From positions 1 through 50,237 of the forward strand of contig JAMYWO010000105.1 in assembly GCA_024220525.1 (NCBI GenBank): DNA of 50,237 nucleotides. The letters run 5' to 3'. A program made the position numbers and the translations under genes. The notes beneath the pieces are model-generated. The model saw nothing but the letters and a program-made list of their open reading frames with translations. It did not search any database and was not told the origin of the DNA. How positions within the stretch are numbered: position 1 is the first letter of the stretch; each line of letters begins with the position of its first letter. This DNA is from Cochliopodium minus. Lineage: Eukaryota > Discosea > Himatismenida > Cochliopodiidae. Below are positions 1 to 50,237 of this stretch, piece by piece.

Positions 1-110
1 AAAAAATAAAAAATAAAAAATAAAAAATAAAAAATAAAAAATAAAAAATAAAAAATAAAAAATAAAAAACAAAAAACTAAAAAACAAAAAACAAAAAATA
101 AAAATAAAAA
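1..110. repeat. (AAAAAAT)n microsatellite at left edge
   Basis: A 7-bp unit, six A and one T, repeats from the first base and degenerates after about position 70 into C-containing variants. It lies inside an intron of the minus-strand MFS gene. The same unit in the same orientation closes the right edge of the window. Confidence 0.9.
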
Positions 111-928
111 ACCTTTCCACTATTTGAATCATCTGTTCTAGATTTAAAATGTTTTTGTTTTGGTTAAAAAAGTTTTTTTTAATTATTTTTTTTTTTTTTA
201 CATTTCAGAAAGATATGTTTTTGCGACTCCTATGTTTCCGTTCAAAATACCGCTAATAAAACGTCCTGAAATTGCCCACCACAAACTATCACAAAAAAAA
301 AAATAAAAAAAAAAATAAAATAAAAACTAAAATAAAAAAAAATAAAATTATTAAAACTAAAATAAAAATTAAATTAAATTAAAATTTTTAAATACAACAA
401 AATAATTGATTTTTTTTTTACTTGGATGCAAATCCAAAGAATATAATGGAAATTGCACTTCCTATCAACCCGATCAACAAAATAGGCTTCCTACCTTTAA
501 TGTCACTCATTTTACCCCAAAAAAAACTGCTCAAAAACTAACCGCATCACAATAAGAATATTAAAAAAAAAATGTAAGAAAAAAAAACCTGTGCTAACTG
601 AAATGCACATGCTATCCATCCAGCGTAAAATCCCACTTCTGATGGATCTGTAGTTATTCCAAAATCTAATACCATTGTTGCTTTTTTTTTTTTTTTTGTT
701 AGAGGAGAATAAAAATTGAATATTTGAAAGGGATATATTTTCAGATTTGATATTTTACCAAGAAATGGAAATATCATCGTTATTGAAAATGCCTCTCTAA
801 ATAGACGAGATAGACGAATTATTTGATTTTATTAACGATTAGAATATATATTTTATTTTTCACCCAAATATAATTATTGAAAGTACAAATAATTGTTTCT
901 TTGGCAAAGGTGTTGGTTTAGTTTCCAT
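1..928 (-). CDS. MFS transporter, ZIFL1-like, N-terminal half (runs off left edge)
   Basis: Membrane carrier of the major facilitator superfamily; the substrate cannot be read from sequence. Exons on the minus strand: 928-864, 796-759, 680-589, 537-422, 285-202 and 137-113, all with GT-AG introns and consistent phase, giving 140 residues from ATG at 926-928. The product starts METKPTPLPKKQLF, then TM1 with SITMIFPFL. The MFS loop signature FWGKMSDIKGRKPILLIG follows, then FASNLWWAISGRFISGILNG and NIGVAKTYLSE. This order matches ZIFL1-type MFS proteins of plants, fungi and amoebae. The last visible exon ends in phase 0 after ITDDSNSGK, and the intron then enters the edge repeat. The rest of such a gene is at 47505-50237, also on the minus strand, and fits without a missing residue. 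The gene is divergent from the glycosyltransferase at 1042. Confidence 0.88.
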
Positions 929-1041
929 TTTTTTTTGATTTATATTCTCTGATTTCTATAAACTGAATATTTTAATAAATAATAAAAAATAAGAAAATTC
1001 ACAGAAAAAAAAAAAATTTCTATTTGATATACCTCACTTAG
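929..1041. promoter_or_regulatory. Shared intergenic region of two divergent genes
   Basis: Only 113 bp separate the MFS start codon (minus) from the glycosyltransferase start codon (plus). The stretch is AT-rich with an A-tract before the plus-strand ATG. A shared promoter is inferred from geometry; no named motif is visible. Confidence 0.5.
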
Positions 1042-2739
1042 ATGATAAAGAGATACTTGAATCAAAATAACAACTCTATTTTGTTCATTATTTTATCATT
1101 AGCTTTGATTATTTTGATGGTTATATTCATTCATAACAAGATAAAGAAGGATATAGAGATTAGCTATGAGATGAAAGATATGATGGTTGGATTGAGGAAG
1201 AATTTTGATCAATTCTCATCTAAACAAGAAATGTACAATCAATTATACTTAGATTTACAACAGAAAAATGATAATGCAAACAAACAAAAGAGAAAGCATG
1301 ATAGAGCATTTGAAGGTAATAATAATAGATTATTTCTATAATATTCTTCAATACTTATCTGTTTTAGAATATGAAAAAATTTATATTTATATTCATTTTG
1401 TTAGAATGCAATACATGCAATATAAATACTATATTTATAAATAATCTCATTTAACATCTAATATCAAATCTATCCTTCAGATTATAGCAAATAAACCCAA
1501 AATAAAAATCTAAGAGAAATATTCTTTTAAAAATAAAAGAGATGATTTTCCAAAGAAGATACATTTTACTTGGAAGCAAGAATATCAAGATTTAGGCGAA
1601 AAATCGATAGAATATCAAGCGATACAAAAATGGCGGGAAAAAAATGAGGGATATAAAATAAATTATTACTCAGATAGACAATGCATCGACTATCTCAACA
1701 AACATTACAAAAGGAATGAAAAGATAATTAATTTGTACAATAAATTTCCAAAGAATATATTCAGAGCAGATTTTTTCAGATATCTAGTTGTTTATAATGA
1801 AGGAGGGTAAAATAAATAGAATTTTAATTTTTAATTTTTAATTTTTAATTTTTAATTTTACTTTTTTTTATTTTATTTTCTTTCTAGTGTTTATTCCGAC
1901 ATAGACACATTTCCTTTGAAAAACATAGATCAGTGGATCCCCGAGGAATTTAGAAAAGAAAACATAGATATTGTCATTGCAATAGAATATGACAAAGAAG
2001 ACTGGGAAGACAATGTAAGAAGGTAATAAAATTTTATTTTATTATTTTTATTATTTATAAATTTTTTATTCAATTTTTTATTTTTTATTTTTTATTTTAA
2101 TATTTTTTTCATTTTTTTTAATTTCTCGAGACGTGTACAACTTGCTCAATGGACATTTATGGCAAAAAAGAAAAGCCGTGTTCTATGGAAAGTGATATCC
2201 AACATAATGAAAAGTAAAACAAAATATTTTCAATTTTTTTTTGAAATATTTTTAAAATTTTTTTATTTTTTATTTTATTTTTTTTTTTTATTTTAATTTT
2301 TTATAATTTTAATATTTTTTAATTTTAATATTTTATAATTAGATTCCGAAAAAAATGATTGTTTCAATGAGAAATCAAAGGTGATAGAGTGTACAGGACC
2401 CGCCATCTTCACTGACTCTGTTTTGGAGTATTTGAATGAGGCCTGCTTCACAAATCCTTTGAGTCTTGAAAACTTCACAAAAATCAATTCTCCTCAAATA
2501 TTTGGGGGTAAAAAGTTTTTTATTTTTATTTTTTTGAATTATTTCTTTTTATTTTTATTTTTTATTTTTTTTTTTTTTTTTTATTTTTTTTTATTTTTTA
2601 TTTTTATTTTGTTTTAGATATTTTGATTCTTCCTATGGTTTCTTTTAGAGGTGATGTTGGAACTAGAGACACTCCTTATTCTTATGTGGTACATGATTTC
2701 AGAGGTACATGGAAGAAGAAAGGATTTGCAAGAGATTAA
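1042..2739 (+). CDS. OCH1-like glycosyltransferase (GT32, DXD family)
   Basis: Probable Golgi type II membrane glycosyltransferase transferring a sugar, often mannose in this family, to glycans. Six exons: 1042-1315, 1515-1806, 1888-2022, 2131-2213, 2343-2507 and 2618-2739, giving 356 aa. A short cytosolic tail is followed by one membrane anchor (residues about 13-31) and a stem. The catalytic part begins with FPKKIHFTWK and contains NIFRADFFRYLVVYNEGG, which is directly followed by GVYSDIDTFPLK. The DID here is the metal-binding DXD motif typical of GT32 (OCH1, IPC mannosyltransferases). Then come RVQLAQWTFMAKK and the TGPAIFTDSV segment, also family-typical. The C-terminus is short. Acceptor and donor sugars are not inferable. 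Confidence 0.88.
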
Positions 2740-2836
2740 AAAAAAATTTTTAAATAAATAAAATAATTATTTAAAAAAAATAAAAAAAAATAAAAAAAAA
2801 TAAAAAAATATTTCAAAAAAAATAAAAAAAAATTTT

Positions 2837-2988
2837 ATGTCCCAAAAATTCAAAGAAGAAATCCAAATTGTCAGTGAAGATGATCCTCATTTGGAGCAGA
2901 AAAATATTTAGAAGATTTTGAGCAGAAAGAAACTTTTGTTGAACTTAAAGACGTTTTAAAAAAAGAAAAAAAGAAGGATAAATATTGA
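2837..2988 (+). pseudogene. Frameshifted member of the MSQ small-protein family
   Basis: ATG at 2837 opens 24 codons (MSQKFKEEIQIVSEDDPHLE...) and stops at a TAG. The neighbouring frame continues with a similar charged composition (EKYLEDFEQKETFVELKDVL) to TGA at 2986-2988. One indel near 2895-2902 would join the two parts. This is either a decayed gene or a sequencing error in an A-rich tract. Confidence 0.45.
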
Positions 2989-3089
2989 TTAAAAATAATT
3001 TAAACAAATTTTTTTTTAACAATTTTTGGTGAAATTTAGATTTTTTTTTGATTTTTGATTTAAAATAAAAAAAAAAAGAAAAAGAAAAA

Positions 3090-3352
3090 ATGTCTATAAT
3101 TAAAAATTCATCATTTGAAGTAAATCTGCAAGTAAAGAAAATTTTTAATTTTTTAATGCTTTTAAAATTCTTTATAAGAGAGAGAGACACTACCAAGGAA
3201 CAAGTGAACAATATAAAAAAAGTATTTTAATTGTTGACAAACCTCCATCTTATTATGATAAAGGTGTCAGTCACAAGGATATGGTACCTAAACACTATAG
3301 CAAAGACAAGAAAATGGAAAAAAGTCACAAAAAGGAAAAACAAAATAAATAG
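3090..3352 (+). CDS. Small basic hydrophilic protein, 71 aa, two exons
   Basis: Function unknown. Exons 3090-3131 and 3179-3352 are joined by a 47-bp GT-AG intron. The product starts MSIIKNSSFEVNLQ, carries a Tyr/Pro/Lys middle (DKPPSYYDKGVSHKDMVPKH) and ends in a Lys-rich tail. There is no membrane segment or signal peptide. It is the first intact member of the plus-strand array of small hydrophilic genes and has no close paralogue in the window. Confidence 0.6.
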
Positions 3353-3479
3353 GAACTAAAATAAAAATTATTTATTTGTTTGAAAAAGTTATTTTTATTT
3401 GGTGAATTTTGTTTTTTTGATTGACAAAAATAAATTAAATAAATTAAAAAAAAAAAGTAAAAAAAAAACAAAAAAAATT

Positions 3480-3763
3480 ATGAGCTTCAATAAAAATCCT
3501 GTTTTAGATAATGAACAAGTAAAAAATTAATATTTTTGAAAGAAAGTAAAAAATTAAACATTTTTCAAACTTTTCTTATTATTTAGCGTGAAAAGTACAA
3601 TAGAGAAACAACAGATCTCAAAGACAAAGGTCTCACCAACATTGGTAAGTCTTCCTCATCAACCAAAGATGGAGGATTGATCAACAAAGAAATTTCTCCT
3701 CAAGAGGATAAGGAGCAAATGGAAAGGGAAAGAGAGAGGGGAAAGGAAGTGGAAAACAAATAA
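3480..3763 (+). CDS. Small hydrophilic MSF-family protein, two exons
   Basis: Exons 3480-3518 and 3587-3763 (68-bp intron) give 71 aa. It starts MSFNKNPVLDNEQ, resembling MSFKNPLDDR and MSFKNSVEDR of the genes at 26446 and 26894. The second exon includes ETTDLKDKGLTNIGK and ends in a charged Glu/Arg run. No known domain is visible and it is probably disordered. It lies directly upstream of the giant 1120-aa gene. Confidence 0.65.
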
Positions 3764-4106
3764 TATTCTTTATTAAATGAAGAAAATTAAATTTAATAAA
3801 AAATTAATTTTAACACAAAAAAAAATTAGATTTTTTCCATTTTGGATTTAAATGTTAAATAGATATTAAGGAAAAGTGTTTTTTAAAATTTTAAATTGAA
3901 GCAAAAAATTAAATATTTTTCAGCTAAATTCTATTAATATTGAAATAAAAATTGAATATAAATTAAAAATTAATAAAATGAAGCATATTTCCAAATGATT
4001 TAGACATAATATGTAGTTTAAAGTGGCGATTTTGTTTGATCATTATAAAATAATTTAAGCAAAAGAATTTAAATAAAAAAAATAAAAAAAAATAAAACAA
4101 ATTATT
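3764..4106 (+). other. Intergenic, 343 bp, no gene seen
   Basis: AT-rich spacer before the 1120-aa gene. The only GC-containing patch is around 4018-4033 (TTTAAAGTGGCGATTT), which could belong to a promoter. No ORF or repeat family is visible. Confidence 0.5.
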
Positions 4107-7100
4107 ATGTCACAACTAAGCAGAAATAATAATGGAGAGGGAACATACAAAATAGAAGAAATAGGTAGAAAAGAAATACCAATGAGTGAGATATCTACAG
4201 AGGAGGTATCGATGATTCCCACTACAAAATCCTCATCGATAACATCACTATCAACGAATCCAGATGAAAAAGGAATTGGATCTCAATCAAACATTCATGT
4301 TGGTAATGAAGAATCCAAGATAAGCAAGGATGAGATTACGAGGATGGATGAGGAGAAGATGGATAAGGTTGATCGTGATGTTGAATTTGATAATCAACAT
4401 CCTCCAGAGGTATCATCTACAATGTCTTCTGTACCTGAAAGCACATCTTTTCCAGAGAATCAATCCGACCTAGAAAATCCCATCACCACAGCAACTTTGC
4501 CAAAATCGATTCCTCCACCTCTTACATCCTCAATGCCTCCTCCACCACCTCTTACATCGATTCCAACATCAATTCCACTTTCATCATCGATACCCACAAC
4601 ATCAATGGCTCCTTTATCTTCTAATCCTCCACCATCTTTATCATCTGTTCCCACATCCAATCCTCCTCTTCCTACTTCGATGCCTCCTCCTCTGACATCA
4701 TTACCAACATCAATTCCGCCTTCATCATCGATACCCACAACATCAATGGCTCCTTTATCTTCTAATCCTCCACCTTCTTTATCATCTATTCCCACATCCA
4801 ATCCTCCTTTTTCATCTTCGATGCCTCCTCCACCTTTATCTTCCTATCAAACAGATCCATCTTTTCATTCGAGATATATGGTGACACAGTATCCCGATGT
4901 TTCAACCACATCTGTGCAAGATGGAACTTTAGACGATGGAGGACAACAACAAGGGGAAGTTTCTCCTCACAACAAGAAAGATAAGAAGAAAAGAAAATTC
5001 CACCTTCCCCATCTCTTTGGACATCACCATCACAAAAAAGAAGAAAAGTTAGACAATACTAAGAACAACTTACAAACATCCAACAATACCAATAACGACA
5101 ACATTAATAACATGTCTTCTTTTCCAATAAGCGAAAACAACACTAATTATCAAACAATGCCCATGACTTCTTACCCTCTAAATCAACCAACATCGTATCC
5201 ACAAACATCATATCCTCTTAATCAACCAACATCTTATTCTTTAAATCAACAAACTTCAAATCCAACAACAGTTTATCCTCCTACTGAGAATTTGTCTCCC
5301 GTTCCCAATGAAGTATGTGAAATGTGTGAAAAAGAGAAACAAATTGAGATGCAACAAGAGAGGGATAGATTGATGGAAAAACAGAGAGTGGAGATGGAGA
5401 GGTACGAGAAGGAAAGGTTGGAAAGGGAAAAGTTTATTGAACAACAAAGACTTCAAAAAGAACAGTACGAGAGAGATAGGTTGGAGAGAATCAGAATGTT
5501 GAACCTTGAAAGACAAGAAAGAGAAAGGGAAATAATGGAGAAAGTTGAGCATGAGAGAGCGGAGAGAGAAAGAGTGGAGAGAGAAAGGCTAATTCAACAA
5601 CAAAAACTTAAGATGGAGATTATGGAGCAGGAGAGATTGGAAAAGGAGAAAAAGTTGGAAAAGGAGAGATTTGAAAGGGACAGATTGTATGAACAACAAA
5701 AATTTAATCTTGAGAAATTGGAGAGGGAAAGGGCAGAGAGAGAGAACATTTTGAAGCAAGAAAGACGAAGAAAAGAACAACTAGAAAGGGAGAAGTTGGA
5801 GAGTGAGAGGTTGCTTGTTCATGAAAGAGTTCAACTTGAAAGATTTGAAAGACAAATGTTGGAGCAAAAGATGAGAGAGAATGATAGATTAGAGAGGGAG
5901 AGAATGTTTGAACTAATGAATTTGACAAAGGAGAGAAAGGAAAAGGAGAAATTAGAGAGGGAGTTGTTGGAGAGAGAAAACGAAGAGATTCAAAGAATTG
6001 AGAAGGATTCGCTTGATAAACATAGAATTGAAAGAGAACTAAAAGAGAGGCAAGACCATGACAGGTTGAGAATTGAGAAGGAGTTAATTCAAAGAGAAAG
6101 AGAAGAAAGAGAAAGGTTGGAGAACCAAAGACTGGAGATGCTAAATCTTGAGAGACACAGAATAACGGAACAAAAGAGAATGGAAAGAGAAAGAATAGAA
6201 AGGGAGATGATACAGTTGGAAATAAAAGAGAGGGAGAGACTTGAAAGGGATTGGCTTCTCGAGAGACAAAGACTTGAAAGAGAAAAAATGGAGTTGGAGA
6301 GGATGGAGAAGGAGAGACTTCTTAAAGAGAGAATTGAGAGAGAAATGCTGGAAAGGGAAAGACTTTCAAGAGAAAGAGAAAATGAGAGACAAAGACTTCA
6401 ACGGGAGAAGTTGATTGAAAGAGAAAGACTTGAGAGACAAATGATGGAAAGACAGATTCAAGACAGACAAAGGTACATGGAGCAAGAGAGGATGGAAAGA
6501 GAAAGACTTGAGATTCAAAGACAATTGTTAGATAGGAAGAGACAAGAAAAACAGATGATAGAGAAAGAGATGAGGGAGAGGGAGAGGATTGTGGAGCTTC
6601 AAAGACTTGAAAAGGATGAGTTGGAAAGAGTAAGACATCAAAGGGAAATGGGAGAAATGCAGAGAATAGAAAATGAAAGATTATTGCATCTCGAAATGCT
6701 TCAATCTGAAAGAGAGGAGAAGGACAGATTAGAGAAAGAAAGGATCATGAGAAGTCAAATTGAGAGGGAATACGATATTGATCAACACAGAAAGTTTACT
6801 GAAATGCAACACAGACAAGAAATGTATGAAAAAGAAAGAATTGAAAGAGAAGAACTCGAGAAAGAAAGGTTGATTGTCAAGCAGTTGTTAGAAAGAGAAA
6901 GAATGGAGTACGAACAACTAGAAAGAGAAAGATTTGAAAGACAACTTCACGGGAGAAATCAGAATGAACTTTTAGTTGTAAACCAACCTCCTGTTTATAC
7001 TCACACTCAACAACCTGTCATATACGAAAATTCCCAACCAAACACCTACAACAACGAGATCCCTATTTCACAGCCATACATTCGCAGTGGAGATCCTAAT

Positions 7101-7469
7101 ATGCAGCCAGTAATTTACAACAATCCTCAACCATTAATCCAGAGTAATGATCCTAATTTAAGATCTCAAACCTATCCAATGACCCAAAACTTTACAAAAA
7201 CTAGTCTTCAAAATAATCAACCAGTTGTACAGAACAATGATCCAAATTTGAAACCTGTTTATTACGAAAATACTCAGCCAAATATCCAAAACAATCAACC
7301 ATTAGTACAAAACAATCAACACAACTTGAACACTGATAATACTCGTCCAAACATCCACAATCTTCAACCTATTATTGAGAAAAATCCGCAATCACCTCTA
7401 AAATCAGATCCAAAATTAATTGATTCTGGTTGGAATGAATCTACAACTTATTTTGAAAAGAAAAACTAA
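4107..7469 (+). CDS. Giant Pro/Ser-rich plus Glu/Arg-rich helical protein, 1120 aa
   Basis: Single-exon gene of unknown function with clear modular composition. Residues 1-30 hold the leader MSQLSRNNNGEGTYKIEE with a following EIPM, shared with the genes at 7794 and 9657. Residues about 130-245 are Ser/Pro/Thr-rich with a 47-residue unit present twice. Residues about 289-315 hold a basic/His element (KKRKFHLPHLFGHHHHKK) related to one in the paralogues. A Cys pair CEMCEKEK lies at about 404-407. Residues about 405-945 are an uninterrupted Glu/Arg/Leu repeat (ERLERER type, trichohyalin-like), expected to form a long charged helix. The tail has Asn/Gln/Pro repeats (QPVIYNNPQPLIQ). No signal peptide or membrane segment is visible, so a cytosolic structural or scaffold role is my inference. 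The long antisense ORFs over the helix are shadows. Confidence 0.85.
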   Translation: MSQLSRNNNGEGTYKIEEIGRKEIPMSEISTEEVSMIPTTKSSSITSLSTNPDEKGIGSQSNIHVGNEESKISKDEITRMDEEKMDKVDRDVEFDNQHPPEVSSTMSSVPESTSFPENQSDLENPITTATLPKSIPPPLTSSMPPPPPLTSIPTSIPLSSSIPTTSMAPLSSNPPPSLSSVPTSNPPLPTSMPPPLTSLPTSIPPSSSIPTTSMAPLSSNPPPSLSSIPTSNPPFSSSMPPPPLSSYQTDPSFHSRYMVTQYPDVSTTSVQDGTLDDGGQQQGEVSPHNKKDKKKRKFHLPHLFGHHHHKKEEKLDNTKNNLQTSNNTNNDNINNMSSFPISENNTNYQTMPMTSYPLNQPTSYPQTSYPLNQPTSYSLNQQTSNPTTVYPPTENLSPVPNEVCEMCEKEKQIEMQQERDRLMEKQRVEMERYEKERLEREKFIEQQRLQKEQYERDRLERIRMLNLERQEREREIMEKVEHERAERERVERERLIQQQKLKMEIMEQERLEKEKKLEKERFERDRLYEQQKFNLEKLERERAERENILKQERRRKEQLEREKLESERLLVHERVQLERFERQMLEQKMRENDRLERERMFELMNLTKERKEKEKLERELLERENEEIQRIEKDSLDKHRIERELKERQDHDRLRIEKELIQREREERERLENQRLEMLNLERHRITEQKRMERERIEREMIQLEIKERERLERDWLLERQRLEREKMELERMEKERLLKERIEREMLERERLSRERENERQRLQREKLIERERLERQMMERQIQDRQRYMEQERMERERLEIQRQLLDRKRQEKQMIEKEMRERERIVELQRLEKDELERVRHQREMGEMQRIENERLLHLEMLQSEREEKDRLEKERIMRSQIEREYDIDQHRKFTEMQHRQEMYEKERIEREELEKERLIVKQLLERERMEYEQLERERFERQLHGRNQNELLVVNQPPVYTHTQQPVIYENSQPNTYNNEIPISQPYIRSGDPNMQPVIYNNPQPLIQSNDPNLRSQTYPMTQNFTKTSLQNNQPVVQNNDPNLKPVYYENTQPNIQNNQPLVQNNQHNLNTDNTRPNIHNLQPIIEKNPQSPLKSDPKLIDSGWNESTTYFEKKN
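4551..4832 (+). repeat. Tandem 141-bp duplication inside the 1120-aa gene
   Basis: Two in-frame copies (4551-4691 and 4692-4832) encode nearly the same 47-residue Ser/Pro unit beginning LTSIPTSIP or LTSLPTSIP and containing SSSIPTTSMAPLSSNPPPSL. The copies differ by scattered substitutions. Confidence 0.8.
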
Positions 7470-7644
7470 AAATTTTAAATTTTATTAAAAATTATTATTT
7501 ATAAATTCATTTTATTTGTTTGTAAGAAATCTAATTAGAATCTGAGTTGAAATAAGAGTTAATTTTGTTTGGAATATGTTTATATTAAACACCAAAAAGG
7601 GGTGAAAATTTTAATTGATTTAATTGAGACTATTAATTTAAGAT

Positions 7645-7793
7645 TTATTACCAAAATGAACTTAGAATAAGCACTTTTGTCTCCAAAAAAAGGTTGAAAA
7701 TTAAAAATTAAAATTGGAGAGTAAATTATTCCAAAATTAAAAATAAATAAAAAATAAAAAAAATCAAAAACTAAATATTACACGATTTAAAAA
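7645..7793 (+). promoter_or_regulatory. Upstream block shared with neighbouring paralogues
   Basis: It contains ATTACCAAAATGAA followed by TAAGCAC (7645-7674), and later AAAGGTTGAAAATTAAA and AATTGGAGAGTAAATTATT (7689-7730). Related blocks lie upstream of the genes at 9657 and 11079. This may be promoter sequence retained after gene duplication. Confidence 0.45.
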
Positions 7794-9326
7794 ATGTCAC
7801 AACTAAGTAACACTCAAAACCAAGAAGGTACATACAAAGTTGAAGATAAAATAATACAAGAGATACCATTGAATCAAGGAGGATCACAAAGCAACGTTCC
7901 AATAACAAGCGTACCAATGCAAACAATGAATGTACCATCAAGTACAACACATTCTACAACACCAATTCCACCTACTACAACACATCATGATGTTGAAAAA
8001 AGTGATAAGAAAAAGAAAAAGAAATTTCGCTTGCCCAAAATCTTTGGTCGCCATAAAAAGCAAGAAGTAAATGAAAATGTAAACATCCCAATAGGATCAC
8101 AAGGATTTGATACATCATCAAAACAATATCCTACAACATCTGGATCATATTCTACAAATGTCCCAACATCAAATGTGATTCCAACATCCAATGTCCCAAC
8201 ATCAACAGTACCTGTATCAACATTAGAGTTTCCCTCAGTTCCAACAACATCATATCAATCCACACAACCATCTACGCAACCATTTGTTTGCCAAAAACAT
8301 AGATCTCTCCCAGAAAATCAAAAGATAGTAAATCCTCCAACGGGTGGTATCTATCATGTGGTTGAAGATATTCCTTTGGAATCTACCTCTATCAAATCTG
8401 TTGAAATCATCCAACCCGATATCGATTCAGAGCATGATAGCAAAGAAGGTTTGGAACAAAGTAGATTAGAAAATGAGTTGAGGGAGAAGGAGATAATGGA
8501 ACAAAGGAGGATGTTAGAAGCGGAAATAATGGAAAAAGAAAAACTCAAGCATGATCTTGACAATCAACTCCAAAGAGAACAAATTGAAAAAGAAACACTT
8601 GAAAAAGAAAGATTGGAATGGGAGAAGCAAGAAAAATTATTGTTAGAAGAAGATAGACAAGATAAAATCAGACTTCTTGAGGCAGAAAGACTTGAAAGGG
8701 AAAAAGCTGAGAGAGAAAGAAGCGAGATGGAGAGGTTGCTTGGAAGGGAAGTTTTGGAGAAGGATAGAATTCAGCAATATCAACTTGAAAGAGAGAAATT
8801 GGAGCAAGAGAGATTGGAGCAGGAAAAGTTAGCGAAGGAGCAGGTTGAAAGAGAAAAGTTTGAACAACAGAAACTTCTTGAGCAAGAAAAACTTGAGAGG
8901 GAAAGAATTGAACAACAAAGGGTAGAAGTCGAAATGGAGTTGGAAAAGGAGAGAAGGGAGAGGGAGAGATTGCAAAGAGAGAAGGAGGAGATGGAGTTGG
9001 TTGATCTCGAAAAGATCGAATCTTTGCAGCAGGAAAAAGAACAACTCGAACAAAAACTTCTTGAGAAGGAAAGATGGCAACAAGATCAACTTGAAAGAGA
9101 AAAACTCGAAAGACAAAAATTAGAAAAAGAAAGGTTCGAGAATAAAAAGTTGCTTGAACAAGAAAGATTTGAGAACGTAAAGTTGGAGGACGAGAATAGT
9201 GAAATGGAGAGAGTTCTTGGCAGGGAAAGGATGGAGAAGGATAAACTTGAGAACAAACAGAATTCTATTGATCCTAATGATGACATCATTGAAGAAACAA
9301 CCGTCATAAAGACTACTTTTAATTGA
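7794..9326 (+). CDS. Glu/Lys-rich helical protein, 510 aa, paralogue of the 1120-aa gene
   Basis: Single exon, function unknown. The leader MSQLSNTQNQEGTYKVED with a following QEIPL matches the genes at 4107 and 9657. Residues about 66-90 are the basic element KKKKKKFRLPKIFGRHKKQE. A Thr/Ser/Pro/Val linker follows, with one Cys-His segment (FVCQKHRSLP, about residue 166). Residues about 213-486 are a charged helix built of ERLEREKAERER-like repeats. The C-terminus is EETTVIKTTFN. It repeats the order leader, Thr/Ser linker, basic element, Cys element and charged helix of the larger gene but lacks its Asn/Pro tail. It is likely an expanded or contracted duplicate. Confidence 0.85.
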   Translation: MSQLSNTQNQEGTYKVEDKIIQEIPLNQGGSQSNVPITSVPMQTMNVPSSTTHSTTPIPPTTTHHDVEKSDKKKKKKFRLPKIFGRHKKQEVNENVNIPIGSQGFDTSSKQYPTTSGSYSTNVPTSNVIPTSNVPTSTVPVSTLEFPSVPTTSYQSTQPSTQPFVCQKHRSLPENQKIVNPPTGGIYHVVEDIPLESTSIKSVEIIQPDIDSEHDSKEGLEQSRLENELREKEIMEQRRMLEAEIMEKEKLKHDLDNQLQREQIEKETLEKERLEWEKQEKLLLEEDRQDKIRLLEAERLEREKAERERSEMERLLGREVLEKDRIQQYQLEREKLEQERLEQEKLAKEQVEREKFEQQKLLEQEKLERERIEQQRVEVEMELEKERRERERLQREKEEMELVDLEKIESLQQEKEQLEQKLLEKERWQQDQLEREKLERQKLEKERFENKKLLEQERFENVKLEDENSEMERVLGRERMEKDKLENKQNSIDPNDDIIEETTVIKTTFN

Positions 9327-9507
9327 AAGCATTAATATTAAAAATATATTTAAATTTAAAAAAATGTTTTTTTTTTGCTTCAAATAAATCTTTTTTAAAA
9401 GTGAATAGAAATCAAAATTTAACTACAAATCAGATGATTTTATTTTGAATGTTCAAAATTAATTAACGAAAAAGGGATGAATTTTAAAATTAAAAATATT
9501 AAAGACT

Positions 9508-9656
9508 CCAAAATGCCAAAAAATCAAAAAATGAGCACATTTTTTTAAGAAAAAAAGGTTGAAATTTAGATATAAAATTGGAGATGAAATTATATCAAAT
9601 TAGTAAATAATAATAAAAAAATTAAAACATAATTTACCGTCAATCAAGATAATACA
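9508..9656 (+). promoter_or_regulatory. Upstream block related to that of the 7794 gene
   Basis: It carries TCCAAAATGCC then ATGAGCACATTTTT (9508-9546), AAAGGTTGAAATTTAGA (9554-9570) and AAATTGGAGATGAAATTAT (9575-9593), in the same order as upstream of 7794. The role is inferred from conservation. Confidence 0.45.
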
Positions 9657-10689
9657 ATGTCACAACTTAGAAATAACCAAAATCAAGAGGGTAGTTACAA
9701 AGTAGAACAAAAGATTAAACAAGAAATGCCATTGCAACAAGTAAGTAACTTTGGATCTCAAAGCTTACAAAGTGGAACAACAATGAACACAACTGCGATA
9801 CCCTCTTCCACAACAACAACATTGCCAACAAGTGATACTTATGGAATAACAGAACCATATATAACATCAACATCATTACCAACAACAACTCAGAGCTGTA
9901 ATGTTTGTGAACAAAATAAAATGCAAGGTAATGTTCCTACAACAAGTAGTGTTCCCAAAACTACTGATACTCATCATCACGGAGAAAAAGTAAAAGATGA
10001 TAAATCTCATCACAAATCTCATTTCCCTGCAAACATTTTCCATTATCATCACGGTTATGATGTAAATAAAGATTTTTTTTAAATTTGAAAATAATATTTA
10101 CGTTTTTCTTGTACTTTTAAAGGATAAAAGAGGTGAAACATGGAATGAAACTAACATGGAGAAAAAAGTGGTGAATGAACAACAGCCAATGCAACAAGGG
10201 ATGGTAAATAACACCAACACAAATAATGTGGATAATAAGACCACATATACAAGCAAGAACACAGTGATGGGGGATAACAATCCATCCAGATTGGATAATT
10301 CAAATATCATGCCAACAAATGAGAATACATCACTAACAAAAACAGCGATACCAACATCCACTATGCAAAATCAATCAATGACGAATCAGATGCCCATTCA
10401 TCAGCCTATGCAATCATCGATGACGATGAATCAGCCTATGCAACCATCCATGCAGATGAATCAACAGAATGTGATGGCTGTGCCTGTTGAAACAGTATCT
10501 ATGCTGGAAGGATCATCTTTTGTCCCTAGTGGTACTCCACAGGGTCAGTATGAGACAAGTTTCAAGAAGCAGAACGATCACAACTACAAACTTAGAAAGG
10601 AAAATCATGAGCCTGAATCAACTGGTCCTTGGCAAGAGAATCTTCCATCCAAGAATAAACCTAAATATGTTGTCAGAAAAGATGATTAA
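9657..10689 (+). CDS. Leader-family protein with Met/Gln repeats, 323 aa, two exons
   Basis: Exons 9657-10061 and 10123-10689 with a 61-bp GT-AG intron. The leader MSQLRNNQNQEGSYKVEQ plus QEMPL is that of the genes at 4107 and 7794. A Thr/Ser-rich linker contains a CNVCEQNK Cys pair (residues 80 and 83). A His-rich form of the basic element follows (KSHHKSHFPANIFHYHHG), and the intron falls just behind it. Exon 2 is rich in Asn, Gln and Met, with NQPMQPSMQMNQQN-type repeats, and ends with a basic tail (PSKNKPKYVVRKDD). The charged helix of the two larger relatives is absent. Function unknown; predicted soluble and disordered. Confidence 0.75.
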
Positions 10690-11078
10690 ATAAATTAAAT
10701 TTCTTCAACAAAAATAAATTTTTTGGTTCAAAGTAAAATAAATCTAAGAAGATTTTAGAATAGATTTTTATTTAATTAAATTGAAATTCCAATCAAATTC
10801 TCAATAATAATTTATTATTAAGTTATGTTTGTTTAAAAGTGGATTAAATATTAGTGATTTATTTGTTTCTTCATATTTGTAAGATTTATCCCATATTATT
10901 ATCCAAAATTACCAAAATGAATAAGCAAAAATTTAAATTTTTATCTTAAATCAAAATGTATTCAAAAAAAGAAAGAAATTTACCCACATCTTTCGATTAA
11001 TAAATTTTGATTTTTTGGAAAACGAAACAATGAAAAAAAAAGAATAAAAAAAAATCAATAACAAAAAACAAAATTAAA
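10690..11078 (+). other. Intergenic, 389 bp, with a conserved upstream motif
   Basis: No gene is seen. It includes AATTACCAAAATGAATAAGC (10907-10926), closely matching the motif upstream of the 7794 gene, about 150 bp ahead of the next start codon as there. Confidence 0.5.
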
Positions 11079-11888
11079 ATGTCACAAATTTCACAAAACA
11101 ACCAAAACATTAATAGAGAAGAAACAAAAGAAAGTTTTACTCCAAACAGTAACGTTCCGGGAAGCAAAGGTAAATCAAAAAACAAATTAAAAAAAAATTT
11201 GTTGTTAATGTTTACATTTTTTTTTAAAAAAGCAAACTTTGAAGAAAAGAAAGATTTCTTTGAACACTTGAAAGAAACAGAGAATGATGAATTTGGTGGA
11301 ACTTCCGTTGGAAATGAACAAGGAAAGTTTGAAGAACAAACTGGATCAATTGGATCACAAGGAAACTTGAAAACAGGAACACCTGGAGGATCTAATTTGG
11401 TGAGGTATAAAAAAATAATAAAAATTAAAAAACTTAATATTTTTTGAAGCAATGTTCCAAGTGGTACATCTGTAAGTAAAGATACATCTTGTCCAAAAGA
11501 CACAAAGTGTGATACATCAGAGAGCAAGTTAACAAGCAAAGGATCTTCCAGCATTCCAACCCCACCTCCTCAACCAGAGCTAAGCGATAAAGGGGAAATA
11601 AAGAGCAACAGTACCTATGGGCAAGGGACAGATAACAACGTTCCTCCTGGAACTTCTTTGAACGAAAAGAAGGACACCGATTTGAATACAAATGATTGGA
11701 GCTCCGATCAACAATTTGGAAGGGATTTGAGTGGTGAACAAGATATTTACAAAAAAGGAGAATGGAACAAAGGTGAACTTTCTTCTGGTAAACATTGGAA
11801 CGAGAAAGAGTCTGACAAGAACTCGAGCAAAAGAGACTCTTCCGACAAGAACAGGAATGAGAGTGAATCTTTTAACAAAGATAAATAA
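11079..11888 (+). CDS. MSQ-family hydrophilic protein with FFEHL motif, three exons
   Basis: Exons 11079-11169, 11233-11404 and 11450-11888 give about 233 aa. It starts MSQISQNNQNINREETKESF. Exon 2 encodes FEEKKDFFEHLKETEND, the same FFxHLxET motif found twice in each of the proteins at 21119 and 24894. Exon 3 is Gly/Ser/Asp/Lys-rich (NVPSGTSVSKDTSC, NVPPGTSLNEKKDTD), with two related NVPxGTS segments, and ends in a Ser/Asp/Lys/Asn tail. No signal peptide or membrane segment. Function unknown; composition suggests a disordered soluble protein. Confidence 0.7.
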
Positions 11889-12052
11889 TTAGTTTAAAAA
11901 TATTTATTAAACTTTTAAACAAATTTCATAGTTCCCATACAAGATCAAAATAAAAATCATTTTAAAAATCATTTTTTTTCAATGATTTACAAATATCTAA
12001 ATGATTCAAAATAAAATGATCAAAAATATAAAAAAATTAATTAAAAAAAACA

Positions 12053-12334
12053 ATGAAAGAAAATAATGAAAAAACAAATGTTTTAAACAAATCTGCTTCT
12101 CAAAAAGAATCAATTCCAATTAGAGAATTGTTAGGAAGTAAAACATCTGGTGATCAAATTAATCTTCCAATACAAAATGCGTCTAAAAAAGAAGATTATT
12201 TTGAACAAAAAAAACACAAGTTTAAAAATAAAATGAAAAAATTTTTACACATCAAAAAGCCTAAAAAAGAATATAAATATGGTGGTTTGTGTGGAAACCA
12301 TAAAATGGGATTTGATACTAATATTCCTCACTAA
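12053..12334 (+). CDS. Small basic protein, 93 aa
   Basis: Single exon starting MKENNEKTNVLNK. Residues about 52-80 are strongly basic with an aromatic core (KFKNKMKKFLHIKKPKKEYK), resembling the basic element of the leader family, followed by YGGLCGNHKMGFD with one Cys-His pair. It also contains an IPIREL segment recalling EIPL of the leaders. Unknown function; a diverged or shortened member of the array is likely. Confidence 0.6.
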   Translation: MKENNEKTNVLNKSASQKESIPIRELLGSKTSGDQINLPIQNASKKEDYFEQKKHKFKNKMKKFLHIKKPKKEYKYGGLCGNHKMGFDTNIPH

Positions 12335-12409
12335 AAATAAAGATTTAGCAAAAAATTTTATTGCGTTAAAAAAAACTAAAAATAAAAAAATTTGGATTTT
12401 AAAAAAAAG

Positions 12410-12637
12410 ATGTCTTCAAAAAAAAATGAATGTGAAAAAATAAAAGATTTCTCTTTGAACAAGAAAAATGATAAAATAATAAGAGAAGGAAACAAGGATG
12501 ATGATTTAAAAGAAAATCAAACACTTCCTGTAGATCTTAATGAAAGAAAGTTGAGGAAAAAAGGATTCGAACCAAAAGGAGGAAGGAATGTTCATCAATC
12601 TCAATATAAAAAAGATGATAACAAAGAAGATGAATAA
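12410..12637 (+). CDS. Small Lys-rich MSSK-family protein, 75 aa
   Basis: I start at the second in-frame ATG (12410, MSSKKNECEK) because the next gene also begins MSSK; an ATG-less or non-homologous extension upstream is less likely. It contains LNERKLRKKGFEPKGG, nearly the same as KDKKLKKKGFEPKEG of the gene at 12751, so the two are tandem paralogues. Hydrophilic, unknown function. Confidence 0.6.
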   Translation: MSSKKNECEKIKDFSLNKKNDKIIREGNKDDDLKENQTLPVDLNERKLRKKGFEPKGGRNVHQSQYKKDDNKEDE

Positions 12638-12750
12638 AATTAAAAGGCATATTTTCGTTTAAAAATAGTTTTTGTGATCGTTTTTAATTTTTGAGTTTAA
12701 TAATGTATAAAATTAAAAAAAAAATTAAAATTTGTTTTATCAACAAAATT

Positions 12751-12960
12751 ATGTCTTCAAAAGATTACTCGTTTAACAAAAAAGATTACAATATCTTTAA
12801 TCAAATGAAAGGAGAAAATCATATGCATACCATAGATCAAGATCATAAAGATAAAAAACTTAAAAAAAAAGGATTTGAACCAAAAGAGGGGATGCATATC
12901 AATTTTTATCCAAAAATAAAATCAAGAAAGTTGAATAAATTAATAAAAAGATTTTGCTGA
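12751..12960 (+). CDS. Small Lys-rich MSSK-family protein, 69 aa
   Basis: Starts MSSKDYSFNKKDYNIF and carries KKLKKKGFEPKEGMH in common with the gene just upstream. It ends in a basic C-terminus (KSRKLNKLIKRFC). No domain recognised. A 19-bp perfect inverted repeat begins 38 bp after its stop codon. Confidence 0.6.
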   Translation: MSSKDYSFNKKDYNIFNQMKGENHMHTIDQDHKDKKLKKKGFEPKEGMHINFYPKIKSRKLNKLIKRFC

Positions 12961-12997
12961 AATATTTAAATTTTGTTTTTTTTTCTTTTTTTACACA

Positions 12998-13041
12998 TTT
13001 AATTCTTTTCAATATTAAGATAAATATTGAAAAGAATTAAA
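12998..13041. repeat. Perfect 19-bp inverted repeat (hairpin)
   Basis: Arms 12998-13016 and 13023-13041 are exact reverse complements around a 6-base loop (AAGATA). The core arm reads TTTAATTCTTTTCAATATT. It sits in the 3' flank of the 12751 gene and could be an RNA hairpin in the 3' UTR or a former element end. Confidence 0.7.
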
Positions 13042-13157
13042 AATAAACGAAATTTCACAAATTATTATTTTTAAAAAAAAAGAATAAAAAAAATTCATCA
13101 TTTTGAAAATTGAAAAGAAAAAAAAATTAAAAATTAAAAATACTTTGAAATAAAATA

Positions 13158-14097
13158 ATGATCACTAATCAAAATATACCTCAACAAGGAATGGTTATGA
13201 TGACTTGCGGAACACATGGGCAAGGATGTAAAACATGTCCAACAAGTTCCATGACTTGTGGAACTCATAACATGAAAGGATGTGACACTTGCTCACAAAA
13301 TTATATGCCAAGTAGTACAATGGGATCTATTCCTCAAAATGTGATGACATGTAGCACACACGGACAAGGTTGTAGTACTTGTCCAACAAGTTCCATGACT
13401 TGTGGAACTCATAACATGAAAGGATGTAATACTTGTTCTTCTATGTGCAGCACACACGGAACACAGGGATGCAACATTTGTCCTCAGAGTTCTATGAATA
13501 CAAATTTGACTTCTACTTCATCTGTTTTGCCCCAAGGAGAATATACAGGTGTAAAAGAGAAGAATCTTCACAAACATCATCATCACCATCCTCATCTTCA
13601 TCGCAACAAACATCATAGTGAAAATAAGGACGTTTCTGCACCTATTACAACAACAACAACAATACCAACACCAATAGGTAAGTTTATTTTTCTAATTATA
13701 AAAAACAATAAAATTAAAAACAAACAAAAATTTACTTAAAAAAAAAAAAGTAATGATGAATTGTGGAACACATGGGCAAGGATGCAAAACATGTCCAACA
13801 AGTTCCATGACTTGTGGAACTCATAACATGAAAGGATGCAACACTTGTTCACAAAGCTACATGCCAAGTAGTACAATGGGATCTATGCCTCAAAATGTGA
13901 TGACATGTAGCACACACGGACAAGGTTGTAGTACTTGTCCAACAAGTTCCATGACTTGTGGAACTCATAACATGAAAGGATGCAATACTTGTTCACAAAG
14001 CTACATGCCAAGTAGTATAATGGGATCTATGCCTCAAGGAAGCACCACTACTTACATTCACACTGAGAAAAGAATTGGTGGGAATCAAGGCTATTAA
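13158..14097 (+). CDS. Cys/His knuckle-repeat protein, 288 aa, two exons
   Basis: Exons 13158-13677 and 13751-14097, joined in frame through a 73-bp GT-AG intron. The leader is MITNQNIPQQGM. The body has nine copies of C-x-T-H-x(2,3)-G-C-x-x-C, alternating forms such as CGTHGQGCKTC and CGTHNMKGCDTC, separated by PTSSM or SQSYMPSSTMGSMPQ linkers. Each copy offers three Cys and one His in zinc-knuckle-like spacing; metal binding is inferred. Between the two repeat blocks lies a His-rich stretch (KHHHHHPHLHRNKHH). The C-terminus (YIHTEKRIGGNQGY) resembles that of the next gene. No signal peptide, so these are not obviously secreted disulphide proteins. Confidence 0.75.
13200..14000 (+). repeat. 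144-bp tandem repeats encoding the Cys/His units
   Basis: Units start at 13200 and 13344 in exon 1, and at 13756 and 13900 in exon 2, each pair exactly 144 bp apart. The stretch coding PTSSMTCGTHNMKGC is nearly identical in all four copies, pointing to recent amplification. The intron and His-rich segment lie between the two pairs. Confidence 0.8.
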
Positions 14098-14241
14098 AAA
14101 ATGAAATTAAAAAATGAAATTAAATTATTAAGAAAATTCCTCATAAATTCAATATTGGAAACATTATTTAACCAATTTAAAAGTGTGAAATTTAAAATAT
14201 AAAAATAAACAAAACGAAAAAAATAAAATTAAAAAAAAAGA

Positions 14242-14992
14242 ATGAATAATAATCAAAACTTAATCTACGAAAAGAAGATTGAAATAACAAAAGATATACC
14301 TCAACAAGGAATGATGACATGCAGCACGCATGGACAAGGATGCAAAACATGTCCACATACTTCTTTGACTTGTAATGCACATGGAACACAAGGATGTATC
14401 GTATGCACACAAAATACAATAAGTAATCCAACATCGGGAAATACATGCAGTACACAAGAGAGAAGTAATGACATGTACTTCCCAGAAAATTCTTCTCAAG
14501 GAAGTAAATATGAGAATTTCCCTCCCAATTTCATCGCCACTGGTACACAAGCAACATCAACTGAATATCATAACCAACATCACAAAAGTCACCATCATCA
14601 CCCACATATCTTTCACAAAGTAAAGAATAAACATAATCACATCTATTTAACAAAAGGATAAATTCATTAATCAATTTTTTAACGCATCTTATTCAATATT
14701 TTTCCATAAAATTTTGTTTTTACAAAAATTTCCATCATTTCTTTCAACATAGAGACATGATTATGATGATAAAGGAGATAACAAGATTGGATCATCTGTT
14801 ACTCCTATATCTGTACCTCAAGGAAGTATTGTTGGATCTCAGCAAGGTATGATGTCTACATCATGCAATACACATGGTACTCAAGGATGCAATATTTGTC
14901 CCACTCAGAATAGTAATGTGCCTCATGGAATCAAATACACATTTACTCATACTGAGAAAACAACAGAAGGATCTATTAATCAAAATTATTAA
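14242..14992 (+). CDS. Cys/His knuckle protein with His-rich centre, 205 aa, two exons
   Basis: Exons 14242-14619 and 14753-14992 (133-bp intron, phase 0). The leader LIYEKKIEITKDIPQQGMM combines the IPQQGM of the previous gene with the YKVE-KI-EIP pattern of the MSQL genes. It has three Cys/His units: CSTHGQGCKTC, CNAHGTQGCIVC and, in exon 2, CNTHGTQGCNIC. A His-rich segment (HHKSHHHHPHIFHK) sits at the end of exon 1, the same place as in the 9657 gene. The tail (FTHTEKTTEGSINQNY) matches that of the previous gene. Paralogue of 13158; function unknown. Confidence 0.72.
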
Positions 14993-15170
14993 TAGAAAAC
15001 ACAAATAAATTAAAATTAATATTACAAATTTATCCTTAAAATTTTAAATCTTTTTATAAACGATAAAAGCAAAATATTTTTTCAAAAATAACCTTAAATT
15101 AATTTTGACTAAAATACATTTTGATGAAATCAAACAAATAAAAAAAAAAAATCAAAAAAATTAATTATAA

Positions 15171-16003
15171 ATGCAAAATAATGTACAAAATTTGAGTAAT
15201 TTACCTCCCCAAAGTGGTTTCACAACAAATCTCAATCAACAAGACTATAAAGTAGACAAGCCAACCTCATCAAAGTTACCAACCTCAATAACAACTATTC
15301 ACACGGTAAAGAGAAGAGTGCCAAAGAAAGAAAACACAGAAAATAGAAAAGATACACCAAATAAAAGTGATCTAAAAAGTGACAGCACAATGTACGGAAC
15401 TACTTTTACATCTTCTCTCAATGATAAGATGAGTGAAGAGGATTTTGATGATCTCAAAAAGAATAGGGAGAAATATGATTATGATCCACATGAAAGGGTC
15501 AAAGAAGTTTATGACACGATGGAGGATGATGATAACTTGAAGCAAGAAACAGAAGATAAAGAAAAAGAAGAAGAAACAGGTCTTGTTGGACACAGAATTA
15601 AAGAAATGGGAAACAGAATAAACGCCAACTTGAAAGAAACATTTGGTAAAAAATTTTAAAAAATTTTTACATCAAATTATTATTTTTTCTTAAAAAAGGT
15701 GTTGGTCTTGGTGAAAGTCCTCCAGAAATTGATAGAGAAAAAGCAGAAGAGCATTTTGAAAAATACAATGAAAAACTTGAAGAAAGTAACTATAAAGTAG
15801 AAGATTCAAGACCTTTTGTACACAAGATAAAAGAAGTTGCACATAATGTTAATGCAAATATGAAAGAAATTGTTGGTGTTGGTGTTGGAAACTATTCTTC
15901 TGAAGTTGATCGTGAGCTTTCAGAGATTCACAAGTTAAAATATGACGAAAAGGTTGGTGAAGAAAAGAGTGAAAGAAGAATTCATGAAGAAATAACTAAA
16001 TAA
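15171..16003 (+). CDS. Acidic/basic hydrophilic protein with duplicated IKE-NAN module, 259 aa
   Basis: Exons 15171-15645 and 15699-16003. The N-terminus (MQNNVQNLSNLPPQSGF, then QQDYKVDKPTSS) recalls the leader family. A charged middle (MSEEDFDDLKKNREKYDYD) follows. A module occurs twice: GHRIKEMGNRINANLKETFG and VHKIKEVAHNVNANMKEIVG. Each is followed by GVGLG or GVGVG, then EIDRE or EVDRE and a KYNEK or KYDEK segment. The modules begin about 58 residues apart (near residues 141 and 199). Amphipathic, no membrane segment. It vaguely resembles LEA-like stress hydrophilins in composition only. Confidence 0.7.
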
Positions 16004-16181
16004 AAAAACAAAACTTATTATCAAAACTCTAATTTTTTATTTATTGAAATAAAATTCGGTTAAATTTATTTTTTTAAGCGAAAAATTAAATTTTTTTTAA
16101 ATAAAAATAAAAGAAAAAATCAAAATTGGAAATGTTAAAAAATAAAAAAAAGTAAAAAAAAGTAAAACAAAACAAAAATAA

Positions 16182-16433
16182 ATGAACGATTTAAATGTAC
16201 CCAAACCAATAAAAGAAACATCTCCAAGATCTAATAATGAACATCTTAAACATCCACATCTTAATGAGAAAATAGAAGTGGATCAAGAATCATCTGAAAC
16301 TCGTATTGATATGATTAAAGGTGATTCTTGTGGTATTCAAGGAACTTCCATGCCTCATAGTTTTGGTATTGAAGGAAATCCTGTTCAATATAAAAATAGA
16401 ATGGAAAAAGAATTAGAAAAGGAAGATAATTAG
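16182..16433 (+). CDS. Small hydrophilic protein, 83 aa
   Basis: Single exon, MNDLNVPKPIKETSPRSNNE at the start, with CGIQGTSMPHSFGIEGNP in the middle and an acidic/basic end; stop TAG. No relative is evident in the window apart from composition. Function unknown. Confidence 0.55.
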   Translation: MNDLNVPKPIKETSPRSNNEHLKHPHLNEKIEVDQESSETRIDMIKGDSCGIQGTSMPHSFGIEGNPVQYKNRMEKELEKEDN

Positions 16434-16716
16434 ATGATACCAAGAAGGATGAATGAAATTGGGGAATTATATTTCTCTTTGATTGCTGATATAAATTTAA
16501 TTATATATAAATAAAGTGCAAAAATTTTTAAAAAAACAAATAATATTGATCGATGTATTTTAGGTGAATTGTATTACAATTTTCATTTATTTAATTTGAA
16601 AGGAAATGATGAATATTGAGCCAAAATTTAAAAGCAATTTTTTATTTTATTTTTTAACTGAATTCAAAATGGTTTTATCAAACTAATTGAAGAACATTCA
16701 ATCAAATATAATAAAA

Positions 16717-17108
16717 ATGAGTGAAAAAAGTGAAAGCTACAATGAAAAAATTAGAGATTCGGAAAGGTGAAAATTTAAAACTATCAACATTTTTCTAAAT
16801 AAATTTAAAGTCAAAAAGAAAAAGATCATCAATTTAATTTACCTGAAGGATTCCCCAATGTTCCTCAAAAAGGAAATTTAGATCATATTTTAACACAAGA
16901 AGGTAAAATTCCAATTGAAAAAAGGAACATGCCTCATCAAATTGAAGAAAGAATTAAAGATGTTAATCTCTTCAAACATGTTTATGATGAAAAGTACAAA
17001 CAAGATGAGTATTACAAAGAAGGAAATGTGGAAGAAAATTACCAAGGATTTATAAAAAACCCAAAATACAAGAATTTTCAAGATAAATTTGAAGAAAGAC
17101 ACAATTAA
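16717..17108 (+). CDS. Small hydrophilic MSEK protein, 115 aa, two exons
   Basis: Exons 16717-16766 and 16811-17108 with a 44-bp intron. It starts MSEKSESYNEKIRDSE and continues with FNLPEGFPNVPQKGNLD, IPIEKRNMPHQIEERIKD and a Tyr/Lys/Asp-rich end. It shares only the MSEK start with the genes at 17827, 18337 and 19450. No domain recognised. Confidence 0.65.
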
Positions 17109-17347
17109 AAAACTTTATACTATACAACACTTTAAAATTTTAATTATTTGATCGAAAAAAAGGAAAAATAGTGGATAAAAGTTTCTCAGATCTAAATTAA
17201 AGTAAAAAATTGGCAAATTTAATCCACAATTAATTTAATCAAATTAAATTAAGCAAAATTAAAAAAAAAATTTATTTTTAAGTGAAATTTTAAATTATTT
17301 ATATTTTTAATTAAAAAAATTAAAAAAAAAAAAAAAAAAATTTATAA

Positions 17348-17684
17348 ATGTCGAAACATCAATTACAAGAAGGAATTCCAATTCAAGATACTGATACAAT
17401 GGTAGGGGTGGATAAAACAGTGATGGGTAATTAAATGATTTTTAATTATAAAAACATAACTAAACATTCGCTTTTTTGAAAAAGATAATTTTAACAAAGA
17501 ACCTTCACTCAAGGATAGGATTGTGGATGATGTCCTTGAAACAAAAGAAAATTTGAAAGATGTGATGGATTCACCCAAATCTACTTGGTATGATGCTGGC
17601 AAAGGAAAATTCAACACTTTTGGATGTTATACTCCTTACACCCAAGATCCAAATGTTTATTATGAAAGAAAGGATAATAAATAA
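17348..17684 (+). CDS. Small hydrophilic protein, 92 aa, two exons
   Basis: Exons 17348-17426 and 17485-17684. It begins MSKHQLQEGIPIQDTDTM; the QEGIPIQ segment recalls the EIPL leaders. Exon 2 has LKDRIVDDVLETKENLKDVM, likely an amphipathic helix, then FNTFGCYTPYTQDPNVYYER. Function unknown. Confidence 0.65.
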
Positions 17685-17826
17685 AAAAAAAATTTATTTG
17701 TTTGAAAATTATCTTTCAATATTTGAAATTGAGATTAAAATGAACCTAAATTTGATTCAAAATTCACAAAATTAATTCTTTTTTAAAAATTAATCGGATT
17801 TAAAAATAAAAATAAAAAAAAAAAAA

Positions 17827-18188
17827 ATGTCTGAAAAGAAAAATAAAACTGAATTAAAAAAAGGTTTGAAAAGAGAAGACAAAAACAATATTCTTTGATA
17901 AATCTTTATAAAATTTCTGAAAAAGGTTTTTGGAATCAATTTGAAGATTTGTTGGTTGGGTAAAATGTTAAAATCTTTTTTTTTACTCGTCTTCAAAAAT
18001 CTTTTCAAAAAAAAAGAGATCAAGTCAATAAAGTTTGTCCAAAACAACAAGGAAACTACATTCCAAAAGGTGATATTGAAAAACCAAATCAAAGAAGTGG
18101 TTTAGGAATGGGTGAACAACAAGGTGGATCTTATGCTCAAAGTGTTTATTTTGGCGGGACTGATTCTCCAATGAAAGGAAACAAATGA
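17827..18188 (+). CDS. MSEK protein with GMGxQQGGS tail, 80 aa, three exons
   Basis: Exons 17827-17863, 17926-17959 and 18017-18188. The product starts MSEKKNKTELKKGFWNQFED and ends with LGMGEQQGGSYAQSVYFGG. The same tail occurs in the next gene (LGMGQQQGGSHAQSIYKGG), and the exon pattern (very short first exon, then GF-aromatic-x-x-F) recurs in the gene at 19450. Tandem paralogues of unknown function. Confidence 0.68.
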
Positions 18189-18336
18189 ATTCAAGTTTTT
18201 AACTCCAAACATCAATCAATAGTTGATTTAAAAAATAAACCAAAAAATGAAACTATTTAACCATTTTTAATTCCAAGATCAAAATCAATCAAAAAAATAA
18301 AAAATTTAAAAATTAAAAAAAATAATTAATTTAATA

Positions 18337-18581
18337 ATGTCAGAAAAACAACATTGGTCATCAATTAACAAAGGTAAAANNNNNNNNNNNNNNNNNNNNN
18401 NNNNNNNNNNNNNNNNNNNNNNNNNNNNNNNNNNNNNNNNNNNNNNNNNNNNNNNNNNNNNNNNNNNNNNNNNNNNNNNAGCCAAGAAGCATTTTTGGGG
18501 ATGGGACAACAACAAGGTGGATCACATGCTCAAAGTATCTATAAAGGTGGAGCTGAATTAAGAAAAGAACAAAAAAAATAA
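18337..18581 (+). CDS. MSEK protein, paralogue of 17827, interrupted by a 100-N gap
   Basis: Exon 1 (18337-18373) encodes MSEKQHWSSINK and ends at a GTAAAA donor. The gap follows, and the last exon resumes after it, encoding QEAFLGMGQQQGGSHAQSIY and a basic tail to TAA at 18579-18581. At least one middle exon is probably hidden in the gap, as in the paralogue. Confidence 0.6.
18380..18479. other. Assembly gap, 100 N
   Basis: Exactly 100 N, the conventional unknown-size gap. The gene around it is continuous by homology, so the two sides are probably correctly ordered. Confidence 0.95.
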
Positions 18582-18637
18582 ATGATTAAAGCAAAAAAAA
18601 GAAAATTAAAGAAAATTAAAAAAAATTAATTCTTGTG

Positions 18638-18910
18638 ATGTCAAAAGAAAAAAAAATTACAAAGAGAGAATCTTTTCTTAAAATTCCTCATGGACAAGGA
18701 CACATGTCAGATGATCATTTTAATGAACAACAAAACAATCTTTCCAAACAAAAGTTTGAAGGCACTTTGAAATTCCCCAATCATGCCAATCTCACCAAAG
18801 AACAAGTTATCAATAGGATAAATAAAGAGGAAGAGAAAGAAAAAGCTCCACAAAAATTTAAGGAAGTTGAAGCCAAAAAATATTTTCTCAAATTGAAATC
18901 AAATTATTAA
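18638..18910 (+). CDS. Small basic hydrophilic protein, 90 aa
   Basis: Single exon starting MSKEKKITKRESFLKIPHGQ. It contains FPNHANLTKEQVINRINKEE, a likely helix, and a Lys-rich end. No paralogue is evident. Function unknown. Confidence 0.6.
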   Translation: MSKEKKITKRESFLKIPHGQGHMSDDHFNEQQNNLSKQKFEGTLKFPNHANLTKEQVINRINKEEEKEKAPQKFKEVEAKKYFLKLKSNY

Positions 18911-19031
18911 TGATTCGACTAAATTAAAAAATATATTTCACCTTTTATTTATTTATAATAAAATTAAAATAAATAAAAAAAAAATTTTGATTTCTTTGAA
19001 ATTTAAAAATTAAAAATAAACAAAAACTAAA

Positions 19032-19352
19032 ATGTCATATACAGGTATTGTTCAAGTAACAAATGAATTGAGAAAGAGGGAAGAAAAAACAGAATCTTCT
19101 TTAGAAAAGGCAGTATCTTCTTTTAAAAAAGAGAATGAAAACATGATACATGTATCAGAAAATTTATTTGGAAAGAAAGAAATTGATGGAATTCACAGAG
19201 ACAGTTTGATCCAAAGAATTGAAGATAAATACATGGGAGAAGGATTGAAAAATGAAATGGATTCCAATTTCGTACATAGAAAACAACAAAACTTTTATGA
19301 AAATGATAAAACTGAAAGTATCTTGCAAAACAAATTTGATCTGACTAAATAA
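19032..19352 (+). CDS. Small charged protein, 106 aa
   Basis: Single exon starting MSYTGIVQVTNELRKREEKT. The composition is Glu/Lys-rich and helical, with FGKKEIDGIHRDSLIQRIED in the middle and a DLTK end. No known domain; array member by position and composition. Confidence 0.6.
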   Translation: MSYTGIVQVTNELRKREEKTESSLEKAVSSFKKENENMIHVSENLFGKKEIDGIHRDSLIQRIEDKYMGEGLKNEMDSNFVHRKQQNFYENDKTESILQNKFDLTK

Positions 19353-19449
19353 CTAAAGAATTAAATTTTTTTTTGCTGAATTTATGTTTAAAAATCATTT
19401 TTAAAATCAAAAAATTAAAAAAAAATTAAAAATAACAAAAGAAAACAAA

Positions 19450-20084
19450 ATGTCAGAAAAAAAAGAAGGGTTTAATCTATCAAAAAGATCTTTTCTCTGT
19501 AATTAAGTTTAATATTATGTTTTAGTTTTTTCACAAAAGTTGCAGATAAATTTAAAAATATGTTTGGAAATGAAAAAGAAGGAAAAAGCGGGGACACTGC
19601 AAACCCACACAATGAGAAAGGTGAAGTGTTGGGTGAAAGGGAAAAAAAAGAGTTTGTGGAGAATCTCCAAACACATTCTGCTTATGAGAACAATACCAAT
19701 GATTACAACAATCAAAAACAAGGTAAAAATAAAGTTAATTTCCAAATTTGTTTTTTTTAATAAATTGTTTACTGAAATAATTTTAAATAAATTTAAAATA
19801 TTTATTCTTTAAAAAGGAGTTTGGGGTGTTGACAATCGCCCAAATCTTAACAATTATGATCTATATACGAGTAACCAACAAGGTGGATTTGGAGGAATTA
19901 TAGATGATTCATCTCAGCATCATACAAATGATTTCAATTTTCACAATATAGGTAAAAGATTTAACTATTCTCTGAAAATTTTTTTCATTTTATTTTAAAT
20001 CATCAAAAAGGATGGAGCAAAAATGATAATAGTGGCACTGGTTTTGATTCTATTACTTTCAATGATGAAAAAAAGTCTTCTTGA
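19450..20084 (+). CDS. MSEK protein with QQGGFGG tail, 141 aa, four exons
   Basis: Exons 19450-19469, 19526-19722, 19817-19951 and 20011-20084, all phase-consistent. The product begins MSEKKEG, then FFTKVADKFKNMFGNEKEG, comparable to GFWNQFED of the 17827 gene. Later it has NLNNYDLYTSNQQGGFGGII and ends FDSITFNDEKKSS. The 20-nt first exon is typical of the sub-family. Hydrophilic, unknown function. Confidence 0.65.
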
Positions 20085-20141
20085 ACTATATCAAAAAAAA
20101 AAAAAAAAGGAAAATTCTAATTAAAAAAAAAAAAAAAAAAA

Positions 20142-21001
20142 ATGAGGAAAAAAGTAAAAAAATTTTTTACAATTAAAAAGAGAAAAGAAAAAGAAGGAAA
20201 AAATGAAAATGAAAGTGATAAAAAAATAAAAAAAGAAGAAACAAAAGTTAATTTCGAATATCCTAAATTTGAGGATGATCTTGAAGATAAAGAAGATGAT
20301 TTTTGGAATGTAAAAAAAATTGAAGAAAAACCAGTTGTATCTGAAGAAAAAATGAAAACATCACCCATAAATAAAGAAAATACAGTTCCCTTCCAAAAAG
20401 ATGATGTTGAAAAGAAGAAATCAAATGAATCACAATTAAAGGAAGAATCTGTATCTTGTACGAATGTGGATCCCTACCTTACTAAAATTAAAGAAAGGAT
20501 TGATACAAATAAACAAAGTAAAATTTTTTCAATATTTCGGTTAAATTTATTTTATTTAATTTATTTAATCAAAATAAAAAAAAAGCCGAAATTAAATTTT
20601 TAATTTCTTTTTTTTCTTTTTTTTTATTTTTTTTATTTTAATTACCAGAAGAACAATCTATTTATCTGAATAAAGAATTTACTGAAAAACCACCCGTATT
20701 AAATCAAGTTCCTAAATCAAATCTACCTCCAAATTTCGAATATCAAATTAATCAACAGTATCCTTTATCAACATATCATACCATAAATGGACCTCCACAA
20801 GGATATGAAACATTCAATAATAATTTTGGATCATATAATACTATTAATGGACCTCCCAAAGGATATCCAAATCCAAATGCAAATCCTCAAGAATTTCAAC
20901 GACAAAAAAAACAACGCACTCCCAATCCATTTTATTTGGAATTTCACAAATATGGAACACTAAATTTCCCAACAAATAATAATAGTCTTAATACAAATTA
21001 A
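20142..21001 (+). CDS. Hydrophilic protein with TINGPPxGY repeat, 242 aa, two exons
   Basis: Exons 20142-20517 and 20649-21001. The N-terminus is very basic (MRKKVKKFFTIKKRKEKEGK), resembling the basic element of the leader family. A Glu/Lys/Asp-rich middle follows. Exon 2 is Asn/Pro/Tyr-rich with TINGPPQGYETFNNNFGSYN immediately followed by TINGPPKGYPNPN, and ends FYLEFHKYGTLNFP then Asn-rich residues. The 3' part of exon 2 is duplicated at 24550-24783 as a broken copy. Unknown function. Confidence 0.68.
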
Positions 21002-21446
21002 AAAAATTATTTAAAAAAAATACCTTTGTTTCGTTTGATTCAAATCCTATATGTATCCTCAAATTAAAAGTTAATAAATTAAAATCAAATTAAAAGAAAA
21101 TAAAAAAAAAATATTTAAATGAGCCAAAAAAAACATCAAGAAAATACACTAGCTTCATTCAAGGGAACCAAAGAATTTTTCAAACACTTTGGAGAGACAC
21201 AGTACGAGAAAAAAATTCCAGAAACTTCTTTCAAAAAAAAGATTGATTTTTTTGATCATCTTGGAGAAACAAATAAAGATCAAGCTCAAAATAAAAAAAA
21301 TAAAGACGAAAAGAGAGTACCTTCCGAAATATTGAGCACAGGAAAATTTAATCAATTTTCAAATAAAAATTTGGGAATGAATGTCTTCAAAGTGATATGC
21401 AAAGTGGAAATACAAATGTTCCTTTAGATGCTCTTTATGATGAAAT
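20761..21446 (+). repeat. Segmental duplication, copy 1
   Basis: This segment (3' end of the 20142 gene, spacer and most of the 21119 gene) is nearly identical to 24550-25224, about 3.78 kb downstream. The 2OG-oxygenase-like gene lies between the copies. Confidence 0.8.
21119..21427 (+). CDS. FFxHxxET protein, 102 aa as read; C-terminus frameshifted
   Basis: Starts MSQKKHQENTLASFKGTKEF. It has two FFxHxxET motifs (EFFKHFGETQ and DFFDHLGETN) about 30 residues apart, shared with the gene at 24894 and, once, with the one at 11079. Compared with 24894, one base is missing near 21364 (AATAAAAATTT against AATCAAAAATTT), so the reading frame leaves the family sequence after NQFSN. The homologous codons continue in another frame through 21446 and beyond. 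Either a recent loss-of-function indel or a homopolymer error. Confidence 0.6.
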   Translation: MSQKKHQENTLASFKGTKEFFKHFGETQYEKKIPETSFKKKIDFFDHLGETNKDQAQNKKNKDEKRVPSEILSTGKFNQFSNKNLGMNVFKVICKVEIQMFL

Positions 21447-21664
21447 TTTGGGAATGGAGAATAAAGTGTTGGAAACTAACAAAATAGATAAAAAAAAGAA
21501 AAGTCTTTTTTTAAATTTTATTAAATTAGAAAGTTTATTCAAAAAAAAGATATAGATCAAAATTTTGTTTTGAATAATACATATATCCTGTTTCTAAATT
21601 AATATATTTTTTTTTTTATTTCATGAAAATTATATAAAAAAAATTGTTTGTGATATCTTGCTCG

Positions 21665-24010
21665 ATGGATAAATTGAAAGAAGAATTTCATGATTTGATC
21701 TATAATGGGAATGCCTTGATTGAGAATTGCTTATCAGATAGATTCTTTAAATATCTTGGAATAGATATTGAGGATTATGGTCATTTCCCACTTCCCTTCT
21801 CATTCAATCAAAAGAATGAAAATAATGATAGATCAAAATTGATGGAATTTCTCAAAAATAATGAAGATGAAGATGATGATGAAGAAAATGAGAAAATAAT
21901 AAGAATCAATCCAAATATAGTGACCCTGAATGAAGAATGGGATGAATATATGTCCAGATTGATGGATGAGATTTCCCAGAAATTTGGATATAAAAACATA
22001 AAAGTGGAATATGTGTTTTCTTCACTATTGATATTCCAGCAAAATGAAAAAAAGACAGTGTTGACAGAAAAGACAGATGGGAGAGTGTTTGCAAAGATGA
22101 TAGTTGGATTGCCATCTCAATACGAAGGAGGAAGAGTGAGAATCAAGAGAATCAAAAACAAAGGAGATCTCGAAGAAAAAGAGATCAGAAAATTTTATCA
22201 GGATTTTGTTTATTTTGCTTATCACATTGGAAGTGAAGTTACTATAGATCCAATCACTTCAGGAGAAAGACTATTTTTGGAATATTCAGTATGTTTGAAA
22301 AAAAATGACAAAGAGATGATAATGGACAAAATGGAAGACAAAACAATTGAGAGATTCTTTCAAGCATTGTACGACGAACAAAAAGTTTCGTTTCTGCTTT
22401 TTCCTTTGAACAATATAGCCAAAGATAATCAAGTTAAACACAAAGATGACATTGAACTGGTTGGTTGTTTGGAAAATATATCAAAACTTCCACTGGTGAA
22501 TTGTGAGTTGTTGTTGACTACTGTCTTCAAAACTGTTACTGAATACAGATCAGAGAAATCCAAAGAATATTTACTCGATGGAATGTGTTATGTGGGTGAT
22601 GATAACAATCACAATTATAGTTCTTGTAAAAGAGATTTGACGATGGAAAACTTTTTGATAAATTGCATGAATTGGAAATATGACGAAATTAGCTCTAATA
22701 GTGATGATGATAATGATGATGATACCAAAACATACTACCAATCTTGCTTGGTCATCATCCCTCAAAGATTGGAATTCATGGACAATATTTCGAGTGTTTT
22801 TTCAGATACTTTTGAAGAATTCGTCAAGAATCATCACAATTTTGATTGGCAATCAAATGAACATCATTTCTATCCAGGCCAGACAAAAAACAAAATATTG
22901 ACGATGATATTGTGTATCAAAACTCTTGAAAAGACATCAAAAATGATTTTTCCCAAATATCTCAAATTCGATCTCATTCGAAGAGTGAAATTTCCCCATT
23001 ACTCTATTTCTCAAATCATTAACAATATGCCAATTAACAAAAAACATATCGAAGAATACAATCTTCTGTTCGATTTGCTTTTGAAAGATGATCAACTTCC
23101 ATCTTTGAATTGTTTGTTTGAGAGGTTGGGAGATACAAGTATTTTTAAGCTTTTGTTTGAAAAATGCCTCGACTTGCTTTACATTTACAAATGGGAAAAT
23201 ATGGACTTGATTGTTGGTTGTTTGTTCAAATACATCAACAAAAACATTCGTCAAAAAACTATGGACAAATTGGAAAAATTGATAAATGATTTTGGAGAGG
23301 AGAAAATTGCTCCAAAAATGCTCGAATTTTATCAAGAAGATGAAAATAAATATTTGTTGAAAAACTCTGTTTTTGAAAAGTATCTGTCTAATTTTGAAAG
23401 AGAAATGAACAGTATTTCGTTTGTTTCACAAAATGTAAATTTTGAAGTGATTTTTCGTTATTTGATCAAATATTCTCCATTTGAAGTGATCGACAAAATA
23501 ATTGACAATTACATTGAACAAAACCAAAAAAAAGAAATTTCTCCATTCCATTTTTTACCTTTTTTGAAAAATATTCCCAAAGAAAAACTCATAAATAGTG
23601 CCTTTTCGAAACTCTTCAATTTCCAAATGAAAAAATTAGAAAAAGAAATTGATCATTTCACAAAAAAAAAAAATGATTGTTGGAATTGGAGTTTTTTGGA
23701 CAATCTTCTCTCACAAAATCAACAAGTAACTATTTTAGACTTTGAAAAAAAAAATTTGTATCATCACGATGAGATAAAAGTTGAGATGATATCCAAAGAT
23801 AAATACAAAGTCATCAAATCAAGTGAATTCAAAAATAAATTGGAAAATGAAATTGACAATAAATTGGAGTTGTTGAAAGAATGGCTCGAACATACAAAAC
23901 AATCCTTTCAATCATTTTTTGGAAAAAGAAATTTGGATGAAGAAGTTCAAATCAATGAAAACCCAAACAATACAAAAAAACCAAAAATTTCAAAAAATGA
24001 ACAAAAATGA
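21665..24010 (+). CDS. 2OG-Fe(II)-oxygenase-like protein, ligands apparently lost, 781 aa
   Basis: Single exon. ATG at 21665 (MDKLKEEFHDL) is the first in frame. Residues about 114-212 follow the prolyl-4-hydroxylase-like 2OG-oxygenase fold as found in long fungal and amoebal proteins. The landmarks are LLIF, then VFAKMIVGLPSQYEGGRVRI, and finally SEVTIDPITSGERLFLEYSV. In active members the first block carries an HxD ahead of TEK and the later block has HEV before the TSG-Arg segment. Here the corresponding residues are TVLTEK and SEV, so the HxD and distal His are absent while the 2OG-binding Arg (in SGERL) remains. The remaining ~570 residues are helical and unrecognised, ending in a basic tail. 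A regulatory or pseudoenzyme role is inferred. It is the only enzyme-like gene within the hydrophilic array. Confidence 0.72.
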   Translation: MDKLKEEFHDLIYNGNALIENCLSDRFFKYLGIDIEDYGHFPLPFSFNQKNENNDRSKLMEFLKNNEDEDDDEENEKIIRINPNIVTLNEEWDEYMSRLMDEISQKFGYKNIKVEYVFSSLLIFQQNEKKTVLTEKTDGRVFAKMIVGLPSQYEGGRVRIKRIKNKGDLEEKEIRKFYQDFVYFAYHIGSEVTIDPITSGERLFLEYSVCLKKNDKEMIMDKMEDKTIERFFQALYDEQKVSFLLFPLNNIAKDNQVKHKDDIELVGCLENISKLPLVNCELLLTTVFKTVTEYRSEKSKEYLLDGMCYVGDDNNHNYSSCKRDLTMENFLINCMNWKYDEISSNSDDDNDDDTKTYYQSCLVIIPQRLEFMDNISSVFSDTFEEFVKNHHNFDWQSNEHHFYPGQTKNKILTMILCIKTLEKTSKMIFPKYLKFDLIRRVKFPHYSISQIINNMPINKKHIEEYNLLFDLLLKDDQLPSLNCLFERLGDTSIFKLLFEKCLDLLYIYKWENMDLIVGCLFKYINKNIRQKTMDKLEKLINDFGEEKIAPKMLEFYQEDENKYLLKNSVFEKYLSNFEREMNSISFVSQNVNFEVIFRYLIKYSPFEVIDKIIDNYIEQNQKKEISPFHFLPFLKNIPKEKLINSAFSKLFNFQMKKLEKEIDHFTKKKNDCWNWSFLDNLLSQNQQVTILDFEKKNLYHHDEIKVEMISKDKYKVIKSSEFKNKLENEIDNKLELLKEWLEHTKQSFQSFFGKRNLDEEVQINENPNNTKKPKISKNEQK

Positions 24011-24164
24011 TTTTCAATAATCATAACAACTCTCTTTTCTTAACTAAAATTTTAAATTAAAAAATACTTCTATTTTAACAATTTTGATTTTAAATTTTAT
24101 TCATTTTTAATTTAAAAAAATAAATATTATTTACATATTGATTCTTTTTTTCAGGTTTTCTATT

Positions 24165-24260
24165 TTAAATACTACTTTCATCACCAGTTCCTTTGGTTGA
24201 AGTTATGTTTTTTTTGGGTATTTCTAATGTTGGACTCTTCTCGATGGTGTTGAATTCTCT
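24165..24260 (-). pseudogene. Possible exon relic, minus strand
   Basis: After an AAAAAG acceptor-like site, the minus strand reads a hydrophilic peptide (EFNTIEKSPTLEIPKKNITS and about 10 more residues) to a stop codon. Farther upstream on the same strand is STRPLDGRIKDKLDFKKG. No intact gene can be assembled; probably a decayed array member. Confidence 0.25.
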
Positions 24261-24549
24261 TTTTTTTTTTCTTAAATAAAATTAATATTTTGTTCTTTAA
24301 AACCATATTCAAAAGTGCCCCAACAAGATTTATGTACAAAAACCATCTTATAATCAAAGTTTTAGTTTCTCAACCTTCTTAATGAAATTATTTTAATAAA
24401 AATAATTACTCGATCGACATGTATCACATCATTCTTTTAATTTGATAATTACTTTCATCCTTTTTTGAAATCTAATTTGTCTTTTATTCTTCCATCTAAT
24501 GGTCTTGTAGAATTATTGTTTTTCGGAAGAGATTTTCCACAAATTGGAA

Positions 24550-24783
24550 TCCTTTAACAACATTTCAAACCATAAATGGACCTCCACAAGGATATGAAAC
24601 ATTCAATAATAATTTTGGATCATATAATACTATTAATGGACCTCCCAAAGGATATCCAAATCCAAATACTCAAGAATCTCAACTACAAAAAAACAACGCA
24701 CCCCAAATCCATTTTATTTGGAATTTCACAAATATGAAACACTTAATTTCCCAATAAATAATAATAGTCTTAATACAAATTAA
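24550..24783 (+). pseudogene. Broken 3' copy of the 20142 gene
   Basis: Repeats the last ~230 bp of the 20142 coding region, including both TINGPP[QK]GY units. It lacks everything upstream, lacks two codons and has a one-base deletion in the A-run before CAACGCAC, which breaks the FYLEFHKY frame. It is the upstream part of duplication copy 2. Confidence 0.75.
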
Positions 24784-25224
24784 AAAAATTGTTAAAAATA
24801 ATACCTTTGTTTCGTTTGATTTAAATCCTAATATATCCTCAAATTAAAAGTTAATAAATTAAAATCAAATTAAAAGAAAATAAAAAATATTAAATGAGCC
24901 AAAAAAAACATCAAGAAAATTCACCAGCTTCATTCAAGGGAACCAAAGAATTTTTCAAACACTTTGGAGAAACACAGTGCGAGAAAAAAATTCCAGAAAC
25001 TTCTTTCAAAAAAAAGATTGATTTTTTTGATCATCTTGGAGAAACAAATAAAGAACAACCTCAAAATAAAAAAAACATAGATGAAAAGAGAGTACCTTCT
25101 GAAAATTTGAGCACACGAAAATTTAATCAATTTTCAAATCAAAAATTTGGGAATGAAGAAAGTCTTCAAAGTGATATGCAAAGTGGAAATACAAATGTTC
25201 CTTTAGATGCTCTTTTTGATGAAA
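24550..25224 (+). repeat. Segmental duplication, copy 2
   Basis: Pairs with 20761-21446 with small indels. It holds the broken 3' end of the 20142 gene and the intact second copy of the FFxHxxET gene. Confidence 0.8.
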
Positions 25225-25241
25225 ATCAAAATAAAACTTAA
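24894..25241 (+). CDS. FFxHxxET protein, 115 aa, intact copy
   Basis: Starts MSQKKHQENSPASFKGTKEF with EFFKHFGETQ and DFFDHLGETN, then a Lys/Asn linker and SLQSDMQSGNTNVPLDALFD near the end. The C-terminal NTNVPLDAL segment is present but out of frame in the 21119 copy. Soluble, unknown function. Confidence 0.72.
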   Translation: MSQKKHQENSPASFKGTKEFFKHFGETQCEKKIPETSFKKKIDFFDHLGETNKEQPQNKKNIDEKRVPSENLSTRKFNQFSNQKFGNEESLQSDMQSGNTNVPLDALFDENQNKT

Positions 25242-25350
25242 TGCAAGGAATAATAATCCTGAAAAAAAGAATTAAAATTTATTAAATAAAAATTAAAAAA
25301 AAAAAATAAAATTAAAATTTAAACAGAAAGAATATAAAGAAAAACTATAA

Positions 25351-25551
25351 ATGTCTCAAAATTTTAACCACGATAAAGATATGTTGTTATTACGTAAAAT
25401 GGAGAGGGAGTTTCTTGACAATAGAAGAGCAAGACATTGGATTAAAAAGGATCCTAAATTCGTCAAGGTGGATACAACTGAAGTTTCTCCTTTTGATTAC
25501 AATTGCAAAACGAATGAAAAAAGAAATAATATCAATACTTTAAACCACTAA
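25351..25551 (+). CDS. Small basic protein, 66 aa
   Basis: MSQNFNHDKDMLLLRKMERE at the start, then FLDNRRARHWIKKDPKFVKV, and DTTEVSPFDYNCKTNEKR near the end. Single exon; no paralogue recognised beyond the MSQ start. Confidence 0.6.
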   Translation: MSQNFNHDKDMLLLRKMEREFLDNRRARHWIKKDPKFVKVDTTEVSPFDYNCKTNEKRNNINTLNH

Positions 25552-25729
25552 TAAAAAAAATCAGGATTTTTATTGAAAATTAAAATTTAGCCAGAAATTT
25601 TTTTTGTATTTCATTAATTTTGCTTATTTTCATAATTTAATTTTTTTATTAATTTCGGAGAAATAAAAATTAAAATTGAAAAAATCATTTTGAAAAAAAA
25701 TTAATTTGCCAAAAAAAAAGTTTAAAGAA

Positions 25730-25960
25730 ATGAGCTTCAAAGCATCTAAAAATGATAATTTGATTACTGACAAGACTGACCCGAATGATACTATTTTCCA
25801 CCAAAATGAAAGTGGAGAAACTCTTCTTGAAAAAGATGAAAAGGTGAAACCTGAGTTTGATGATGATATACCATCGAGTGTCACAGATCTCAATGAGGTT
25901 CCCATTTCAAACAAAGTGATTGAAGCGAAAGAAGAAATGTTGGACAAAATGAATAAATAA
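25730..25960 (+). CDS. Small acidic MSFK protein, 76 aa
   Basis: ATG at 25730 begins MSFKASKNDNLITDKTDPND. The product is acidic with PEFDDDIPSSVTDLNEVPIS; the DLNEVPIS part recalls DFNDVPLR of the 26894 gene and DFGDIPVF of the 26446 gene. Member of the MSF sub-family, unknown function. Confidence 0.62.
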   Translation: MSFKASKNDNLITDKTDPNDTIFHQNESGETLLEKDEKVKPEFDDDIPSSVTDLNEVPISNKVIEAKEEMLDKMNK

Positions 25961-26066
25961 TATTTGTTTTATTAAATAAATTTAAAAGCTGATAAATAAA
26001 ATAATAAAAATTATTTGACAAAAAATAAAAAATAACAAACAAATAATTACAAAATTAAAATTTAAA

Positions 26067-26327
26067 ATGAGTTTTAAACACTTACCTGAGAATGAAGGAG
26101 AAATTTTTGAAAAGAAAATTCCAATTGATCCACAGCTATCAACAGAGATGAGCCCATGGGAAAGCAATCTCAATGAAATGAAAGACAACATCTTTGAACA
26201 AAAAGAAAGGATCAAAAAATCTGGAAATGAGAAGCCTTTAGAAGAAAATTTTATCGATCCACAAAACAAATATTTGAACATTAATGATAAACAAAAAATA
26301 GAAGAAACAGATTGTGATCTTAATTGA
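26067..26327 (+). CDS. Small hydrophilic MSFK protein, 86 aa
   Basis: MSFKHLPENEGEIFEKKIPI at the start; IDPQLSTEMSPWESNLNEMK follows, and the IDPQ and SPWxxN pattern matches IDPKDINPWN of the 26446 gene. Single exon. MSF sub-family, function unknown. Confidence 0.62.
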   Translation: MSFKHLPENEGEIFEKKIPIDPQLSTEMSPWESNLNEMKDNIFEQKERIKKSGNEKPLEENFIDPQNKYLNINDKQKIEETDCDLN

Positions 26328-26445
26328 AGAATAAAAATTAAATAATAAAAGTGAATTTTCGTTTTTATAATTTAATTGATGTGGAAATAAAAAAAGCATA
26401 AATGATAAATAAAATATAAAAAATCAAATCAAATACAATTACACA

Positions 26446-26745
26446 ATGAGTTTTAAGAATCCTTTAGATGATAGAACATATGATGTGAAAGATACACGCA
26501 AATCAAAAGATCACACAAATCAGCCGATTGATCCAAAAGATATAAACCCTTGGAACTTTAGAAATCCAAAAGAGGATATCTTCTATCCAAGAGATGCTTT
26601 GGACATCAGACACGATAATCCAGAAGGTAGAGATTACAAGCCAAGGGATAATGATCTTAATCCTATTGATGGATCTTTTGATGGAAAACCACATTATCTT
26701 CCAAATGATTTCGGTGATATACCTGTGTTTCAAAACAAAAAATGA
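26446..26745 (+). CDS. Small hydrophilic MSFKNP protein, 99 aa
   Basis: Starts MSFKNPLDDRTYDVKDT. It shares with the next gene the order YDVKDT or CDVKDT, PIDPKDINP, PKEDIFYPRDALD, HDNPEG and a DFGDIP end. The DIFYPRDALD core is matched by KFFHPKEFVET in the 27642 gene. A tandem family of probably disordered Asp/Pro-rich proteins. Confidence 0.68.
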   Translation: MSFKNPLDDRTYDVKDTRKSKDHTNQPIDPKDINPWNFRNPKEDIFYPRDALDIRHDNPEGRDYKPRDNDLNPIDGSFDGKPHYLPNDFGDIPVFQNKK

Positions 26746-26893
26746 TTAAAAAAAAAAATTTATTCTCTTAAAACTTAATAAAAAGCCTAATTTGCGTTAA
26801 CAAGTTATCTTGGCAAAAATTTATAAAATTTGAAGAAAAATTAAAATCAAAAAAAAAAAATAAAAAAAGATTCAAACAAAAAAAAATTAAGTA

Positions 26894-27235
26894 ATGAGTT
26901 TTAAAAATTCTGTAGAAGATAGATGTTGTGATGTCAAAGATACTCATCAATCAAATGATCACAAAAACAAGCCGATCAATCCAAAAGAAATTAATCCTCA
27001 CAACAAAACTCAACCCAAAGAAGATATTTTCCATCCAAGAGATGCATTAGATACCAAACATGAAAACCCAGAAGGGAAAAATTATAAGCCGAACAACAAA
27101 GATCAAAGTCCCACTGAGAATAAAAGTATCTCTCCTCATGAAATTCCCACTGATTTCAATGACGTACCACTTAGAGAAAATAAAGATGATTTTGGAGCTT
27201 TAGGAGGAAATGTTTTGGCTAATGATCAAATTTAA
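26894..27235 (+). CDS. Small hydrophilic MSFKN protein, 113 aa
   Basis: Clear tandem paralogue of the 26446 gene: MSFKNSVEDRCCDVKDTHQS, NPKEINPHN, PKEDIFHPRDALDTKHENPE and DFNDVPLRENKD. It has an extra Gly/Ala-containing C-terminus (FGALGGNVLANDQI). Function unknown. Confidence 0.68.
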   Translation: MSFKNSVEDRCCDVKDTHQSNDHKNKPINPKEINPHNKTQPKEDIFHPRDALDTKHENPEGKNYKPNNKDQSPTENKSISPHEIPTDFNDVPLRENKDDFGALGGNVLANDQI

Positions 27236-27323
27236 ATTTGCATAAAAAAAAAAAATCAAAAAATAAAAAAAAATTAACACCAAATATTGATTTTAAAATA
27301 ATTAAAAAAAAAAAAACAAATTT

Positions 27324-27518
27324 ATGTCCCAAATTGATACTGATAATAACAATCTAATTGAGACAACTCCAAAACAAAAAAAAGAAGATCAAAATTTGAT
27401 GGATGAAGAAAAAGAATGGAAGAGAATGAGCATTATCTCCTCTGACAAAGTAATCCAAAGGGAAAAATTTTATCATCTGAAAAAAACGGAATTAAAAAAT
27501 AAAGAAAACAAAAAATAA
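27324..27518 (+). CDS. Small charged MSQ protein, 64 aa
   Basis: MSQIDTDNNNLIETTPKQKK then a Glu/Lys-rich helical stretch (MDEEKEWKRMSIISSDKVIQ) and a basic end. Single exon; unknown function. Confidence 0.58.
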   Translation: MSQIDTDNNNLIETTPKQKKEDQNLMDEEKEWKRMSIISSDKVIQREKFYHLKKTELKNKENKK

Positions 27519-27641
27519 TTTTTAAAAAAAAATTTTCAGCTAAAAAGTTTTAATTTTTTTACCGAAAAAAGTTCACAAAATAAATTTTTTTAATTATTTT
27601 TGAAAATTAAAAAATAAAAATTTAATAAAAAAAATTACAAA

Positions 27642-27866
27642 ATGTCCCAAAGAAATGAAAGTAGTCATACAGACAAATATGTTTATAAAAATTCAAAAGT
27701 AGAACAAGGTGTGAGAGAGTCTGTTCAGAACAGCACAAACAGAGAATCCAACTTGCAAGAGCCTCACCACCAAGTAGTAGATCCTCAAAATATTCCTTCT
27801 TATAATGACAAACAAAAGGACAAATTTTTTCATCCAAAAGAATTTGTGGAAACAAAAGACAAATAA
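27642..27866 (+). CDS. Small hydrophilic MSQ protein, 74 aa
   Basis: MSQRNESSHTDKYVYKNSKV at the start; VDPQNIPSYNDKQKDKFFHP and KEFVETKDK at the end resemble the PKEDIFHPRDALDTK segment of the MSFK genes. Last recognisable member of the array. Confidence 0.62.
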   Translation: MSQRNESSHTDKYVYKNSKVEQGVRESVQNSTNRESNLQEPHHQVVDPQNIPSYNDKQKDKFFHPKEFVETKDK

Positions 27867-29092
27867 AACTTTATCAAATTACTGAAAAAAAAAAAAAAAT
27901 TTTTCTTAAATCTTTGAATTGTAGTACCAATGAGATCATAAGTAATCAAAAAAAAAAAAATTTGTTTAAAATCTCTTCAAACGAGAAATCCTTTTCTAAT
28001 TATTAATTAAATATTAAATAAAAAAAAAAATTTCCCAAATTGCCTTTGTTGTATCACTTTTTTCGATCTATTTCTAGATGTTCCTTATGATCCGAATACC
28101 GTAAGTTAAATACCACTATTAATTTGAATTATTCAAAATAATCATTTAAAAAAGGAATTCTTTTATCACAATATACAACATTATAAATCTTATATCCTAT
28201 TTATCTCCTATAATATATTTTATATTTGGAGATGTCCAAATATAATAATCGAATTTAAATTTTTGTTGTTAATAAATTAATATCCTCTGACAAATTTGTT
28301 AAATTTTGTACTTAATTTGAATTTATTTCGTACAATCAACCAAAAATTTATATTCCATTGTTCTATCAATAATTTTATGCTTTCAAAAAATATATATGAA
28401 AATAAATAACGATTTAATTGAATGATTTTAAGATGTATTAAAAAACTACTCACTATTTCGAATAATCTCCTATTTATTCTTCCAATTTGTTCTCTATTTT
28501 TTTGATTTTTATTATTTTTATTTATTTATAAGTTTGTTATATTTTTTTTGAGATTTCTAATTGGATTGTTAAATTCAATTATTTGAAATCCCACACCTCA
28601 ACAAAGTGAAAACATTCAAAAATTAATTATCTTTAAAATATATCTTATTATTCAAAAAGAAAAAGAACAAATTTGTTTTAAATTTGCTTTAAATTTTATT
28701 CAAAACACATTTTGATTCTGAACACATTTTGATTGTATAAATATAAAAAAAAATTTTTAAAAAAAGGTGGAATTCTTTGAAGAAATCTTTGAAAAATAAA
28801 TTTAATAAAAAATGTATAGAGAAAGAAGAATAAAAAAAACAATAAGTGAAGTTTGGGTTTCCATATTACCTTTAAAAATAATTTAATTTGTGATCTAAAA
28901 ATTTAATTATTTTTTAATTTTTTTAATAATTTAAAATTTTTTTGATTTAGTTCCTTTAACAAACTCTAAAAATAATAAATCGACTCTATTCCTCATACAA
29001 TCTCCAATATTTAATAAAAGCTTCCTTTATTCCGTTCATCGGTAATAACATTTAAAAATCTTCAAAATAAAAAAATATTAAATATAATAAAA
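27867..29092. other. Gene-poor region, 1.2 kb
   Basis: No ORF of note on either strand. A short segment near 28077-28099 (TAG, then codons readable as DVPYDPNT, then GTAAGT) looks like a relic exon of an array gene. A hairpin lies at 28220-28245. Otherwise AT-rich sequence separating the array from the F-box block. Confidence 0.5.
28220..28245. repeat. 11-bp inverted repeat with GATG loop
   Basis: TTATATTTGGA and its exact reverse complement TCCAAATATAA flank GATG. It lies in the gene-poor region. Confidence 0.5.
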
Positions 29093-30647
29093 ATGGAGAT
29101 GGATAATGAGAGAATCTTTTCTTTGGAGAAGATGCCAAGACAATGTAAAAAAAAAAAAAATTCAAGAAATGTTTTGATATTTTTGTTGAATTTTTTTTAT
29201 TATTTTTTTTTGAAAATTCACAATCTCTTTCAATTGCAGTATCCATACATCTATTTTCATATTTGGATACACAATCATTATGGAATGGAATGTTGGTGAA
29301 TAAAAGATGGTATGATGTGGGCAAAGATGAGAAATTAAATGGAATCTCCAAGAGGGACAAACTCAAAGAGATTTTGATAATCGAAAAAATGAGCACGTAT
29401 GATAAATTAAAGAAGATATTGGATAAAAAGGATGAGAATATGATGTATTATGCAGAGCTTACGAAAGAATGGGGATTCAATAAATTCAAATACAGCATCA
29501 CCTTCTTCTTTTCCCTCATAAACTTCCTGCCCTTCCTTTTATATCTCTACCACATAGATTCATTCAACATGGCATTATTGCTGTTCTCAATGCTCAATTT
29601 CTTCTCGAAAATATTCTATGCAGATCAGATGGAGAAAATATTGTAAACATATCAAAAATTTATCTGTTCAATATTTTAAATTGAAAAAAAAAAATACATA
29701 AATTTTTTCAATGCCCTTTATAATAATTTTCATCCTTCTTTAAAAATAATATACAGAAAAAACAAATTCTTCTTTATTGGTTATTTGATTGAGGGATCTA
29801 TGGTAGGATGGAGAACGGCAATGTTCAATCAAAAGAAAAATTTCAGTTTCATGATGCCTTTATGTTTGACAATATCAAGGTAAAAAAAAACAAGAAAATT
29901 AGGTCTTAAAGATTTGGTTTGTATTTAAAAATTTTAAATAAAAATTAATCTTGACACAGATTCTTCAATATCCCCTAATTCCTCAACTGTGATAAAATTT
30001 AAATTTTTTTTTGATTTAAAATTAGTGTTTATTTACTCGCAATGATGGACTACCTAAGCGATAAAATAGTGGATATATTCAAAAGTAAAAAAAAAACAAA
30101 TAATTTAAAAATCTTAACATATTTTTAAATCACAAACAAAAAAAAAAAAATTTTTTTTTTTAACCTTTTAATTTTTTCTAAAAAAAAAAAAAAAATAGTA
30201 AACAATAGTAATCCAAACATATATTTCATTGAAGAAATTGCAAGAAGGACACCTCTCCTCTTCTTCATCTATTTTTTCCAAACCCCCACTCAAACCTTGT
30301 TATGTTTCATCTTCACCTTCACCTTCTTCCTCATCTATCTCCAATACGAGAACAACATCAAGCCCAAACCTAACAAACTCCGTGTTTTTTGCATTTTTCT
30401 GTTTGTTAGGTTGTTCTTGGAGGTTGTTCTCATTCTTTTTTCTTTTGAAAACTTTTCTTTTTCGAGAATTTTCTTATCCTTTTTCCAATCTTTCAATTTT
30501 TCCCAATCTTTTTTCTTTTGCTCTCTTTGCTTTGACGGTTTTTTCAACCACAACTCTAAACTAAAGTTCAGCAAAAGGAAAGCTTTCTCCTTTTTCCCCA
30601 TCCTTTATCTTTCTACCATCATCTTCTACCTCCTCTATTTATTATAA
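29093..30647 (+). CDS. F-box-like protein with C-terminal membrane segments, copy 1, 361 aa
   Basis: Exons 29093-29144, 29240-29642, 29757-29879, 30026-30084 and 30199-30647. The N-terminus holds an F-box-like motif (LFSYLDTQSLWNGMLVNKRW) followed by a conserved KLNGISKRDKLKEI segment. The rest is strongly hydrophobic: about six to seven membrane segments, including ITFFFSLINFLPFLLYLYHI and LLCFIFTFTFFLIYLQY. Conserved inner landmarks shared with the two paralogues are the gly-rich IGYLIEGSMVGW block, the FFxTPxQT motif and FFQSFNFSQSFFFCSLCFDG. F-box proteins recruit substrates to SCF ubiquitin ligases; a membrane-anchored F-box protein is the straightforward inference. I recognise no named family for the membrane part. 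Confidence 0.72.
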
Positions 30648-30909
30648 TTTTATTTTATTTTTTCTTATACTCACATATATTCTTTCTTACACACTTCTAT
30701 TTTTTTTCACTTTTACTTACATCAATTTGATTCCTTTTTAATAATCAAATTTCTTTTCTCTTTAAAAAAAAATTCAATATAAAAATAAAATTCCATAAAT
30801 AAATAAAAAAAAATGTTTTCCTCTTGTTTTTCAACTCATAATATTCTATATTGCAGTAATATTCTTTTCTTTTCATAATCAAAAATTAATATTTTCATCA
30901 TATAAGAGG

Positions 30910-31902
30910 ATGGAAGGTTTATTTCTTCTTTAAAAATCAAATGATTTCGCATTCATTTCTATAAAACAGATTGTTAGGCTTTGGAAATAATAATTGGTTC
31001 CAATCAGGAACGAATATAAAAGAAAAAACACAGCTGAATGTAATAATGAACGATAAAAACATCAAATCTGTAAGTTTGGGACAAGTTCACACAATGATAT
31101 TGAAGGATAATGGAGAATTATATGTTTGTGGATACAATCTTTTCAAGCAATTGGGTAATAATTATCAAATCGAATATATTTTCTTAAACTCCTTCAAATT
31201 ATAATACTCTTCATTGATTGTTTTCCACAATTGTTTATGTAGTTTAATTTTGATCCAAAAAAAGAATATAAAAACCCATTTAAAATAAAAAATATAGGAA
31301 GCTCACTTGAAAATCGTGTAGAACTCCAATTACTTGTAAAAGATGAAGAAATAAAATCAGTGCACAATGGATCATTTATTTCGATGATTTACAAAAAGTA
31401 TGAAAATGGAAAAATTTTATTATATTTTTTTTTTGATTTATAACTTATTTTTTGAATGGAAACATCAATTTTTTATTTATTAAAAACTTATTTAATTTTA
31501 TTGTTTCTATTTTTATTTTTTATTAATTTTATTTAGTAAAAAATTTTTTTTATGAGTTATTTTAATATTCACCATTTTACTTTATTTTATATTTTCCATT
31601 TTATTATTTATTTTATTTTTTTATTTTATTTTATATTTTCTATTTTCTATTTTTTCTATTTCACATTTGAATTTTTTTTTTTAATTTTTTTTTAGAAACG
31701 GAGACTTATTTGGATTTGGAGATTATTTTAAGGATTTTGGTTTTGAAAGAGAAGAGAAGTTGGGAAGTTATTTGATTCTAAATGATACAGAGATTAAACA
31801 GATCAGCATTGGAGATAAACATGCTATGATTTTGAAGGAGAATGGGGAACTATGGGTGATGGGTGAAAATCAATATCTTCAAATAGGATTGGAAGTTAAG
31901 TT
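30910..31902 (+). CDS. RCC1-repeat protein, 3' end lost in assembly gap
   Basis: Exons 30910-30916, 30978-31154, 31298-31397 and 31696-31902. The 7-nt first exon (ATG GAA G) joined to exon 2 yields MEGFGNNNWFQSG, a normal RCC1 blade start. Blade landmarks are IKSVSLGQVHTMILKDNGEL then YVCGYN, and IKQISIGDKHAMILKENGEL then WVMGEN. A beta-propeller protein is expected; only about two to three blades are visible. The last donor is followed by the (AAAAAAT)n tract and 303 N, so the remainder is missing. RCC1 propellers serve as GEFs or protein scaffolds; no specific role is inferable. Confidence 0.75.
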
Positions 31903-31927
31903 GTAATAATTATTTTTTCATGAAATA

Positions 31928-31999
31928 TAAAAAAATAAAAAATAAAAAATAAAAAATAAAAAATAAAAAATAAAAAATAAAAAATAAAAAATAAAAAAT
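31928..31999. repeat. (AAAAAAT)n left of the gap
   Basis: About ten copies of the 7-bp unit inside an intron of the RCC1 gene, ending at the first N. Confidence 0.9.
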
Positions 32000-32302
32000 N
32001 NNNNNNNNNNNNNNNNNNNNNNNNNNNNNNNNNNNNNNNNNNNNNNNNNNNNNNNNNNNNNNNNNNNNNNNNNNNNNNNNNNNNNNNNNNNNNNNNNNNN
32101 NNNNNNNNNNNNNNNNNNNNNNNNNNNNNNNNNNNNNNNNNNNNNNNNNNNNNNNNNNNNNNNNNNNNNNNNNNNNNNNNNNNNNNNNNNNNNNNNNNNN
32201 NNNNNNNNNNNNNNNNNNNNNNNNNNNNNNNNNNNNNNNNNNNNNNNNNNNNNNNNNNNNNNNNNNNNNNNNNNNNNNNNNNNNNNNNNNNNNNNNNNNN
32301 NN
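32000..32302. other. Assembly gap, 303 N
   Basis: It separates the truncated RCC1 gene (plus) from the truncated calpain gene (minus). The left flank is (AAAAAAT)n and the right flank its reverse complement. The gap must contain the 3' ends of both convergent genes if the join is real. Confidence 0.95.
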
Positions 32303-32388
32303 TATTTTTTATTTTTTATTTTTTATTTCAAATTTTTTATTTCAAATTTTTTATTTTTTATTTTTTATTTTTTATTTTTTTTTTATTT
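32303..32388. repeat. (ATTTTTT)n right of the gap
   Basis: Same 7-bp unit as on the other side of the gap but in inverted orientation, with some TTTCAAA interruptions. Part of a calpain intron. Confidence 0.88.
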
Positions 32389-32390
32389 AC

Positions 32391-34412
32391 CAAGAATTAT
32401 TGTTGCAACATCCACCTGCAGTTTGAGAGTCCCATTTACCTACAAAATCTTTTCTGTGCCAAAGATCTCCATACTTATCAGTTAAAAGTCTGCACACAGA
32501 AAGATTATTGTAGTTTGTAACAAAGTCTCCAAAACACATCCAAAAAGTACCATCATCTTTTCAAAACAAAATAAAATTTCAAAAGAAAAAAAACAAAATC
32601 TTATAAATAAAAAATAAAAAATAAAAAATAAAAATAAAAAATTAAGTAAATAAAATAAATAAAAAATTTAAAAATAAAAAATAAAAAATAAAAAATAAAA
32701 ATGAAAAATAAAAAATAAAAAAATAAAAAATAACCTCCAAATTTATGATTTAATTTTTTAAGTGCATCTTGAGACCACTCTTTGCTACCATCTGACCACT
32801 TTTATAAAATACAAAAATAATAAAAAAATTTTTTTAAAAAAAAAATGTGTTACAGCTCCTTTCCATTCTTTTTTTTTTTAAAAAAAATATTTAAAAAAAC
32901 CTAAAAAAAAATCTAAAAAAAAAAGTTTTTTTTTTTTTACCATGTTTCCCCCAAGGATTTCTAATTTTAATCAATTTATGGTCTTTGTAGTCAACCACTT
33001 TCAATACAGCATAAGCATGCCCAGACAAGATACCTCTCCCATTATCCTTTTCTGTTCCTCCAGAAAGGGAGCAGCCCAACAAAAACTTCTCGCTTTCAAA
33101 ATATTTCAATAATTTCCAAAACTCTCCATTTCTTATCTTTGTTTTTACTTCTTCGTCTTTGAAATTGAATACTTGTGCTCCTTCTCCTGTCAGATCGGTC
33201 ATTCCTTCTCCCTATAATTAAAAATAAAATAAAAAAATAATTAAATCATATTAAATTGAGCAACGAGAAATTTAATGGTAGATTTCAAAGTTTATTCTAC
33301 AAAAAACATAATATAAGGTTTTTAAAATTTTTTAATTGATGAAAATTAAAATTCAAAAAAATGAAAATTTTTTTCATTTTTGAATTAATTTTCTAAACAG
33401 CATCTTAAGCAAATTTTCTTCATTAATTTTTTTAAAAAAATGAATTTTTTTTTTTACCAAGTGACCTGACTCACAATTAACGTAGGAACCATTTAATTTT
33501 GCAAACGCCTTTTCCATCAATGGTACCCAAAATTCATCCTCGTCTTTGCAATGGGAAAAAACAAAGTATTTGTCATTTTTGCAAGGTAAAAAATCATCTA
33601 TGGTAACAACCCTCCAATCACCATCTTTATAAAACTTTATCTTTTTTTTTTTGATTGATTAGAATATTTTGGAGATATCTTAAAAATGAAAACATATTAC
33701 CTGATAGAATCCATATTCTGGATGAGATGAGATGAATAATGGATATAACAAATCATTTCTTGTTGCAACTATTCAAAATAGAAAAGAATTTAACTATTAA
33801 TGATAAATGAGATATCGGAGATTTGAGTGTAATATTATATTAATCTTTACAGATCCATTCAATTGTTTTATGTTGGGGAGAAATTTGATATTTTTTTTCG
33901 AATATTTATTTAAATAACGAAATAAAATTGAAATACCTACTGACATTGATCCCAAAAACCAACAATCACCTAATTCTCCTTGTATCACATCTCCACTTTC
34001 AACACCATTCACAAATAACGATGGATTTTTGAGGAAATCAGCTGTATGGTGAGGATGAAGGATATTATTGTTAGATTTTATAATTTAAGCAATTTATTTA
34101 TTTTACTTGGTCTTTTCCATGTTACTCCAGACACTTTTCATTTCAATGAAAATAAATTATATTTGTATTTTGAACGTTTTATGGTTAAATTATCAATTTT
34201 TTTGATTCTTTACTGTTCTTTCCGATACTATTTGAATTTGTTGGAAAATCTTTATCTACAAATTTTCCTTTCTTTGATTTGCATACTGTTTGGTATTTAA
34301 AGATGTGTTTGAATATTAGGTTAAATGATAAGGAATTATATTAATTTTTACTCTTTATTATTTCTTTTTCTAAATGTTTTGCATCTTCTATATTTGTTGA
34401 TCTGCTTTCCAT
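32391..34412 (-). CDS. Calpain-type cysteine protease (peptidase C2), 3' end in gap
   Basis: Calcium-dependent intracellular protease family. Ten exons on the minus strand: 34412-34352, 34285-34214, 34133-34107, 34041-33937, 33768-33701, 33640-33458, 33211-32941, 32867-32854 (14 nt), 32798-32735 and 32556-32391. They give 343 residues with unbroken phase. The order matches C2 proteases: GKFVDKDFP, VTWKRP, then DVIQGELGDCWFLGS with the catalytic Cys. IDDFLPC, EKAFAKLNGSY and MTDLTGEG follow. SGHAYAVL carries the catalytic His and IRNPWGK the catalytic Asn. After these come WSDGSKEW and DDGTFWMCFGDF. The triad is complete, so the protease is likely active. The visible part ends early in the beta-sandwich (TAGGCCNNNSW); the C-terminus lies in or beyond the gap. 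It is divergent from the F-box/RCC1 gene. Confidence 0.88.
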
Positions 34413-34665
34413 TTGTTTCGTTGAATTTCAATTTTTTTATTTTTACAAATATTAATTTAAAGAAAAATGAATTAGAAAGTCAGTAAGTGAAGTTATATAT
34501 GATTGATCATTCATGGTTGGTTAACCAACTGAAAAAAATTTCTTTCTCTGAATAAAAAAAAAAAAAAATTTGACGAATAAATAGAAAGGATATAATTGGA
34601 TTGAATATCTTCAAACAACATATCTTTAAAATTCTTTCCCACAAAAATTAAAGGAAATATATTAT
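34413..34665. promoter_or_regulatory. Shared upstream region of calpain and F-box/RCC1 genes
   Basis: 253 bp between divergent start codons. AT-rich, with no named motif; a shared promoter is inferred from geometry only. Confidence 0.45.
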
Positions 34666-36363
34666 ATGGAGACTCTTCCTTTGAATATAATAACTTATAT
34701 TCTGACTTTTTCAGATATCGGATCAATAATGAATGTATCTTCAACTTGCCAAAAGATTTACAAAGCATCCCAAAACAATTTATTGTGGAAGACAATATAC
34801 CAGAAAAATAAATTATTGGAAGAACTTCATATCAATAGATTAAAAGATTATAAAGAAGAAACAAATTGGAAGGATTTGATCAAGAATATTTGTAAAAACA
34901 AAAATAAGAATTTTTCATCAAATATAAAAAAAAAAAAAATTTTAAATTTTCATTGGCTTAGATTCAAGAAAATTGATGAAGATAATAAATGATGATTTGA
35001 TTGAAATTGGTGATTTGAATATAAAAGGGATAAAAGATATATTTTTGACAGCTGAATTAAATGTAAGAAAATAAAATTAAAATTAAATTTAATCAAGTTA
35101 AATTTAAAAACAAAATGATAAGATGTTGATAAATACAGTAAAAGGAGATTTGTGGATTCATAAGCCATTTAAACAAAAAACAAAAAATTCATTTTGTACA
35201 GAAACTTTTTTTGTTGATAAACTAAAGGATGAACCTGTAAAATTAGTAGATTTGAAAGTCAAGAAAGTTTCTTTGGGCTTGAATAATGGTTATAAAAAAA
35301 ATTAATTTTTGAACATATTTTTAAAAAATTTTTTTTGAAATAGTTGCTCTTATTACTACTGAAGGAGATGCATATACATTTGGAAGTAAAAAATAAGTAT
35401 TTTTTATTATTAAATAATTTCAAAAAATATTCCAAAGAAAATGAAAAAGGAGTATTGGGAGATCGTAAATTTTTTTTTGGAAAATTATTTTATATTATTC
35501 ATTCCATTTTTAAGCTGAATATGAGGACCATGGTAAATATAAATTTCTTTTTCATTTTTTTAAAAATTCATCTTAAATTTTCTTAGAGGAGGAACCTTTC
35601 AGAGTTCCTTCATTTCTCGGAACAAAAATGAAAGATGTACATGTTCATTCAAATTTTGTGGTGTGGTTATCAGAAAGTGGTAACAAATTTGTTTATTTAA
35701 AAAAAAGTGGGAATAAATGATATATTATTTTTAAATAATTAATTTAAAAATATTTATTTAAAAAATGAAGATAATTTATTTTAATTTTCTAAATTTTTTG
35801 TGAACAAAGGGGAGGTTTATACTTGTGGACATCTTTTTCCGTTTAGGAATAAAGGGATACTTAAAACACATGTACCACTCAAAGTAGAAACCTCCAAAGC
35901 CAAAGCAATATCGAACAATTACCACGTGATGATCTTGACGGAGTGTGGAAAAGTAATGTGTTTCGGGGATAACAGCTATTCCGTTTGTGGAATCCCAGAA
36001 GATGAAGAAACTTCTGTGGCGACTCCGACTCAGTTACATGTCCCTTCTGAGATTGGAAAGATAAAGGAAGTTTTAGCTGCTCATTCTTATTCATTCTTAT
36101 TCAATGAAGAAGGAAAAGTTTATTACATCGGCGAAACTTCAGGTTTTCTTAGGAGTCTTCCTTTGTGTGGAAAAGTTGTCAACTATTCTTTACAGAACTA
36201 CTTTTTGTTTCTTCAAGTGGATAATGGAGAGTGGTACGAAGTTAATTTCTCTAATAGCTTGAGTTTTTCTTTTCTTCATCTTCCTTATGGGCAATACAAC
36301 ATTCACAAAATATTTTATTTGAATAGTTACCAAAAATATGTTATTTCTTCGAAAAAAAAGTAA
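34666..36363 (+). CDS. F-box/RCC1-repeat protein, 399 aa, seven exons
   Basis: Exons 34666-34891, 34962-35062, 35123-35288, 35344-35385, 35515-35532 (18 nt), 35587-35679 and 35810-36363. The N-terminal F-box is LPLNIITYILTFSDIGSIMN with NLLWKTIYQKN following. RCC1-like blades come next: VALITTEGDAYTFG, VVWLSESGEVYTCG, HVMILTECGKVMCFGDN and SFLFNEEGKVYYIGE. The final blades are degenerate. The combination suggests an SCF substrate adaptor using a propeller for binding; substrate unknown. It is a possible relative of the truncated RCC1 gene at 30910. Confidence 0.8.
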
Positions 36364-36675
36364 AAAAATTAATTTAAATTAAAAAATTTAAACATTTTAA
36401 AATTTTTAAGATTTTATTTTATCTTTTCAGTCTAAATTTGAAATTTCTTACTTTTTATTTTTAATTTCTCTTGATTTCAAACATTAATTGTTTCCCATTT
36501 TTCGGTAAAGGTTATATCAACTTCATTTTTTAAAAAAAATACTTTCAAAATTTTTTTGAATTCTTTCAATTTGAATCCTATTCTTTATTTTCTTTCCATT
36601 CATTATTGAATCAAAAAAAAAAAAAAAATTGTTATTTCTCTTTTTTCAAAAGAGAAATTGAAGGAATATATCGAA

Positions 36676-38257
36676 ATGATAATCGAGAAGAAAACATATG
36701 AAATGGATAATCCTACCAAAGTATTTCCAAAACAATGTAAAAAAAAATAAAATTTTATAAATTATTCTGCTCAAATAAATTATCTTTCAATTTATATCAA
36801 AGGAAATATTTGACCTCAATATGATGATATCTATTTGAATATGTTATTTTATTTATTTGTTTTGATAATTATCAAATTTCTCTTTTTGAATTTTTTTATT
36901 TTTTTCGATCCTTAAAAGTATGGATGTATATTCTTTCATTTTTGAATGGAGAATCATTAAGAAAGAGTTTACTTGTAAGCAAAGAATGGTACAAATTGGG
37001 ATCAGATCCAAAACTGAATCCTATTTCAAAAAGAGAAAATGTGGAAATAATCAACAAATTCGAGAACATGTCATTCCATCAAAGGATATCTGAAATGATG
37101 AAAGAGAGTGAAGGAGGAATATCTTTTTATGTAAGAATAACTCATCCAAAAGGTGAAAAATAAAAAAATTAAAAAAAAATTTGAAAAAATTTAACAATGA
37201 AAATAACCCATTCAAAAATTTTATTTAAAATAATTGATTTATTTTAGGAGACACAAAATATCGAACAACTTTGATAAGATTTTATTCTTTTGTCGTTTTT
37301 CTCCCTCATTTACTCTTATTGTTCCAAAAAAGCTATCTCAACTACGGTTGCTTTATAAGTTCACTGGGGTTTTTCATCCATTACAACCTATTTTTCGATC
37401 CTAAAAAAACTTTTTTTAAGAATCAGCCGTAGGAAACTTTTTTTTTGATTTATTTTTTATTTTGTTCCTTTAAATCTTTCTCTTTTAAATCTTTTTTTTT
37501 GAAACTTAATAGCGTAAAGTTTGATCTTTTTTTAATGGCATTTAAAGGGTTAATGATTGGATGGAATTTGATGTTATGGAACCCGGAATCATTTTTTTCT
37601 TTTATGATCCCTCCTTTAGTCCTTTTCAACATGTAATATTTTATTCTCTACTCAATTCCTGATTTTAAATTGAATATTTTTTTAACTTTAGGATTTATTT
37701 GAACTGTTTCATTTTTGTTGGTGAAAAAAAGCTAGGTGGATTAAGTAAAATTATTGAACCAAAAAAAATTTTTCAATTTAAATTATTTTTAAATTCAAAT
37801 TTATTTTTGGGAAATAGAGAATATCCACACATCTCAAGTTCCTTTCCATATAATCATCGAATCCTTTTTTATTCTTTTTCTCTTGCATTTCACCCAAACA
37901 CCATTTCAAACGATTGTGGGCACAGTGATACACATTCCCTTATTTTTGTGGTTTTATTACAAAAAGAGTGAAATAATTCCTAAAGTTTCCATTGAGAACA
38001 CTATGTTCTATTTTATGATTGCTAGAACAATTTTTGGAATTGTTCATAGTATCTATACTTTTACTTTTCCTTCCCTGATTGGTATTTTCTCCTCTTTCTT
38101 TCAATCTTTCAACCTTTTTTGTTGTTTCGTTACCTGTTCCTTGTTTTTTGATGGTTATCTCAAGCACGGAAAGATTTTCAAACAAGAATTTTTTTTCTCA
38201 AAGTTTCATCTTCTCTATTTGTTTGCTCCTCTTTTGATTTTGTTTAAATCTTTTTGA
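36676..38257 (+). CDS. F-box-like protein with membrane segments, copy 2, 362 aa
   Basis: Exons 36676-36736, 36919-37152, 37248-37428, 37513-37632, 37692-37744 and 37818-38257. The N-terminus YEMDNPTKVFPKQ leads into the F-box-like YILSFLNGESLRKSLLVSKE and KLNPISKRENVEII. Membrane part: FYSFVVFLPHLLLLFQKSYL, the GLMIGWNLMLWNPESFFSFM block, the HFTQTPFQT motif and FFQSFNLFCCFVTCSLFFDG, ending LYLFAPLLILFKSF. Its exon structure matches copy 1 except for one extra intron split. The 5' end is almost identical to copy 3, intron included, while the rest has diverged. Confidence 0.75.
36717..37106 (+). repeat. Identical block A shared by F-box copies 2 and 3
   Basis: By eye this ~390-bp block (end of exon 1, the whole 182-bp intron 1 and most of exon 2) is identical to 38378-38766. 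Divergence starts abruptly after ATGATGAAAGA. Confidence 0.8.
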
Positions 38258-38331
38258 TTGAAAAATAATAAAAAAAATTATAAAAAAAAATTGAAAGAAT
38301 ACTATTCATACACAATCAAAAATTAAAGAAT

Positions 38332-39805
38332 ATGGAAATTATTAGCGAGAAAACATATGAAATGGATAATCCTACTAAAGTATTTCCAAAACAATGTAAA
38401 AAAAAATAAAATTTTATAAATTATTCTGCTCAAATAAATTATCTTTCAATTTATATCAAAGGAAATATTTGACCTCAATATGATGATATCTATTTGAATA
38501 TGTTATTTTATTTATTTGTTTTGATAATTATCAAATTTCTCTTTTTGAATTTTTTTATTTTTTTCGATCCTTAAAAGTATGGATGTATATTCTTTCATTT
38601 TTGAATGGAGAATCATTAAGAAAGAGTTTACTTGTAAGCAAAGAATGGTACAAATTGGGATCAGATCCAAAACTGAATCCTATTTCAAAAAGAGAAAATG
38701 TGGAAATAATCAACAAATTCGAGAACATGTCATTCCATCAAAGGATATCTGAAATGATGAAAGAAAAAGATGAACAATTTGATATTTACTCAAAAAAAAC
38801 TTATCCAAAAGGTTAAAAACTAATTAAAAAAAAAAATTGATTAAAAAAAAAATTAATTTAAAAAAAATCAAAAATTTCTTCAAAGGAGATCAAAAATACA
38901 AACATACAATGATTAAATTCTATTCAATTATTTTTTTGATTCCAAATTTGTTACTTTTGTTCCAAAATAGCATTCTAAACTATGCCCTCTTCGTCAATAA
39001 CCTGTATTTTTGTTACTATTTCAACTTCTTATGGAGTGAAACAACAATCAACATTAGACTCTCATTTTCTCATTATTACTCAATTCTACAAGGTGTTTTG
39101 ATAGGATACAGTATGGCGAATTGGGATCCTGATTCTAAATTATCATTTTTAATACCCCTTCTCTTTCTTTTTCTCTCGTATCTTTCTTTTTTTTTTTTAT
39201 TCATTTTAATTTTAAAAAATAAAATTTTTATTTTCTTTTTTTTTTGATTTAAAATACAATTTTTGATTAGGATTTACATAAACATGATGATTTTTTTGTG
39301 CGAAAAGAAAATAAATTCAGATAGTAAAGTTTCACTCTTTGCATTATTTTCATTTAAAAAATTTTGATAATAATATAAAATAGGTCACTTAAACAATTCA
39401 AGATTTTTTTTTCATCTGATCATCAAATCATTTGCTCTAATGGCTATTTTGTATTCTTTTCAATCTCCACAAGAAACTTTCGTTACAACATTAACTCATT
39501 TTCCTTTGTTTCTCTTATCTACAAGGAAAATCCTCAACGAAGAACTTTCGTCAGTATTTTTGCCTCTAGTAGTTTTTCGTCTATTGCTTAAATTTTTTTT
39601 GGGTTATTTCTATTATAAATCTTTTCCTACATTTTTGGATCTGTTCCTTTGCCCTTTTCATGCTTTTAATTTTGGTACTTATTACTTTTTTAACATCCTC
39701 CTTTTTGAAAAGATTGAACTTTCGAAATTTCACAGATATTTAATGTCAAAGTATTTTTTCCTCTATTTTATTGCACCTATTTTGATTTTAATAAAATCTT
39801 TTTGA
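38332..39805 (+). CDS. F-box-like protein with membrane segments, copy 3, 354 aa
   Basis: Exons 38332-38395, 38578-38811, 38886-39177, 39271-39323 and 39384-39805. It has the same N-terminal MDNPTKVFPKQ and F-box-like region as copy 2. The intron that splits the third exon of copy 2 is absent here. Membrane part: FYSIIFLIPNLLLLFQNSIL, the GVLIGYSMANWDPDSKLSFL block, YSFQSPQETF in place of the TPxQT motif and YLMSKYFFLYFIAPILILIK at the end. A tandem duplicate whose 5' end has been homogenised with copy 2. Confidence 0.75.
38378..38766 (+). repeat. Identical block B shared by F-box copies 2 and 3
   Basis: Partner of 36717-37106. Intron identity in such an AT-rich genome implies very recent exchange. 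Confidence 0.8.
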
Positions 39806-40090
39806 ATAATTGTAACAATCTATCTGGATTTTATTCAAATTAAAGATTATTAAAGATTTCCAAAAAGTTTTTTTCTTGAAAGATATACTTGGGTAAGAAG
39901 AAATCTTTTTCTAATAAAGAATGTGAATGTTTAAAATAAAAACACTTATATTTCCCATTTGAATGAATCAAAAATTTATTTGATTTTTCAAATATTGAAA
40001 AAAAAATAAGATTTCTTTTAATTATCATTTCCGAAGAAAATTAATTTAAAATAATAAAAAAATTAAAAATAAAATTCAAAAAATAAAACA

Positions 40091-42199
40091 ATGTATTTTT
40101 ATTTACTTTTATTTTTTGGAATCATTCTATTTGCAATACATCAATGGGTAAATATTTTTGATAATTCATTTAAATTTCTAATGCCTCAACAATTTCACAA
40201 AAGATTTATTACATGCATCCATCATTGAGGAATCTTCCTGGTCTACCTTGTTATCCAATAATAGGCTCAGTACCACATTTCGACATCTCTGATCCGATTT
40301 ATGGATGGGCCAAAACGGCGATAAAAAATGGATGGTAAAGAAATAAGAATATTTCAAATTTAATCACAATGATCTTATAATCAGATGATCAGATAATATA
40401 TGTTCTCATTATAATTTATTTCAGTTATAAAATTTTATATTATTTTTTATTTGTTGAGAAGGAAAGTATGGAGACTTTCAATACTCAATAGACATGCTGT
40501 ATTTGTGACCGATGCGAAATTATACAAGCAGATAACCAATGATCAAGAGGTTTATCAAAGAGATGAGAATAATTTTCTGAATATATTGATGAATGGGAGA
40601 ATGTTATTTGGAATAGATGGTGAAGAATGGAGAAAAAGAAGAAGTAAAAACTGATTATATTTTTTGAACTAAATAATCTTTTTTTATTTTTACTTTGACC
40701 ATTTATTCCAATACTAATACCAAATCTATTCAATTCTTTTTTATAGCAACAATAAATCCATTCTTCTCAAAGAAATCAATTTCCAATCATCTTGATCATA
40801 TGGTAGATATGAGCGAAAAAGCAGTGAAAGAAGCTTTGAAATTGGGAACCTTTGATACAAGGGAATTTTTAGTGAAAGTGACATTGAGTAATAATCAAGG
40901 AAATCTTCAATCTTTCTTCATATTTTAACAAATATTTTTTTTATTTGAATATAAAGGTTTCATATTGAGATTTATCTTTGATGAAGACATGAACATTCTT
41001 GAAAAAGATGAACATAAATTAGGAGGATCATTTGATGTCTTAGGACAGGAAGTAACATCAAAATCTTTCAAATTTTTTATTTATTTTTTTCTTTCATGAA
41101 AGATTCTTAAAATGAGCTTCGTTCCTGGCTATAAATATCTACCCAAATTATTTAGAAGGGAATATTACAAACAAAGAGACAATTTTGATAAATTCATGAC
41201 CCATATGATCAAAACCAACAAACACAAAAGAGAACTTAAAGACAAATCCGAAAAATCTTTGTTTGATTTTCTTTCTGATGTTTGCCAAGACGATCACAAA
41301 CTATTAACAACTGAAGTCAAAGGTAAAATTATTTTTTTAAAAAACTTGTTAAAATTCATTCTCTTTTAATAAAGGGATAATGTTTGCTGGAGTAAGAAAT
41401 TTTTTTTTTTTTTATTTTTTAAATTTACATTTTTTTTTTTCAGCACGTGACGACAGCTGTAATAAAAATTTATTTTTTTCATTTTAAATTTGAATTATTT
41501 ATGTTTATAATAGCATACTGCAACTTTTGTTTTTTACGAACTTTTGAAAAATGAGGAAATAATGAAAGAAGTAATGGAAGAATTGGATAATGTTTTAGTA
41601 AATGGGAAAATAGAAAGTTACCAAGAAGTAAGACAACTAGTAAAATTACAAGCTTGCATAAAAGAAACGTTGAGATTACGTAATTAATCAAGATAAACTT
41701 ATAATTAGATTTATTAATTTTTATATTATTTTGAAAGATAATGTTGTTGCAACAACAAATCTTTTGACTAGAGATGACTCAGATTTGGACGGGCAACACA
41801 TTCCTAAAGGAACGTTGATTTTTGGTCTCACCAAATACATGCTGATCAGCCCTCTTTATTGGAATGAACCTGAAAATTTTGTTCCACAAAGATTCTGGGA
41901 CAAAAATTACCCAGAAAAGGAGTTGCCAGAAGATGTGACAAGAGAAATGGTAAGAAAACTTTAATCTTTTCAAATTTCTTTAATATAAAATTTTTTTTTA
42001 GGTTTATGTTCCTTTTTTGAGAGGTAGACATACTTGTGTTGGTATTGATTTGGCTCATCAAGAAATTTTAGTTTTAGTTGCAACTTTTTTGAAGCAGTTA
42101 ACAATAGAATGTGTTGATCTCAAAAAATTCAAACCTACTCAAACTGTTACTCTTGAACCAAACAATCTGATTTTAAAAGTTACTAAAAGAATCTTCTGA
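40091..42199 (+). CDS. Cytochrome P450, copy A, 477 aa, eleven exons
   Basis: Membrane-anchored haem monooxygenase. Exons: 40091-40147, 40204-40334, 40462-40643, 40747-40887, 40957-41051, 41103-41322, 41375-41391, 41444-41458, 41514-41679, 41738-41949 and 42002-42199. The order is an N-terminal anchor (MYFYLLLFFGIILFAIHQW), proline-rich LPGLPCYPIIGSVP, and WRKRR of helix C. The I-helix FAG-HVTTA is built from the 17-nt and 15-nt micro-exons. K-helix ETLR (ExxR), PENFVPQRFW and the haem loop PFLRGRHTCVG follow. The I-helix acid (D/E in AGxD/ET) is Val here, unlike copy B, which may affect proton delivery. Substrate unknown; fatty acid or sterol oxidation is possible. Confidence 0.9.
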
Positions 42200-42373
42200 A
42201 AAAAAAAAAAAAATAAAAAATTTGTAAAATAAACTTTGAAATAATAAAAATTGATTTTCACAATTTTTATTTTGGTCAAAAATAATTTGAAGATATTTAT
42301 TTTATCTTGAGTGATTATAATTTAAAGCGGAACAAAAATAAGATGCTCAAAATAAAATAAAAAAAAAAAACGT

Positions 42374-44564
42374 ATGATATTCTACATTTTACTCTTGATC
42401 ACAGTTTTTCTTTTCTTGATCTATCAATGGGTAATAAAAGAAAAAAACATTTTGCTTCATTATCACATTTGTGATTTATATTTCGTTCACAAAAAGAAAT
42501 ATTACATGCATCCATCTTTGAAAAGACTTCCAGGTCTTGGAACCTATCCTTTTGTTGGTTCCATTCCATATTTTGATAAATCGAACCCAGTATATGGATG
42601 GTCGAAAGTTGCAATCGAAAATGAATGGTAAAACAAAGAAGAAATCCACAAGAAAATATTCATCTAAAGAATCTTTTTTTTTTTTCAAATCAAATTATAA
42701 AAAGATTAATAATAATATATTTTATTAAATTTATATATATTTTCCTCATTTAAGATCTTCAAAATTTTAAATTCTAATATTTTTGCTTTTTTTTTTTTTT
42801 AGGAAAGTTTGGAGACTCTCTATTCTCAATGCGCATTGTGTATTCGTTTCAGATCCGAAATTATACAAGCAGATCACCAATGATCAAGAGGTGTATCAAA
42901 GAGATGATAATAATACCTTGCTGAATGAAATCATGAATGGGAGAATGTTATTTGGAATAGATGGTGAAGAATGGAGAAAAAGAAGATGTAAAAACTGATT
43001 TATTTTTAAAAATAATCTTTTTTATATTTATACCAAATACAATTACCCTTATCTTCAAATTTAGCAATTATGAATCCATTCTTCTCAAAGAAATCAATTT
43101 CCAATCATCTTGATCATATGGTAGATATGAGCGAAATTGCAGTGAAAGAAGCTTTGAAATTGGGAACCTTTGATTCAAGAGAATTATTGCTCAAAGTATC
43201 GCTGAGTAAAATCCAATTACCTCCCTAATAATATCCCAAAAATTTTAATATTTAATTATTGCAGGTGTTATATTGAGATTTATCTTTGATGAAGACATGG
43301 ATATCCTCACAAATGATGAACATAAAATTGGAAAATCATTTCATACGTTAGGATCAGAAGTAAAATCAAAATTAACTTTCAATTTTTCTTTTTTAAAAAT
43401 TTTTTGATCATTTAAAAAGATTTTGAAAATGGGATTCATTCCTGGCTACAAACATCTTCCAAGATTCCTCAGAAAAGAATATTATGACCAAAGAGACAAC
43501 TTTGAAAAGTTTGTGAGACACATGATCAAAACTTACAATGACAACAGGGTTCACAAAGAGGGTGAAGAAAACTCTTTGTTTGGACACCTTTTGGATGTTT
43601 ATAAAGATAACCATGAAGTGATAATGAATGAAGTAAAAGGTGGGAACATTTTAAAAAAATTTTGTAATTTTTTTATTAAATTTTTAACGAAGGGATAATG
43701 TTTGCGGGTGTAAAAATGTTGAATTACTAAAATTTTATTTTTTTTTTTAATAAATTTTTTTAAAAGCACGAAACTTCAGCTGTAAAAATTAAAAATAATA
43801 TATCAGATTTAAATTTTTTTTATTATTATAATTATTAGCACACTGCAACTTTTGTTTTTTATGAACTTTTGAAAAACAAAGATATCATGAACGAAGTAAT
43901 TGAAGAATTGGATAATGTATTAGTGAACGGAAAAATAGAAAACTACCAAGATTTAAAACAGCTCGTAAAATTGGAAGCTTGTATCAAAGAAACATTGAGA
44001 CTTTGTAAAATGATAAATCTCTTTAAAATAATTATTGAATTTAATTTTGAATTTAATTATTTTTCAAATAGATACTGCAGCTGGAAATACAAATGTAATA
44101 AACGTAAAAGATTCAGAGCTAGATGGAAACCACATTCCAAAAGGAACTCTAATTTTTGGGTTGACCCAGTTTTTACACAGAAGTCCGCTATATTGGAACG
44201 AACCTGACAAATTTTTCCCTCAAAGATTCTGGGACAAAGATTACAAAGAAAAAAAATTGCCAGATGACATCACAAGAGAAATGGTAACATTAAAATTAGA
44301 AATTAATTATCCTCCAAAAAATTTTAACTTTAAACTTTTGAAATTAATTTAATTTAAATTTAAAAAAAGGTTTATGCTCCTTTTATGAGAGGTAGACATA
44401 CTTGTATTGGAATGCATATGGCTAACCAAGAAATATTGGTTTTTGTTGCAACTTTTCTCAAGCATGTCAAGATTGAGTGTATTGATATAAACAAATTTTC
44501 GATCAGGCAAACTGCTACTCTTGAACCAAACAATCTAATTTTAAAAGTTTCAAAGAGAAATTAG
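42374..44564 (+). CDS. Cytochrome P450, copy B, 477 aa, eleven exons
   Basis: Tandem paralogue of copy A with the same exon plan and exon lengths almost throughout. Exons: 42374-42430, 42497-42627, 42803-42987, 43065-43205, 43265-43359, 43420-43639, 43693-43709, 43767-43781, 43839-44004, 44072-44283 and 44370-44564. Anchor MIFYILLLITVFLFLIYQW, LPGLGTYPFVGSIP, WRKRR, I-helix FAG-HETSA with the canonical acid, ETLR, PDKFFPQRFW and haem loop PFMRGRHTCIG. All catalytic landmarks are intact. It is followed by a hydroxylase and a cytochrome b5, which could form a lipid-modifying set. Substrate unknown. Confidence 0.92.
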
Positions 44565-44999
44565 ATATTTTTTTCCAATTAAATTTTCTCACTTTTATTT
44601 TTAAATTATTATAATTAATATTATTATTATTATTATTATTTTTTTTTCAAAAAATTGCGCCAAATATTTTTCTCCTTTTTATTTTTTTTTGTTTTCAAAG
44701 AAATCTTTTGTTCAAATAAATTTTTAATCCTCCTATTAAAGGTGAATTAAATTTGAAATTATGAAGTTGATGAAAAAAGGATTATCATAGATTCAAATCA
44801 AGAAAGTAAAATTGCTTTGAAGAATTTGTTGAAAATTCTAAACATTCAGTTAATTTAATTTCGAAAAAAAAGCCAAAATTATTTAAAAAAAATAAACTCC
44901 CTTTCCTCAAAATAAAAATTAAAAATAAAAAAAAAAATTTACCCTTTTTGATCATTTGTTAAAATTTGTTTTTAAAAGAAAAACTTAAATAAATAGGTG
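44565..44999 (+). other. Intergenic, 435 bp, with (ATT)n
   Basis: No gene seen. A short (ATT)n run lies at about 44620-44645, followed by AT-rich spacer up to the hydroxylase gene. Confidence 0.5.
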
Positions 45000-46726
45000 A
45001 TGGAATTAAAAGATCCTCTTGAATATGTTTTGCCATATCTTTTTGTGGCAGTATTTGCGGAAAATGCGTATTTTTATATGAAAGGCCAACGAATCAAACT
45101 ATACGATTCATTGAGGTAAATTAATGGGAAATCAAAAATAAATGAGTTTACCAAAATTGAATACTTTTTTAACGTATTTGAAAATGATTAATAATTTTAA
45201 TTTATTTTTATTTTAATTTTTATTTAATTTTATCACAGTTCATTTGCATCAGGTGGACTGGATTTATCAGTTGAATGGATATTACTTTTACAACAAAATA
45301 CAATAGGAGGATTTATAGATAATCTCTTCACAACATATCAAATTAAGGAGATGAACATTCTGATGGGATTCTCGTTATTATTCTTGGTAGATCTATCTTA
45401 CTATTGGGCACATTATAGTTCACATAATGTATCCTTCATTTGGGCTCTTCATGCACGTAAAAAAATTATTTCAGTGAAAAATTAATAAATTACAAAATAT
45501 TGAAATTCAATTTAAATTTAAAACATTTTTTCCCAAAAAAATATTAATCCTTTTATATTTTTTAATATTTGTTTAGCTCATCATTCAAGTGAAGAATATA
45601 ACTTAACAACAGGTAAAAAAGAATTTTAATTGATAAAATCATTTAAAAACTCTTTTTTTTTTTTTATGACCATTAATTGAATTTTTGTTTTAAAAGCTTT
45701 TAGACAGGGATTATTCGAATCTCTTTCAAATTTTTTCTTTTTTCTTCCTTGGTGCGTATTTTTCCCTTTCAAATGGATTGTGTTCTTCAGAAAAATGTAA
45801 AAAATATTAAATAAAAATTAATCATGATTAATTTATTATTTTTTTCATTATTTCAATAGAAACCTATTGTGGCAATTTTTCGTACATACTGAGTGTATTT
45901 ACAAGTTACCATACTGGTTCGAAAATTTCTTTAATACACCTTCTCACCATAGAGTTCATCATGCAAGAAATGTATCTTTTTTTAAAAAAAAATATTTATT
46001 TTTTTTTTATTTTTCAATTTTTTTTTGAACAGAAAATATATTGTGACAAGAATTATGGAGGGATGTTTATCATTTGGGACAAAATCTTTGGAACTTATGA
46101 AGAAGAAACCGAAAAACCTGTTTTTGGATTAGTTCATCCTGTGCAAACATTCGAACCATTACAAAGTAAAAAAAAATTAAAATTTTTCATTTTCTTTTTT
46201 TTTATTATTTACAAAATTTTTTTTTTTTTTAGTTCAAATGGTTCACTTTAAAAACATTTATGAACAAGTCATGACTTATCCTACTTTGTCACTCAAACTA
46301 AAATCTCTCATCTCCCCTCCTGGCTACACTTACGATCCAATCACCAAAAAAGACTATGTGATGCCTCTCCCAGAGAAAATAGATGGCTCAATTCCCAAAC
46401 TTGACACAAGGGGAAACAAATACTCCAATGTGTTTGGCATCTACTCTTTTCTAATCATTTTTTTTACTTTTTCATGGGTTAAAGGGAATCAAAACCAACT
46501 TTTTCTTTTTGATGTTATTTGTTTACAAATTGTCATTGTTTGTGTCTTGTCCAACATCTTCTTGGTCAATGAGAACAAGAGGTATTTTACTTACTACTAC
46601 TCTGTTTTCCTTTTCACTCTTTTCACTTTGGCTGTTTGTGATTTTCTTCTCATTTCTAAATTGTATTTACTTTGTTTATATTCCTCTCAATTTCTTTTTC
46701 AAATGTTTGTTTTGAAGAATTTTTGA
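45000..46726 (+). CDS. AGMO-like membrane hydroxylase (fatty acid hydroxylase superfamily), 402 aa
   Basis: Seven exons: 45000-45115, 45239-45456, 45577-45612, 45697-45796, 45860-45971, 46033-46165 and 46233-46726. A di-iron membrane enzyme with the three His clusters in order: WAHYSSH (HxxxH), HAPHHSSEEYN (HxxHH) and SHHRVHHARN (HxxHH). The surroundings DLSYYWAH, HHSSEEYNLTTAFRQG and YGGMFIIWDKIFGTY best match alkylglycerol monooxygenase (AGMO/TMEM195), which cleaves ether lipids with O2 and tetrahydrobiopterin. A sterol-desaturase-like activity is the alternative. The C-terminal exon adds four hydrophobic segments, in keeping with AGMO topology. It follows two P450 genes and precedes a cytochrome b5 gene. 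Confidence 0.87.
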
Positions 46727-46745
46727 AAAAAATTATAAAATAAAA

Positions 46746-46883
46746 ATGTTCATAGATGATGATTATTCTGGTATATTTTTGTTGATTTTTCTCAATCTTA
46801 TCATTTTCCTTCCCATCATCTTTTATAATATTATTTATTCCAATACGCAATCAAATAATGGCCTGAATATATTCAAAAAGATG
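46746..46883 (+). CDS. Membrane-segment exon, possibly the 5' exon of the cytochrome b5 gene
   Basis: ATG 20 bp after the hydroxylase stop opens MFIDDDYSGIFLLIFLNLII and continues through a membrane segment to a GTAAAT donor at 46884. It can be joined in phase 0 to an acceptor at 47207 just inside the b5 ORF (326-bp intron), giving an N-terminally anchored b5. Unspliced, it would read on as a 72-aa ORF to 46964. Confidence 0.4.
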
Positions 46884-47198
46884 GTAAATAAAAAAGGAAA
46901 ATCAACAAATATATCTATTTATTTTGTATCTTTTCATATCAAAACACCCATAACAAGAATTTGATTAAAAAAATTTAATATGACTCATTATAATAAAAAT
47001 TAGCAAATTATTATTGAAGATAATAATAGATATCATTCTACAACTCATTTAACATCTATCCATTCCATAATCAAATGCAATAATCAATAAAAGAGAAAAT
47101 CAATGTTAATTTAATAAACTAACTATTTTGGAAATATGAAATGATAAATACAAAGACAATGGAACATTTATATAGTATCATTTAATCTCTTATTATTT

Positions 47199-47441
47199 AT
47201 GAATAAGGAAAATTATACAAAGAAACAAGTTAGATTGCATAATAAGAAGGGAGATATCTGGATAATAGTTAAAAACGATGTGTATGACGTATCTTCCTAC
47301 GTGGATATCCATCCAGGAGGAGATAAATCGATCATGAAAAAGGCAGGAAAGGATAACACAAAGGGATTCTTTCAGGATTACCATCCAAAACTAACATACG
47401 AATATCTACAAGAATATAAGATTGGAATATTGATTGATTAA
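47199..47441 (+). CDS. Cytochrome b5 domain protein
   Basis: Haem-binding electron carrier, 80 aa from ATG 47199. The fold landmarks are KGDIWIIVKNDVYDVSSYVD, IHPGGDKSIMKKAGKDNTKG with the first haem-ligand His (HPGG), and FFQDYHPKLTYEYLQEYKIG with the second ligand His. It can pass electrons to desaturases, hydroxylases or P450s, which fits its position after two P450s and a hydroxylase. The start may instead lie at 46746 with splicing. It is convergent with the MFS gene, whose stop codon is only 64 bp away. Confidence 0.88.
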   Translation: MNKENYTKKQVRLHNKKGDIWIIVKNDVYDVSSYVDIHPGGDKSIMKKAGKDNTKGFFQDYHPKLTYEYLQEYKIGILID

Positions 47442-47504
47442 AACAGTAAATTTTTTTTTTTTTTTTTTTATTTTAATTTAAAAATAATTTTTTTTTTTTT
47501 TATT

Positions 47505-50237
47505 TCATAATATTTTGTTGATTTTTCTAAAGTTGATGGATTCAGCTTTTATGAGAAAAGTGATGGAAAAAATGATCAAAAGGACTAACCCTTCAAACAA
47601 GAAAATAAACCAATAATTGACAGGAAACCCTACAAAATAAAAAAAAATAAAAATAAAAAAAGTAAAATAAAATTATTATTCTATATTACCTTTTCCGTTT
47701 GTTAAACTCCAAGATAACACTTTTATTTTTTTTTAAAAAAAATTTTTAGTTAATTTATTAGTTTATTCTGTTTTTTTTTGTTACTTAAACTTCCTATGGC
47801 AGGACCAAAAGATCTAAACAGAGCAACTCTATTTTAATAAAATTAAAACTAAGAAACAAATAAAAAATGTAGAATAATAATCAAAAAAAAATTTTAAAAA
47901 GTTACTAAAATAAAAACCAATAAAAATAAAAATAAAAATAAGAATTAAATCAAACAATTTTAAAATCAAATTAAAAATAAAAAACAAAAAAAAATATTAA
48001 ATAATCAAAAAATAAAAAAAAAAATCAAAAAAATTAAAACAAAGAAACTATTTCAAATAAAAATAAAAAAATTTTATAAATAAAAATAAAAAAAAATATT
48101 AAATAATAAAAACAAAAAAACTATTTTAAATTAAAATTAAAAATTAAAAAAATCAATTAAATTTTACAAGGACTGTGCAAAACCATTCACAGCACCAAGT
48201 CTTCTTGGCTCTTCAGAGTTGTTGATGAGCATGAAAACGCATGTGTAAGCTGAAACTAACCCTACTGATCTGATTAATGTTCCGCTTACCAAATAAACCC
48301 AAAGCCAAACTCTTCCAAACTTTGTTTTAATAAAGGCAAATTAAATAAAATAAATAAAATAAATAAAATAAATAAAATAAATAAAATAAATAAAATTAAT
48401 TTTTGAATTTACATTTAAAAAATCGTTTGCAAAAGGCATTAATGCCATAGTTGGAACTACCATAAGAATTCCCACTTTGAATACAATGAGAGGTTTGAAT
48501 TTGTTGACTATGGGAGGGAAAATGAAAGTTTGGTAGATCAGAACGACTATTCCTCCAACCATGAAAAATGTTCCTAACTCCGAAGGTCCCATACTAAAAT
48601 AAAAATTATAAAAATTAAAATAAAAAATAAAATTTTTAAAAACTCACTAAAAATGTTATTTATAAATTATTAAAATCAAAAAAATAAAAAAAATAAAAAA
48701 TCTTTAAATTAAAAAAGAATAAAAATAAAATAAATAAAAATTTAAAATAATCAACATAAATATATTCAAATATTTAAAATTAAAAAAAAAAAAATAAAAA
48801 AAAGTGTTAAACTCTTTAATAAAAAATTGAAAATATAAAAAATAAAAAAAAATAAACTCATTTAATTAAACTAAAAATAAATAAATAAAATAAAATGACA
48901 AAAAAAATTTTTTTACTCAATTCCTCCTTCTATTTTTTTTTTTGCAATCAAAATTAAAAAAAATGTTTTTTTTTTTTCATTTTTTTTTTTTACTATCTTG
49001 AGCAACAACAGCCCAAAGAGAAAAAGTCTCATCAAAAATGATGGTGACAAACCCAACGAGGCCATAAAGAAAAGAAGTGACGACAACCTCCCTACTCTTC
49101 AACAAGAGTTTGATCTCATCAAACTTACCCCTCCCCTTCCCTTCTCCCGAAATTTCTTTTTTTAAAATTTTATTTTCTTCGTTTTTATTTTCATTTTCAT
49201 TTTCGTTCTCATTTTCGTTTTCATTTTCGTTTTGATTGTCCAAAATTATTTCTTGGTTGAACAAATTTTTTTTGCTTTTTTTTTTGTTTGGTGTTTTGCT
49301 TAATAGAGGTACGTCTTCAAAATCATTTTCTCCGTGATCTTCTTTCTTAAAAATTTGGAATTGAGAAAAAAATATTAAAAAAAAAAAAATTAAAAAAAAT
49401 TTAAAATAAGTGAAAATAAATTTGAAAAAATTTGAAAAAATTAAAATTATTTTAAAATGACAAATTTACATCATTTATTTCTTAAAAAATTAAATAAAGA
49501 TTTAATAATAAAAAATTAAAATTAATTTTAAATCTCATTTATTTCTTAAAAAATTGGTAAAAAATAAAATTGTTCAAAAAAAAAACTTTTCAAAAAAAAA
49601 AAAAGAATTTTACCTTGAAATATTCATCATTAAATATTTTTTCTTTATCTTCTATATCGGTTTTTTTTTCAATAACGCTTTTATCCAAAGTTTCTTTTAG
49701 ATGAAACAACCCGACTAAAAATCCTACTATTGAAATGAACCCTGACAGCAAACAGGGAATGAGGTAGGGGAATCTATGAAGAAAAGATCCAACTGGAAAT
49801 ACGTCAGGTAATTTTTGATGTGGATTAACCTAAAAGAAATTTTTATTTTTTTATTTTTTAATTTACAATTTTTTTAGATTTTTTTTTTCAAATTTTTTAT
49901 TTTTTATTTATTTTATCATTTTATTTTTTATTCATTGAAAAAAATTTTTTAGATTTTTTTTTTGAGAAATTTTACAGTCCAGCCAGAAATTGTTGGTCCT
50001 TAAATGAGAATGTTTTAAAAAAATGGAAATTTTTTTTTTTTTTTTTCACCTACTACCAAACCAAGCCCAAATGCCATCCCAAAAACTCCAAAAGCCTTTA
50101 AAATGAAAAAAAGAATATTTAAATAATAAATAAATTAAAAAAAAAAAAACTAGAAATTTGTTAATAAAAAATAAAAAATAAAAAATAAAAAATAAAAAAT
50201 AAAAAATAAAAAATAAAAAATAAAAAATAAAAAATAA
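47505..50237 (-). CDS. MFS transporter, ZIFL1-like, C-terminal part (enters from right edge)
   Basis: Ten exons on the minus strand: 50095-50050, 49998-49976 (23 nt), 49829-49614, 49345-48994, 48929-48917 (13 nt), 48593-48413, 48319-48168, 47828-47785, 47719-47690 and 47629-47505. They give 393 residues in one phase. It begins AFGVFGMAFGLGLVVG, then PTISGWT and FLHRFPYLIPCLLSGFIS with FHLKETL. A long cytosolic loop with an Asn-Glu repeat follows. FDETFSLWAVVAQ, then KGGIDMGPSELGTF, then LGAVNGFAQSLVALFRSFGP and the last helix close the protein. All are ZIFL1-type landmarks. It begins exactly where the MFS gene at 1-928 stops, so the two probably form one 533-aa protein across the window ends. 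Confidence 0.88.
48346..48396. repeat. (AAATAAAAT)n in an MFS intron
   Basis: A 9-bp unit, about five copies, inside the intron between 48413 and 48319. Confidence 0.8.
50165..50237. repeat. (TAAAAAA)n at right edge
   Basis: About ten copies of the same 7-bp unit and orientation as at position 1, inside the intron that follows MFS exon 6 if the ends are joined. Confidence 0.9.

Follow-up and report, generated by a model that had tools for sequence, protein, structure and literature searches.

Gene islands of comparable build

In Toxoplasma, TgLEA8x0 is reported as four clustered genes for hydrophilic, disordered LEA-like proteins that are needed for oocyst stress resistance, with the cluster confined to one family and a de novo origin proposed (PMC10128015). 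The midge Polypedilum vanderplanki is reported to have ARId anhydrobiosis islands built of tandem paralogues, some of them without orthologues (PMC7363813). For Dictyostelium discoideum, the hssA/7E/2C family is reported to comprise nearly 100 genes of about 213 bp with a 13-bp first exon (PMC6198379). Among the matches listed by searches of the open-access literature, this family was the nearest amoebal case, and none of their titles or abstracts describes the locus analyzed here.

The locus lies in Cochliopodium minus, within the window of 50,237 nucleotides that forms the first 50 kb of a 134-kb contig (C105) in an AT-rich assembly of 44.65 Mb and 598 contigs. Like TgLEA8x0, it is a cluster of genes for hydrophilic, disordered proteins with limited mutual similarity (PMC10128015); TgLEA8x0 is lineage-confined, and the five members tested here are confined to the array within their own genome. 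TgLEA8x0 has four genes without introns, is subtelomeric, belongs to LEA class 6, and has been tested for function, whereas the present island has about 31 genes, 13 of them with introns, shows no LEA match, and is known from sequence alone. The ARId islands, with their PvLea and PvLil genes, are likewise compact runs of tandem paralogues with a few other genes interspersed (PMC7363813); PvLEA proteins differ in carrying a group 3 11-mer motif, and many ARId genes are induced by drying. With hssA/7E/2C it shares very small genes and tiny first exons (PMC6198379), but that family is one of close relatives and the island holds heterogeneous charged proteins.

A same-strand array of hydrophilic genes

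The original prediction of an approximately 25-kb same-strand array at positions 2837 to 27866 is borne out by our gene models. Our own splice-aware program, run on the plus strand only and followed by hand correction of four models, yielded 32 open reading frame models in this interval, with introns in 13 of them and spacers of 56 to 883 bp (median 148 bp). A two-strand rerun by the procedure used for the control genes, in which overlaps were resolved by score, placed all genes of the array region on the plus strand, both at a minimum score of 20 (23/23) and at a minimum of 8 (28/28). Since the stricter setting keeps only 23 of the 32 models, about nine are weak by score, the weakest being g10 (2.8), g01 (2.9), and g08 (7.3). 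The same-strand run outreaches the array in both directions, from 1117 to a minus-strand gene at 32387, and the edges of the island are thus not defined by strand alone.

The array is flanked by genes with Pfam matches to a Gly_transf_sug sugar transferase, cytochrome P450 (apparently a tandem pair, of which one copy was profile-scanned), a fatty-acid hydroxylase, and cytochrome b5, and by an F-box-like protein that scores just under its Pfam cut-off. The conserved genes of the window are broken by short AT-rich GT-AG introns, which marks the window as eukaryotic. A search of the assembly for actin returned 83 matches. One of these actins had its best PDB matches in 4efh (Actin-1) and 1nlv (Actin), both amoebozoan, although animal actins lie only a few bits away, which makes this a weak pointer to the kind of organism.

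Control genes numbered 49 in 91 kb from other loci of the same assembly; they are a non-random set, selected by similarity to g13 or g24 and supplemented with one further stretch of the same contig, and include three genes of the g13 family on contig C85. Neighboring controls share a strand in 23 of 42 cases, with a longest run of five, and at this rate the probability of 22 same-strand steps is about 2e-6 for the like-for-like gene set (8e-9 if all 32 models are counted, weak ones too). Array proteins are short (median 93 aa against 232 aa in controls) and strongly hydrophilic, with a median GRAVY of -1.35 against -0.52 and values below -0.9 in 30 of 31 (g24 left out) against 8 of 49 controls, which upholds the predicted hydrophilicity. 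An MS start is found in 25 of 32 array models and in 2 of 49 controls (Fisher p 1.7e-12).

The predicted disorder is likewise supported: in a charge-hydropathy test that set aside four proteins with wrong models, 26 of 28 proteins fell on the disordered side, the exceptions being g11 and g24. The median charged-residue fraction is 0.36, and inspection by eye showed no signal peptides or membrane segments in the members. Enrichment (12 against 2.1 expected) was seen for a degenerate [FIL][FY]x(0-1)H motif, which was picked post hoc from the sequences. A Pfam hmmscan that covered 30 of the 32 models (g06 split in two, g11 represented by its first exon; g01 and g18 left out) gave no match at cut-off and only weak sub-cut-off matches to unrelated families; the claim that each protein lacks a recognizable domain thus holds at the profile level, with the reservation that g13 bears a repeated motif, and the scanned members do not each fall into a different known family. 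No LEA family appeared among these hmmscan matches at E limits between 0.01 and 10, and NCBIfam, searched with eight proteins, gave no match at cut-off and one, to g13, far below it.

Members of the array

The array opens with g01 (2837–2911), which has an MSQ start and a frame that closes after 24 codons, with more coding-like sequence in a different frame up to about 2987; this probably reflects either a broken frame or an error in the sequence. The next two genes, g02 (3090–3352, MSI start) and g03 (3480–3763, MSF start), each encode 71 aa in two exons and are kin (Bonferroni 0.0047). Three genes with an MSQL leader follow. The largest, g04 (4107–7469, 1120 aa), runs from its leader through a Pro/Ser/Thr-rich part, a His patch, and a Glu/Arg/Lys part of ~540 aa, trichohyalin-like by eye, to an Asn/Gln-rich tail; g05 (7794–9326, 510 aa) joins its leader to a basic/His patch and a Glu/Arg/Lys part, and g06 (9657–10689, 323 aa, two exons) is kin of g05 (Bonferroni 3e-4).

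Downstream, g07 (11079–11888, 233 aa, three exons, MSQ start) carries an FFEHLKET motif, and g08 (12053–12334, 93 aa) is basic with Cys/His close to its C-terminus. The MSSK genes g09 (12410–12637, 75 aa) and g10 (12751–12960, 69 aa) are kin (Bonferroni 1.9e-4). Many repeats resembling C-x2-H-x3-C-x2-C, together with a His-rich patch, occur in g11 (13158–14097, 288 aa, two exons), whose halves are 95% identical across 80 codons, and the same kind of Cys/His repeats recurs in g12 (14242–14992, 205 aa, two exons; Bonferroni 1.9e-10). Two copies of a repeated motif are found in g13 (15171–16003, 259 aa, two exons).

A series of small genes follows: g14 (16182–16433, 83 aa), g15 (16717–17108, 115 aa, two exons, MSE), g16 (17348–17684, 92 aa, two exons, MSK), and g17 (17827–18188, 80 aa, three exons, MSE, GMGEQQGGSYAQS), the model of which was made by hand with a non-typical GTTT donor in the first intron. 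Its kin g18 (18337–18581; Bonferroni 6e-8) is partial, spanning a 100-N assembly gap. After g19 (18638–18910, 90 aa, MSK) come g20 (19032–19352, 106 aa, MSY), with no second match in the genome, g21 (19450–20084, 146 aa, four exons, MSE, first exons made by hand), and g22 (20142–21001, 242 aa, two exons). The 102-aa frame of g23 (21119–21427) contains FFxHxGET twice and diverges from that of its sister g25 (24894–25241, 115 aa) after about residue 86. Between these sisters lie the single-exon g24 (21665–24010, 781 aa) and, at about 24549–24780, a duplicate of g22 that comprises its 3' part and lacks the 5' part.

The distal end comprises g26 (25351–25551, 66 aa, MSQ), the four MSFK genes g27 (25730–25960, 76 aa), g28 (26067–26327, 86 aa), g29 (26446–26745, 99 aa), and g30 (26894–27235, 113 aa), of which the last two are kin, and finally g31 (27324–27518, 64 aa, MSQ) and g32 (27642–27866, 74 aa, MSQ), the latter with the motif FFHPKEFVETK. 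All genes named here lie on the plus strand. Very short first coding exons of 37 to 50 nt are found in g02, g03, g15, g17, g18, and g21.

Probable growth by duplication of neighbors

Pairwise local alignments were scored against 150 shuffles for 418 of 435 pairs (the other 17 had negligible scores), with g01 and g24 left out and g04 and g05 taken without their Glu/Arg/Lys part. Seven of the 435 pairs were Bonferroni-significant (g02/g03, g05/g06, g09/g10, g11/g12, g17/g18, g23/g25, and g29/g30), which is not the pattern of one tandem family in which every member is detectably homologous, and many members have no significant relative inside the array. All seven pairs adjoin, g23/g25 once g24 is set aside. 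Similarity drops as genes lie further apart in the array (Spearman -0.20, with 0 of 2000 gene-order permutations as low), and this persists after removal of nine strong pairs, two of them non-neighbors (Spearman -0.16, again 0 of 2000), the trend past direct neighbors being small (mean z 0.3–0.9). A coarser test with 40 shuffles had given nine pairs at z > 6, including the non-neighbors g06/g12 and g25/g28; at 150 shuffles, these had Bonferroni p values of 0.12 and 1.

The confinement of the significant pairs to neighbors and the decay with distance point to local tandem duplication followed by divergence rather than to broad reshuffling of pieces. The array most likely grew by duplication of neighbors, with older copies diverged past recognition. 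The overlapping sub-families with recurring pieces of the original prediction are only partly upheld: significant kinship is limited to the seven pairs, and evidence that shared pieces recur in many combinations is weak.

Genome-wide single-protein searches covered g05 (by its 111-aa leader part), g30, g25, g11 (first exon), and g20, besides g13; the first five gave no matches outside the array in the 44.65-Mb assembly, which, together with the distance decay, agrees with a locus grown by duplication at one site within its own genome. When 11.9 kb of the array served as a DNA query, 39 of 1076 candidates were scored, and the listed matches beyond the internal duplication and contig C85 have an AT-rich, low-complexity look.

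A segmental duplication (20760–21445 and 24549–25224, 93% identical) flanks g24 and carries the end of g22 with the entire g23 or g25; it is the youngest event in the array. The general rule is different, with dS at 0.8–1.9 in six of eight paralogue comparisons. The notion of a rapidly duplicating locus is therefore not supported as a general description and fits two of the eight comparisons, g23/g25 and the halves of g11.

Two genes of the interval have relatives beyond the locus. The g13 motif, (G)HKIKEVGHNVNAxLKExxGVGVGNYSSEVDRE..HKEKYEEK, also occurs on contigs C85, where three genes carry it, C46, and C60; together with C105, these contigs hold 17 matches with E values no higher than 0.1. 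An alignment of nine copies from C85 and g13 has 13 invariant columns, and g13 conforms to the conserved family pattern HKIKEVGHNVNA..KE..G.G.GNYSSEVD. By this motif, g13 is a member of a dispersed Lys/Glu-rich repeat-protein family with representatives on three other contigs. The longest family protein on C85 matches no Pfam family at cut-off, and exon 2 of g13 was modeled with modest confidence as one long helix (AlphaFold2, single sequence; mean pLDDT 68, pTM 0.27). The g13 motif has no relatives among prokaryote genomes in a scan seeded by short peptide patterns, from which distant relatives may escape.

The second case is g24, whose relatives lie on C54, C6, and C191. We regard it as an intruder that is unrelated to the array and belongs to a second dispersed family, placed outside the array proper between two young copies. 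Parts of g24 had suggested a 2-oxoglutarate oxygenase by eye; neither g24 nor its C191 relative gave a profile match at cut-off, and the candidate was rejected. The single-sequence structure model of g24 (mean pLDDT 38.6) was useless.

Selection on the paralogues

By the Nei-Gojobori method, dN was below dS in eight paralogue comparisons, with dN/dS of 0.11 for the halves of g11, 0.25 for g11/g12, 0.27 for g29/g30, 0.33 and 0.35 for the leaders of g05/g06 and g04/g05, 0.40 for both g09/g10 and g17/g18, and 0.47 for the first 84 codons of g23/g25. In bootstraps, pN was below pS in 86–100% of replicates across the eight comparisons, from which g13 against C85, g13 against C46, and the g22 fragment were left out as out of frame. 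The position-2 serine of the MS start is preserved whichever of the two Ser codon boxes is used (TCN 17, AGY 8). On these measures, members with testable relatives are translated genes under purifying selection.

These results bear on the view that the array is a gene nursery, a place where tandem duplicates form and then drift, with few that matter and with turnover as most of the content. The frame-broken look of two members (g01 and g23), the copied g22 fragment, the many members without relatives in the array, and the weak scores of g01, g08, and g10 would all suit such a process. The dN/dS range of 0.11–0.47 with its bootstrap support, frames that are open in about 29 of the 32 models, and the serine retained across codon boxes argue the other way, and we regard a nursery as unlikely.

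The low dN/dS also weighs on the idea of a conflict-related locus, whether host-parasite or self/non-self, that diversifies under changing selection. Strongly diverged paralogues at a single locus would be expected of such a system, but dN below dS and proteins that lack visible secretion or membrane features are not; moreover, scans of viral contigs, seeded by the same kind of short peptide patterns as the prokaryote scan and thus open to missing distant relatives, found none for the g13 motif, the g11 first exon, or g30. Such a role appears most improbable.

Dictyostelium suggests a further possibility, namely differentiation markers that are small, fast-evolving, and very strongly expressed at a single terminal stage or in a single terminal cell type, where they would act in signaling or at the RNA level. 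The small genes and the six very short first coding exons recall the hssA plan. Against this stand the Gly/Ser-rich nature of hssA proteins, dN below dS, which speaks for a role at the protein level, and the fact that the array is not a single homogeneous family. We consider this quite unlikely as an account of the island.

Possible roles of the island

The island is a single locus with about 31 genes, hydrophilic and for the most part small, whose neighbors are paralogous. We tentatively prefer, by likeness, to read its products as possible lineage-specific LEA-like protectants of a dormant or stressed stage; the preference stems from the nearest described loci of like build, the TgLEA cluster and the ARId islands, which have that role. 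Serial tandem duplication of neighbors with strong subsequent divergence would have produced the set, and the proteins would be made together in a stressed or dormant cell such as a cyst or spore. As disordered or conditionally helical, highly charged polymers, they could shield enzymes and membranes and contribute to gelling of the cytoplasm. Members with Cys/His repeats might bind Zn or Cu or serve as a thiol buffer. The island would thus act like the LEA-type islands of Toxoplasma oocysts and the anhydrobiotic midge, outside the known LEA families.

A hydrophilic, charged, disordered-side, domain-less composition is in favor of protectants, as are the low dN/dS values, the confinement of the five searched members to the array, and the place of g13, with its modeled long helix, in a Lys/Glu-rich repeat family. 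Against them stand the lack of an LEA family match, the low number of hydrophilin-like proteins (seven of 32 with more than 6% Gly and a hydrophilicity index greater than 1), and the Cys/His-rich g11 and g12 and the 1120-aa g04, which are unlike LEA proteins. Expression signals also count against this reading. No codon optimization of the kind expected for high expression was seen in the array, with C-ending codons at 0.26 against 0.35 in controls and 0.48–0.56 in three elongation-factor-like genes, and this speaks against high protein levels during growth. A search for a word common to the upstream regions of the array genes gave none that rose above shuffles. The codon and upstream-word results do not exclude stage-limited expression.

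Composition suits protectants or an assembled material, and composition together with low-confidence single-sequence models cannot separate protectants from other disordered proteins. The main rival to protectants is an intracellular structural matrix, in which the products would together form a single scaffold, intracellular or cortical, with cross-links via Gln/Lys, Cys, or metal-bound His. The long Glu/Arg/Lys proteins g04 and g05, Pro/Ser/Thr-rich parts, small Gln/Asn/Lys-rich proteins, and Cys/His repeats occur together here, and domain matches at cut-off are absent, as such a matrix would have it; its members are, however, mostly small and charged, and 13 of the 32 have no Cys at all. 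Taken together, a matrix seems rather unlikely. A vertebrate parallel is the epidermal differentiation complex, which clusters trichohyalin-like, proline-rich, and Cys-rich structural proteins. The island resembles it in bringing coiled Glu/Arg-rich, Pro-rich, and Cys-rich proteins into one locus, but the complex belongs to vertebrate epidermis and the likeness is limited to composition and clustering.

A bolder proposal, decidedly improbable in our estimation, is that the locus specifies all the parts of an intracellular material that assembles itself, co-made when the cell hardens or dries. The long Glu/Arg/Lys rod of g04 and g05 would serve as backbone, small proteins of the MS type, a dozen or more in number, as charged spacers or solubilizers, and the Cys/His-repeat proteins as metal-switched cross-linkers. 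If true, protists would have their own equivalent of cornification, or of the cytoplasmic gels of tardigrades, and it would have been invented from genes without relatives beyond the lineage.

Even as a nursery, the locus would clearly illustrate how tandem duplicates under purifying selection lose detectable similarity within a few gene positions. Should its genes prove to be co-expressed, as a system for dormancy or for making a material, few protist loci would be expected to match it in size as a set of disordered proteins that lack domains. The origin and functional gain of disordered protein families could then be studied at one locus, because neighbors at several stages of divergence adjoin there.

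Reading frames and Cys/His repeats within the array

In two members of the plus-strand array of small hydrophilic genes, coding-like sequence continues past an early closure of the reading frame (window 2837-2990 and 21119-21500). Two further members, g11 and g12 (13158-14992), encode proteins carrying C-x2-H-x3-C-x2-C repeats (CGTHGQGCKTC and variants), a possible metal-binding unit for which no named family was found in this analysis.

Gene pairs and low-complexity tracts

Downstream of the array, two F-box-like genes with membrane segments (36676-38257 and 38332-39806) were found by eye to be near-identical in exon 1 and intron 1 and to diverge beyond, and by this visual comparison the pair looks like the product of a recent tandem or conversion event. 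Two genes with numerous small exons follow (about 40090-42199 and 42374-44564) and appear to be cytochrome P450s in tandem; the profile scan covered the second. (AAAAAAT)n-like tracts lie at the contig start (1-70), beside an N gap (31934-32000) and at the window end (50150-50237), and may be the cause of assembly breaks.

Relatives elsewhere in the genome

Relatives of g24, an unrelated gene inside the array (21665-24010), are scattered over contigs C54, C6 and C191 of the same Cochliopodium minus assembly. The proteins span roughly 750-800 aa, one C54 model being longer, and profile searches with g24 and its C191 relative gave nothing at cut-off. Two ankyrin-like repeat genes, noted by eye, adjoin the C191 copy.

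The HKIKEVGHNVNA..KE..GVGVGNYSSEVD motif of array member g13 defines a repeat-protein family found on contigs C85 (three consecutive genes, 30280-33872), C46 (17-1132 and about 2970-3690) and C60 (38385-38751). Pfam searches with two of these proteins besides g13 returned none at cut-off. The C60 protein carries one motif copy only and may represent the simplest form of the family.
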